This document shows, one piece after another, positions 1 through 64,000 of a DNA stretch of 64,000 nucleotides. The DNA comes from Eunapius fragilis (Eukaryota > Porifera > Demospongiae > Spongillida > Spongillidae): assembly GCA_963681505.1 (NCBI GenBank), contig OY811978.1:2744248-2808247 (forward strand), in the 5' to 3' direction. The notes below the pieces were generated by a model. The model saw only the letters and a list, made by a program, of their open reading frames with translations, searched no databases and was not told where the DNA came from. The number at the start of each line of letters is the position of its first letter. Positions within the stretch are counted from its first letter, which is position 1. A program made the position numbers and the translations under genes.

Positions 1-597
1 TCTGCCCCACCTCTCACCTCCACACACCCCTCCCTATCTGCCCCACCTCTCACCTCCACACACCCCTCCCTATGCCCCACCTCTCACCTCCACACACCCC
101 TCCCTCTCTGCCCCACCTCTCACCTCCACACACCCCTCTCTATCTGCCCCACCTCTCACCTCCACACACCCCTCCCTCTCTGCCCCACCTCTCACCTCCA
201 CACACCCCTCCCTATCTGCCCCATCTCTCACCTCCACACACCCCTCCCTCTCTGCCCCACCTCTCACCTCCACACACCCCTCCCTCTCTGCCCCATCTCT
301 CACCTCCACACACCCCTCCCTCTCTGTCTCACCTCCACACACCCCTCCCTATCTGCCCCATCTCTCACCTCCACACACCCCTCCCTCTCTGCCCCACCTC
401 TCACCTCCACACACCCCTCCCTCTCTGCCCCACCTCTCACCTCCACACACCCCTCCCTCTCTGCCCCACCTCTCACCTCCACACACCCCTCCCTCTCTGC
501 CCCACCTCTCACCTCCACACACCCTCCCTATCTGCCCCACCTCTCACCTCCACACACCCCTCCCTCTCTGCCCCACCTCTCACCTCCACACACCCTT
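1..597. repeat. 36-bp pyrimidine-rich minisatellite
   Basis: About 16 head-to-tail copies of a 36-base unit made of CTCTGCCCCACCTCTCACCT followed by CCACACACCCCTCCCT, with small unit variants. The array runs to the TTGCAG acceptor of the exon at 602, so it is the 3' end of an intron. The plus strand is almost free of G. Because 36 is a multiple of three, it yields long open frames on both strands; these are repeat artefacts. The array continues off the left edge. Confidence 0.95.
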
Positions 598-601
598 GCA
601 G

Positions 602-801
602 GTCCCAGCTGTTTCTTTGGCCTATGAAACAGCTGAGAGCCAGATAATGAAAAGACAGCCTCGGAACCCAGGGACAGACAGACTGGCTAGCCACAAACTG
701 CTCTACCAGTCCTATGCACAGATAGGGATGATGGAGGTGAGGAGTGGGAGGGAGGTAGTGAGGTAGTAGTAGTAGTGGATCGTTGGGGGTGGTGTGGTGA
801 T

Positions 802-832
<31 letters not shown>

Positions 833-2790
833 ACCCTGTGATCTTATAATATTCATGGCAGGCTAATAGTCTACTTTCAGGATCTGTACCCTGGATGTGA
901 CGTTGTTTGGTTGTAGTGGTTGTTTGTTACAAGTAATAAAAGAAAAGTGAAAATATGGCTACAAATATTGGATACTGTTTGCAAATGTGTCACATGTATA
1001 CATGTTAGGGACTTCTTCGTAACAATGTGGAGGGACCTAGCTTACACCAACATTTATCAGTACTGAGTCGCTTCCTGAATGGTGTTGTCTAATATAACCA
1101 TGGACTATAACAATGTCAGGTGTTTATACATGTTGAACCAAACCATTCTGCGTGTGTGCGTGTTGTTTTGGCGTAGTGTGCGGCACGAGTGCTTGTTTGT
1201 TAGCTGTTTTTGTGTATAATCAAGTCTGTTATCTAAATCGCATTATCATCACTTGTCAGTGTGTATGATAGCCGTGTGTATGATAGCTGTGTGTGCAATA
1301 GCCATGTGTATGATAGCTGTGTGTATGATAGCCATGTGTATGATAGCTGTGTGTATAGCTGTGTGTACAATAGCCGTGTGTATGATAGCTGTGTGTATGA
1401 TAGCTGTGCATTCTTATGTTCTGTTGTGTTTGGCTATCCCAATGTGGAGCACTGTCATGTTTTGTCACAGGCTGCTGGCGGGTTCCTGAGCTACTTTGTT
1501 GTGATGGGAGAATCCGGTTTCCTCCCCTACACACTGATTGGTCTGAGGAGTAGCTGGGACAACCCAAAAACTGTGGTGCAGGATAGCTATGGGTTGGATT
1601 GGGTAAGAGAGGGGGAGGGAAGGAGGGAGAGAGGGTGAGAGGAAGGAGAGAGTGAGGGAGTGAGGAGGGAAGGATGAGAGGGATGGAGGGAGGAGGATGT
1701 GAGGAAGGAGGGAGGGAGGGAAGGTGAGAGGGATGGAAGGAGGAGGCTATGAGGTCCAAGGAGTGATGTTTGAATCATAATGCTGCTCTTGTTACTGTAG
1801 GGTTATGACCAACGTAAGGAGCTGGAATACACCTGCTACACTGTCTTCTTCATCAGCATCGTGTTGACACAGTGGGCAGACCTCATTATATGCAAGACGC
1901 GCAGGAACTCGTTCTTTGAGCACGGCATAAAGTATGCAGATATCTGTGTGCATGCATCTCTGTATTGGGGGAAAATGGTGTGATATTAGATTTGTCCTGA
2001 ATCTGTGCATTCCGTATTGCTCTGATTAGCGTATTTTTATGCCCCAAAATACCAATACCTTATGACTCAACAACCCAGCTGTATTTCAGCAATGTCAGTT
2101 GTTGCATGTGATGCATGTCCTTAGGTCACTTGCATGTCCTTAGGTCACCTTGTATTTTTTTTATGAACATCGGATATGTGGCGCGCATTCAGACCTCCTG
2201 CATTTTCATGTTGGGCACTAATACTGAACGATTCCTAACAGAAAATTTGCAAGCAGTGATTTCTTTGTTCTACCATGAGCACTGGTGGAAGGAATCAGTG
2301 GGACCATTATTCATACTTCTGAACTAACCAAAAAAAAAAAACTTTTCTCTTTTCTGTATTATTGTTGTAGAACGTGTTGTTAGTAACCTCTCCACTCCTT
2401 ACCTTTGATTGCTCTTCCAGTAACTATTACACAATATTTGCACTGATGTCTGAGACCTGTTTGGCTGTCCTCCTGGCATACTGTCCAGCTGTCAGCTATT
2501 ACCTCACATTTCGGGAAATAAGGTATGCCTTTACAAGGTCATCTCTTGTGTTTCACCCCATGGCTTTCTGTTATTGCGCCCTGTTGCAGATTGGAGTGGT
2601 GTGTGATAGCCCTCAGCTTTTCCCTCTTTATATTTATTTATGACGAGACAAGGAAAGGACTCATCAGATGGTCCAATGGAGGTGAGGGGTGTTGGTATGT
2701 ATTTCACTATTTGACCTTCTATCTTGTTCCCCATTTCAAATGTATGTACACACACACACAGGTGCAATTGAGAAAGAATTATTGTACTGA
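602..2790 (+). CDS. Na+/K+-transporting ATPase alpha subunit, C-terminal part (last six exons)
   Basis: P-type IIC cation pump of the plasma membrane. Visible exons are 602-736, 1471-1602, 1801-1931, 2421-2522, 2590-2681 and 2762-2790, all with GT-AG borders and compatible phases (0, 0, 2, 2, 1), ending at TGA 2788-2790. The first exon reads VPAVSLAYE then MKRQPRNP, the family signature after TM6. The second is the TM7 region ([17 protein letters not shown]). The third carries [14 protein letters not shown] in TM8, including the conserved Asp of the third sodium site. The fourth keeps the TM9 Glu (MSET, family usually EET). The fifth is TM10 with FIYDETRK. The last exon ends EKELLY where vertebrate pumps end EKETYY, so one of the two terminal tyrosines is replaced. 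Earlier exons lie left of the window. H+/K+ or other IIC pumps cannot be excluded because the TM5 residues that separate them are absent. Confidence 0.95.
806..832. repeat. Poly-C run in ATPase intron
   Basis: Twenty-seven consecutive C residues 69 bases after the donor at 737. It is one of many G/C homopolymers in the window. Confidence 0.95.
1256..1410. repeat. Short tandem repeat, GTGTATGATAGCT type
   Basis: Imperfect tandem copies of GTGTATGATAGC(T/C) with GTGTACAATAG variants, ending about 60 bases before the acceptor of the ATPase exon at 1471. A purine-rich GGGAGGGAGA-type stretch follows in the next intron (about 1610-1745). Confidence 0.85.
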
Positions 2791-3019
2791 TCCATTTTAT
2801 AACTGGCTGTTTTGTTATACATAATTTTATTCATTTTCTCGCGTTTTTTTTTGCTATATTGTACGCCTGAACACCAGCAGGGTTTTCGCGTTAGTAGTAT
2901 AATCAGTATTTGTTAAGCGGAGTTAAGTAACTATTATTCCGGGAGCTTTGCACAAAAAGCCAGTACTGTAGGAATGGACTGGCCTTGAGAAATAATATCT
3001 GTGCATGTATACAGGGTGT
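2791..3019. other. Intergenic, ATPase 3' flank
   Basis: AT-rich sequence after the ATPase stop. No gene, RNA or clear polyadenylation hexamer recognised. It ends where homology to the exon-1 repeat unit begins, at TCCACGAATG. Confidence 0.5.
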
Positions 3020-3436
3020 CCACGAATGAACGCAATGCTTTCAAAAACGTTGCGTTCATTCGTGGAAATCCTCTATGGTTTTATTAGCTAGTTCGGCGTT
3101 GCCCGACCTTAGCGTCTGCAACTACATACATCTTTTGTTCTCGCTGCAACGGAGATTGCAGTCCAATCAGAATGCAGCATTTCAATACGGGCAATTGTCT
3201 CTTAATTAATTTATTTATTCATCGACTGACAAAAAGTTTATAATGTGTAACCGAGGCGGCTATGGAGCTAGGCTACTCTTTTTAACAACTCGATGTAGCT
3301 GGCTCTAGTTTTAATAAGGCAGGATTCCACGAGTTTGGAAAATGCTTGCTAGCAAGTAGCGTTAAAATATTGAAAAAGAAACTAGCGAGGGTTATTCCAT
3401 TCAGTCTCCCGCGCCAGGTAATACGAACATGTACGG
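3020..3436 (+). repeat. Truncated first-exon repeat unit (exon itself missing)
   Basis: Matches the stretch downstream of exon 1 in the tandem units (compare 20240-20540 and 21660-21990). It begins with a perfect inverted repeat: 16-base arms 3020-3035 and 3050-3065 (CCACGAATGAACGCAA) around a 14-base loop. The exon 1 that should precede it is absent, so this is the broken left edge of the duplicated array. Confidence 0.75.
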
Positions 3437-3932
3437 TACCGTCTCGCAACAGCGGACTCAGTTAAAGTCACAGCTCGCAACAGCGGAAAATAAGGCATAT
3501 TCATGGTGTATATAGCGCAACCTTACTGCTTTCATATGGGACAGTGTCTAGCAAATTTTAATTTACCCTTGTGGGTAGTTTTTCAAGTTTTCACTTTTTG
3601 ATATTCCGTGAACTCTATCAAATGCATCCAAAATTGGGCTATCCACCGTAAAGTTATAAGACACTGAATTTATAATTAGCATGCATTTCAATGCAAGCGT
3701 TACTTTTCTTTTGCTTGTCCTGGTAAAAGTATCACAAGGGTGATTTTACTGGACACTGTCCCATATATATCGATAGATCTCTAAAGTCAATCGATCTGGA
3801 CCGCCCTTCACCAAATGAAAGCGGTAATGGTGTGCTATGAACACCAACAGCTTTCCCAACTCCACCATGAAATACCTTATTTTCCGTTGTTGCGAGCTGT
3901 GACTTTTCCGCTGTTGCGAGCCGGTACTGTAC
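3437..3932. mobile_element. Foldback insertion in exon-1 unit
   Basis: Inverted arms CTCGCAACAGCGGAAAATAA near 3473 and its complement near 3875-3900. A second nested inverted pair, ATATGGGACAGTGTC (near 3536) and GACACTGTCCCATAT (near 3750), lies inside. The right arm is also the reverse complement of the host sequence found in other units (near 21140-21170), so this may be an inverted duplication rather than a classical transposon. No coding capacity. It is absent from the other exon-1 units. Confidence 0.6.
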
Positions 3933-4297
3933 TGAAATAAGCTAAACCATGAATTTTAACTTAATTTACGCGTTGCAGATTGCATAATACGCCAAAATTC
4001 ACTGACCACGCCTAAACAGCCTACATTTACATAGGCGCTAAAGGCCGGGCCACACTCAAACATTTTGCGGTTTGTCTATACAAAATGGCGCGTCTTGTCG
4101 CTCATTGACCGAAACAGTTTATCTCACTTCGTTATTGTTTTATATGCAAATATATAGGCATACACATTGTACGCCAATATACGATTGTTATACTTATAGG
4201 CATACATTGTGCGCCAATACGCTAGTGTGCTGATAACTATTACATGGGTACGAGGCATCCTGATGTAAATGTAATTGTAAACAGGATCGTGGGAGAA

Positions 4298-4570
4298 ATG
4301 GACGATATAGATAAGTCCACGGAAATACTACCTTTACGCGAGCCCAACAGCGACTTCGGATCTCTATGGATCAACCCGTCAGACAAGGACCCTACAGGAG
4401 TAAGTTAAAAATGCCAGAGCCGGCGCCGGTGAGAGGTTGTTACCCCGAGCGTCAATGATGAGCGACACACTTTTGGGGAAAGTATTTATGCCCTTCATCG
4501 CCTCACATGCATGTTTGTGTTTGTTTGTATTGCACATCGACTCAGAGAAGTTCCTGTGTTCCGTGGAGCT

Positions 4571-4604
<34 letters not shown>

Positions 4605-7068
4605 CGGGTTCACCCCACTGGGCATACTGGAACTGCTCATCGTGGTTTCCGGCTTTTGTCCACAAAAGTCAAACCTGACAATTTTAATTTTACGCGCGTT
4701 CAAGTAAAAATGAAAATGTGGAGAAGAAAGGCTAAGGGCCAAGGGAACTCATCATTTTAAAATTCCACAAATTATCCACCCGTGCTCATGTAAACATATT
4801 CATTTGATTTACGCTATGTGCATGCACTATATACCAGCCACTATTTTCTAGGCTTCACCTTTTACCCCCTAGGATATGGCTTTCATCACTCACATAACAC
4901 TAGACCCTCCCTCCCTCAGCTAAAATTTTTTATATTGGCTGTGGTTCCATCTGGTGGCTTGCTTGGGGACAGTGGCTTTGCAATGGTTTTAATGTAATGC
5001 AGTGTGCCCTTGGAGAGGAGTGGGCATGTGATGGTGGGTGTGCCCTTAGGGAGGGGTGTGTGACATTTGGTGTTGCCTTAGAGAGGAGGGGTGCGATGGT
5101 GGGCACAGCAGAATTCAATGGATAACATCTTTACAATCAGATAAGCAAAACACAATTACCTGGTATATGTTAGTTGTAATTCAAAACTTAACCACCAAAT
5201 AAGCAACCAGCCTGTAAGGTTTTTCAATGCTATATCACTGATTAACATGATATATATTTTCTACCTATGGAGTTTGATGTTACAGGCAAGGCAGTGCAAG
5301 TATGTGAGAAATGGCTGCTTCGACCGTACCGTGGAGCATTGATGTTGGTGAGCATTATCTGGAACACGGTGCTAATTATCAGAAAATTCTCTTAGCTTGG
5401 GTGGTTGAACTTTTGTGATGGGGAAAGCAACCTTGGAGTGCTACCTCAAGCCATTGTTGTCGCAGCATACCTTTGTATCATTGTGGCAACGTTTATACTT
5501 CAAGCCCTGGTGTGCTTTCAGCGAGATGTTGTAAGTGCCAATATCATTCCTCCTATCATACAAGCTTGCAATACAAATTTAACCTTCCACCCGTTTTAGC
5601 TTTTCCTTGCTGAAGAGGTGTGCATTGCCAATAAAACTGTGGACGTTGATCGCATCTGCTGTCAGAGGCACATAGTCACTGCTTTCATTGTTCCCGACGT
5701 GCTCATTCTAATGTCCTATGTGTTTGGCTTATACCTCTTCTCCAGTGCAGAGACAGAGTATCTCTCAAAGCTTGCTGCAGAGGTAGGGCATGACTAATCT
5801 TTGTTGCCAGGACAGGGTAGTGAAAATATTGCCCTGTGCGTAGGTATTTATTAAGACATCACGTGCAACTGGAGGAAAATTTCCAAAAAAGCTGATAACA
5901 ATGATAGGGTAAAGCAATTACTATCCGCCTTCAGTTTTGTTTAACATTTTCTTCTCAGGATATATTTTGCAGTTGGAATTGCCTGGGTCATTTTCTCCTT
6001 TGTTCTGAGAATATTATACTTGATAGCATTCAAATACTGGGACGCTGACATCATGGTATTTTGGAGCGACTCATTGCAGTAAGAAAAAATTAATAGCAGA
6101 CTTTGCAGTGCTTAATTTATTCTTTCATTGTCAGAATTGGGGGATCAACAAAACGTGGCTTAATAATGATATCCGTCATTGGGTTCATTTTCTTTGATAT
6201 GGTCTACACTGCCTCCATTATCAACTATGCCATTCAAAGTGAACTGAATGTGCATCTGCTTAAAGCCATATCCAGATTAACTGATAATAGATTGTATGAT
6301 AACTTGGATGAAAGCTATAAAGTGCGTGAGCAGTTCTGTTACCAACTGGTTTGCTATTGAGATTAAAATGCAGGACATAAAAAATGCAGAGAGCTATCTC
6401 CAGGTGTTAAATGGAAAGACAGCCACTGGAGTATCCCTTGTGGTTTTCAAATTGAGTATTTCCTCCATCACTGGTGAGTGCAGAAAACTTGCACCACAAT
6501 AGGGATACCTCCAGCGTGTGTACGTGTATTGATGTGTGTGTGTGTGTGTCCTTTATTACACAGCTCTGCAGCAGCTAGACCAGCTTACAAGTGGTGAAGC
6601 ACTCACCCCTCATAACTTTTCACTCAGTCTTGTAGTGGCCTCGTTGAATGCTCTCCTGTGGATCATAATGATCATATTTGCATTCGTTCAGGTATTATTG
6701 TGCACACATACCTGTACATTGCTAAAAAAAAAGGAGGCTTGCAATTTTTATTTCATACAGGCATCAAGGGTAACTGGTGCAGGCCTCCAGCTAAGGAACA
6801 GTGGGGTGCACATAAGGTCGCGCCCATTTCAGTACACAAACACTCCTCAGTCAGAGTTGGATAGCTTTGTCCTGTATATGCATGCTTTGAAGCTGAAGGT
6901 AAGTCACTGGCCCCCTCCCAACCATTATTGACAGATTAAAACCTTCAGGCCAAGCTGTTTGGTGTGCCCATTCTACCATGGATCATGTACACAGCCGCAG
7001 TTTTCATTTCTTTCTTTTTAATCGTCATGATTAAAACGGACCTCTACAACCCTTTTCCCAATGTTTAA
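4298..7068 (+). CDS. Multipass (about 7-TM) membrane protein, copy A of tandem trio
   Basis: Eleven exons: 4298-4399, 5273-5347, 5396-5530, 5600-5782, 5844-5908, 5959-6078, 6135-6321, 6374-6473, 6564-6691, 6761-6898, 6949-7068. All are GT-AG and phases agree; the 1353 coding bases give 450 residues. Exon 1 (MDDIDKSTEILPLREP...) is cytosolic-looking. Hydrophobic helices: QAIVVAAYLCIIVATFILQA (exon 3), DVLILMSYVFGLYLF (4), AVGIAWVIFSFVLRILYLIA (6), ISVIGFIFFDMVYTASIINY (7), a weak one GVSLVVFKLSISSI (8), VVASLNALLWIIMIIFAF (9) and WIMYTAAVFISFFLIVMI (11). A loop of about 50 residues with SELDSFVLYMHALKLK joins the last two. No family is certain. The layout, phase-0 introns at both borders of exon 10, and the helix-ending tail resemble gustatory-receptor-like proteins (inference). 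Exon 2 uses the acceptor CTATGGAG, because the nearer TTACAG acceptor would give a stop. Confidence 0.75.
4571..4604. repeat. Poly-G run in intron 1 of copy A
   Basis: Thirty-four consecutive G. Copies B and C carry shorter runs at the same intron position (22621-22644 and 37927-37946), so the tract predates the triplication and has changed length since. Confidence 0.95.
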
Positions 7069-7085
7069 TATTGGAACTTTCCCTT

Positions 7086-7646
7086 TGTCAGGGCTCACAG
7101 TCTGCCCTGATAATGGATGAATAGAAAAGAATCTCTATGAGGACCCTTTGTTAGATTGTTCTATATAAATGTGTATTCGGGGTCTTGCATGGGAGGTGTG
7201 GATTATCTAGCAGCTGGAGGAGAAGGAGCAGCTTGGCGGCGCTAGCACGAGCGGCGCGCATGCTGCGGCTAGATCGGTCCTTCACATATGGTGGCAGCGG
7301 TGGGATCCATCCCTGACAGTTGTGCAGGGAGACCCATGGATCCGGAATGAGTGCGGTGATGGGACAGATCGAGGTGGACCTAAGAAGGAAGGCTGGCAGC
7401 ATATCCAAAAGTGGTAGACCTGAGGGTAGCCGGCTAGAGAGAGAAGTCTATAGCGGTACGGTACTCAAAAGTGGAGAACCTGAGGATGCATGGTGCAGCT
7501 GTTCCCGAACGCAGGAAGACCTTAATCCGTTGCCATCATGCATGGTATACGGGCGGAGTGACTGTGCGGAAAGATGTATGTGAGCGGGCGCTGAAGAGGG
7601 CCATGGGAATACGCAATCGACAAACAGCCCCGGATCCAGCATAAGC

Positions 7647-7648
<2 letters not shown>
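7086..7648 (+). mobile_element. LTR-like end plus retrotransposon leader fragment
   Basis: Begins TGTCAGGG, with a TATA-like CTATATAAA near 7162, and ends CTTCACA at 7286. It is followed two bases later by TGGTGGCAGCGGTGGGAT, which resembles the primer-binding/leader start after LTRs of gypsy-type elements. No second LTR or pol sequence follows, and the element stops in a poly-G tract. It lies 18 bases after the stop of gene A, so it may supply that gene's 3' UTR. The same fragment follows genes B and C, so it was inserted before the triplication. Confidence 0.5.
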
Positions 7649-7677
<29 letters not shown>

Positions 7678-7678
7678 G
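7649..7678. repeat. Poly-G run
   Basis: Thirty consecutive G. Equivalent runs are 25760-25774 (15 G) and 41666-41687 (22 G). In the third block the triplication homology ends at this tract. Confidence 0.95.
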
Positions 7679-7684
7679 CGGCCA

Positions 7685-7886
7685 CTGCTAAAAGGCGGCG
7701 ATATGAAGAGGACCTCGAGGGAAACCGCGCTGCTAACAGGCAGAAATACGAGGACAATTCAGCTGCCATTAAAGCATCTAAAAGGCGGAGTCGGTATTGG
7801 AATGACCCCGCTGTCCGATTGGCTAAATGTGCTTCCGAGAGGACGCGGTACCGCTGGGGTCACAGAACTACCACTACCACCCAAAG
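7685..7886 (+). pseudogene. Exon-like fragment of a basic Arg/Lys-repeat protein
   Basis: An open frame (KRRRYEEDLEGNRAANRQKY, later KRRSRYWNDPAVRLAK) runs to a good donor, CCCAAAG|GTATGT. The pattern RYxxxPxxxR(A/S)xxR recurs every 12-15 residues or so and reappears, differently spelled, near 55,880-56,260. The block-2 copy (about 25,780-25,972) has a ten-base deletion that shifts the frame, which argues against a functional exon there. Function unknown; possibly the N-terminal region of a transposon-encoded or DNA-associated protein. Confidence 0.4.
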
Positions 7887-7950
7887 GTATGTTATGGCAT
7901 GTTGTAGGCTATTAACATTAAAAAGCTGTGCATGCATAATTTGTACAGTA

Positions 7951-8034
7951 TAGTCGGGCGGCCCTACTACCGCGTTTGGTCGGGCTTGTCACCCTACTAC
8001 CTGACCAAACGCGGTAGTAGGGCCCGCCCCACTA
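7951..8034. repeat. Long near-perfect hairpin
   Basis: Arms of about 31 bases (TAGTCGGGCGGCCCTACTAC ... and its complement) enclose a 21-base loop, with a one-base bulge. The duplicate at 26035-26122 is slightly more complete (CATAGT...ACTATG). No ORF. It could be a foldback MITE or a transcribed hairpin. Confidence 0.8.
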
Positions 8035-8385
8035 TGTACAGCACGGATCTGCACAAAACCATTCACTAAGGCATGCATGGTGACTCAACTGTATGTACAG
8101 TAGATTGTTTTAATCTGATAAGGCTTCCTTACTATCGATCTACACTGAGCCATGTATTGTTCACTTCCTGAGTTCCCACACTATCCATCTATACGCAAGT
8201 CGGCTACACCTCCATGTTTAAATGGGAGCATTTTTACTGGATCAAATTTGACCGATAGATTTTTAGCACAACTGACACACGTACACCCCTTCCCTCCCTG
8301 ATGATGGAATTGGACCAATTATAGCACAGTCTACACACGTGTTAAGGCTTTGCAAGGTATAAAAGTCATTCACCCGCTGAATAGT
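8035..8385. other. Non-coding, shared with block 2
   Basis: No gene recognised. Sequence is almost identical to 26123-26471; the homology breaks at GAATAGTG, where block 2 jumps to the equivalent of 11127. Confidence 0.6.
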
Positions 8386-11126
8386 GCACTTTGCATAAAA
8401 GAGGTAAATATTTAATAATTTAATAATACTCTCTGTCACGTACATATACATCACGGGTGTTTCATTCCATTGAAAAAATGGACGTCCCCATATTTGGCGG
8501 TAGAACGATTAAGTGGGGACCTCATTATAGCATAGCTGTATAATGTGGGTTATCCTGTGCAATCCGTTCAAGGAAAGGTAAATACAGTTGATCATACGGA
8601 CTATGCATCCTTGGAGAACTACAGACATACCAACGTTTATATGTTGTTTAATATGTTTAAGGCCACTCCAAGTGGTAATCCTGTTTCTCATCCCCCGCCC
8701 GCGTCTATTATTGAGAACTGCCGAGTTTCAGAAACTGCGTCACTGCGCATGCGTAATGAGTTTAATTAACTTTTCAAAAAGGAAGTATTGATCAATTGGA
8801 CCGTTTTGTGTGCTTCTACCAACAGTCTTACCGTTCCGTGGATTATTTAAGCAGAAAATGTGGCTGAACGTACTGTAGAACAATATTTTGTATCAACAGT
8901 GAAAAATATTTGCCAAGCGCTAGTGGAGACCGGCTGAAAAGTGAATTCTTCGAGGGGCACTTCTTGGACATTCAAAGGAGGCACTCGACAACATTGAGCT
9001 GATTATTCCACCGCGTATTGCAGCAAACATCTTTGCTGAATTTCTCTGCATGATACTATGTAGACACAATGTGTGCTAGCACCGCAAAGCACTAGCGTTG
9101 CCGTCTGTCGAAATATGTTTGATGTACAGATGGCCCGTCCAGCCAGATGTATGCATATTATCCTAAAAACCTAGAGCTAGTTAAAATAGGAAGGATGAAC
9201 TCTTTAATGACCTTGTTGACTTTATTCAGGCTAATAAGCTGGCTGGTAAGAAAGAGTCATCTTTAAATTTCGTTTTGTGTAATTGCCTGTGGACTATAGA
9301 TGGCCATCAGGATACAATTTTGTGGCTATAATTTTCCAGAGAAGTCCATGCATGCAAAATAATTTGTGCAGCCAGTCACTTCATGCATTTTATCTTCCAT
9401 GTTCAACATTTTACAGGGAAATTATTGTAGAGTGAGCCATGGTCAAAATGTTTCAGTGAAGTTCAAGTCACTTGCTTATAGCATATTTCAGTATGCAGAT
9501 TGTCTAGACAATCAAGTTAAAAGGGTTAAATTTAATCACGCATTGCCAATCCCTGTAAGGGAAATTTAGAATCTATGCAAATAAAATACAATTTTCTGTA
9601 TTTCCTTTATTTTTGCAGCTAAACATTATTTTTAAAAACATGAATGAATATGAAATCGATGAACCGCGCAATAGATATAACAAAAAATTCCCACTATACT
9701 ATGTTCACATACACCTGAAAACAATAAAGGTGAATATCAAGTATGTCAGATGAATTTTCTCGTAGTCAACATGTTCATCTGATAGAAAATAAAAGATACA
9801 GCATTTGAATCTTCATCACCTGGACGTCATATGACTATACTACAACTTTCTTCTATTCTCAGTAGCTTGCAGCAGGAGAAAAGATTGTATTATTATACAG
9901 ATCGAGGGCCTGATCACCATGTCAAGTTTCTATCACGTTTCATGTAGAGAGCCTGTTGAAAAGCTGTACAATTTGCAAAGTATCGTATACGTGTGTACTG
10001 TGCTGAACCAATGATGGGAAATATGGATGTTAGCAATGCCTGCCACAATGCAAGAAAAAGCCTCCCATTTCTAAGAAGTAACTGAGTTCTCTGTTTTTAG
10101 TTATTACGTTTGTTTCTGTGATGATTGTATATACATATATGTATGGTTAGAAAATTAGTTTCGCGTCAGAAAATGCATATACGTAATATACTAAATAAGC
10201 CACACCCACGGTTTCCGAGATGCTGAAAACCCGCCCGCCCGCTCTAAAATTCAATAATGGTCGGATGAGAAACAGGGTTACAACTTGGAGTGGCCTTAAT
10301 AACGTACGCCATGATATTGAGCCCGGGCTGATAGCGCTCCATTTAGAGTCGTCATCTTCGAAACAACTTTTTTCTTTTTTTTGCCTGACAAGTGGTCTAT
10401 AAAATGGTAAGAGTGCTGTCTCTACGTATTCTGGCTATCTCTGTTACTAGACATGTTTTCTGTGAGACGTTCCAAGGCTCTGAATATGGCAGTTTTTTTA
10501 ACATGGCGGATCGCGGTCTCGTTGATTCACGGATGAATATTCAGTGCATGTACTATCGTAAGCATCCGATGTCAGTGCATGTGTGTGTTGAGCCTATGTG
10601 AGAAAATATAAAGTTGAATTAAGCCAAAAGTGCTGCTTTTTGTTTTACTTACCTGCAATACCTTAATTGTGTACATGATTACCAATAAATGCTCCACCAT
10701 GCTACTGCTGGCGCTTGACATTGAGATATTGGAGTACAGCTTCTACCCCCTTCACAAATGGTCCCTCATGCAGACACTGCAAACCCCTTTTCTAACTTCA
10801 GATTCATCACATCACGATCTTTTTTGCCTACATCCATTGGCATGAGGATAACATGTGGTGTTGCCTAATATCCAGCAACTAACCAACTCTGCTATTTTAC
10901 TGCTGTAGCTTTATGTCTTCCTCTGCTAGGCTAGAGAGGACTGATTTATCTCACAATCATTGCAGAGTAGTTGAAGAGATCCTTCTAACTGCTGCGTTCA
11001 TGATGTAACACTTCCAGTTGCTCCTTGAGTGCAGTCAGCTCCCTCAGTGCAGTTGCATACTATTCATAGGATGCCATTATTAGCCCTGTATTCGTATTTG
11101 CAAGCTGAGCCTTAAATCCAAGAGGT
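8386..11126. other. 2.74-kb segment present only in block 1
   Basis: Missing from block 2, whose joint (GAATAGTG then GCATTCC) shows GTG microhomology with both edges here, as expected for a deletion in block 2. No convincing gene. It contains two related pieces in opposite orientation, near 8661-8716 and 10240-10295 (GGCCACTCCAAG and its complement beside GGATGAGAAACAGG), perhaps the ends of a repeat. The remainder is AT-rich and unrecognised. Confidence 0.5.
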
Positions 11127-12057
11127 GGCATTCCTCCTCAAGTAAGGAGTACAGTTTGTAGAATATGCCCATGGATATATGTAGTCCTGGAAGGTAGACC
11201 TTTAAAAAGGCATGGAAATGAATTGACCAATCAGAATATTTACCTGGGTCAATGGAATAGCAAATAAGGGTTCTCCCTTGCAGTTATTAAAAAATTTCAC
11301 TTTCCTTATATCCTCTCCAGATGCTACAAAGCATTTGTAGTCATCAAACATTGACTGAAAGGTCCATTCGGGAAATGGGGCTCTCAAACTGCAACTATAC
11401 TTTCTAGGTCATCAAGTGTCACCAAACATCATAAACATGGCTGCTTCCCTATGTTAAGGTATGTACATGTTGTGTGTTTCCCTTTTTTTAATTCAGCTCA
11501 CATACCACTTGCGCCTGAATGGCGATTTAATGCACATAAAAACTCGTAATCCCCTGATAGAAAGAGTCTGATATTGTAACCTCTGTAACAGTAGCAATTG
11601 TAAATAAAGCAATATTGGAGTGAACAGATATTTTATACTTCACTTCCATTGAGACGTGCCTAAATTTGTCACTCCACCCTTGTATCTATCAAGGGCTATG
11701 TGAAAGTTTGCAATGGTGTCCTGTGCCTCAAAGCATGCATACACACATGCACTGTGGATTATGTTTGGTAACTTAAGAGTTTTAGTGCTACAGTTTTGCT
11801 CACTTTGAGATAAATGAGCCTTTGTCCCTCGCTCTAAAGTCAGTGGCTGTATAAGATAAAAAATAGGCTTTAAATATTACTTTAAATATTACCAACTTTG
11901 TTGTTATAACGTACAGTTCCTTCTGTCTTAAATTCTAAAGGTGTTGTCATTTGTACTTTCAGACATGATTCTTCTAATCACTTTACAAGCCATTTGCTCT
12001 TCAAGAACTCCAGACCTTTGGCACTCATGTCAGTCATAGTCAACTGCTCGTACATCC
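11127..12057. other. Unrecognised, possibly 3' part of decayed minus-strand gene
   Basis: A 61-codon minus-strand frame (11202-11387) is conserved in block 2 (26547-26732) with several substitutions. Just downstream of the RING remnant the minus strand also reads ACKVIRRIMSESTND and, in another frame, MTTPLE(F/I)KT. This suggests coding sequence with broken frames rather than random DNA, but no family can be named. Confidence 0.3.
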
Positions 12058-12798
12058 CTATTGCATGTTACATAGACGGTGTTGTATTATGTCTGAAGCT
12101 GGTTGCACAGAACGTGGTACCAAGTTAACAGCATCCTCACAGCATGGACACTGAGTACTGGCTGATGTTGTAATGGCATCAACAATGCACTTAGCACACT
12201 ACAACATTGCACTGCAACTTCAGTGGCTGTGACAACATTCCTTTGCACATAGGACATGTGAGTAAGTCTATGACTGAAATGACCTGTGTTGGTGCTAATG
12301 CAGGATCCTTTTTATCACACATGATCTTTCAAGGTGCAATGGTGTTTATATGAAGAAGCAGAGCACTTGGTGTGATGCCTGCATGGTTGTCGCCCTGTTT
12401 TCCGTGGCTCTTTAAAGTGGATCCATGAGTGTACATGTATGGTTTCCTGAAATTGTGTAATGTGTACATGTATTATTGTGTGCATGTGTATGTGCATATG
12501 ATTAAACTTATGAGGTCATGTCAATATGTTTACCTTGCATGTACTGGGAGTGTAGGGACCGATTGTATGGCTTTAACATACACTTGTATAGAATCTTCTT
12601 CTCAGAAGCTTCTTTAACCCTGGACAAAGCAAGTCTACAAGATTTGCAGAAGCTAGAGGAAAAGTCAGCTGTGCCATTGCTGATGTCAATTTCAAAACAT
12701 GTCCTGAGCTCCACTGAGAAACTAGCACAGCTATATGTTGTCTCTTGATAACCAGCCGAGGGTTTTTTCAACAATCTGTGTCCACAGACGCTGCACAA
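12058..12798 (-). pseudogene. Decayed zinc-finger gene with RING-like domain, block 1
   Basis: Two cysteine-rich modules lie on the minus strand. Upstream (12798 to about 12570): CSVCGHRLLKKPSAG ... FCKSCRLALSRVKEASEKK, with C-x2-C pairs about 48 residues apart. Downstream (12256 to 12058): CPMCKGMLSQPLKLQC, then after a one-base frameshift CAKCIVDAI ... CPCCEDAVNLVPRSV, giving the C-x2-C / C-x2-C / C-x2-C spacing of a RING finger. Block 2 has the same frameshift, so the lesion predates the duplication. Arrangement of a Cys module followed by RING recalls RAG1-like transposases, but no catalytic core is visible, so that is only a suggestion. Confidence 0.45.
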
Positions 12799-13311
12799 AC
12801 GGTGTACTTAGAATCGTGGAATATCCATTGCCGTACGGTACATGCAATCAAAGCACGTGACTTCGATTTATTCATGACTAAACAAACGAAAAGTAACCCG
12901 TTTTGTTCTCTCACCAGAAAATATGTCTAGATATAAACTAAACACGTATAGAATGTGCAATGATTCCTCTTTACGAAAAGGTAGGTTTCATGCCCAACTA
13001 TCAGGCGTTTTTTCGAGAAAAATTGCTTGCCGTTTGAGCGTTTCATAATATCTCATGACCTGCGCGGAGTTAGTAGGTAAAAAGATAACACGCCTTGACT
13101 GTGCGCATATATCTTATCTAGTACAGAAATGAATGTAGAAATGCTTAAAAGATTTTCCTTCTTTTATTGCAAGCTTTTTGTGATAAAAGTAAGTTTAAGA
13201 ACATAAACCACATTTTAATGAGCTCCTTCACTCGTCAGGACACTAAGAATACCGTAAATGTAATACAGTTCTAATTAGAAAACCTAATGTCCATCTCTAA
13301 ACAGCCGTGAC
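12799..13311. other. Unrecognised sequence
   Basis: Nearly identical to 28135-28646. It contains short open frames only and no recognisable gene; CTCTAAACAG just before 13305 would be a plausible splice acceptor for the following ORF. Confidence 0.4.
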
Positions 13312-13735
13312 ATGTACATGGCAGCTGAAGACCTCAGAGTTTTTTTCACCAACGAGGGGTCAGAGGAGGAAGAGGATGACTACATTCATCCTCCGACTCC
13401 TCTCTCCTTCACCCCGCCACCTCCTGACGCAGTGCTGCCCCCACAGGCGCTCCCGCCGGCACCACCAGCGCTGCCCCCCCCCCCCCCCCCCCCCCCACAT
13501 ACCACCACCAGTGCTGCCCCCCACCACCACCACCAGCGCTGCCCCCACCGCCACCAGCAGTGCTGCACCCACCACCACCACCAGTGCTGCCCCCCTGACC
13601 TGCATGGCCACTGCCACCCTGGCTCGCCTGGCCAGAACAAGCATGGCGAGGAGGCCGGGGAGGAGGATGGCCCTGAAGAAGAAGAGGGTGTGGGCGAGGA
13701 CACATCATCATACATTGTACAAATTTTTTCTTATA
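13312..13735 (+). CDS. Proline/histidine-rich acidic ORF, block 1
   Basis: Possible exon following an acceptor at 13304 (AAACAG). It begins MYMAAEDLRVFFTNEGSEEE, continues through a proline run fed by 23 consecutive C residues (13474-13496), a His/Cys-rich section, then an acidic GEEDGPEEEEGVGED tail. It runs into AT-rich sequence that flanks a retroelement insertion. Frame length depends on the homopolymer, which differs in block 2 (20 C; ORF 28647-29069), so reading through is uncertain. Function unknown, and it may be part of a transposon. Confidence 0.3.
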
Positions 13736-13742
13736 ATTATAA

Positions 13743-14711
13743 TTGCACAATCTCCATCTTCAGCAGGCAGTTACGGCCTATAACTCCAAAGTCGCCTCTC
13801 ATAACGCAATCACGGTTGAGTCTGTCCTTGCTTCTCCCATTCCTCAGAGAGAGCTTTCCAGCAAGATTGATGAGGAGCAATTCAAGTCTTTATTAGAAGC
13901 TTCCTCCCCAGCCAACAAGGCCCGACTGCTGTCTATATCAGCCCCTCATTCACCTTCATGGCTGTCAGTGGTCCCTTCCAAGGGCTTAGGTTTACATATG
14001 GAGCCCAATGAGTTCCAGATCGCGTTGAGGTGGTGGTTAGGTGAGGGTGTTGGTAGATCTGTGTGTCCCTTTTGCCCAGAGGTTGCCCTTGATCCCCTGG
14101 GTCACCATGCTGCAACATGCAGGCATGGGGAAGATGTGGTGGTTAGGCATAATCACTTGCGTGATGTCATTGTTGATTTCTGTCGGCGAGCTCATCTAAG
14201 TGTGACCGTGGAGAAGGGCCATGGTCTTACCAGGGACCACAACCACACCAGACCTGCTGATGTGCTCATTGCAGGTTGGGACAGAGGAAAGCCTGCAGCG
14301 TTTGACGTCACAGTAACGTCACCTCTCTGCCCAGCCATACTGAGGGATTCATGTCGAATGTCTGGTGCAGCTTCTACAGCAGCGGAGACCCGTAAGCTAC
14401 TCAGCAACGGCCCCAAATGTCAAGAATTGGGGTGAACTTGCATTCCCTTAGCGGTGGAGACCTTCTGCAACTGGGGTAAGGAGGCACACCTCACTTTCTC
14501 TAGGTTGGCATCCCACCTTGCCATCAGCATGTCCTCTCCCAAACCTTCCATCTTGGCAGACATTTACGGCAGGTTGAATATCACTTTGGCTAGATCCATT
14601 GCCAGAGCCATCCTGGCATGGGAGCACCAGATCTAGTGACTTGTCTTTGTTTGTGTGTGTCATTGCAGTCATGTATTATTGTTGTAATTATAAATAATAA
14701 TAATAATAATT
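13743..14711 (+). mobile_element. 5'-truncated non-LTR retroelement, RLE-type C-terminus (L1, block 1)
   Basis: Encodes only the C-terminal part of a retroelement protein. Visible are CPFCPEVALDPLGHHAATC (a C-x2-C / HH-C zinc motif), RHNHLRD, RPADVLIAGWDRGKPAAFD (the Pro-Asp ... Asp spacing of restriction-like endonucleases), and the terminal PLAVET ... ARAIL block. A Trp codon has become TGA at 14433-14435, so the ORF is broken. A short 3' UTR ends in ATAATAATAATAATAAT (14689-14711). The RT domain is absent. R2/R4/Dong-like affinity is inferred from the endonuclease motif and the TAA tail. Confidence 0.7.
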
Positions 14712-15014
14712 ACAAAGGGGCAATGCTGCCTCCATCCTAGGAACACTTTTTTCACCTTATACTACTGATTTTTAAGGTTATTATAATAGTGATAATAAAT
14801 GTGTATTTATTACTGTTTATGTATTGTTTTTTACAGTATTATTACTTTTATTATTATTTTTTGTACTAATTCTTATTTTAATAATAATGCACATAGTCAG
14901 AAGGGAGCACAAATACGCATATATACATAATACACACCAACATATTATTATTATTTAACTAAAGTCAGAAGGGATCATTAAAAAAAAAAAAAAAAAAAAA
15001 ATAATAATAATAAT
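14712..15014. other. Block-1-specific insert between TAA tracts
   Basis: AT-rich sequence with no ORF, bounded by (TAA)n on the left and poly-A/(TAA)n on the right. In block 2 the same interval instead holds a longer retroelement (30030-30967), showing different insertions into the same TAA tail. TCAGAAGGGA(G/T)CA occurs twice inside. Confidence 0.5.
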
Positions 15015-15763
15015 AGTCCCTTCCACTGGCTTGGACCTGCACCTTGACAATGCAGAGTGTCAGGTTGCCCTTAGATGGTGGCTGGGTCTTGACACCTCAG
15101 GAGGTTCCACTTGCCCTTTTTGCCCTGACACTGCCCTGGACCCACTAGGTCACCATGCAGCCACGTGCAGACATGGTGGGAATATGGTTTCACAGCATAA
15201 TCATTTGCGTGACATTTTTGCAGACTTCTGTCGCCGGGCCCACCTCTCTGTTAAGGTTGAAGCGGGATATGGCTTATCTAGAGACCATATCAACTCCCGG
15301 CCTGCAGACATTCTAGTTCAAAGTTGGGACAGAGGAAAGCCAGCAGCCTTTGATGTCACAGTTGCCTCACCTCTCACTCCTGCTGTCCTGAACGAAGCTA
15401 GCATTTCTGCAGGGGCAGCAGCCTACGGGGCAGAAAATAGGAAACATGCCACTAATGACACAAGGTGCCAGGAGTTGGGGTGGATGTGTATTCCCCTGGC
15501 AGTTGAATTGTATGGAAACTGAGGGAAGGAAGCACAGTGCGTATTTTCACGTTTGGCATCCCTACTTGCTGTCAGCCAGTCCAGTTTCAAACCCAAAATG
15601 GTTGCTGAAATTTATGGACGCCTCAACCTGTCACTTGTGAGGTCTGTGGCAAGGGCCATCATGGGAAGGGAGTTAGCTCATGAATAGACTTTTTGTTTAG
15701 TTTACAATAGTGTAGTGTATTGTAGTTAGTTCTTTGTTCTTGTGAGTGGTGTGCTATTCATGT

Positions 15764-15796
<33 letters not shown>
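15015..15796 (+). mobile_element. 5'-truncated non-LTR retroelement (L2, block 1)
   Basis: Starts directly after (AAT)n inside the coding region (GLDLHLDNAE), so it is 5' truncated. It keeps CPFCPDTALDPLGHHAATC and RPADILVQSWDRGKPAAFD. The Trp in the NWG motif is replaced by a stop (AACTGAGGG, about 15520). The 3' end is a 30-base (TAA)n tail. The same nonsense lesion occurs in the block-2 copy, so it predates the duplication. Confidence 0.7.
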
Positions 15797-15798
<2 letters not shown>

Positions 15799-15856
15799 TT
15801 ATTAAAGACATTTGATTACTGGCTGCGATAGGGCCGGCGAAAAAAAAACTTGTGAA

Positions 15857-16215
15857 ACAAGTAAATAAAAACATTCTCTAACGAGAGAGTTGTTGGTATA
15901 TAGGATTGACCAATGGTGGTGTAGAAAGCACAGAAACAAGAGTGACAGAAATTTTACTGAAATAGGCCTATATTTAGCACACACACAATATAACAGCGCG
16001 TGCCTGAGTAATGGCTAAATATAGACCTATTTCAATTTTCCAATAAAATTTCTGTCACTCTTGTTTCTGTGCTTTCTACACCACCATTGGTCAATCCTAT
16101 TGTTAAGATTGGGTTGCGTAATTATGCATAATCTTTAGAAAGATTCTTCGAGACTTCACCGCAGACTTGTATAACTGGTTTTGGGTCCAGCCTGTCCAGT
16201 TTTCGTGTATTTATT
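15857..16215. mobile_element. Foldback MITE, truncated (M1)
   Basis: Left end ACAAGTAAATAAAAACATTC, terminal hairpin CTCT-AACG-AGAG, then TATATAGGATTGACC. Long arms 15902-15975 and about 16018-16100 are inverted copies (ATTGACCAATGGTGGTGTAG ...). The right outer end is missing relative to M2; the element passes into flanking CATCATCATACATTG sequence. No coding potential. Confidence 0.8.
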
Positions 16216-16317
16216 ACGCATCATCATACATTGTACTAATTCTTTCTTATAATTATAATACTTATTATTAAAGACATTTGATTACTGACTACGATAGGGC
16301 AAAAAAATACTTATGAA

Positions 16318-16815
16318 ACAAGTAAATAAAAACATTCTCTAACGAGAGAGTTGTTGGTATATATAGGATTGACCAATGGTGGTGTAGAAAGCACAGAAAC
16401 AAGAGTGACAGAAATTTTACTGAAATAGGCCTATATTTAGCACACACACAATATAACAGCGCATGCCTGAGTAATGGCTAAATATAGACCTATTTCAATT
16501 TTCCAGTAAAATTTCTGTCACTCTTGTTTCTGTGCTTTCTACACCACCATTGGTCAATCCTATTGTTAAGATTGGGTTGCGTAATTATGCATAATCTTTA
16601 GATGGATGAGACTTCACCGCAGACTTGTATAACTGGTTTTGTGTCCAGCCTGTCCAGTTTTTTTTGCATTTAATGTGTGCCACGTGTTATGCTGTTCGTT
16701 TTCGTTTTCCTGTTCATTCCGTGGTTACCTGTGAGCCAGTACGTGTTCGCGGCGTGCAAATACCACACCTATATACCAACAACTCTCTCGTTAGAGAATG
16801 TTTTTATTTACTTGT
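16318..16815. mobile_element. Full-length foldback MITE (M2, block 1)
   Basis: 498 bases with terminal inverted repeats ACAAGTAAATAAAAACATTC / GAATGTTTTTATTTACTTGT. It has terminal hairpins, inner inverted arms and a roughly 250-base single-copy right part (the source of small incidental ORFs). The block-2 counterpart is 32668-33164. It ends immediately before ACACAATGGCGCG, the start of the promoter-like part of an exon-1 unit. Confidence 0.85.
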
Positions 16816-17012
16816 ACACAATGGCGCGTCTTGTCGCTATTGACCGAAACAGTTTATCTCACTTACAGTTATTGTTTTATATACAAATATATAGGCATAC
16901 ACATTGTACGCCAATACGATTGTTATACTTATAGGCATACATTGTGCGCCAATACGCTGGTGTGCTGATGGAACTATTACATGGGTACGAGGCATCCTGA
17001 TGTAAATGTAAT
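16816..17012 (+). promoter_or_regulatory. Promoter-like 5' part of an exon-1 unit, separated from its exon
   Basis: Matches the sequence upstream of exon 1 in gene A (4083-4274: AATGGCGCGTCTTGTCGC ... ATATATAGGCATACAC ... CATCCTGATGTAAATGTAAT). At 17012 the match stops; the continuation TGTAAACAGGATCGTGGGAG and exon 1 resume at 19971, so about 2.96 kb separates the two parts. Calling it a promoter rests on position only. Confidence 0.55.
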
Positions 17013-17330
17013 CGGAACCTACGCGAGTAGGTTTCATATAGGAATCCAACAGTATCATGAATGTCATTAAAACAATGTCACTCACGTCTAGCGGGACATT
17101 TAAGAATCGGGTCACTTCGCTCTTAGTGGCAATCGAGCGATATCAAAAAGGACAACAGTTCTGCGTTGTATCAGTGTTACAAGACGGTGTACTTTTAGAG
17201 AACAAAAATACTCGTCCCCATCGTCCGTACCCAGCCCCACCTAAAATTTCTCCTCCGTCGGCTTCTTATTCTTATTCTTCTTCCTTCCGGAGAGTATAAC
17301 TCACGACAGGAACGTTTGTAAAGCACGCCA
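17013..17330 (+). mobile_element. Hairpin-ended repeat with small ORF (MNVIK family), block 1
   Basis: Starts with hairpin ACCTAC-GCGA-GTAGGT, then CATATAGGAATCC, then an 80-codon frame (17057-17299) beginning MNVIKTMSLTSSGTFK and ending in a Ser/Tyr-rich tail. Relatives: 33375-33690, 55150-55455 and, reversed, 18030-18350. ATGAATGTCATTAAAA and the word VENK/LENK are kept among diverged copies. Function unknown. Confidence 0.5.
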
Positions 17331-17483
17331 AGTGTACCAATCGCTTCAGGATGCGTCCGCAGGTTATCTTCGGGGGTCTGTTAGACGCCTAACTGTTCGG
17401 GCAATTAACTAAAGCGAATAGTACCTCATTTGGTATTCGGTTAAAAATACCCAATTACATCAGCTAGCTATTTTTAATTTAAA

Positions 17484-17765
17484 AAGTAAATAAAAACATT
17501 CTCTACGAGAAAGTTGGTGGGATATAGGATTTGATTATGACATAGGTGGAGTAAAAAGCAAGGAAACAAGGTCTTATCAGAAGGGAAAATGTCATAGTCC
17601 TATACTTAGCACATTTCTAGGGCATGTGTTGTTTGTGTGCTAAATATAGGACTATGACATTTTCCCTTCTGATAAGACCTTGTTTCCTTGCTTTTTACTC
17701 CACCTATGTCATAATCAAATCCTATATCCCACCAACTTTCTCGTAGAGAATGTTTTTATTTACTT
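17484..17765. mobile_element. Foldback MITE (M3)
   Basis: 282 bases, almost a perfect palindrome: both arms of about 120 bases read AAGTAAATAAAAACATTCTC, hairpin TTCTC-TAC-GAGAA, then ATATAGGATTTGATTATG. The central spacer is about 40 bases. It is absent from block 2, which lacks 17480-18350. Confidence 0.9.
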
Positions 17766-17806
17766 GTTTTCTTTATTTTTTTTCATACCCATTTAATTAT
17801 ACGACA

Positions 17807-17941
17807 TTAGTCTCGTACCCAGACCGTCTATGACGTAAGCGATTATCGCTGTAAACAGTATAATCACTACGTCCATACGTATGGACGTAGTGTTTACAGC
17901 GATAATCGCTTACGTCATAGACGGTCTGGGTACGAGACTAA
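17807..17941. repeat. Large inverted repeat with inner palindrome
   Basis: Arms of about 51 bases (TTAGTCTCGTACCCAGACCG ... and complement) surround an inner palindrome CTACGTCCATACGTATGGAC followed by GTAG. No ORF. Not part of the neighbouring MITE family. Confidence 0.85.
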
Positions 17942-18029
17942 CAAGACATAGGAGGCTGATAGTCGATTGTTTATCAAAGTATTATATTATATAAAAGCGA
18001 GTCCTCCAGCCGATTCTGAAGCTATTGGT

Positions 18030-18350
18030 GAAACTTTCATCGCTTAGAAATGTTCCTGTCCTGAGTTATGCGTTGCCAAGAAGGAGAAGAAGAATGAGAA
18101 GACGACCCGCCCCTTGTTCCGAGACTGGGTACGAGGACGGGCAGTACACTCTTGTTCTCAACAACCACGCGGTTCAGCGACATGAAACAAAAACGAAACT
18201 ACTCATTTTTGACTTCTAGATCGATTGCTAAAACAAGCTACACGATCCGATCGTCGGGAGCGTTGTTACAGACGGGTCGCGTTTTTTTAATGACATTCAT
18301 AGTCGGGGTCAAATCCTATATGGAAGTTTCTAACGAAACTTCCGATAATA
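18030..18350 (-). mobile_element. MNVIK-family repeat, reverse orientation
   Basis: Reading minus: hairpin GAAGTTTC-GTTA-GAAACTTC, CATATAGGATTTGACCCCGA, ATG at 18300, then MNVIKKTRP. The frame has a stop after about 20 codons and resumes in another frame (FMSLNRVVVENKS). Degenerate copy. Confidence 0.5.
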
Positions 18351-19685
18351 GCCACGTGTCGTGGGCGTGATTCAAATTCTTAATATTCCCGCACGCTGTG
18401 GAAGAGGTATACGCACTGAATCTAGAGCCCTTTAGGGTCCCTACAACGCCATGTATAAATGTCCAACCATAATGCCAAATGGTTGAGAAACGGAATGGAG
18501 CAGTGATATGCGATTCAAGGTATCATTTTCTGCATGACGCCTGTGCGTTACTCTCAACTCTATCATTCGTTTCGCAGCTTGAAATGAAAGCCAAAACATA
18601 CCATACACGTAAGTACCCGACACTATCGCATATAATTGTTTTGACCGAATTGATTTCTATACTATAGCTTCTTATATAGCATAACTTTCGAATTCTGTCG
18701 GTGGAACTACATACGCGATCAGATACTACGGTATACAGTCTACAGCAGATATATGTGAAGCAAGAGGCTCCAATTAGAATGTGTCTCCCCACACCACCAC
18801 CCTTACTGAAAAAAAAAAACCCCGGCAACAACTAGCCACTCGTACACCTACAGATGTGCCAAACGAGTGCAATGCAAGACACGACAAGGTGTCAAGCGCG
18901 CTACTGAAAGGACCAACAAAGCGACCACCCGAATGTGCGTTACACCATGAATGTTGGATCTGGACATAAATTGTAGCATGCATAGTGTATCGTTAAAATA
19001 TTTTATGCAACAGTTACAGCGGAAGATACTGTTGTCTGAAATGTGTGCACGCCGTTCGCTGACAACAATTTCGTAATTGTGGTGCATAGTTTATATCTGA
19101 TAATAGTGTCAAAGTTGCGCGTGCATGATGTGTATTGTGGTGCATAATTTATATCTGATAATAGTGTCAAAGTTGCTGACGACAACGTATTGTGGCATGA
19201 TTTATCTGATAATAGCGTGAGATCAGTGGGTACATGTACATGTAATCTTTGTCTGATGTATTATATGGCTTCGCTTGCCAGTGGAGGATTTGTTTTAACT
19301 AACGGTTGTTTAAATCAGGTCCAGGTCCAGGAGTCACTCCACATCCAGGTCCAGGAGTGGTTCCATGTCCAGCTGCAGGATTAGCTCCACCTGCTCTACC
19401 TGCTGTATATCCTGGATACAGAAGTATATCCTGATCCAGAATATACAGCATGCAGTATACCCTGATCCAGGATATACAAGATGACACGCTCCTGGGTTTC
19501 ATTATAGCTATACTTGTACTTATTATTGTTTAAATAGTAATACTGTGTATTTTAATGGTACACCCACACCTCAACAAAATTGCATGGCCGCGAGATTCTA
19601 AAATAAAACTGTCATTTGACATTCTTGCTACATGGTTACGTTTCAAGAACTAAATACAATACTAAATCCACCAAAAAATGTAGGA
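18351..19685. other. Unrecognised sequence shared with block 2
   Basis: Counterpart 33845-35163 is about 97 percent identical by eye. It holds short tandem repeats around GATAATAGTGTCAAAGTTGC (19095-19170) and a GTCCAGGTCCAGGAGT repeat (19318-19370) whose second frame would read GPGPGVTPHPGPGVVP. No supported gene. Confidence 0.4.
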
Positions 19686-19970
19686 AACAAGTGTAAAAAT
19701 ATTCTCTATGCGAGAAGGTTGGTGGTATATAGGAATCAAAGGCGGTGGTGGTGTAAAAAGCAAGGGAACAAGGATTGTGATTGAAAAGGAAAAATGAAAT
19801 AGACCTATATTAGCAAACACAGTTAAGCATGACGACATGCTGCTAATATAGGTCTATTTCATTTTTCCTTTTCAATCACAATCCTTGTTCCCTTGCTTTT
19901 TACACCACCACCGCCTTTGATTCCTATATACCACCAACCTTCTCGCATAGAGAATATATTTATCACTTAT
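19686..19970. mobile_element. Foldback MITE (M4, block 1)
   Basis: Left end ACAAGTGTAAAAATATTCTC, hairpin TTCTC-TATGC-GAGAA, GGTATATAGGAATCAAAGG; the right half is its inverse. It sits directly against the TGTAAACAGGATC that precedes exon 1 at 19993. In block 2 only its left half survives (35164-35351), cut by a deletion. Confidence 0.85.
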
Positions 19971-19992
19971 TGTAAACAGGATCGTGGGAGAA

Positions 19993-20094
19993 ATGGACGA
20001 TATAGATAAGTCCACGGAAATACTACCTTTACGCGAACCCAACAGCGACTTCGGATCTCTATGGATCAACCCTTCAGACAAGGACCCTACAGGA
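19993..20094 (+). CDS. Extra first exon (copy 1 upstream of gene B)
   Basis: Open 34-codon exon starting MDDIDKSTEILPLREPNSDF and ending with GGA|GTAAGT, identical in design to exon 1 of gene A. No gene body follows directly; the next exons lie at gene B (23360 onward), past two more first exons. It could be an alternative first exon or a duplication by-product. Confidence 0.6.
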
Positions 20095-20540
20095 GTAAGT
20101 TTAAAATGCCAGGCCGACGCCGGTGAGAGGTTGTTACCCCGAGCGTCAAAGATAAGCGACACACCATTGGGGAAAGTATATATGCCCTTGATCGCCTCAC
20201 ATGCATGTTTGTGTTTGTTTGTAATTCATGTGGACTCAGTGAACGCAATGCTTTCAAAAACGTTGCGTTCATTCGTGGAAGTCCTCTATGGTTTTATTAG
20301 CTAGTTCGGCTTTGCCCGACCTTAGCGTCTCTAACTACATACATCTTTGGTTCTCGCTGCAACGGAGATTGCAGTCCAATCAGAATGCAGCATTTCAATA
20401 CAGGCAATTGTCTCTTAATAAGTGTATCCAGGCCGCATGTATTTAGTTATTCATCGACAAAAAGTTTATAATGTGTAACCGAGGTGGCTATGGAGCTAGG
20501 CTACCCTTTTTAACAACTCGATGTAGCTGGCTCTAGTTAA

Positions 20541-20999
20541 TAGACCTTTTTTTTTTTTTTTTTCTGAATGGCCTGTAAGAACTTAGTGAATTATCGTTCA
20601 AAACACTTAATTTAATATAGTATGGTTTGTGTAAGGCTAGCTTCATTCCTTAAGACATGTATGTTTTTTAAATTCGCTCGGTGTATTCTACGACGGTTTC
20701 TGCACTGGGAGATTATGTTTTGAACCCTTCGTATACCCGTCTTAGAGAAGGAGTATGAATGAAATACACAAATGTCGGGAAACGACACGTCAGGCCAACG
20801 AGAGGGGTTGTAGTCCCAAGCATCTTTTGGAGTCATGTGCGGATCTGTTGTTATGCCTAGCATACCAAGTTTTTCATTATAGCGTGACTTCCCGACTGCA
20901 TCAAGCTGCTAACGGCGACGCCTTTCTCAATAAACAATCAATCATGTCACATGCAAGTCACGCAATAATTTATTCATAATTGCGGTCGAATAAGGTCTA
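20541..20999. mobile_element. Insertion with TAGACCTT inverted ends
   Basis: Ends TAGACCTTTTT and AAGGTCTA. It interrupts GTTAA/TAAGGCAG, which is continuous in the other exon-1 units (for example near 21970). A fragment of its right part remains in block 2 (35352-35411). No coding sequence recognised. Confidence 0.6.
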
Positions 21000-21403
21000 T
21001 AAGGCAGGACTCCACGAGTTTTGGAAAATGCTTGCTAGCAAGTAGCGTTAAAATAGTGAAAAAAGAAACTAGCGAGGGTTATTCCATGCATTCGGTCTCC
21101 CGCGCCATGCACCAGGTACAGGTACGAACATGTACGGTGCCGGCTCGCAACAGCGGAAAAGTCACACAGCCACACCCAAACATTTTGCGGTTGCTGCATG
21201 CTTGCGGTTTGTCTATACACAATGGCGCGTCTTGTCGCTCATTGACCGAAACAGTTTATCTCACTTACAGTTATTGTTTTATATATAAATATATTGGCAA
21301 ACACATTGTACGCCAATACAATTGTTATACTAGTGTGCTATGAACTAATGGAACGGCACAACTTTTACATGGGTACGAGGCATCCTGAATGTAAATGTGA
21401 GAA

Positions 21404-21505
21404 ATGGACGATATAGATAAATCCACGGAAAGGCTACCTTTACGCGAGCCCAACAGCGACTTCGGATCTCTGCGGATCAACTCTTCAGACAAGGACACTA
21501 CAGGA
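21404..21505 (+). CDS. Extra first exon (copy 2 upstream of gene B)
   Basis: Intact 34-codon copy (MDDIDKSTERLPLREPNSDF) with donor GGAGTAAGT. It is 948 bases from the next copy at 22352, defining the tandem unit. An antisense frame (21498-21818) repeated in the other units is attributed to the recent duplication. Confidence 0.6.
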
Positions 21506-22351
21506 GTAAGTTAAAAATGCCAGGCCGACGCCGGTAAGAGGTTGTTATACCCCAAGCGTCAAAGATGAGCGACACACCTTTGGGGAAAGTATATATGCCC
21601 TTGATCGCCTCACATGCATGTTTGTGTTTGTTGTTTGTTTGTATTGCACGTCGACTCAGTGAACACAATGCTTTCAAAAACGTTGCGTTCATTTCGTCGA
21701 AATCCTCTATGGTTTTATTAGCTATAGTTCGGCGTTGCCCGATCTTAGCGTCTATAACTATACATTCATCTTTGGTTCTCGCTGCAACGGAGATTGCAGT
21801 CCAATCAGAATGCAGCATTTCAATACGCGAATTGTCTCTTAATTAGTGTATCCATGCAGGCCGCATGTATTTATTTATTCATAGACAAAAAGTTTATAAT
21901 GTGCAACCGATCGAGGTGGCTATGGAGCTAGGCTACCCTTTTAAACAACTCGATGTAGCTGGCTCCAGTTAATAAGGCAGGACTCCCCGAGTTTTGGAAA
22001 ATGCTTGCTAGCAAGTAGCGTTAAAATAGTGAAAAAAGAAACTAGCGAGGGTTATTTCATGCATTCAGTCTCCCGCGCCACCAGGTACAGGTAATACGAA
22101 CATGTAAGGTACCGGCTCGCAACAGCGGGAAAGTCACACAGCCACACCCAAACATTTTGCTGCTTGCGGTTTGTCTATATACACAATGGCGCGTCTTGTC
22201 GCTCATTGACCGAAACAATTAATCTCACTTACAATTATTGTTTTTTATACAAATATATAGGCATACACATTGTACGCCAATACAATTGTTATTCTAGTGT
22301 GCTGTGAACTAATGGAACGGCACAACTATTACATGGGACGAGAATGTATAA

Positions 22352-24634
22352 ATGGACGATATAGATAAATCCACGGAAATATTACCTTTACGCGAGCTCA
22401 ACAGCGACTTCGGACCTCTGCGGATCAACCCTTCCGACAAGGACCATACAGGAGTAAGTTTAAAATGCCAGGCCGACGCCGGTGAGAGGTTGTTATACCC
22501 CAAGCGTCAAAGATAAGCGACACACCTTTGGGGAAAGTATATATGCCCTTGATCGCATGTTTTGTTTGTTTGTATTGCACGTCGACTCAGTGAAGTCCTG
22601 TGTTCCACGGTGGGTGGGGAGGGGGGGGGGGGGGGGGGGGGGGGATCACCCCACTGGGCATTTACAGTATTTACTGGTACTGCTCATTGTCGTTTCCGGC
22701 TTTTGTGAACAAAAGTAAAACCTGACTATTTTAATTTTACGCGCGTTCAAATAAAAATGAAGAAAGCAAAGCATAAGGGCCAAGGCAACTCAACATTTTT
22801 TTAAAATTCCACAAGTTATTATCCACCCGTGCTCATGTAAACATATTCATTTGATTTACGCTATTGTGCATGCACTATATACCAGCCACTATTTTCTGGC
22901 TTCCCCCTTTACCCCCTAGTCACACAGGATATGGATTTCACTCACATAATATCATAGCCTCCCTCCCTCCCCCCCTCCCAAACTTCATTCTAGTGTCATT
23001 GACCACACCCTAATACTAGCTATTATGAATATTGCTGGTTGGTTCCATCTGGTGGCTTGCTTGAAATAAGGCGCTTTGCAATGGTTTTAATGTAATGCAG
23101 TGTGCACTTAGGGAGGCATGGGCATGTGATGGTGGGTGTGCCCTTAGGGAGAGGCGTGTGATGGTTGGTGTGCCCTTAGGGAGGAGGGGGTGCGATGGTG
23201 GGCACAGCAGAATTCAATGGATAGCATTCAAATTCATTACAATAAGCAAACACAATTACCTGATATATGTTGTAATGCAAAACTTAACCACCAAATAACC
23301 AACCGCCCTGAAAGTTTTTTCAATGCGATATCACTGATATATAGTTCCTACCTATGGAGTTCGTCGATGTTACAGGCAAGGCAGTGCAAGTATGTGAGAA
23401 ATGGCTGCTTCGACCATACCGTAGAGCATTGATGTTGGTGAGCATTATCTGGAACACGGTGCTAATTATCAGAAAATTCTCTTAGCTTGGGTGGCTGAAC
23501 TTTTGTGATGGGGAATGCAACCTTGGCGTGCTACGTCAAGCCATTGTTGTCGCAGCATACCTTTGTATCATTGTGGCAACGTTTATACTTCAAGCCCTGG
23601 TGTGCTTTCAGCGAGATGTTGTAAGTGCCAATATCATTCCTCCTATCATACAAGCTTGCAATACAAATTTAACCTTCCACCCGTTTTAGCTTTTCCTTGC
23701 TGAAGAGGTGTGCATTGCCAATAAAACTGTGGACGTTGATCGCATCTGCTGTCAGAGGCACATAGTCACTGCTTTCATTGTTCCCGATGTGCTCATTCTA
23801 ATGTCCTATGTGTTTGGCTTATACCTCTTCTCCAGAGCAGAGACAGAGAATCTCTCAAAGCTTGCTGCAGAGGTAGGGCATGACTAATCTTTGTTGCCAG
23901 GACAGGGTAGTGAAAATATTGCCCTGTGTGTAGGTATTTATTAAGACATCACGTGCAACTGGAGGAAAATTTCCAAAGAAGCTGATAATAATGATAGGGT
24001 GAAGCAATTACTATCCTTCAGTTTTGTTTAACATTTTCTTCTCAGGATATATTTTGCAGTTGGAATTGCCTGGGTCATTTTCTCCTTTGTTCTGAGAATA
24101 TTATACTTGGTAGCATTCAAATACTGGGATGCTGACATCATGGTATTTTGGAGTGACTCATTGCAGTAAGAAAGAATAATAGCAGATTTTTGCAGTGCTT
24201 AATTTATTCTTTCATTGGCAGAATTGGAGGATCAACAAAACGTGGCTTAATAATGATATCCATCATTGGGTTCATTTTCTTTGATATGGTCTACACTGCC
24301 TCCATTATCAACTATGCCATTCAAAGTGAACTGAATGTGCATCTGCTTAAAGCCATATCCAGATTAATTGATAATAGGTTGTATGATAACTTGGATGAAA
24401 GCTATATAGTGAGTGAGCAGTTCTGTTACCAACTGCTTTGCTATTGAGATTAAAATGCAGGAAATAAAAGATGCAGAGAGCTGTCTCCAGGTGTTAAATA
24501 GAAAGACAGCCACTGGAGTATCCCTTGTGGTTTTCAAATTGAGTATTTCCTCCATCACTGGTGAGTGGAGAAAACTTGCACCATCACCATGATATATAGG
24601 GATACCTCCAGCGTGTGCACATGTACTGATGTGT

Positions 24635-24678
<44 letters not shown>

Positions 24679-25192
24679 TTTATTACACAGCTCTGCAGCA
24701 GCTAGACCAGCTTACAAGTGGTGAAGCACTCACCCCTCATAACTTTTCACTCAGTCTTGTAGTGGCCTCGTTGAATGCTCTCCTGTGGATCATAATGATC
24801 ATATTTGCATTCGTTCAGGTATTATTGTGCACACATACCTGTACATTGCTAAAAAAAAAAGGAGGCTTGTTTTATTTCATGCAGGCATCAAGGGTAACAA
24901 GTGCAGGCCTCCAGCTAAGGAACAGTGGGGTGCACATAAGGTCGCGCCCATTTCAGTATACAAACACTCCTCAGTCAGAGTTGGATAGCTTTGTCCTGTA
25001 TTTGCATGCTTTGAAGCTGAAGGTAAGTCACTGGCCCCCTCCCAACCATTATTGACAGATTAAAAACTTCAGGCCAAGCTGTTTGGTGTGCCCATTCTAC
25101 CATGGATGATGTACACAGCCGCAGTTTTCATTTCTTTCTTTTTAATTTTCATGATTAAAACGGACCTCTACAACCCTTTTCCCAATGTTTAA
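22352..25192 (+). CDS. Multipass (about 7-TM) membrane protein, copy B
   Basis: Exons 22352-22453, 23360-23437, 23486-23620, 23690-23872, 23934-23998, 24046-24165, 24222-24408, 24461-24560, 24691-24818, 24885-25022, 25073-25192. The 1356 bases give 451 residues. Exon lengths equal those of copy A, except exon 2, which has one extra in-frame codon (FVDV against FDV). Differences from A are mainly substitutions such as Ser to Cys (exon 3), Lys to Ile at the end of exon 7 and Tyr to Cys in exon 8, with no stops or shifts. Intron 1 holds 24 G (22621-22644) and intron 8 a (TG)n tract. Preservation of frame across eleven exons supports a functional paralogue. Two further first exons lie upstream. 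Confidence 0.75.
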
Positions 25193-25209
25193 TATTGGAA
25201 CTTTCCCAT

Positions 25210-25759
25210 TGTCAGGGTTCACAGTCTGCCCTGACAATGATGAATAGAGAAGAATCTCTATGAGGACCCTTTGTTAGATTGTTCTATATAAATGTGTGGG
25301 GTCTTGCATGGGAGGTGTGGATTATCTAGCAGCTGGAGGAGGAGCAGCTTGGCGGCGCTAGCACGAGCGGCGCGCATGCTGCGGCTAGATCGGTCCTTCA
25401 CATATGGTGGCAGCGGTGGGATCCATCCCTGACAGTTGTGCAGGGAGACCCATGGATCCAGAATGAGTGCGGTGATGGGACAGATCGAGGTGGACCTAAG
25501 AAGGAAGGCTGGCAGCATATCCAAAAGTGGTAGACCTGAGGGTAGCCGGCTAGAGAGAGAAGTCTATAGCGGTACTCAAAAGTGGAGAACCTGAGGATGC
25601 ATGGTGCAGCTGTTCCCGAACGTAGGAAGACCTTAATCCGTTGCCATCATGCATGGTATACGGGCGGAGTGACTGTGCGGAAAGATGTATGTGAACGGGC
25701 GCTGAAGAGGGCCATGGGAATACGCAATCGACAAACAGCCCCGGATCCAGCATAAGCTT
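25210..25759 (+). mobile_element. LTR-like end and leader, block 2
   Basis: Copy of the 7086 fragment: TG at 25210, CA at 25402, then TGGTGGCAGCGG. The first 35 bases form a hairpin, ATTGTCAGGG/CCCTGACAAT. It ends at a 15-G run (25760-25774). Confidence 0.5.
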
Positions 25760-25774
25760 GGGGGGGGGGGGGGG

Positions 25775-25972
25775 CGGCCACTGCTAAAAGGCGGCGATAT
25801 GAAGAGGACCTCGCGCTGCTAACAGGCAGAAATATGAGGACAATTCAGCTGCCATTAAAGCATCTAAAAGGCGGAGTCGGTATTGGAATGACCCCGCTGT
25901 CCGATTGGCTAAATGTGCTTCCGAGAGGACGCGGTACCGCTGGGGTCACAGAACTACTACTACCACCCAAAG
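25775..25972 (+). pseudogene. Basic Arg/Lys-repeat exon fragment, block 2
   Basis: Counterpart of 7685-7886 with a ten-base deletion near 25814 that shifts the frame; the donor AAAG|GTATGT is kept. Confidence 0.4.
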
Positions 25973-26034
25973 GTATGTTATGGCATGTTGTAGGCTATTA
26001 ACATTAAAAAGCTGTGCATGCAACATTTGTACAG

Positions 26035-26122
26035 CATAGTCGGGCGGCCCTACTACCGCGTTTGGTCGGGCTTGTCACCCTACTACCTGACCAAACGCGG
26101 TAGTAGGGCCCGCCCGACTATG
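26035..26122. repeat. Long hairpin, block 2
   Basis: About 33-base arms with a single-base bulge and a 21-base loop (CATAGTCGGGCGG ... CCGCCCGACTATG-type ends). More complete than the block-1 copy. Confidence 0.8.
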
Positions 26123-27391
26123 TACAGCACGGATCTGCACAAAACCATTCACTAAGGCATGCATGGTGACTCAACTGTATGTACAGTAGATTGTTTTAAT
26201 CTGATAAGGCTTCCTTAATATCGATCTACACTGAGCCATGTATTGTTCACTTCCTGAGTTCCAACACTATCCATCTATACGCAAGTCGGCTACACCTCCA
26301 TGTTTAAATGGGAGCATTTTTACTGGATCAAATTTGACCAATAGATTTTTAGCACAACTGACACACGTACACCCCTTCCCTCCCTGATGATGGAATTGGA
26401 CCAATTATAGCACAGTCTACACACGTGTTAAGGCTTTGCAAGGTATAAAAGTCATTCACCCGCTGAATAGTGGCATTCCTCCTCAAGTAAGGAGTACAGT
26501 TTGTAGAATATGCCCATGGATATATGTAGTCCTGGAGGGCAGACCTTTAAAAAGGCATGGAAATGAATTGACCAATCAGAATATTTACCTGGGTCAATGG
26601 AATAGCAATTAAGGGTTCTCCCTTGCAGTTATTTAAAAATTTCACTTTCCTTATATCCCCTCGAGATGCTACAAAGCATTTGTAGCCATCAAACATTGAC
26701 TGAAGGGTCCGTTTGGGAAATGGGGCTCTCAAACTGCAACTATACTTTCTAGGTCATCAAGTGTCATCAAACATCATAAACATGGCTGCTTCCCTATGTT
26801 AAGGTATGTACATGTTGTGTGTTTCCCTTTTTTTAATTCAGCTTACATACCACTTGTGCCTGAATGGCGATTTAATGCACATAAAAACTCGTAATCCCCT
26901 GATAGAAAGAGTCTGATATTGTAACCTCTGTAACTGTTGCAATTGTAAATAAAGCAATATTGGAGTGAACAGATATTTTATACTTCACTTCCATTGAGAC
27001 ATGCCTAAATTTGTCACTCAACCCTTGTATCTATCAAGGGCTATGTGAAAGTTTGCAATGGTGTCCTGTGCCTCAAAGCATGCATACACACATGTACTGT
27101 GGATTAAGTTTGGTAACTTAAGAGTTTTAGTGCTACAGTTTTGCTCACTTTGAGATAAATGAGCCTTTGTCCCTCGCTCTAAAGTCAGTGGCTGTATAAG
27201 ATAAGAAATAGGCTTTAAATATAACTTTACTTTGTTGTTATAACGTACAGTTCCTCCTGTCTTAATTTCTAAAGGTGTTGTCATTTGTACTTTCAGACAT
27301 GATTCTTCTAATCACTTTACAAGCCATTTGCTCTTCAAGAACTCCAGACCTTTGGCACTCATGTCAGTCATAGTCAACTGCTCGTACATCC
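26123..27391. other. Non-coding and decayed gene 3' part, block 2
   Basis: Continues block-1 homology to about 26471, then skips 2.74 kb. A minus-strand 61-codon frame (26547-26732) and an 88-codon frame beginning MTTPLEIKTGGTVRYNNK (27018-27284) belong to the decayed minus-strand gene, but no family is recognisable. Confidence 0.35.
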
Positions 27392-28134
27392 CTATTGCAT
27401 GTTACATAGACGGTGTTGTATTATGTCTGAAGCTGGTTGCACAGAACGTGGTACCAAGTTAACAGCATCCTCACAGCATGGACACTGAGTACTGGCTGAT
27501 GTTGTAATGGCATCAGCAATGCACTTAGCACACTACAACATTGCACTGCAACTTCAGTGGCTGTGACAACATTCCTCTGCACATAGGACATGTGAGTACG
27601 TCTATGACTGAAATGACCTGTGTTGGTGCTAATGCAGGATCCTTTTTATCACACATGATCTTTCAAGGTGCAATGGTGTTTATATGAAGAAGCAGAGCAC
27701 TTGGTGTGATGCCTGCATGGTTGTCACCCTGTTTTCCGTGGCTTTTTAAAGTGGATCCATGAGTGTACATGTATGGTTTCCTGAAATTGTGTAATGTGTA
27801 CATGTATTATTGTGTGCATGTGTATGTGCATATGATTAAACTTATGAGGTCATGTCAATATGTTTACCTTGCATGTACTGGGACAGTGTAGGGACCGATT
27901 GTATGGCTTTAACATACACTTGTATAGAATCTTCTTCTCAGAAGCTTCTTTAACCCTGGACAAAGCAAGTCTACAAGATTTGCAGAAGCTAGAGGAAAAG
28001 TCAGCTGTGCCATTGCTGATGTCAATTTCAAAACATGTCCTGAGCTCCACTGAGAAACTAGCACAGCTATATGTTGTCTCTTGATAACCAGCCGAGGGTT
28101 TTTTCAACAATCTGTGTCCACAGACGCTGCACAA
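27392..28134 (-). pseudogene. Decayed zinc-finger gene with RING-like domain, block 2
   Basis: Upstream module CSVCGHRLLKKPSAG ... FCKSCRLALS (28134 to about 27900) and RING-like module starting CPMCRGMLSQPLKLQC (27590 to 27392) with the same frameshift as block 1. Lys to Arg in CPMC(K/R) is one of few differences. Shared lesions make it a pseudogene in both blocks. Confidence 0.45.
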
Positions 28135-28646
28135 ACGGTGTACTTAGAATCGTGGAATATCCATTGCCGTACGGTACATGCAATCAAAGCACGTGACTTC
28201 GATTTATTCATGACTAAACAAACGAAAAGTAACCGTTTTGTTCTCTCACCAGAAAATATGTCTAGATATAAACTAAACACGTATAGAATGTGCAATGATT
28301 CCTCTTTACGAAAAGGTAGGTTTCATGCCCAACTATCAGGCGTTTTTTCGAGAAAAATTGCTTGCCGTTTGAGCGTTTCATAATATCTCATGACCTGCGC
28401 GGAGTTAGTAGGTAAAAAGATAACACGCCTTGACTGTGCGCATATATCTTATCTAGTACAGAAATGAATGTAGAAATGCTTAAAAGATTTTCCTTCTTTT
28501 ATTGCAAGCTTTTTGTGATAAAAGTAAGTTTAAGAACATAAACCACATTTTAATGAGCTCCTTCACTCGTCAGGACACTAAGAATACCGTAAATGTAATA
28601 CAGTTCTAATTAGAAAACCTAATGTCCATCTCTAAACAGCCGTGAC

Positions 28647-29069
28647 ATGTACATGGCAGCTGAAGACCTCAGAGTTTTTTTCACCAACGAGGGGTCAGAG
28701 GAGGAAGAGGATGACTACATTCATCCTCCGACTCCTCTCCCCTTCACCCCGCCACCTCCTGACGCAGTGCTGCCCCCACAGGCGCTCCCGCCGGCACCAC
28801 CAGCGCTGCCCCCCCCCCCCCCCCCCCCACATACCACCACCAGTGCTGCCCCCCACCACCACCACCAGCGCTGCCCCCACCGCCACCAGCAGTGCTGCAC
28901 CCACCACCACCACCAGTGCTGCCCCCCTGACCTGCATGGCCACTGCCACCCTGGCCCGCCTGGCCAGAACAAGCATGGCGAGGAGGCCGGGGAGGAGGAC
29001 GGCCCCGAAGAAAAAGATGGTGTGGGCGAGGACACATCATCATACATTGTACGAATTTTTTCTTATAAT
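28647..29069 (+). CDS. Proline/histidine-rich acidic ORF, block 2
   Basis: Counterpart of 13312-13735 with 20 instead of 23 C in the proline run, so the frame is kept (minus one codon). Ends with EEAGEEDGPEEKDGVGED. Frame conservation through a three-base change hints at selection or chance; function unknown. Confidence 0.3.
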
Positions 29070-29074
29070 TATAA

Positions 29075-30029
29075 TTGCACAATCTTCATCTTCAGCAGGC
29101 AGTTACGGCCTATAACTCCAAAGTCGCCACTCATAACGCAATCACGGTTGAGTCTGTCCTTGCTTCTCCCATTCCTCAGAGAGAGCTTTCCAGCAAGATT
29201 GATGAGGAGCAATTCAAGTCTTTATTAGAAGCTTCCTCTCCAGCCAACAAGGCCCGACTGCTGTCTATATCAGCCCCTCATTCACCTTCATGGCTGTCAG
29301 TGGTCCCTTCCAAGGGCTTAGGTTTACATATGGAGCCCAATGAGTTCCAGATCGCGTTGAGGTGGTGGTTAGGTGAGGGTGTTGGTAGATCTGTGTGTCC
29401 CTTTTGCCCAGAGGTTGCCCTTGATCCCCTGGGTCACCATGCTGCAACATGCAGGCATGGGGAAGATGTGGTGGTTAGGCATAATCACTTGCGTGATGTC
29501 ATTGTTGATTTCTGTCGGCGAGCTCATCTAAGTGTGACCGTGGAGAAGGGCCATGATCTTACCAAGGACCACAACCACACCAGACCTGCTGATGTGCTCA
29601 TTGCAGGTTGGGACAGAGGAAAGCCTGCAGCGTTTGACGTCACAGTAACGTCACCTCTCTGCCCAGCCATACTGAGGGATTCATGTCGAATGTCTGGTGC
29701 AGCTTCTACAGCAGCGGAGACCTGTAAGCTACTCAGCAACGGCCCCAAATGTCAAGAATTGGGGTGGGCTTGCATTCCCTTAGCGGTGGAGACCTTCTGC
29801 AACTGGGGTAAGGAGGCACACCTCACTTTCTCTAGGTTGGCATCCCACCTTGCCATCAGCATCTCCCAAACCTTCCATCTTGGCAGACATTTACGGCAGG
29901 TTGAATATCACTTTGGCTAGATCCATTGCCAGAGCCATCTTGGCATGGGAGCACCAGATCTAGTGACTTGTCTTTGTTTGTGTGTGTCATTGCAGTCATG
30001 TATTATTGTTGTAATTATAAATAATAATA
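29075..30029 (+). mobile_element. 5'-truncated non-LTR retroelement (L1, block 2)
   Basis: Same insertion as 13743. The Trp codon lost in block 1 is intact here (GGGTGGGCT, about 29762), but a five-base loss near 29863 shifts the frame before the terminal block. The two copies therefore decayed independently after duplication. A (TAA)n tail follows and is itself interrupted by the next element. Confidence 0.7.
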
Positions 30030-30933
30030 ACTTTAATGCCATTACAGTCAGTTCTGCTCTGGAGTTTCCCATTCACCAGAAGGTCTTGTCAGGATTGATC
30101 GAAACCCAACATTTCCACATCTTGTTGGAATCCTCCTCTCCAGCTAACAGAGCTCGCCTCCTGTCAGTGGCTGCTCCTCATGCTTCCTCTTGGCTATCAG
30201 TGGTCCCTTCCCCTGGTTTGGGCTTGCACCTGGAATCGAATGAGTTCCAGATGGCTATTAGGTGGTGGCTGGGGTTAGATACTTCTGGTCGGTCCATGTG
30301 CCCATTCTGCCCCGATACTGCTCTTGATCCTCTTGGTCACCATGCTGTGACCTGCAGACATGGGGGGGATGTGGTCACACGCCATAATCGTCTACGAGAT
30401 GAGGTATTTGACCTTTGTCGTCGTGCCCACCTAAGTGTGAGTGTGGAGAGAGGTCATGGCCTTACCAGAGACCTTGCCCACACCAGACCTGCTGACATCC
30501 TCATTGCTGGCTGGGACAGAGGCAAACCTGCGGCACTAGACCTGACCATTACCTCACCACTATGCTCTGTCATCTTGGGTGAATCATGTCACCAGGCTGG
30601 TGCAGCAGCCCTGGCAGCAGAGACCCACAAGCTCCACTCCAATGGACCCAAGTGCCAAGAGTTGGGCTGGTCCTGCATCCCATTGGCAGTGGAGACTTAT
30701 GGCAATTGGGGCAAGCAGGCTCATGATACCTTCTCCAGGCTGGCATCCTTCCTAGCCATTCACCAGTCTTCCCCCAAGGCAGTAGTTGTGGCTGAAATTT
30801 ATGGCCGGTTGAATGTGGTCCTGGTTCGGTCCATTGCTAGAGCCATCCTGGCCAGGGAGCTTCCACCCTCCTAACTTGCTTTTAGTAGTTTAATTGCGTA
30901 TACTCTGTGTATCAATATATATATTGGTGAGAG

Positions 30934-30966
<33 letters not shown>

Positions 30967-30967
30967 T
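30030..30967 (+). mobile_element. Non-LTR retroelement, longest open fragment (block 2 only)
   Basis: Open from the TAA tract (where the frame reads INNNN) to a stop at 30872-30874, about 280 element-derived residues. Motifs in order: SSPANRARLLSVAAPHASSW, RWWLGLDTSGRSMCPFCPDT, GHHAVTCRHGGDVVTRHN, RPADILIAGWDRGKPAALD, KCQELGWSCIPLAVETYGNW, IYGRLN, ARAILARE. It lacks RT, so it is 5' truncated. It ends in a 30-base (TAA)n. It is absent from block 1, so it inserted after duplication or was lost there. Confidence 0.75.
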
Positions 30968-31040
30968 TATCCTGCTGTAACTGTATTCTGTATTCCATTA
31001 ATAATAATAATAATAAAAAATAATAATAATAATAATAATA

Positions 31041-31801
31041 GTCCCTTCCACTGGCTTGGACCTGCACCTTGACAATGCAGAGTGTCAGGTTGCCCTTAGA
31101 TGGTGGCTGGGTCTTGACACCTCAGGAGGTTCCACATGCCCTTTTTGCCCTGCCCTGGACCCACTAGGTCACCATGCAGCCACTTGCAGACATGGTGGGA
31201 ATGTGGTTTCACGGCATAATCATTTGCGTGACATTTTTGCAGACTTCTGTCGCCGGGCCCACCTCTCTGTTAAGGTTGACGCAGGATATGGCTTATCTAG
31301 GGACCATATTAACTCCCGGCCTGCAGACATTCTAGTTCAAAGTTGGGACAGAGGAAAGCCAGCACCCTTTGATGTCACAGTTGCCTCACCTCTCACTCCT
31401 GCTGTCCTGAACGAAGCTAGCATTTCTGCAGGGGCAGCAGCCTACGGGGCAGAAAATAGGAAACATGCCACTAATGACACAAGGTGCCAGGAGTTGGGGT
31501 GGATGTGTATTCCCCTGGCAGTTGAATTGTATGGAAACTGAGGGAAGGAAGCACAGTGCGTATTTTCACGTTTGGCATCCCTACTTGCTGTCAGCCAGTC
31601 CAGTTTCAAACCCAAAATGGTTGCTGAAATTTATGGACGCCTCAACCTGTCACTTGTGAGGTTTGTGGCAAGGGCCATCATGGGAAGGGAGTTAGCTCAT
31701 GAATAGACTTTTTGTTTAGTTTACAATAGTGTAGTGTATTGTAGTTAGTTCTTTGTTCTTGTGAGTGGTGTACTATTCATGTATTAATAATAATAATAAT
31801 A
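31041..31801 (+). mobile_element. 5'-truncated non-LTR retroelement (L2, block 2)
   Basis: Same insertion as 15015, with a six-base in-frame deletion next to CPFCP and the shared NWG stop. Preceded by (TAA)n with an A-rich interruption and ended by (TAA)n, into which the next fragment is inserted. Confidence 0.7.
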
Positions 31802-32169
31802 TTAAACTAGGAAGCATGCTGCCAATGACCCAAAGTGTCGTGAATTGGGATGGATGTGCATACCAATGGCAGTTGAGACATACGGTAACTGGGGGAAGGA
31901 GGCCCAATACTTGTTCTCAAGACTGGCTACCTATTTAGCAATCCATCTTTCCTGCCCCAAGTCCAGAGTCCTGGCTGACATATATGGCCGCCTAAACATC
32001 TGCTTGGTGAGAGCTGTGGCAAGAGCCATCCTGGCAAGAGGCCTTTGCCCAGTCCATCTCTAATGTACATGCACTGTTTTTCTTGTAGCTATAGTGTCAA
32101 TAGTTAGGTTGTACATGTACATTGAGTTTACCTTTTTCAATAATAAATAATAATAATAATAATAATAAT
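31802..32169 (+). mobile_element. Short 5'-truncated retroelement fragment (block 2 only)
   Basis: Only the terminal coding part remains: AANDPKCRELGWMCIPMAVE, TYGNWGKEAQ, IYGRLNICLVRAVARAILAR, stop at 32061-32063. Flanked by TAA repeats on both sides; missing from block 1, where the L2 tail is a single (TAA)n. Confidence 0.65.
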
Positions 32170-32612
32170 CCTGTATGCGCATTTATTCCCATTCGTGCAT
32201 TCTCTTGTATCTTGTATTCCGATAATAATTCTCTATGTAAAATAATAATAATAATTAGAAAGCATGTGGCCAATGACACCAGATGCCAGGAGTTGGGGTG
32301 GACATGTATCCCCCTAGCTGTAGAAACATACGGTAACTGGGGGAAGGAGGCCCAGAGTGTTTTTTCCCGTCTTGCCTCTCTACTTGCCATCGGCCAGGCC
32401 ATTCCCAAACCGAAAATGCTGGGTGACATCCATGGCCACCTCAACATGTCACTGGTGAGGTCAGTGGCTAGGGCCATCATGGGGAGAGAAAATGTCTGGA
32501 TAGGTTAGAAGAACTGTAGGTTTGTTAGCGGCATCTATTGTAAATTAGTTATACTTATAATAATGTAATTGTGTTTGTCCTTTTATCCTGCTGTAATAAT
32601 AATAATAATAAT
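32170..32612 (+). mobile_element. Short 5'-truncated retroelement fragments (block 2 only)
   Basis: A 50-base non-coding piece between TAA tracts, then a terminal fragment (VANDTRCQELGWTCIPLAVE ... LVRSVARAIMGRE, stop 32506-32508) and a TAA tail (32595-32612). Each piece begins directly after a TAA tract. Confidence 0.6.
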
Positions 32613-32667
32613 GATTATTAAAGACATTTGATTACTGACTATGATAGGGCAAAAAAATACTTATGAA

Positions 32668-33164
32668 ACAAGTAAATAAAAACATTCTCTAACGAGAGAG
32701 TTGTTGGTATATATAGGATTGACCAATGGTGGTGTAGAAAGCACAGAAACAAGAGTGACAGAAATTTTACTGAAATAGGCCTATATTTAGCACACACACA
32801 ATATAACAGCGCATGCCTGAGTAATGGCTAAATATAGACCTATTTCAATTTTCCAATATAATTTCTGTCACTCTTGTTTCTGTGCTTTCTACACCACCAT
32901 TGGTCAATCCTATTGTTAAGATTGGGTTGCGTAATTATGCATAATCTTTAGATGGATGAGACTTCACCGCAGACTTGTATAACTGGTTTTGTGTCCAGCC
33001 TGTCCAGTTTTTTTGCATTTAATGAGTGCCACGTGTTATGTTGTTCGTTTTCGTTTTCCTGTTCATTCCGTGGTTACCTGTGAGCCAGTACGTGTTCGCG
33101 GCGTTCAAATACCACACCTATATACCAACAACTCTCTCGTTAGAGAATGTTTTTATTTACTTGT
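32668..33164. mobile_element. Full-length foldback MITE (M2, block 2)
   Basis: Same insertion as 16318-16815; ends ACAAGTAAATAAAAAC / GTTTTTATTTACTTGT. M1 of block 1 has no counterpart here. Confidence 0.85.
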
Positions 33165-33374
33165 ACACAATGGCGCGTTTTGTCGCTATTGACCGAAACA
33201 GTTTATCTCACTTACAGTTATTATTGTTTTATATACAAATATATAGGCATACACATTGTACGCCAATACAATTGTTATACTTATAGGCATACATTGTGCG
33301 CCAATACGCTAGTGTGCTGATGGAACGGCACAACTATTACATGGGTACGAGGCATCCTGAATGTAAATGTAATC
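33165..33374 (+). promoter_or_regulatory. Promoter-like part of an exon-1 unit, block 2
   Basis: Equivalent to 16816-17012. The exon that should follow has been lost with the deletion at 35352, so this piece is orphaned. Confidence 0.45.
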
Positions 33375-33690
33375 GGAACCTACGCGAGTAGGTACCATAT
33401 AGGAATCCAACAGTATCATGAATGTCATTAAAACAATGTCACTCACGTCTAGCGGGACATTTAAGAATTGGGTCACTTCGTTCTTAGTGGCAATCGAGCG
33501 ATATCAAAAAGGGCAACAGTTCTGCGTTGTATCAGTGTTACAAGACGGTGTACTTTTAGAGAACAAAAATACTCGTCCCCATCGTCCGTACCCAGTCCCA
33601 CCTAAAATTTCTCCTCCGTCGGCTTCTTATTCTTATTCTTCTTCCTTCCGGAGAGTATAACTCACGACAGGAACGTTTGTAAAGCACGCC
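33375..33690 (+). mobile_element. MNVIK-family repeat, block 2
   Basis: Copy of 17013-17330; ORF 33418-33660 intact with few changes (Arg to Trp, Leu to Phe, Ala to Val). Terminal hairpin CCTAC-GCGA-GTAGG. Confidence 0.5.
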
Positions 33691-35163
33691 AAGTGTACCA
33701 ATCACTTCAGGATGCGTCCGCAGGTTATCTTCGGGGGTCTGTTAGACGCCTAACTGTTCGGGCAATTTACTAAAGCGAATAGTACCTCATTTGGTATTCG
33801 GTTAAAAATACCCAATTACATCAGCTAGCTATTTTTAATTTAATAATAGCCGCGTGTCGTGGGCGTGATTCAAATTCTTAATATTCCCGCACGCTGTGGA
33901 AGAGGTATACGCACTGAATCTAGAGCCCTTTAGGGTCCCTACAGCGCCATGTATAAATGTCCAACCATAATGCCAAATGGTTGAGAAACGGAATGGAGCA
34001 GTGATATGTGATTCAAGGTATCATTTTCTGCATGACGCCTGTGCGTTACTCTCAACTCTATCATTCGTTACGCAGCTTGAAATGAAAGCCTAAACTACCA
34101 ATGATACACGTAAGTACCCGACACTATCGCATATAATTGTTTTGACCGAATTGATTTCTATACTATAGCTTCTTATATAGCATAACTTTCGAATTCTGTC
34201 GGTGGAACTACATACGCGATCAGATACTACGGTATACAGTCTACAGCAGATATATGTGAAGCAAGAGGCTCCAATTAGAATGTGTCTCCCCACACCACCA
34301 CCCTTACTGAAAAAAAAAAAAACCCGGCAACAACTAGCCACTCGTACACCTACAGATGTGCCAAACGAGTGCAATACAAGACACGACAAGGTGTCAAATG
34401 CGCTACTGAAAGGACCAACAAAGCGACCACCCGAAGGTGCGTTGCACCATGAATGTTGGATCTGGACATAAATTGTAGCATGTATAGTGTATCGCTAAAA
34501 TATTTTATGCAACAGTTACAGCGGAAGATACTGTTGTCTGAAATGTGTGCACGCCGTTCGTTTCGTAATTGTGGTGCATAGTTTATATCTGATAATAGTG
34601 TCAAAGTTGCGCGTGCATGATGTGTATTGTGGTGCATAATTTATATCTGATAATAGTGTCAAAGTTGCTGACGACAACGTATTGTGGCATGGTTTATCTG
34701 ACTGATAACAGCGTGAGATCAGTGGGTACATGTCTGATGTATTATATGGCTTCGCTTGCCAGTGGAGGATTTGTTTTAACTAACGGTTGTTTAAATCAGG
34801 TCCAGGTCCAGGAGTCACTCCACATCCAGGTCCAGGAGTGGTTCCATGTCCAGCTGCAGGATTAGCTTTACCTGCTCTACCTGCTGTATATCCTGGATAC
34901 AGAAGTATATCCTGATCCAGAATATACAGCATGCAGTATACCCTGATCCAGGATATACAAGATGACACGCTCCTGGGTTTCATTATAGCTATACTTGTAC
35001 TTATTGTTTAAATAGTAATACTGTGTATTTTAATGGTACACCCACACCTCAACAAAATTGCATGGCCGCGAGATTCTAAAATAAAACTGTCATTTGACAT
35101 TCTTGCTACATGGTTACGTTTCAAGAACTAAATACAATACTAAATCCACCAAAAAATGTAGGA
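33691..35163. other. Unrecognised sequence, block 2
   Basis: Counterpart of 17331-19685 minus the 17480-18350 segment (joint at AATTTAATAATAGCC). No supported gene. Confidence 0.4.
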
Positions 35164-35411
35164 AACAAGTGTAAAAATATTCTCTATGCGAGAAGGTTGG
35201 TGGTATATAGGAATCAAAGGCCGTGGTGGTGTAAAAAGCAAGGGAACAAGGATTGTGATTGAAAAGGAAAAATGAAATAGACCTATATTAGCAAACACAG
35301 TTAAACATGACGACATGCTGCTAATATAGGTCTATTTCATTTTTCCTTTTCATGTCACATGCAAGTCGTCACGCAATAATTTATTCATAATTGCGGTCGA
35401 ATAAGGTCTAT
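35164..35411. mobile_element. Half of MITE M4 fused to remnant of the TAGACCTT insertion
   Basis: 35164-35351 matches 19686-19874 and then jumps to the equivalent of 20943, removing the first exon present at 19993 in block 1. A clear deletion joint (TTTTCATGTCACATG). Confidence 0.75.
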
Positions 35412-35773
35412 AAGGCAGTACTCCACGAGTTTTGGAAAATGCTTGCTAGCAAGTAGCGTTAAAATAGTGAAAAAAGAAACTAGCGAGGGTTATTCCATGC
35501 ATTCAGTCTCCCGCGCCATGCACCAGGTACAGGTACGAACATGTACGGTACCGGCTCGCAACAGCGGAAAAGTCACACAGCCACACCCAAACATTTTGCG
35601 GTTGCTGCTTGCGGTTTGTCTATACACAATGGCGCGTCTTGTCGCTCATTGACCGAAACAGTTTATTTATTGTTTTATATACAAATATAAATTGTTTTAC
35701 TAGTGTGCTATGAACTAATGGAACGGCACAACTTTTACATGGGTACGAGGCATCCTGAATGTAAATGTGAGAA

Positions 35774-35875
35774 ATGGACGATATAGATAAATCCACGGAA
35801 AGCCTACCTTTACGCGAGCCCAACAGGGACTTCGGATCTCTGCCGATCAACCCTTCAGACAAGGACACTACAGGA
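35774..35875 (+). CDS. Extra first exon (copy 1 upstream of gene C)
   Basis: Intact 34 codons (MDDIDKSTESLPLREPNRDF) with donor GGAGTAAGT. Corresponds to 21404. Confidence 0.6.
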
Positions 35876-36708
35876 GTAAGTTAAAAATGCCAGGCCGACG
35901 CCGGTAAGAGGTTGTTATACCCCAAGCGTCAAAGATGAGCGACACACCTTTGGGGAAAGTATATATGCCCTTGATCGCCTCACATGCATGTTTGTGTTTG
36001 TTGTTAGTTTGTATTGCACGTCGACTCAGTGAACACAATGCTTTCAAAAACGTTGCGTTCATTTCGTGGAAATCCTCTATGGTTTTATTAGCTATAGTTC
36101 GGCGTTGCCCGACCTTAGCGTCTATAACTATACATTCATCTTTGGTTCTCGCTGCAGCGGAGATTGCAGTCCAATCAGAATGCAGCATTTCAATACGGGA
36201 ATTGTCTCTTAATTAGTGTATCCATGCAGGCCGCATGTATTTATTTATTCATAGACAAAAAGTTTATAATGTGCAACCGATCGAGGTGGCTATGGAGCTA
36301 GGCTACCCTTTTAAACAACTCGATGTAGCTGGCTCCAGTTAATAAGGCAGGACCCCCCGAGTTTTGGAAAATGCTTGCTAGCAAGTAGCGTTAAAATAGT
36401 GAAAAAAGAAACTAGCGAGGGTTATTTCATGCATTCAGTCTCCCGCGCCACCAGGTACAGGTAATACGAACATGTAAGGTACCACCGGCTCGCAACAGCG
36501 GAAAAGTCACACAGCCACACCCAAACATTTTGCTGCTTGCGGTTTGTCTATACACAATGGCGCGTCTTGTCGCTCATTGACCGAAACAATTAATCTCACT
36601 TCGTTATTGTTTTTTATACAAATATATAGGCATACACATTGTACGCCAATATACAATTGTTATACTAGTGTGCTATGATACGAGACATCCTGAATGTAAA
36701 TGTGAGAA

Positions 36709-36810
36709 ATGGACGATATAGATAAATCCACGGAAAGGCTACCTTTACGCGAGCCCAACAGCGACTTCGGATCTCTGCGGATCAACTCTTCAGACAAGGA
36801 CACTACAGGA
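36709..36810 (+). CDS. Extra first exon (copy 2 upstream of gene C)
   Basis: Intact 34 codons, same coding sequence type as 21404. Spaced 935 bases from the previous and 949 from the next copy, giving a tandem unit of about 940 bases. Confidence 0.6.
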
Positions 36811-37657
36811 GTAAGTTAAAAATGCCAGGCCGACGCCGGTAAGAGGTTGTTATACCCCAAGCGTCAAAGATAAGCGACACACCTTTGGGGAAAGTATATA
36901 TGCCCTTGATCGCCTCACATGCATGTTTGTGTTTGTTGTTTGTTTGTATTGCACGTCGACTCAGTGAACACAATGCTTTCAAAAACGCTGCGTTCATTTC
37001 GTGGAAATCCTCTATGGTTTTATTAGCTATAGTTCGGCGTTGCCCGACCTTAGCGTCTATAACTATACATTCATCTTTGGTTCTCGCTGCAGCGGAGATT
37101 GCAGTCCAATCAGAATTCAGCATTTCAATACGGGAATTGTCTCTTAATTAGTGTATCCATGCAGGCCGCATGTATTTATTTATTCATAGACAAAAAGTTT
37201 ATAATGTGCAACCGATCGAGGTGGCTATGGAGCTAGGCTACCCTTTTAAACAACTCGATGTAGCTGGCTCCAGTTAATAAGGCAGGACCCCCCGAGTTTT
37301 GGAAAATGCTTGCTAAGCCTAAGTAGCGTTAAAATAGTGAAAAAAGAAACTAGCGAGGGTTTTTTCATGCATTCAGTCTCCCGCGCCACCAGGTACAGGT
37401 AATACGAACATGTAAGGTACCGGCTCGCAACAGCGGAAAAGTCACACAGCCACACCCAAACATTTTGCTGCTTGCGGTTTGTCTATACACAATGGCGCGT
37501 CTTGTCGCTCATTGACCGAAACAATTAATCTCACTTACAATTATTGTTTTTTATACAAATATATAGGCATACACATTGTACGCCAATACAATTGTTATTC
37601 TAGTGTGCTGTGAACTAATGGAACGGCACAACTATTACATGGGACGAGAATGTATAA

Positions 37658-39829
37658 ATGGACGATATAGATAAATCCACGGAAATATTACCTTTACGCG
37701 AGCTCAACAGCGACTTCGGACCTCTATGGATCAACCCTTCCGACAAGGACCATACAGGAGTAAGTTAAAAATGCCAGGCCGACGCCGGTGAGAGGTTGTT
37801 ATACCCCAAGCGTCAAAGATAAGCGACACACCTTTGGGGAAAGTATATATGCCCTTGATCGCATGTTTTGTTTGTTTGTATTGCACGTCGACTCAGTGAA
37901 GTCCTGTGTTCCACGGTGGGTGGGGAGGGGGGGGGGGGGGGGGGGGATCACCCCACTGGGCATTTACAGTATTTACTGGTACTGCTCATTGTCGTTTCCG
38001 GCTTTTGTGAACAAAAGTAAAACCTGCATGACTATTTTAATTTTACGCGCGTTCAAGTAAAAATGAAGAAAGCAAAGCATAAGGGCCAAGGCAACTCAAC
38101 ATTTTTTTAAAATTCCACAAGTTATTTCACTCACATAATATCATAGCCTCCCTCCCTCCCCCCCTCCCCCCCTCCCAAACTTCATTCTAGTGTCATTGAC
38201 CACACCCTAATACTAGCTATTATGAATATTGCTGGTTGGTTCCATCTGGTGGCTTGCTTGAAATAAGGCGCTTTGCAATGGTTTTAATGTAATGCAGTGT
38301 GCACTTAGGGAGGCATGGGCATGTGATGGTGGGTGTGCCCTTAGGGAGAGGCGTGTGATGGTTGGTGTGCCCTTAGGGAGGAGGGGGTGCGATGGTGGGC
38401 ACAGCAGAATTCAATGGATAGCATTCAAATTCATTACAATAAGCAAACACAATTACCTGATATATGCTGTAATGCAAAACTTAACCACCAAATAACCAAC
38501 CGCCCTGAAAGTTTTTTCAATGTGATATCACTGATATATAGTTCCTACCTATGGAGTTCGTCGATGTTACAGGCAAGGCAGTGCAAGTATGTGAGAAATG
38601 GCTGCTTCGACCATACCGTAGAGCATTGATGTTGGTGAGCATTATCTGGAACACGGTGCTAATTATCAGAAAATTCTCTTAGCTTGGGTGGCTGAACTTT
38701 TGTGATGGGGAATGCAACCTTGGCGTGCTACGTCAAGCCATTGTTGTCGCAGCATACCTTTGTATCATTGTGGCAACGTTTATACTTCAAGCCCTGGTGT
38801 GCTTTCAGCGAGATGTTGTAAGTGCCAATATCATTCCTCCTATCATACAAGCTTGCAATACAATTTTAACCTTCCACCCGTTTTAGCTTTTCCTTGCTGA
38901 AGAGGTGTGCATTGCCAATAAAACTGTGGACGTTGATCGCATCTGCTGTCAGAGGCACATAGTCACTGCTTTCATTGTTCCTGACGTGCTCATTCTAATG
39001 TCCTATGTGTTTGGCTTATACCTCTTCTCCAGAGCAGAGACAGAGAATCTCTCAAAGCTTGCTTCAGAGGTAGGGCATGACTAATCTTTGTTGCCTGGAC
39101 AGGGTAGTGGATTAAAATATTGCCCTGTGTGTAGGTATTTATTAAGACATCACGTGCAACTGGAGGAAAATTTCCAAAGAAGCTGATAACAATGATAGGG
39201 TGAAGCAATTACTATCCTTCAGTTTTGTTTAACATTTTCTTCTCAGGATATATTTTGCAGTTGGAATTGCCTGGGTCATTTTCTCCTTTGTTCTGAGAAT
39301 ATTATACTTGGTAGCATTCAAATACTGGGATGCTGACATCATGGTATTTTGGAGTGACTCATTGCAGTAAGAAAGAATAATAGCAGATTTTTGCAGTGCT
39401 TAATTTATTCTTTCATTGGCAGAATTGGAGGATCAACAAAACGTGGCTTAATAATGATATCCATCATTGGGTTCATTTTCTTTGATATGGTCTACACTGC
39501 CTCCATTATCAACTATGCCATTCAAAGTGAACTGAATGTGCATCTGCTTAAAGCCATATCCAGATTAATTGATAATAGGTTGTATGATAACTTGGATGAA
39601 AGCTATAAAGTGAGTGAGCAGTTCTGTTACCAACTGCTTTGCTATTGAGATTAAAACGCAGGACATAAAAAATGCAGAGAGCTATCTCCAGGTGTTAAAT
39701 AGAAAGACAGCCACTGGAGTATCCCTTGTGGTTTTCAAATTGAGTATTTCCTCCATCACTGGTGAGTGGAGAAAACTTGCACCATCACCATGATATATAG
39801 GGATACCTCCAGCGTGTGCACATGTACTG

Positions 39830-39877
<48 letters not shown>

Positions 39878-40388
39878 TTTATTACACAGCTCTGCAGCAG
39901 CTAGACCAGCTTACAAGTGGTGAAGCACTCACCCCTCATAACTTTTCACTCAGTCTTGTAGTGGCCTCGTTGAATGCTCTCCTGTGGATCATAATGATCA
40001 TATTTGCATTCGTTCAGGTATTATTGTGCACACATACCTGTACATTGCTAAAAAAAGGAGGCTTGTTTTATTTCATGCAGGCATCAAGGGTAACAAGTGC
40101 AGGCCTCCAGCTAAGGAACAGTGGGGTGCACATAAGGTCGCGCCCATTTCAGTATACAAACACTCCTCAGTCAGAGTTGGATAGCTTTGTCCTGTATTTG
40201 CATGCTTTGAAGCTGAAGGTAAGTCACTGGCCCCCTCCCAACCATTATTGACAGATTAAAAACTTCAGGCCAAGCTGTTTGGTGTGCCCATTCTACCATG
40301 GATGATGTACACAGCCGCAGTTTTCATTTCTTTCTTTTTAATCATCATGATTAAAACGGACCTCTACAACCCTTTTCCCAATGTTTAA
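37658..40388 (+). CDS. Multipass (about 7-TM) membrane protein, copy C
   Basis: Exons 37658-37759, 38557-38634, 38683-38817, 38887-39069, 39135-39199, 39247-39366, 39423-39609, 39662-39761, 39890-40017, 40081-40218, 40269-40388; 1356 bases, 451 residues, all splice sites and phases as in copies A and B. Very close to copy B, with changes such as Ala to Ser before the end of exon 4. Intron 8 contains a longer (TG)n tract. The neighbouring LTR-like fragment begins 18 bases after the stop. The same reservations on family assignment apply as for copy A. Confidence 0.75.
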
Positions 40389-40405
40389 TATTGGAACTTT
40401 CCCAT

Positions 40406-41665
40406 TGTCAGGGCTCACAGTCTGCCCTGATAATGGATGAATAGAAAAGAATCTCTATGAGGACCCTTTGTTAGATTGTTCTATATAAATGTGTATTCGG
40501 GGTCTTGCATGGGAGGTGTGGATTATCTAGCTCCTATATCATGCACGCTACCCTCCCCAATGACTCTTCACCATATTATTGGGTGCGTCATCTGCTGTGC
40601 ACGCCACTGTCATCAGCTCCACACACTAGTTACAATACAACCATAAACCATACACATTCGACCTACAGAGCAGGGACCAACTACCTAAAGCTAATTTGAC
40701 TTGAGCCTATACTTTATTTAGAGGTGGTGGGCCCACACCACCTCAGGGGAAAAAACCTCACAGCAGTGAGGAAAAAACCGTGTAGATACTGCTCTGCTAA
40801 CACCACAAACATTCAGACATTGAAGACCAATTGCTTGCACTCCTTCGTCTGCTTTGGTTCCGTATGCAGTTTGTCTCTTTACCTAGGCATGATAAGGCTT
40901 ATACCTGCACTGAGGAATTGATTGAGGGGGGGGGGGGGGGGGGGGGACAGGAGCAGTGCACACGTACACACGCCTAGATTGACTACCTCTCAACGCCAGC
41001 CACACTATATACCAATCTACACGTGGCCAACTATGCGTACGCATCTCCAACACCACTCAACAGCTATGCACATGGTTGAGTTATGCATACACACCATCAA
41101 CACCAATCAACGACATATAGATAGTGTACCTCGTGCACCCCAACCAACTCATTGGTTCGGTACGCTTAGCTAAATTCATATAGGAGCTCATTTTCTGTCT
41201 AATTCGTACATCAAACGACAGAAAAGTGTATCAGCTGGAGGAGAAGGAGCAGCTTGGCGGCGCTAGCACGAGCGGCGCGCATGCTGCGGCTAGATCGGTC
41301 CTTCACATATGGTGGCAGCGGTGGGATCCATCCCTGACAGTTGTGCAGGGAGACCCATGGATCCAGAATGAGTGCGGTGATGGGACAGATCGAGGTGGAC
41401 CTAAGAAGGAAGGCTGGCAGCATATCCAAAAGTGGTAGACCTGAGGTAGCCGGCTAGAGAGAGAAGTCTATAGCGGTACTCGAAAGTGGAGAACCTGAGG
41501 ATGCATGGTGCAGCAGTGCAAGGTGTACCTGTAATGCCTTAATCGGTTGCCATCATGCATGGTATACGGGCGGAGTGACTGTGCGGAAAGATGTATGTGA
41601 ACGGGCGCTGAAGAGGGCCATGGGAATACGCAATCGACAAACAGCCCCGGATCCAGCGTAAGCTT
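40406..41665 (+). mobile_element. LTR-like end and leader, block 3, interrupted
   Basis: Copy of the 7086 fragment: TG at 40406, CA at 41307, interrupted by about 700 bases between 40531 and 41231. It ends at the 22-G run 41666-41687, where homology to blocks 1 and 2 ends. Confidence 0.5.
40531..41231. mobile_element. Structured insertion with CTCCTATAT ends
   Basis: Interrupts TCTAGC/AGCTGG of the leader. Inverted ends AGCTCCTATAT (40529) and ATATAGGAGCT (41178), followed by a hairpin TTTTCTGTC/GACAGAAAA. No target duplication seen. Inside are stems 40667-40673/40789-40795, 40721-40744 and CCTCAC-AGCA-GTGAGG (40756-40771), with GGAAAAAACC repeated. A 21-G run lies at 40926-40946. A related element is at 43,290-43,800. 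Confidence 0.55.
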
Positions 41666-41886
41666 GGGGGGGGGGGGGGGGGGGGGGCGGCCGCCCCCTC
41701 CCCCATTCGTATGAAATGCCGCCCTCTGGCACCAATTGCCGCCCCCCCCCCCCCCCCCCCCCCCCCCCCACATTCATATGAATTGCCGCCGCCCCCCCCC
41801 CCCCCCACGCACTATCACGCGGTGATCGCTGCCAAAATTCACGTCCCCTATTGAATTATTGGGGGGGGGGGGGGGGGGGGGGGGGG
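41666..41886. repeat. Cluster of G and C homopolymers
   Basis: Runs: 41666-41687 (G22), 41742-41769 (C28), 41792-41806 (C15), 41861-41886 (G26), with ATTCATATGAA(T/A) between C runs. Marks the right edge of the triplication. G and C runs on one strand could pair with each other. Confidence 0.9.
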
Positions 41887-42076
41887 TTGTGAAATGTTGT
41901 AGATTATTACATAAGACAAGTCCATCCACATCAACCTCATTGGCTATTATCATTCCTGAATCCGTGTCTCCAAATCTCGTGATGGCTGCCGCTGTGAGAG
42001 TTCTTCCATCACTGAGAAGTGTTGTTAACGCCCTTGTGCCAATTAACACAGGATGGTAGAAGCATTTCATCTGACG

Positions 42077-42780
42077 CGTTTATATGGAACGCCGTTTGGG
42101 TCAAAATTGATCACATCTGTAATTCGATCAAATCTTTTGGATCGACGTAATTTTCTAACCGATCATTTGCATTCGATGCTTTATCTCATTCGATCATGCG
42201 GATTCGACACAAAATTCTTTTTGATGGGATTAAATCGATGGACATCGATTGATGATCGATCGATCGACCATTCATCGATCGACCATCGTCGATCGATCAC
42301 CGATCTGGATCATTCGATGGGGAACGAGGTGGTACGAGGTTACCAGAATAGGTATACCGAGACTTGGACTGGAGTAATAATAATAGTCTTCTTCGATGCA
42401 CAGGAATGGGCTTTGCAGCTATGAAACCAGTGGGGCGGCAGAGACGCTTTCTTAAGCGGAACATCCTAGACTTATATAAGCGCCTCGTTTCGATGAAGAA
42501 TGGGTATGGAGGAGGTGTGAGCATATAGTTTAGCGTAGCTGTAGAGCTCTACGTGTTTTTGTGTGTGCGCATTCAAGTGCTGTAGGCCAATGTGTGTATA
42601 GATTAAGGTCTTTAATCTAGGCGTGTGTGCGTGTGTGTGTGTGTGCGTGCGCGAGTGTGTTGGTACCTCTAGGTATATTTAAAGCTCTGTGTGCATTTTA
42701 ATGGGAGACGTAGGCGTGTATGTAGAGCCTTGTTCAAAATGTCTAATGAGGTGTTGTTCGTTTTATGGATAGGTGATAGA
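42077..42780 (+). repeat. About 0.7-kb dispersed repeat, plus orientation
   Basis: Matches the reverse complement of about 62570-63370. Includes clustered CGATCGATC words (42245-42308), an AATAATAATAG stretch, a GTGTGCGTGTGTG tract and a 123-codon frame that is not conserved in the partner. No known family. Confidence 0.7.
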
Positions 42781-43289
42781 GCTATATTGACTACACTTAA
42801 TAACTTAACAAACTTTTGCAAGTATTCCACTATAATGGGTGTATGTGGTCAATTGATTACTATGCATGTATGTACATGTTGGAGGAGAGTTCATCAGTAT
42901 TTTTATGCCTGCCTGTTTAAGATGTGTAATTTCGGAGAGGTGTTATGAATATATGTGGGTGAAAGGCTTGATTAGAGTTGCTGCGTTTAGAAAGTAAAAC
43001 CAGGTCATACCTTGTCTTGTTATATGGGCCTACATATGGATTGGTGCCACCTTCCTTGTGAGGGGTGTGGGGGTTGGTGGCATACACGAAAGCATCCAAA
43101 AGGACCTCTTATCAATATAGGAACAAAAACTGTTGTGTGGATGTGGTATCTGGACCCACGCCCATGATACATGTACATATGGTATACATATGCCAGACAT
43201 ATGAAAAGGCCTACATACGCATGAGCACTCCCACCACATGCCTTCCATGGTACGTACCCCCTTCCCAGATCACATGACAATTGGTGCAG
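42781..43289. other. No gene recognised
   Basis: Short frames only; ATGTACAT-rich words. Nothing supported. Confidence 0.4.
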
Positions 43290-43800
43290 CGTCGCCTGTG
43301 CACGCCAACTTAATAATAGCACCTGATACATACATGTACATGGACCAATATTGACCACAACAACCACAATCCAGCACAACGAACACATCCACCATTAAAA
43401 TCCACATATACACCTCCACAACATCCCAACATCACTTACAACAAAACAATACACAATCACACAACACACAAGGCTGGGCAGGGGGCTCACATATACCTAT
43501 ATTTTAAAGGAGATGTGCCCACATCTCCTTAAGGAAAAAGCCCCAGTGGAAAAACCTCTAATAGGAAAAAATCCACCATACATTGGGGAAAAAACCTCTA
43601 ACTAGCACTGCCCAGCCACATACAACAACAAACACATTCAGTCTACAAACAGTCCAACAGCTGCAGCCTTCTCTGTGCCCAGGGGTCATCTGTCATCGGT
43701 CTCTGCTCTTGTAATAAGACACACACAATGCTACCCTTTGGCAACAAACAGAGAATAAACAAATAAAAGTAAAAATTTCTGGTGCTTGCCGTGCACGAAC
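43290..43800. repeat. Structured non-coding repeat related to the 40531 insertion
   Basis: Same order of landmarks as the block-3 insertion: GTGCACGCCA, outer stem GGCTGGGCAG (43472-43481) with CTGCCCAGCC (43608-43617), inner hairpin 43507-43530 (AAGGAGATGTG-CC-CACATCTCCTT), repeated GGAAAAAxxCC, then AAACACATTCAGTCTACA. Stems differ in sequence from 40531 but still pair. Confidence 0.5.
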
Positions 43801-46800
43801 GCTTAGACTGAACAACAGTCTCCAGCAACTGCTTTTACCAGTGCTGTCAGCTGCCACTTACAGCTGCCCCCGCCAATCATACGGAGAAATGACCCATACA
43901 TCGGCGGTCATCTTGCATTTTATTTCAAATTGACTTCTAAACTAAAAAAAATACTAAAAATTGAATTTTGTTTTTCAGTGCATTGTAAGTATGCAACATT
44001 ATACAAAAATCAAGACAAAAATTTAATTACTATCGCAGGTAATTATAATATTCAACACTGTCGTTAGCATCAATAACTACAATAAGCAGCATTTCGTTAA
44101 TAAACTCATATCCACATGCTCCCCAGGCCAGCCCCACTTCATCTGACGAGGGGTGGATGTGCATCAATTAGCACATAGACGACCAACCACATTTTTGTAA
44201 AGGTGGGTTATGTACAATTGCGGATTGTTACTAAGTGCAGAATGGCACATTGTTACTGTTACAGAAGTGGCGGATATGCATCAGTACTATGCTTACATAT
44301 AGTACACGTCACGATCACCATAATACTGATTGTTTAAACTTAACGCACTGACACCGATGGGGGCCGGGGACTGTGATCGCATATTGTACTCCTTCCAGCC
44401 AATCAATTTGCCCCCCCCCCCCCCCATAATTCAGGAACCGCAGTATACCCGCAATCATGACCTCATCCTTTGATCAACCTGTTCGTACTGTCTGAAAGTA
44501 CTGCACATACATGTATAACCGTATAAAAGTTAGCAACGCATATTCGTATGGGCCTAATAGGGGTGGTCCTTGCTATGAAAGGAACGGTGAGTCTCAATTA
44601 TTTAATGCTTGAGTATCCTTTTTGCTTATGTGTCTTGTGGCTTCTTGGGGTGCATAAATTTGTTACTGGGACAGGGGTTGAACTCTAACAGGCATTTATT
44701 AGAAGGGGTTGGGGGTGGGGCACCATTGAGTCTCAAAGGGGAAGGGGGGGGAGGGAGCACGGCCCGTGGGTGCCCATGACTCCAAGTTCACAAAACACAC
44801 AGTCACACTCAGAATTCTATATTGCTCACCCAACACACCAAATAACATTTTTCACCCCCAACATGAGTGTACACTCCCAGCATACACAACTATATGACCC
44901 CCCATCAGCATACACACCCAACTCATATTCTCCGCTAACCACATACCAGTATACACTAGCAACAGTGTGTACATTCTCAATGACCCTACACACCAGTATA
45001 GATGGGGCGGGAGTGCCCCACACCTACCATGTTTTTGCCCCCTCTTGGCAATGAAGGGATAACAAGTTACACAACTCATGCACAGAATTGGCTCCCTTGG
45101 TATAAAGTCCTCCTAAAAGTTTCAACTTAACATTTATCTCATTCCCCCCCCCCCCCCAACTGATGTTTTTTCTCGATGATGGATCGTGTCACTTGTTATC
45201 CCTTAATAACAGCATGTACACACCAGGTTACCCCACAGGCACACCAGCACAGCGTATAGCCGGCCAACCACCTAACCTACACATCGTTAGACCAACATGG
45301 GTTTAATTCACACACACACACACGCACACCAATAGCTCTACACAGAACAGTGAGCATAACAGTGAACAGCACACAGTCCCACACACTGGGTTTCTTTGGA
45401 TAAAAACCTTAGAGGGGGAATTTTAAAAATTTGTTGCTAAGGCAACTCTGAGGTTATATCACTTATTGCCAAGGGGTAACAATATGGCAAATGTCCCACA
45501 TGCACCCCATATACCAGCTCATACATGTATGTACACCAAAAGGCATGCACTACATGTAACAACAAGATAACATATGCAGTTCCCTTCATACATGTACCCA
45601 TAATTCTACATGTGGTGTGTTCCCCTATCAGAGGTCATCTGCCTCACATAAAGGGGTAGTGATCAACAGGATAGGCTAAGAACACTAACAGTTTCTTTTA
45701 TTTATTTTTCCTACTCTGCTCCCTAGATGATCAGTGTGATACAGCCAGCATGACAAAAAAGCTTCAGCAACAACTCAAATAGAAGGGACATTGCAGGCTT
45801 TGTGTGGTCTGCAAGGCTCTGCGGACTTCATGTGATGCATGCATGTAGATTTGTGGTGTGCTTGGCATTTGTATTTGGTGATGTAAGATCTGTATGTGTG
45901 AATGTGGATAGTTGCAGAAGGTGCTGGTATGGAACTTTGGACAATTATCGACTGAAAGCAGGGTCTTTTAGATAAGAACTATGTATATAGGTAGTTATGG
46001 GTGATTATGTAAACTTTTCCTTCCCACTTTATAAAAACTTTACCTGTTGAGTACATAGCAATACAGCTAGATGCCTGTGCATGTAATAATATAACATCCA
46101 GCCATTTTTGCCACTGAGTATCCACATGTGTGAGGTGTACTGGTATGTCATCATAGTGTGTAGGTGATGGTCTGTATACATGTGATGGTGTGTAGGTATG
46201 GTGGCCTGGTAGGTTACACTCTTGTCTGATGTGCTTCAAGTGTTTATTGTGTTGTGCTCAAGACATTATGGTACCTCTGTTTTGCTCAAAGCAATGACAC
46301 AGTTAGCGTTTTGACCATAAGCAAGAGGAGTGTATACACTATGAGGATGATGAGTACCGGTCAGAGGGAATTAAACTATGCAAAGAATATGAAAAGCAAC
46401 ACTGTCAAGATGTCACCCATGCACTAGTACTAGATATGTGTTGGCACATTACTAGTACTGTACAACGACGATGGGAAAACACCATGCTATTAGACTAAAA
46501 ATAAATGTGGTATGCGTTAATGTCTAATATGTCCATCCGGGGACCTGAGTGTACAGCAAAAATGTTTTTACCATTCGGTTGAAGGGATCTAGTTACACTG
46601 GATGCTACCGATATGATTACCAACCTTCCGAGGAGTTTGGTATTGTAGTTTGATAAACACGACGCAGTCTCGAAGCCATGGTAGCAGAGGAGAGGTTGGG
46701 GGGGGGGGTATGAACGACCCTCCCTCCCCCCCACCCCAAAGCTAGGTTTAATACCGTCACCATTGAGTAAGTATATACCGTACGGGGGCGGATACAGGGC

Positions 46801-47288
46801 CTGAAGCGTACAGTTCCCCCCCCCCCCCCCCCCGCTTTGCGTATTGCGGGTCTGAACTGTAAACCCCCCTTTTTGAAAATCCCCTGTCATATGATGCATT
46901 ATGTTATTGTAAGGTCATCTATTAACCAAATTCGAACCCCCCTCTTCCTGAAGGCTGTGTACCCCATTGAAGCTTTGTTAGAAATAGCCATTCGTCCATG
47001 AAACAAATATTGAAGTGTTCATGGCAAACTCCTTTGTGTAATCGCCACCCAGGGCCCGCGGAGAGTATTATAAAGTGGGGGGGGGGGGCAGATTTCAGTA
47101 CTCCTCCATGTTAGCAATTAAGTTGTAACACAGATGGCTTTTAGCACTCCGCAAATAGGCATCATAAAATGTGCCAAGTTGCCATAACACAAGGCTGTTA
47201 TTAGCAGTTATTAGAATACATTAATTTAAAACATAAGCACTACAAATAACTAAAAGTCATAGCAAGTGTTTGGTGAGACACATCTGGC
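43801..47288. other. Gene-poor region
   Basis: No gene supported. Contains CACACCAAC-rich low-complexity sequence (44770-45040), C runs near 44411, 45146 and 46816, and CACACACA near 45312. Short frames lack any recognisable domain. Confidence 0.45.
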
Positions 47289-47852
47289 CTAAATTGCCCT
47301 GGCATTCTGCCTCATGAGGGTGAGGCTGAGGCGACTGTAGATGCCCGACATAACCTCATTTAGAGGTCGACAGAGTTGAGTGGCTACCTTTTTGGATATG
47401 GCCAAAAGTACATTGATGGCTTCATTGCCCCATCCCCCAAACACCTCCACAACCAAAGGGATGCATGACCATCCTCTAAGGGCACATGCCTCATCATTTC
47501 TTGAGTGCTTGGCCTCTTCTCCCATCTCAGCTGCATGACCACAGGTTTGAGCCGCTTCTTGTATAAATTGCAAATTAAGCGGATTGATGACCTTTATGTC
47601 AAATGCAGCTGGGCGTGAGAGGGACCAGTTTGGCACTAGGATGTCTGCTGGTCTTGATGGGTCTTTGGGAAGAATACCACTTCCTTTCTCAATTTGTGGG
47701 GAAAGGCATGCCTTGTGGCAAAAGTCAGCAATGCAGTCCCTGAGTTGGTTGTGTCTGGTTATTACATCTCCCCCAGAGCGACAAGTGAGCATGTGATGTC
47801 CCCAAGCATCTTCATAGTTATAACGCGCGTATAAATACACAGTAAAATGCAC
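47289..47852 (-). mobile_element. 5'-truncated non-LTR retroelement fragment, diverged subfamily
   Basis: Open 187-codon frame with GHHMLTCRSGGDVITRHN, RPADILVPNWSLSRPAAFD, CIPLVVEVFGGWGNEA and a final RLSLTLMRQNARAI before TAG. It lacks the CPFC pair (truncated in the zinc motif) and shows no TAA tail. Clearly a different subfamily from the block 1 and 2 elements. Confidence 0.7.
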
Positions 47853-47899
47853 AATAATACCTCATATCGATCTATTCAGGGTGATTGGAAAGTCGCGCA

Positions 47900-48193
47900 A
47901 AATGGTATAACTCCAGAATTGAACATTTAAATAAACTGAGCAGTAACTTTTTAATTTGATTCATGCTTGAACAAAGCCAAGTTTTCAATTAAGCTACGAG
48001 CGGTCGAAAATGATCTTTCACTAACTGCCTTAGTAGCTGGATTGACCAAGATCAGTTTAAGTATAGTAAAGTCTGTAACAATCTCTGTAAGATGGCACTT
48101 TTTCACATTGCAAGTATGGCTATCCTCGGGTGCAGGTATGTCGTCTGGTAAAGTATTGCCATCCAATACACGATCATCATCTTCGTTTGGCAC
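47900..48193 (-). pseudogene. hAT transposase C-terminal (dimerisation) fragment
   Basis: Minus-strand frame ends LVNPATKAVSERSFSTAR, matching the hAT family C-terminal signature (P-A-T-(N/K)-A-x-S-E-R-x-F-S). A frameshift then moves the expected LKTWLCSSMNQ to another frame. Upstream coding sequence is missing. A short relic. Confidence 0.7.
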
Positions 48194-49909
48194 ATCTGCA
48201 GTACCACGTGCTTCATTACTCGAATTTAAAGATACTGCCGATATCTTTAAGCATGGTTGGATTACTAGGAAGAACGTAGCTATGCTATATACACTGCTTT
48301 TTAAGGAGATTTGCCCATTGCGTATGTAGCGGACCGACTCGGCAATTAGAGTTCGAATCCAATCGGTTGGCAGGCTATCTTACACAAGCAAATATATTTC
48401 AGAGTTTCCTAGCCCTTCTTCAAGCAAACAATCAATCACTATAACTTGAGGTGGATACACTGCACAATAACAACAAAAGGTTGGTTGCCTGCATGCTTGT
48501 ATGTGCATAATTATACTGCATCGATAATTTATACATTTTTAAAAATAAAAATAATCGGCCAAAAAAGTGGAGGGGGAGAGCAGCTGCCCCCCTTGCACCC
48601 CCCCCCCCCCCCCCCCCCCCCTGGCTCCGCGGGCCCTGCCACCTCCGTCATTGCAATAACATGTCAATAATTCCAATTAGTGCAACCTAGCCACTTGGCA
48701 CGTGATGATCGTGTTACGCATCTTGTATGTGGGCTGTATCTCACTAACCATTCAACGGAAGTACGATTTGAAGACCCTAAGCTCTGATGATAAATAAGTA
48801 CACTGACTGCTCTCTTATAATCCGTTAGCACCTAAGGAAAATATCATTTGGTTGGGAAACTATTGATGATTGAATAACGAAATGAGATAAAATGAATGGA
48901 CATTGGAAACCTTGCATAATTAATGTGGAAGTGCGGATATAAGTACCTAAGATGCAAAAACCTACTCATAAAATGCCAAATAGTCCCCACATTGCAAATC
49001 CGAGAGCACCTAGTCAATATTTGGTTTTATTCTGCAGTAAGTTGCAGTAATGCGTCAATACATTTTCTATGGCTATGGACATCGAAATACGCAATGACCG
49101 AATACCGCGTAATCCTTTGACCGCTCGATATGTACTAACGAAGCACAACCCCGCCAATGTACCATCCCGCTTGTAACCATGAATACCGGCCATATTATGG
49201 CGGGAGGTTATTTCCCGTCTAATTCAATGCTTTCAAATGTATAAGTAAGCGACAGGGTAATAACTTTCTGGTTGTTGTGCACTAAATAGAATACCACACC
49301 ACAATACTGAGACAACACGTAAACGTAAAATAGTTTGTCTGATCAGGTAAGTATGTTAGGCCTACTTACGCATACAAACTGATAATGTGTGAATTTAATG
49401 AGGCAGTAAGATCTATATACTATCTCTGACATAAGCGATCCGCGCCGAACAATATATTCGTGACAACTTATATACTCAAGAGGGAAAACGTATAAAACCG
49501 ATCGTAATTTAACTTGCCATTCAAAAGTTGCTTAGTTTTGTCAAGATGAGCTGGATGTTTGCCCTTCTAAGAGACCACGCACACGTGGGCGTTTATTGGT
49601 TTCCTTGAATAACGCCCACGGGTGGTATTTGATTAAAGCCCACGGGTTGATCTGCAGTGGCGCATATTTATAGTTACATGTATTGTCTCACGCGCATGCA
49701 AGCCATATCTAGATCTACATGTACCTACTTATGTTATTGAACGGTCGACAAAACATGGAGCAGTATATAGTAGCCGGACCATAGATATTAACTCGAATAT
49801 CTATGGTCTGGCAAGCGAGACTGAAGCGAGTAATATACGCGAATAATGCTAGGTTTTGTGACTTCAAAAGTGCTGAAGTTGCGGGGCCGGAGGCGAAATT
49901 ATCACTCTA
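48194..49909. other. No gene recognised
   Basis: Contains a 24-C run (48598-48621) beside CTGGCTCCGCGGGCCC, and AACGCCCACGGG repeats near 49610-49650. AGTTCGAATCC near 48348 resembles a tRNA B box, but no A box is properly spaced. Confidence 0.4.
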
Positions 49910-49912
49910 TAA

Positions 49913-52900
49913 CACTGTGCAAAAAACCTAGTATACGCTAGCGTATATTTTTGCGTATATTTCGCGTATACCATCAATATACCAAGGGTAGTGTATATTT
50001 CGAATATCCACCTGGTATATTTCAAGAATCCCTAGGTGACAATTATTCATTGTGCGTATTCTCGAAATATCACGAATACGCACACCGCAATGAATTATGC
50101 AACGCATTCAAATCTAAATAACTTACATGTATAACTTTGATATGAATAATTTGAAGCCTCCTATGTGAATTCGAACGTAGAGCATTATGGACGTTTACCA
50201 CATGAACTATAAGCGTCGGTACGTATCTAAGATATTAATGATGCATGGCATGGCTTAACAAGTGGTTAAGATAAGTGAGGAGGACAGGAATGGGGGGGTG
50301 TATGCCAGGGTTATGTGTTATCGCATGCGCGCGTCACGTGTGTTATGCTGTGCGATAATGACCAGTGGGTACTTTTGGCAACACTAGGTAAGTTAACGAA
50401 TGCGTAATTGTATGCTGTATACCAATGGGTCAATGTGTCTACCGGATGGTAGGAAGCATGGGAGGCCATGTTTGACCGGGGTCAATCTTTGTAACCAGGT
50501 AGCCCAGCAGGGTGGTGAATTGGCCGCCCATGCAACCATATATTTGCAGCTCATCATTTATATCAGCCATTGTTTTAAAGTGTGAGGGAGCAGGAGTATG
50601 GTCACGATCCCCAGTGAGGACCTAGAGTTGCAGAGGTTAGCTGATATGGTTCCTGACAAATAGGCCAACAGTATGATCACCACTGAAATAGCAGTGAAAT
50701 AGCAGTGACACCTTGTGGTCTTGGCACTTGAAAGGTGAGTTGTACCATTGAATGTATTGCACACTGGCACGTAATCACCACCAGATGTTGAGGACAGTAT
50801 GTCCCAAAAGCTTTTCATGCTTTGGAACCTTTCAACCTTGATGGGGTCATTGGAGTCACGTGACTTTGGTGGGCGTGGCACTTGAAAGGTGAGTTGTACC
50901 ATTGAATGTATTGCACACTAGCACGTAATCACCACCAGACATTGAGGACAGTATGTCCCTAAAGCTTTTCATGCTTTGAGACCTTTCAACCTTGATGGGG
51001 TCATTGGAGTCACGTGACTTTGGTGGGCGTGGCACTTGAAAGGTGAGTTGCACCATTTAATGTATTGCACACTGGCACGTAATCACCACCAGACGTTGAG
51101 GACAGTATGTCCCTAAAGCTTTTCATGCTTTGAGACCTTTCAACCTTGATGGGGTCATTGGAGTCACGTGACTTTGGTGGGCGTGGCACTTGAAAGGTGA
51201 GTTGTACCATTTAATATATTGCACACTTGAACGTAATCACCACCAGACGTTGAGGACAGTATGTCCCTAAAGCTTTTCATGCTTTGAGACCTTTCAACCT
51301 TGATGGGGTCATTGGAGTCACGTGACTTTGGTGGGCGTGGCACTTGAAAGGTGAGTTGTACCATTTAATGTATTGCACACTTGAACGTAATCACCACCAG
51401 ACGTTGAGGACAGTATGTCCCTAAAGCTTTTCATGCTTTGAGACCTTTCAACCTTGATGGGGTCATTGGAGTCACGTGACTTTGGTGGGCGTGGCACTTG
51501 AAAGGTGAGTTGTACCATTGAATGTATTGCACACTGGCACGTAATCACCACCAGACGTTGAGGACAGTATGTCCCTAAAGCTTTTCATGCTTTGAGACCT
51601 TTCAACCTTGATGGGGTCATTGGAGTCACGTGACTTTGGTGGGCGTGGCACTTGAAAGGTGAGTTGTACCATTGAATGTATTGCACACTGGCACGTAATC
51701 ACCACCAGACGTTGAGGACAGTATGTCCCTAAAGCTTTTCATGCTTTGAGACCTTTCAACCTTGATGGGGTCATTGGAGTCACGTGACTTTGGTGGGCGT
51801 GGTACTTGAAAGGTGAGTTGTACCATTGAATGTATTGCACACTGGCACGTAATCACCACCAGACGTTGAGGACAGTATGTCCCTAAAGCTTTTCATGCTT
51901 TGAGACCTTTCAACCTTGATGGGGTCATTGGAGTCACGTGACTTTGGTGGGCGTGGTACTTGAAAGGTGAGTTGTACCATTTAATATATTGCACACTTGC
52001 ATGTAATCACCACCAGACGTTGAGGACAGTATGTCCCTAAAGCTTTTCATGCTTTGAGACCTTTCAACCTTGATGAGGTCATTGGAGTCACGTGACTTTG
52101 GTGGGCGTGGTACTTGAAAGGTGAGTTGTACCATTGAATGTATTGCACACTGGCACGTAATCACCACCAGACGTTGAGGACAGTATGTCCCTAAAGCTTT
52201 TCATGCTTTGAGACCTTTCAACCTTGATGGGGTCATTGGAGTCACGTGACTTTGGTGGGCGTGGTACTTGAAAGGTGAGTTGTACCATTGAATGTATTGC
52301 ACACTGGCACGTAATCACCACCAGACGTTGAGGACAGTATGTCCCTAAAGCTTTTCATGCTTTGAGACCTTTCAACCTTGATGGGGTCATTGGAGTCACG
52401 TGACTTTGGTGGGCGTGGTACTTGAAAGGTGAGTTGTACCTTTTAATGTACACATTTGCACGTAATCACCACCAGACCTTGAGGACAGTATGTGCTTAAG
52501 CTTTTCATGCTGTCTCAGGTACACAAACTTAATTGGTGTGTGTGTAATTAGAATATGACATCAGTTGTGTGGCATCATAGATTTTCGGTCACTTCCTGTG
52601 ATGTGACCATATCTTCCTCTTCCCCCCCCCCCCCCCCCCCCCCCTATCTCTCTTTCCAACCCCTCTCTTTCTATTTCACTCTTACTGGATATCCGTAATG
52701 CTCCATTTATACGCAGCACCCATTTATTAATACAAAATTGAGTTAGTAATTTCAATTGGAGCCAAGCACAACGTGGCTTGCACGGAAAAATTACCGTTCA
52801 ACGTTCTATTCGTCGAGATTAGAAACTGTTGGTGTTGGTTAGTTGCAAAATGCATTGGCTAATTGGCGGCTCTTCATCCGACAGATTGTACAATGCCCCA

Positions 52901-53864
52901 TTTGCTGAACGCGCGTGGTTGGCTTCAATCTCTAAGACCGTTTCGAATCTTGAGAACGTAACTGCATTGTGTCGCGATCAGGTATCTCATTCTCTCACCA
53001 TTATGATTTCCCGTAACACGTGGATAGTACCTCAACCGGTGGTAAGTAATCATCACCTTTTTTTTTCTCGAGTCAAGTTTAGAGACGTCATAAAAACTAG
53101 CAAAGGCAGAGCGGGTAAGCGATTGCGTTTTCATTCACACTTGCTGTTTATCAGTGTCTGTTGTCAGAATTGAATTGAATACAAATTATACGAAGAGCGG
53201 AGATAGAGAAGTAGCGGATTGCTTTGGAGTATAAGGTAAAGGCTTCGTTTGTTTTAATTCCCTGCAGCTAGACAAGGAAAGCTCAGATTCAGCTGAGCTT
53301 GTCAAGCAATCCCGCCGTCAGTGTAGGCCTCTGTTTGCATATGTATCGTATGGATGCTCTATTTTGCTGTAGCTATATGGACTATGGTGACAGTACAGGG
53401 AAGCAGTTTGAAGCCTACGATCAACTACTGCCGCGCGTTTCGTTAGAAGAGGTTGCAATGGATTTCTGAGCAACTCGTGGCAACGGCGGGTTGGAGGGCC
53501 ACTACTGGAGTATCTCCTTTCTTGATGGCTGGAGAGTTTGAACGTTGTCTATTGATTGTATTGCTTTATTTATTATTGATAATAATTTTAATACTAATCA
53601 AGCCAGTATACAACGAACATAATCGGGTGGCGTACCCAATACAGTATACGGTCAACGTAGGTACAGTGTAGTATCCGGAGACATTAATTAGAGAATCCTC
53701 CATAAGCGCACGTGATACATTTGAGGATACTCGAAATATACGCAGTGCGAAATTGGTTCTATACCGCAAAATATACCAGTGGGATACTTCGCGTATACGC
53801 ACGCGTATATTCATGCGTATACTCGAAAATATACAATAGCGTATATCCTATTTTTTGCACAGTG
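49913..53864. mobile_element. 3.95-kb inverted-terminal element with TAA target duplication
   Basis: Ends CACTGTGCAAAAAA (49913) and TTTTTTGCACAGTG (to 53864), flanked by TAA on both sides (49910-49912, 53865-53867). GCGTATAT words crowd both subterminal regions. The TAA duplication suits PIF/Harbinger-type elements, but no DDE transposase or Myb-like protein is seen; an unassigned 114-codon frame lies at 52829-53170. Probably non-autonomous. Most of the interior is the satellite at 50715-52515. Confidence 0.65.
50715..52515. repeat. 154-bp satellite, about 11.5 units
   Basis: Units start (at AAAGGTGAGTTG) at 50731, 50885, 51039 and every 154 bases to 52425. They are nearly identical in the middle and diverged at the ends. 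Each unit contains GTCACGTGACTTTGGTGGGC and CACCACCAGACGTTGAGGAC. Because 154 is not a multiple of three, each repeats a truncated antisense frame that is not a gene. Confidence 0.95.
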
Positions 53865-53867
53865 TAA

Positions 53868-55149
53868 GTTATATGTGTAATCCAAAGCGGTTTATTGATA
53901 TACTTATTGGCAGATCAACTATCTTTGTGGCATAGAGGGTGGCTGGGAAGGGGGGGGGGAGGGGGGGCGGGAGGGGGGGGGGGGGGGGGGGGGGGCAGCT
54001 TGTGCTAGACGCTTAAATTTGCCCCCACCCCTTCCCATAAAATAGCCTACCTTCACAATAATGTAGTAATCTTGTACACATTGAAAAGAAAAGGCAAACT
54101 GTTGCAATTGATTGATTATCTAAGCTCATTGCAAGAATACAAAGAAATGAAGATTATAATAATTGATCTTGGCCCTTACCTAATAAGAAACCTGCATGCA
54201 AAACAAATCAATCCCACCACCCAGCTCAAATGCATGCATTCCAATGTTATTATAAGTGTATCAAAACTGTCATGCACATACCAACACAAAGCCACTCATG
54301 CCACTAATCTTAAACATAGGAATAATGCATGGTATAATGAAAAATCTAGAAACACCTTACAAGAAACACAGTTATGCTAACACATATTGACATTACCTTT
54401 TTGTTATACATATATATACATTTTGTACTAGCATTCATTACATTGTAAATTGATGACCAAATAGTGAAATTGTGTTTTATGGTTTGAGCTAATGTAATTT
54501 CTACTTGGGTGTTTAAAAGTACAACTATGCAGCTACAATTACATTTAAAAAAAAGAAATGTATACTTAACCTTAACTTCCATTTACTTTGCTCTTTAGGT
54601 TATTCAAACTTGATTAGTTGTTTCTCAGGCAAACGTATAATAAAATTCAGTCAGTATATAGGTAGAAAGATAAATAATAATTAACCCATACACACTGCTC
54701 GGTGCAATTCGTTGCCTCTTGACAACGTTGTTTTTGCGTTTTGTCATCTGATTGACACATGGAGCACAGGAGACGTACAACAGCATACTGCCTTTCAGCT
54801 CCGCTATGCCTTCAGTTACAAATAAAAACTTCTGTCATACCTTAGCATTCTGCTTTAATATTCCGAGTGCAATTGGCGGCTACTGCTGAGCTTGTGATGA
54901 CGTTTTTGACGTAGTGACAGATATAAGTCTCAAGCAAAGTGATTGTAGCATCTGAAGGAACTGTGCGCGCTTAATGCACGGACGTATCGTCTGATGGGAT
55001 TGCGACCGTTCGCTACTACATTCACTTCCATGCAACCTCTCCATCAGGGCGCCAACATTTGATGATGCTTCTCTTGACAAATACACCACCGGACTCTATA
55101 TAAACTGCTACATTCAAATCAGCTAATTTGCCGTATTTTTTTTGGCAAA
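53868..55149. other. No gene recognised
   Basis: G-rich tract 53951-53995, then AT-rich sequence. Several short frames; none shows a domain. Confidence 0.4.
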
Positions 55150-55455
55150 GTATATCGAGAGTTACGTTAGTAACTCTCATATAGGATTTGACCCCGATTA
55201 TGAATGTCATTAAAAAAACGCGACCCGCTTCTAACAAGACTCCCGACGAGCGGATGGCTTACCTTGTTATCGTCGTCGTACAAGAAGGCAATAACAAGCA
55301 GTTTCGTGTTTGTTTGATGTCACAAAACAGCGTGGTTGTAGAGAACAAAACAATTTTTGAAACTCGTACCCAGTCCCACGTATTTCTCGTTCTTCTTCTT
55401 CTTCTTCTTGTTCTTGTTCTTGACCACGCATAACTCGGGATAGGAACACTTTTAA
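55150..55455 (+). mobile_element. MNVIK-family repeat, third locus
   Basis: Hairpin GAGAGTTAC-GTTA-GTAACTCTC, CATATAGGATTTGACCCCGA, ATG at 55200, then MNVIKKTRPASNKTPDERMA and FRVCLMSQNSVVVENK. The open frame extends to 55433. More diverged from 17013 than from the reversed copy at 18030. Confidence 0.5.
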
Positions 55456-55787
55456 GAAATGAAAATCACACCAATGGCTTCAGAATTCGCTGGCATTTTC
55501 GCTTCTGTGGTCAAAACGTCTCGAGGCTACATGACATATATCGGTGGTTGTGTTAGCAAATCACGTATAGCTTACTGCACTGACACGACTCGGATAGGTC
55601 CTACGTCGCTCTTTATACGAAGTACTAGCAGTATACATCAAATGTGTACGGTCTGGGCACTACACGTAGTGGTAATTAACTTTGGCGGTTATGTATTTTT
55701 AATAACGTGCACGTGCGTACTATAATCATTCGATCGTTGTAGGTTTGACGCTCTTTGTAACTTAGTGAAGTTTTTTTTTTTTTTCAA
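55456..55787. other. Unrecognised
   Basis: An 88-codon plus frame (55459-55722) without recognisable features. Confidence 0.3.
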
Positions 55788-56264
55788 AATGCCTTCATGC
55801 ACGTCAGGAAAAGAAGAAAGCCAAACGACGAGCATAGTACCTCAAAACTAGAGACGACGTATTAGATTCAGCCCGAGCGGAACTACAAAGCAGAGCCTGA
55901 AAAGAAGCGGGCCTCTCAAACATGAAAACTATCGAGCAGAGCCTGAAAAGAAACGGATCTCTCGACGCGCAAGGTATCGAGATGCGATTAGTAGGGGGGG
56001 GGGGGGGGGGGGGGGGGGGGGGAGAGGGTGCTGTCTGCTTCTGGCCCGATACAAAATGCGTTTGTGGGTTCGATCGCGCTGGGGCGACAATTAATAACCT
56101 CTCTTCTATTTCGGCCGCCCCTTAAAAGCCCCCTCAGATCCTGAAAAGGAACGGACCTCTCGACGTGCAAGGTATCGAGCAGATCCTGAAAAAAGACAGC
56201 GATATTGCCATAGTCCTAAACGTGCATCTCGCTCGGCGAAAAGAGTGAAGGTCACTCAAAGGTA
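55788..56264 (+). pseudogene. Remnant of Arg/Lys repeat protein (YRADPEKKR type)
   Basis: Starts ATGCCTTCATGC (MPSC). Pieces of a repeat such as RAEPEKKRISRRARYR and later RARYRADPEKRQRYCHSPKR occur in shifting frames, interrupted by 29 G (55994-56022). It ends in VKVTQR before donor AAAG|GTATGT, the same junction as at 7886. Similar organisation to the exon at 7685, so both derive from one gene or transposon family. Confidence 0.45.
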
Positions 56265-56355
56265 TGTCGTACCTTTACTACCTCCCTCTCATATCAAGAT
56301 GGATTACTTAACATGCTATACGGCTCATAATCGGGTATGAATAAAAATCAATGAA

Positions 56356-56646
56356 ACAAGTAAATAAAAACATTCTCTATGAGAAAGTTGGTGGCATATA
56401 GGATTTGAAGGCAATGGTGGTGTAAAAAGGAAGGAAACAAGGGTCTAGTAATAAGGGAAAATGGAATAGTCCTATATTTAGCACATTTCTATATGTAGGA
56501 TATAGTATGTTGTTCGTGTGCTAAATATAGGACTATTCCATTTTCCCTTATTACTAGACCCTTGTTTCCTTCCTTTTTACACCACCATTGCCTTCAAATC
56601 CTATATGCCACCAACTTTCTCATAGAGAATGTTTTTATTTACTTGT
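56356..56646. mobile_element. Foldback MITE (M5)
   Basis: 291 bases; ends ACAAGTAAATAAAAACATTC and inverse; hairpin TTCTC-TAT-GAGAA; CATATAGGATTTGAAGG; arms of about 125 bases nearly perfect. Outside the triplicated region, so the family is dispersed. Confidence 0.9.
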
Positions 56647-57887
56647 ATATTTTTTGGGCCGAGAAATAACTAATTGAGTTTGAATGGCCTTAGTGGAGAA
56701 GTGGTTAGTTGTGCCATTTGCAAAAGGGTTAGTTGAGCCTTACACTTTAACTGCAATCTTAAATAATGGCATTAAAACAATGTTTTATTACTCATCTAAC
56801 AGAAATAGTGAGTTGGGCTTATTTGGCATGCAGCAGTCTCAGAGGCATTCTGTTTTTATAACATGGAGTTGTGAATCATGTTTAAAACACTTACCAAGGA
56901 CTCTCGTTGGTGAGGTGTCATGAATTACAATGTAATACATGAATTTGCTTCGATCATAATTTGACAATACCTAGCAATTGGACAAGAGATGGGAAGGCCT
57001 AGGCCTACCCATGCTAGCATACGCACCAAAATTTGGCTTAAGACAGCATATGGCTCCAACTGACCCACTTGGTTGGGTTAGTTGTGCAATTTGACACCTG
57101 TTGAAGTGAAGCATGTAGCAGAAATACTCATGTGATGATAGGAGACAGATCTTTGTAGCATGATTGTATTTTTTGCTAACTATATAAACGGCATGTGAAA
57201 TTAAATTTATAACATTATTAAAGATCTGATCGTTTAGCTTGTTGTTGTCTTTAGATGATAAATTTATAACCCCCATAAAGCTTATTTTGCTGGACACTTT
57301 AAAATGCAGTTATATTCTTATAAGGCTGTCTCCTAATACCAATAAAGTTAGATTTTGTCTACATACATGTATGTAAATTGCAATTGTTAATGTTGCATGC
57401 ACAGATAATGATGTAGGAGGAGCAGGTGAGGCACCACTGCTACCTGCAGTTGACCATTCATTTTGTTTCATGAGGGTAAGGTTGACAAAATAAACTCAGA
57501 GTTTGGGTTAAAAAATTCAGTACCCTACTGCAGATCAGAAGTTTGAACCACTTCATTAAGCAGGTTTATAACCTTGATGTGAAATGTACATCTGCTGCCA
57601 TGTCTGTGGTTTTCTTGTGCCTGGGGAAAGTGATACCTTGTTGGTCCTTGTAGCCGAACTCAGCTGTGCAATCTGTGGGCTGATATATCTTGTGATTATG
57701 TCAGTCATCCAAAAGAACAATTTAGTTGCTTGTATACCTGAATATTTGCACTGTTGCAATTGTATGATGCTAATTATTAAAAATTAGTTAACATAGCTTA
57801 AATGGTTTTCCACTGAATTTCAGTTAGTGTACAATATGTATGGTATAGTAAATGAAATATTGGAAGGACATCTATTGCACAGACAAG
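56647..57887. other. No gene recognised
   Basis: GTTAGTTGTGC(C/A)ATTTG occurs at about 56704 and 57078. No domain-bearing frame. Confidence 0.4.
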
Positions 57888-58040
57888 TGTAGTGAACGGT
57901 CGCCATTTGCACAATGCGCGCTTGCGCAGTGAGCCAAGATTTGTCTAGAACTGCCAATATTTCAGTATATAAAGATTGATATTATTTTTGTATGGTGTCT
58001 TTGATTCTGCCGCGATTCAATACTATTGACTACTATTACA
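57888..58040 (+). repeat. 5' LTR
   Basis: TGTAGTGAACGG ... CTATTACA with TATATAAAG box near 57965. It is followed by CTTGGCGTAGTCGGCAGG, the usual place of the primer-binding site. Confidence 0.9.
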
Positions 58041-58062
58041 CTTGGCGTAGTCGGCAGGATTA

Positions 58063-58265
58063 TGTCCAACACGGAGGGAGCACAGACGGCGGCCAGGAAG
58101 GCTCGATCTTTGGTGTTGCCGGACGCTTTCGCAGGGGATACTAGCTGGAGTGATTGGGTGGATCACTTTGAAGCAGCTGCGAGGGTGAATGGATGGGATG
58201 ATGCGACCAAACTCAACTGGCTACCGGTACGGTTGAACGGAAGTAGCTGTGGCAGAGAGAATTGA
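58063..58265 (+). pseudogene. Truncated gag start
   Basis: MSNTEGAQTAARKARSLVLP then FAGDTSWSDWVDHFEAAARV, resembling the N-terminus of gypsy-type gag. It stops after 66 codons, where an internal deletion joins it to pol. Confidence 0.6.
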
Positions 58266-59898
58266 AGAGCACCACTTGGCTGTTGTTGCTCAGGAGTCAA
58301 ACCATCCATTGTACAGTCCTGGGAAGGAGGTGCCTTTGCACAAACAAGACATCCTACACAATTTGGTCAAAGAATGTGAGGAAAACATATCAGAGAAGGA
58401 ACGTGAGCAATTATTTAGGCTGTTGTTGAAGTTGTTGAAGTTGCCGACGTATTTACTGACAGAGATGATGAGCTAGGTCGCTCATCTGCAGTTCAACACT
58501 CAATCAACACAGGTGATCACCCGCCCATTAAACAACCTTGCAGACTGATTCCATGCATTGGCGAGACAGGAGCATGCTCACAAGTTGGTTAAAGAAATGT
58601 TAGCAAGAGAAGTTATTCAACCATCAAACAGTCCGTGGGCATCACCAGTGGTTCTGGCCCAGAAGAAGGATGGCACATACCGTTTTTGTGTCGATTATCG
58701 GAAGCTCAATTTTGTGACACGCAAAGATGCCTATCCTCTTCCTCGGATTGACGAAACATTAGAAGCCCTTGGGGGATCACGTTGGTTTTCCACACTACAT
58801 CTGCTGACTGGCTATTGGCAAGTGGAAGTAAAAGAGGAGGACAGACCGAAGACAGCGTTTTCAACACGGGATGGAATTTAAGGTAAATCCCTTCGGTTTG
58901 TGCAATGCACCTGCAACATTTCAGAGGTTAATGGATATGGTACTAGTACTAGCAGGTGTGAAATGGAGTAGTTGTCTAGTATATATAGACGACATTGTCA
59001 TAATGGGCAAAACCTTTCAGCAGCACGTAGACAACTTGGGGCTATAGTACTTGAGAAGTTGAGGAGGGCGGGGCTGGAGGTGAAACCATCTAAGTGCTTT
59101 CTTCGCCGCAAAGAAGTTCTTTACCTAGGGCATAAGATAACTCGGGAAGGCATCGCTACGGATCCAGCAAAGATTGAGGCTGTGAACAAGTGGTTAACCC
59201 CCACCACAGTGCAAGAGCTTCAAAAGTTCCTAGGACTGGCTGGATATTATAGGAGGTATGTGAAAGATTTTGCTAGCTTGGCACAACCTCTATTCCGATT
59301 GATGGAGAGGGGCCGCGAATTCAAGTGGACACAGGAGTGCTCAGAGGCATATGCAATATTGAAATTACGACTAACATCGGCTCCTATCCTCGCTTTTTTT
59401 CCTGACTTTAAAGCTGTCTTTGTCCTTGATACAGACGCAAGCGAGTCCGGAATAGGTGCTGTGCTGTCTCAGGTGGATATTGATGGAGAGGAAAGAGTTA
59501 TAGCCTATGCAAGCAGAGTCCTTAACAAGGCGGAACCGAAGTACAGTGTAACGAGAAAAGAGCTGTTGGCTGTGGTAACATTTATTAAGCACTTTAGATC
59601 TTACCTACTCGGAAGGCACTTTATCCTCAGGACAGACCACAGCTCATTGCAATGGCTGTACACCTTCAAGAAGCCGGAGGGGCAAATTGCAAGATGGTTA
59701 GAAAAGTTGCGGGAATTTGATATTGAAATGGTCCATCGGAGTGGGCGGAATCATGGGAATGCTGATGCCCTTTCGCGTTCCAGACTTCTACCTGAACAAG
59801 ATGTTAACGTTAACACTCTCTTAGGCCTGGTGGTGTCCGAAAAATCCATACAACAGCTTCAGCTCCAGGACAAGAGTATTGGCCCAGTGTACCAGAGG
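58266..59898 (+). pseudogene. Reverse transcriptase and RNase H remnant
   Basis: RT motifs: SPWASPVVLAQKKDG, FCVDYRKLN, NPFGLCNAPATFQRLM and YIDD (58978-58990). RNase H: DTDASESGIGAVLSQ and TDHSSLQWL, then RSGRNHGNADALSR. Frame breaks occur near 58540, 58870 and 59035. The catalytic YIDD and RNase H Asp residues are present, but the protein cannot be read through. Confidence 0.85.
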
Positions 59899-61029
59899 TG
59901 AGTAGAGAAGAGGTTCTAGATAGCCTGCATAATAAAGGAGGGGGGGGGGGGGGGCATCTTGCCTTAAGTCAAGTGCAGGAGTGCTTTTATTGGCCGGGTC
60001 ATGTAGACGCTGTGAAGCTGTGGTGTAGAAATTGTCCATACTGTGCAGTCAGAAAAAAACCCATGTCAGGAGCGCCGGCACCGTTGCAGAGTGTTCGAAC
60101 GGGATATCCATTATAATTGCAGGCCATTGCAGTCGATATTGTGGGTCCTTTTCCACCAGTGCAAAGTGGAAACATTTATATCATGGTGGTGTGCGTGCGA
60201 CTATTTCACCCGATGGGTTGAAGCATTTGCCATACCCAACCAAGAGGCCACAACTATTGGTGGTGGAGAAGTTTATCTACCGTTTCTCTGTACCGGAACG
60301 TTTGCACTCTGATCAAGACCGACAATTTGAGGCAAACATCATGATGGAGATTTTCAAGCTGCTCCACATCAATAAAACACGCACCGCACCATACCACCCA
60401 CAATCTGACGGACTGGTGGAACGGTTTAACCGTACACTAATTGGGATGCTAGCGGCAACCGTGGAAGAACATCCAGGGGACTGGGATAAACATCTGCGGG
60501 CAGTGTGTATGGCCTATAATACATCTGTCCATCCATCTACAGGGTTTTCCCCATTCTTCATGATGTTCGGGCGGCAAGCAAAAATACCACTGGATCTGGT
60601 CTATGGTTCAACGCCTACAGAGGAAGTGACGTACCCCGAACATGTAAGACGTATTAAGAGCACTCTAGAAGAGGCTTATTCTAGGGTGAGAGAGCACATG
60701 GACACAAAATTAGACAGGCAAAAAAGAGCAGTACGATAGGAGAGTGCATGGAGAGGAAATTAATGTTGGGGATCTAGTCTGGTTGCATAACCCTGCAATT
60801 AATAAAATCAGAGGGCGGAAACTGCATTGCCCATGGTCTGGGCCATATAGGATCATTAAGAAACTGTCAACAGCTGTGTATAGGATCCAGGATACAAGAC
60901 CAAATAAAAGAAAGCGGTTAGTAGTGCATTTCAATCGCCTTAAGCCCTGTCCACCAGGTGTTCGAGTACCTGTAACTTCTAGTTCTCAAGAGGTTTCCCC
61001 CCCCCCAGGGTTCAGCCAAAGTGACACAT
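59899..61029 (+). pseudogene. Integrase remnant
   Basis: Zinc region with CPYC (near 60034), core with HSDQDRQFE and HPQSDGLVERFNRTL, and a GPYRIIKKL (GPY/F) module at about 60840. The first-Asp part of the core is in a different frame, and a 15-G run (59940-59954) disrupts the start. No chromodomain recognised. Confidence 0.8.
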
Positions 61030-61462
61030 AGCACGGTGGATCAGTTACCAGCTGGGACCAATTTGAAGTTTATTGAGTCTGAAGAAGATATGGCTGTGGA
61101 CGTGCCGCAAGAAACAGATATTGCAGATGGGGGACAAAGGGCAGATGGAGAACTGCAACTGGAAGATGCAATTGAGGCTGTACACCTTATTGTTCTACCA
61201 TAGTCAGTGCAAATGGCGACTCAACAGCCAGTACAAATTGTGGCTCTACGGCGATTCAATAATATAAATATCCATCCGCGATCGCTGTCAACGGGTGGGG
61301 GGCCACATACTTGTATAATTACGCTACCATGAAGAACTGCAACTACATGAAGATAGGATTCCGGGCCCAGTGGAAATAGTTCCTGCCAGATCTAGGTATC
61401 CTAGAAGACAACATCGACCACCTGATAATTATGGAGCGGTACCTTACTGAAGGAGGGAGCAG

Positions 61463-61615
61463 TGTAGTGAACGGTCGCCATTTGCACAATGCGCGCTTGC
61501 GCAGTGAGCCAAGATTTGTCTAGAACTGCCAATATTTCAGTATATAAAGATTGATATTATTTTTGTATGGTGTCTTTGATTCTGCTGGGATTCAATACTA
61601 TTGGCTACTATTACA
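61463..61615 (+). repeat. 3' LTR
   Basis: 153 bases, three substitutions from the 5' LTR. A purine tract (GAAGGAGGGAGCAG) lies directly before it, as expected for the polypurine primer. Confidence 0.9.
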
Positions 61616-61619
61616 CAAG

Positions 61620-62569
61620 CATACAGAATATGCTAAATGTTTCCATGATGAGAATTGGGAGGTTAGTAGAATATGGCCTACAAAATTACAGTTTGTATTG
61701 TGTATGAGTTGAAAGATGGACATTATTGCAACAAAGACCCAATATGAAGAGGCATGGCACAATAATCTTAGGATATTTTGTATTGGTCTTTCTCAAATGT
61801 CTGCATGATGATTGCCACTCCCATTCCATATAGGCAGATTCATGTATAGCTAACATATCCATCATCTTCTCCAGACACAAAGGGTATACTTTTCGCTAAA
61901 CCTAACCCTAATAACTTGACAGGATTAAAATTAAGTACCTCCAATCCTGGTGTATGGCTGGAATCTGTGCAACATGTGATGCTGTGTGAGTTGACTATTA
62001 ATAATCAGAGAGGAACTTTGTGTTTGGATTAGTATTTGGCAGCATGCATGTAACCTCTGATTATACCCATTGTCTGGATGGGGTACAGTCTGCTAGTTAG
62101 ATGCTTTCATATATGATGGATTCTCTGCCCAAACGTTGAGGGGAGGAGGGCCCTGAACATACACACAAGGATATAGGTGGAGATCAATATTAAAATGATA
62201 GGCTCGAACCGACTTCCATGGATGCTTTCATGCATTGCACAATAATACACCAAAGAAGGTGGGAACATTCCATATTTAGGTTTCTAATCCATGACCTGTT
62301 GTATGAGTCGCCCTCTATTACAGCCACATGCCCTAGGAGCATGCAAATCAGGGTATGCCTGGTTTTACAGCAGCTCGATAGGCGTTCTAAAAGCAATAAC
62401 CTTGCTACTCAAATCATGGACTGTCTAATCTTGCCCTCCACCCAGTAGTGGACACCTGAACCACATAAACATGTATATTCCTAGCTGGGCATAACGCCTC
62501 TCCAAAATTACAAAGCAGAGACAACTCACACAAAATATTATGCTTTCAGCTTTGGCTATCAAATGAACA
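61620..62569. other. No gene recognised
   Basis: AT-rich flank of the retrotransposon with short frames only. Confidence 0.4.
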
Positions 62570-62718
62570 ACACCTCCCATAGGACATTTTGAACACATGC
62601 TCCAATAGGCTCTACATGTTATGGCTCCCATTAAAATGCACACAGAGCTTTATACACTAATATACACATCCCTAGAGGTACCAACACACATGCACACACA
62701 CACATGCATGCACACACA

Positions 62719-62815
<97 letters not shown>

Positions 62816-63370
62816 CCCTAAATTAAAGACCTTTAATCTTTACACACATTGGCCTACACCACTTGAATGTGCACACACAAAAACACGTATAGTTCTACAG
62901 CTACGCTGAACTATATGCTCTGCCTCACACCTCCTCCATACCCATTCTTCATCGAAACGAGGCGCTTATATAAGTTTAGGGATGTTCCGCTTAAGAAAGC
63001 TTCTCTGCCGCCCCACTGGTTTCATAGATGCAAAATCCCATTCCTGTGCAATGAAGAAAACTATTAATACTCTAGTCCAAGTCTCGGTATACCTATTCTG
63101 GTAACAACCTAACCTCGTACCACCTCGTTCCCATCGAATGATCCAGATCGGTGATCGATCGACGATGGTCGATCGATGAATGGTCGATCGATCGATCATC
63201 AATCGATGTCCATCGATTTAATCCCATCAAAAAGAATTTTGTGTCGAATCCGCATGATCGAATGGGATAAAGCATCGAATGCAAATGATCGGTTAGAAAA
63301 TTGCGTTGATCTAAAAAACTTGATCGAATTACAGAAGTGATCAATTTTGACCCAAACGGCGTTCCATACG
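62570..63370 (-). repeat. About 0.7-kb dispersed repeat, minus orientation
   Basis: Reverse complement of 42077-42780, including the CGATCGATC cluster (63146-63207). Its microsatellite has expanded to about 110 bases of (CA)n (62700-62812). Confidence 0.7.
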
Positions 63371-63825
63371 TTTATACTAACGATTGAGCTGGCGTATCGC
63401 GAGATTCTATTGATCTAGCATACAGAGGGTCTGAATGTCAACGAAGAAAGTGCCAAGCAATACATAAGGATGGCGTTGAATGTATTACGAGATGTTATGG
63501 ACACTACAAGACGTGTTCTTTATGCTTATATCGACCACAGGTAGAAACGAGTGGAACCGCTGGGCGGCCGCGATTTTTTGTACCTCGAACGTTGAAAACC
63601 GTTTTACTGTCCCTCAAATTGCCGAGATGATAGACGCTTCCCCTCGAACGGTGCACCTCGAGACCGTCTCGGACACCCGGCGAGAGGCCAGTCTCTCACT
63701 ACAATAATTCATGCACTGATTTAATTTGGCAGTGTTCCGACTTCCAGTAAGTCAACTGTTCATTCTTTTTTGTCTTTTATTCCTATGTTGCGGTGAGTTT
63801 ACACGCAGGCTAGTGTGTATGGTGG
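63371..63825. other. Possible helix-turn-helix fragment, otherwise unrecognised
   Basis: Plus-strand residues RFTVPQIAEMIDASPRTVH (about 63600-63655) resemble the helix-turn-helix found before integrase-type transposase cores in many invertebrates. No further domain lies in the window. Confidence 0.3.
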
Positions 63826-63833
63826 TGGTGGTG

Positions 63834-63984
<151 letters not shown>

Positions 63985-64000
63985 TATATTATGCTGTGGT

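Follow-up and report, generated by a model that had tools for sequence, protein, structure and literature searches.

The superfamily of channels that serves taste and smell in insects has been described in cnidarians, placozoans, many bilaterians and some protists, fungi and plants (PMC7746228, PMC11526382), and one abstract states that homologues occur across Animalia except Chordata (PMC9998090). On the other hand, no gustatory-receptor-like (GRL) protein of a sponge is named in the literature surveyed here, which was limited. In the portions of these sources drawn on, the TM7 motif is called diagnostic, not definitive, for GRLs, a fungal GRL being reported to retain one of its four positions (PMC7746228), and most Drosophila Grls are said to lack a recognisable TM7 motif (PMC9998090). 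The same excerpts describe a phase-0 intron directly 5′ of the TM7 exon for Gr genes (PMC9998090). The chemoreceptors proposed for sponges in the part of the literature consulted are G-protein-coupled receptors (GPCRs), namely the clustered rhodopsin-family genes of Amphimedon (PMC3447736).

The window analysed here, a stretch of 64,000 nucleotides from the freshwater sponge Eunapius fragilis (assembly GCA_963681505.1, contig OY811978.1, positions 2,744,248 to 2,808,247), carries a tandem array of three copies of an 11-exon gene on the plus strand (4298-7068, 19993-25192 and 35774-40388). A first-pass annotation had described them as intact paralogues encoding 450-451 residues, and exon-by-exon reconstruction returned the same model: the reading frame is unbroken through all three copies, with no frameshift or stop before the end, and the ten introns of each copy show GT donors and AG acceptors throughout. 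The codon sums agree with the predicted lengths (34+416 = 450 codons in copy 1, 34+417 = 451 in copies 2 and 3), and the copies indeed differ in coding length by no more than a single codon, where exon 2 begins. In copy 1, exon 1 (4298..4399) supplies 34 codons and ends in phase 0 at a GTAAGT donor, and exon 2 (5273..5347) encodes the pre-TM1 segment, KWLLRPYRGALML; its acceptor, weak in the window, is backed by two relatives (L040 and L041), where the aligned position is an AG acceptor. TM1 lies in exon 3 (5396..5530), an outer loop with an NKT sequon followed by TM2 in exon 4 (5600..5782), an inner loop in the 65-nt exon 5 (5844..5908), TM3 in exon 6 (5959..6078), TM4 and the beginning of a long inner loop in exon 7 (6135..6321), and the end of that loop with TM5 in the 100-nt exon 8 (6374..6473). 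TM6 follows in exon 9 (6564..6691), whereas the 138-nt exon 10 (6761..6898), in phase 0 on both sides, encodes the loop preceding the last helix, SELDSFVLYMHALKLK, and exon 11 (6949..7068) encodes TM7, an outer tail of 11 residues and the TAA stop. As first annotated, phase-0 introns flank the second-last exon, separating exons 9, 10 and 11 in the window copies.

Exons 2-11 of copy 2 (23360..25192, plus strand) map to 23360-23437, 23486-23620, 23690-23872, 23934-23998, 24046-24165, 24222-24408, 24461-24560, 24691-24818, 24885-25022 and 25073-25192, and those of copy 3 (38557..40388, plus strand) to 38557-38634, 38683-38817, 38887-39069, 39135-39199, 39247-39366, 39423-39609, 39662-39761, 39890-40017, 40081-40218 and 40269-40388. 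The 48-nt intron just 5′ of exon 3 (5348-5395 in copy 1) was also considered as retained sequence, a model that was rejected because the intron contains a TAG in frame and the relatives L039, L040 and L041 have different introns at this position, 56, 71 and 62 nt long.

Eleven further genes of this type were modelled on chromosomes 8, 15 and 5, which brings the family to at least 14 members with the window copies, six of them, the window copies included, on chromosome 8. The gene model exceeds chance, because spliced alignment of seven relatives from other places in the genome gives identical exon 3-11 phases (10/14 genes counting the window copies); six aligned relatives among these seven show 30-57% identity to copy 1. 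Some models are less certain: the middle exons of four genes in the chromosome 15 cluster are doubtful, in L041 a 36-nt gap, taken for a modelling error, divides exon 9, and a credible exon 2 is lacking in L046, whose model ran into a simple repeat. The family alignment (A1) therefore comprises 12 of the 14 models, leaving out L046 for its mis-modelled exon 2 and copy 2 for its near-identity to copy 3. A TM7-like fragment with two TGA codons (C5:9189050) was left out of the gene count.

Most of the gene pairs tested show purifying selection. The dN/dS comparison between copies suggested at first annotation gave 0.40 for copy 1 versus copy 2 (13 synonymous and 18 nonsynonymous changes, Fisher p 0.016) and 0.34 for copy 1 versus copy 3 (12 and 14, p 0.008), whereas no constraint is visible between copies 2 and 3 (3 and 7). 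Across the wider family four pairs were compared: dN/dS is about 0.2 for both copy 1-L041 (dN 0.307, dS 1.54) and L045-L047 (dN 0.020, dS 0.095), and copy 1-L039 and L039-L040 (dS 3.17) went unused as saturated. These genes form a real, constrained and expanded sponge family. Of the lineage-specific chemoreceptor-like family first proposed, the expansion within the E. fragilis genome is supported, and chemoreception is a putative role.

The 12-sequence family profile shows seven hydropathy peaks once fragments are merged, helix borders being placed by hand on copy 1. Six strong helices and a weak one had been announced; the number seven stands, with two weakest helices by family hydropathy, TM2 (1.63) and TM5 (1.70). 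The predicted topology, read from the sequences, places the N-terminus in the cytoplasm and the C-terminus outside, with the longest loops inside: inner segments average 43/36/48/57 residues and outer ones 27/20/12/8 in the 12 aligned members, and inner flanks are richer in K+R than outer flanks in 12/12 sequences. Sixteen sequons fall in outer segments, eight in inner ones and six more within helices. The phase-0 intron between exons 10 and 11 lies directly before the TM7 exon in the window copies and in the modelled relatives.

This layout is that of GRLs and insect GR/OR proteins (7tm_7/7tm_6, 7TMIC), which share the length of about 450 residues, the seven helices, the inner N-terminus and outer C-terminus, inner loops longer than outer ones, a pre-TM1 segment, a segment of about 57 residues before TM7 and the phase-0 intron directly before the TM7 exon. 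The sponge family shows features (ii)-(v) of the GRL definition of Benton et al. 2020 (PMC7746228), as excerpted from that source. In contrast to insect GR/OR genes, however, the sponge genes carry a pair of phase-0 introns at their 3′ end instead of three, and the family has no detectable sequence or profile similarity to GRL, GR or OR proteins. The non-bilaterian setting and the layout also recall the GRL genes of Cnidaria and Placozoa, compared here by their printed description, which, unlike the sponge genes, are recognisable by sequence. As first noted, TYhxxxxxQF is not seen in the window copies. The full TM7 motif, (T/S)Yhhhhh(Q/K/E)(F/L/M), occurs in 0/14 genes, and its TY half is missing in 14/14. 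TM7 ends in QF in two genes (L045 and L046, both on chromosome 5), in KF in two (C15A_2 and C15A_4) and in another residue plus F in four, so that four of the 14 share the QF or KF ending of GRL/GR/OR proteins; the six chromosome 8 genes, window copies included, lack QF and any F ending.

The likeness to the GR/OR superfamily noted at first annotation holds for the layout (seven helices, N-in/C-out, longest loops inside, phase-0 intron before TM7) and is strengthened by the 11 further relatives, whereas the tests of kinship gave no significant result. The suggested search with the 7tm_6 and 7tm_7 Pfam models matched 0/12 members at E values up to 10, and a genome search with 7tm_7 reached 17 bits at best, below the 26.6 cut-off and away from the family loci. 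A hand-typed family consensus gave no 7tm_6/7tm_7 match and two weak Pfam matches (best E 0.037), and the family profile of 12 members had 0 matches in the PDB. No convincing match to another family emerged either: a single whole protein matched nothing in Pfam or PDB, its halves gave weak matches (E 0.024, 0.091 and 0.61), and the 12 members searched one by one hit five Pfam families, one member apiece (best E 0.023), all taken as chance. With reference profiles of just 2-5 sequences, hhalign returned probabilities below 1% against GR and Orco; the score against Orco (20.5) exceeded the reversed controls (14.3 and 14.1), whereas that against GR (13.1) fell below them (18.7 and 17.9). The GR-Orco pair, as local positive control, reached 46% (E 0.0002), and the best local C8-Orco alignment set TM7 on TM7 over 29 columns (P 0.53). 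In global mode the native score was reached by 19/40 (GR) and 32/40 (Orco) block-shuffled nulls, a test without power because the known GR-Orco pair was missed too. A helix-order test placed the family at rank 1168 for GR and 985 for Orco out of 5040, where the known GR-Orco pair took rank 54, and, as a control of power, a 3-sequence GR profile retrieved 0/10 Orco/OR sequences from the same PDB set. Pattern scans of IMG/VR and GTDB matched 88 and 74 stretches, none confirmed as relatives. Membership of the GR/OR superfamily is unproven by sequence.

The preferred reading, held at about even confidence, is that the family works as a GRL-type ligand-gated channel; that these are genuine gustatory-receptor-like channels of a sponge, nearly identical to one another and supplied by tandem candidate first exons, is somewhat less than an even chance. 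Each copy, one of the 14 or more genes of this sponge family, encodes a membrane protein of some 450 residues that is predicted to have its N-terminus in the cytoplasm, seven helices and a short C-terminal tail outside, and that would act like insect GR/OR and GRL proteins. The long cytoplasmic loops that join helix 4 to 5 and helix 6 to 7 would bring the subunits together, with helix 7 lining a pore for cations, which would open when a small ligand binds among the outward ends of the helices. The gene structure, family, selection and predicted topology beneath this proposal come from the present analysis, and from them we infer assembly as a tetramer, a pore gated by ligand and a role in chemosensation or development. 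If the family is truly of the GRL kind, a neuron-less animal would possess insect-type chemoreceptor channels in expanded number, and this sponge branch would fill a gap in the superfamily and be a candidate for chemical sensing without neurons.

A doubtful but serious alternative is an orphan sponge seven-helix family, for instance a transporter or another receptor type, unrelated to GR/OR proteins and convergent in topology; it would then be a family unknown to Pfam. The absence of significant kinship, the unproductive IMG/VR and GTDB scans and the lack of TY in 14/14 genes all favour it. Convergence would nevertheless have to account for the coincidence with 7TMIC proteins in helix number, orientation and the ranking of loop lengths, in the phase-0 intron that precedes TM7, and in the QF/KF endings of 4/14 genes, and part of the tests had low power, as the 0/10 Orco/OR retrieval and the missed GR-Orco pair indicate. 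It is unlikely that the genes belong to another, non-GRL branch of 7TMIC, be it PHTF, the plant DUF3537 type or a sponge-only one: the layout is shared and the motif-poor Drosophila and fungal proteins cited above speak for it, yet the PHTF and DUF3537 Pfam models match 0/12 members; a PHTF search found no match in the sponge genome, nor in any control genome, and is therefore uninformative.

That the copies are decayed or artefactual (pseudogenes, false assembly joins) is very improbable. Near-identical tandem copies can reflect assembly errors, and copies 2 and 3, as said, show no visible constraint, but all three frames are open, dN is below dS for copy 1 against both others, with intron divergences of 5.6 and 5.0% from copies 2 and 3, and the wider family is constrained, so that a pseudogene array was rejected. 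A divergent GPCR, which tandem clustering and seven helices would recall, as in the Amphimedon clusters, is hardly credible and was likewise rejected: the predicted topology is inverted, with K+R heavier on the sides that place the N-terminus inside in 12/12 sequences, neither the single protein nor the 12 members match 7tm_1/2/3, [ND]P..Y and [CSFT]W.P occur in 0/12, and two [DE]R[YFHCW] matches (DRH in L039, ERC in L044) look like chance.

To return to the channel reading and its first exons, seven exon-1 sequences serve the three gene bodies, one for copy 1 and three each for copies 2 and 3. Those of copy 2 lie at 19993..20094, 21404..21505 and 22352..22453, and those of copy 3 at 35774..35875, 36709..36810 and 37658..37759, all on the plus strand. 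Tandem duplication, together with the presence of either a single candidate first exon or three in each gene, may diversify how these near-identical channels are expressed and which cytoplasmic tail they have. The candidate at 19993..20094 encodes 34 amino acids identical to those of copy 1 and is preceded by sequence unlike that upstream of the others.

The three tandem copies of the seven-helix gene (copy 1, 4298-7068; copy 2, 19993-25192; copy 3, 35774-40388) were reconstructed by translating and joining their exons, and all of them show GT donors, AG acceptors and a single open frame up to a TAA stop, in agreement with the intact frames described in the first-pass annotation. Its protein size of 450-451 residues, its single-codon change in exon 2 and its phase 0 on both sides of exon 10 proved exact. 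The eleven exons of copy 1 measure 102, 75, 135, 183, 65, 120, 187, 100, 128, 138 and 120 nt (the last including the stop), with an exon 2 of 78 instead of 75 nt in copies 2 and 3. Ten exons follow exon 1 in each copy, and copies 2 and 3 differ at 7 residues.

The window occupies positions 2744248-2808247 of chromosome 8. Relatives were searched for in 218,937,333 bases (24 contigs) of this freshwater demosponge, of which chromosome 8 takes up 9,933,287 and chromosome 15 takes up 7,181,414. The assembly odEunFrag1.1 is described, in the accessible part of its publication (PMC12616128), as comprising 23 scaffolds (218.91 Mb) and a mitochondrial contig of 28.5 kb, with a scaffold N50 of 9.93 Mb and a chromosome 15 of 7.18 Mb. 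The spliced protein matched loci on chromosomes 8, 15 and 5, those in the window all on the plus strand, and a second search with the family gene L044 returned the same loci and one extra fragment; locus counts from both searches are lower bounds. A purpose-written spliced-alignment program, which reproduced copy 1 exactly, modelled 11 additional genes (3 on chromosome 8, 5 on chromosome 15 and 3 on chromosome 5). These gene models are beyond chance: the phase series of exons 3-11 is common to 10 of the 14 genes, with L046 lacking a credible exon 2 and exon 9 of L041 split by the program, and in the remaining genes, C15A_1 to C15A_4, the models of the middle exons are uncertain, above all in C15A_1. 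Identity to copy 1 in a 12-sequence family alignment (copy 2 and L046 omitted) is 27-57%, except for copy 3 (96%). A TM7-exon-like fragment at G000:C5:9189050-9189181, with two in-frame TGA codons and 45% identity to L044, is probably a gene remnant.

The dN/dS comparison between copies, proposed in the first-pass annotation, gave Nei-Gojobori ratios of 0.40 for copies 1-2 (13 synonymous and 18 non-synonymous changes; Fisher p 0.016), 0.34 for copies 1-3 (12 and 14; p 0.008) and 0.69 for copies 2-3 (3 and 7; p 0.70), with intron divergences of 5.6%, 5.0% and 0.5%, respectively. Beyond these pairs, dN and dS were 0.307 and 1.54 between copy 1 and L041, and 0.020 and 0.095 between L045 and L047, and synonymous sites were saturated in the pairs copy 1-L039 and L039-L040. 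The substitution estimates show that the family is under constraint, while copies 2 and 3 are too young a pair to show constraint or its absence.

Seven copies of exon 1 are present, one upstream of copy 1 and three each upstream of copies 2 (19993-22453) and 3 (35774-37759), all with an open frame, an ATG start and a GTAAGT donor. The extra ones may be leftovers of partial duplications. However, the seven copies have a mean identity of 0.93 within the exon, against 0.80 over the preceding 250 bases, and 0.85 over 250 bases and then 0.62 over 248 downstream, and this conservation of the exon above its flanks suggests that the candidate first exons are in use, for instance as alternative promoters. 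The sequence upstream of the candidate exon at 19993 is unlike the others, and no relative of exon 1 was found in the stretches of sequence retrieved around the other family genes.

Hydropathy averaged over the family gives seven peaks after merging fragments. With helix borders placed by hand after this profile, mean lengths are 43 for the N-terminal part (from exon 2), 27, 36, 20, 48, 12 and 57 for the loops, and 8 for the C-terminal tail. The net charges of the putative inner segments (+3.2, +1.7, +1.5, +3.4) and outer segments (0.0, +0.2, -1.2, +0.5), together with an inner excess of K+R within 15 residues of the helices in 12/12 sequences (165 versus 99 in total), point to an N-in, C-out orientation, which speaks against a GPCR. 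N-x-S/T sequons number 16 in outer segments, 8 in inner ones and 6 inside helices (counts not independent), and two cysteines are invariant in the alignment, one directly after TM1 and the other in the first outer loop.

According to the accessible text of Benton et al. 2020 (PMC7746228), a gustatory receptor-like protein (GRL) is accepted on similarity to GRLs, or none to other families, together with a length of about 350-500 aa, seven helices, an N-in orientation and inner loops longer than outer ones. The last four features are all predicted for the sponge proteins. As described for Gr genes (PMC9998090), the sponge genes have a phase-0 intron just before the TM7 exon, and another is present after TM6. 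Unlike insect gustatory and odorant receptors (GR/OR), the family shows neither the full TM7 motif nor the 7tm_7 profile: L045 and L046, on chromosome 5, have LFLSLYQF at the end of TM7, and KF (C15A_2, C15A_4), RF (C15A_1), NF (C15A_3) and HF (L044, L047) endings occur, whereas none of the six chromosome 8 genes has any of these five endings and none of the 14 genes has the TY half. The 7tm_7 profile, a check proposed in the first-pass annotation, gave no significant match over the genome, its two hits (17 and 15.3 bits) both lying elsewhere on chromosome 5 and under the 26.6 cut-off.

Searches of Pfam and PDB with the family proteins returned no significant match, and neither hhalign nor helix-order matching detected significant similarity to GR or to the co-receptor Orco. 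In hhalign, the native score exceeded the reversed controls for Orco (20.5 versus 14.3 and 14.1) and fell below them for GR (13.1 versus 18.7 and 17.9). With equally shallow profiles, the GR-Orco pair was recovered by local hhalign (46%, E 0.0002, C-terminal third) and ranked 54/5040 in helix matching. Since these controls detect that pair, the sponge family appears to be more distant from GR and Orco than they are from each other. On the other hand, missing matches carry little weight, because a 3-sequence GR profile recovered 0/10 Orco/OR sequences in the PDB set and global hhalign missed the GR-Orco pair.

GRLs are reportedly absent from the sponge Amphimedon, a finding attributed to Robertson in 2015. 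The accessible parts of the literature place them in protostomes, some deuterostomes, cnidarians and placozoans (PMC7746228; PMC11526382; PMC6150509); no sponge GRL was found by title in the literature searched, and two insect genome papers, in their accessible parts, mention Amphimedon solely as an annotation resource. The available text of another work states homologues across Animalia except Chordata, with sponges unnamed (PMC9998090), which may weaken the novelty of the sponge family. This family is real, constrained and expanded, with a GR-like channel layout, and the chances that it works like such a channel are about even. We do not assign it to the GRLs, because kinship is not shown and both the motif and the profile are missing.

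Among other elements of the window, retroelement frames at 58972-60739 contain an RT RNase H domain (PF17917, E 1.6e-37); their match to an integrase core (PF13683, E 8.8e-5) is weak and under its cut-off. Repeated frames between the receptor copies (13743-15522, 29075-31541), with a CPFCP...DPLGHHAATCRHG pattern and DRGKPAAFDVTV, were duplicated along with the receptor unit; a Pfam scan of four of these five frames gave at best a weak match (E 0.0085, under cut-off). Tandem arrays occupy 50715-52511 (unit 154 bp, 11.7 copies, 97% matches) and 1-595 (unit 36 bp, 16.8 copies), and G or C homopolymers of 28-38 bases include, among several listed, 4571-4608, 7649-7678, 41742-41769 and 55994-56022. 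Three near-perfect long hairpins (17481-17768, 56356-56646 and 19694-19962; arms of 133, 130 and 122 nt, 98-100% complementary) are perhaps small inverted-repeat elements.
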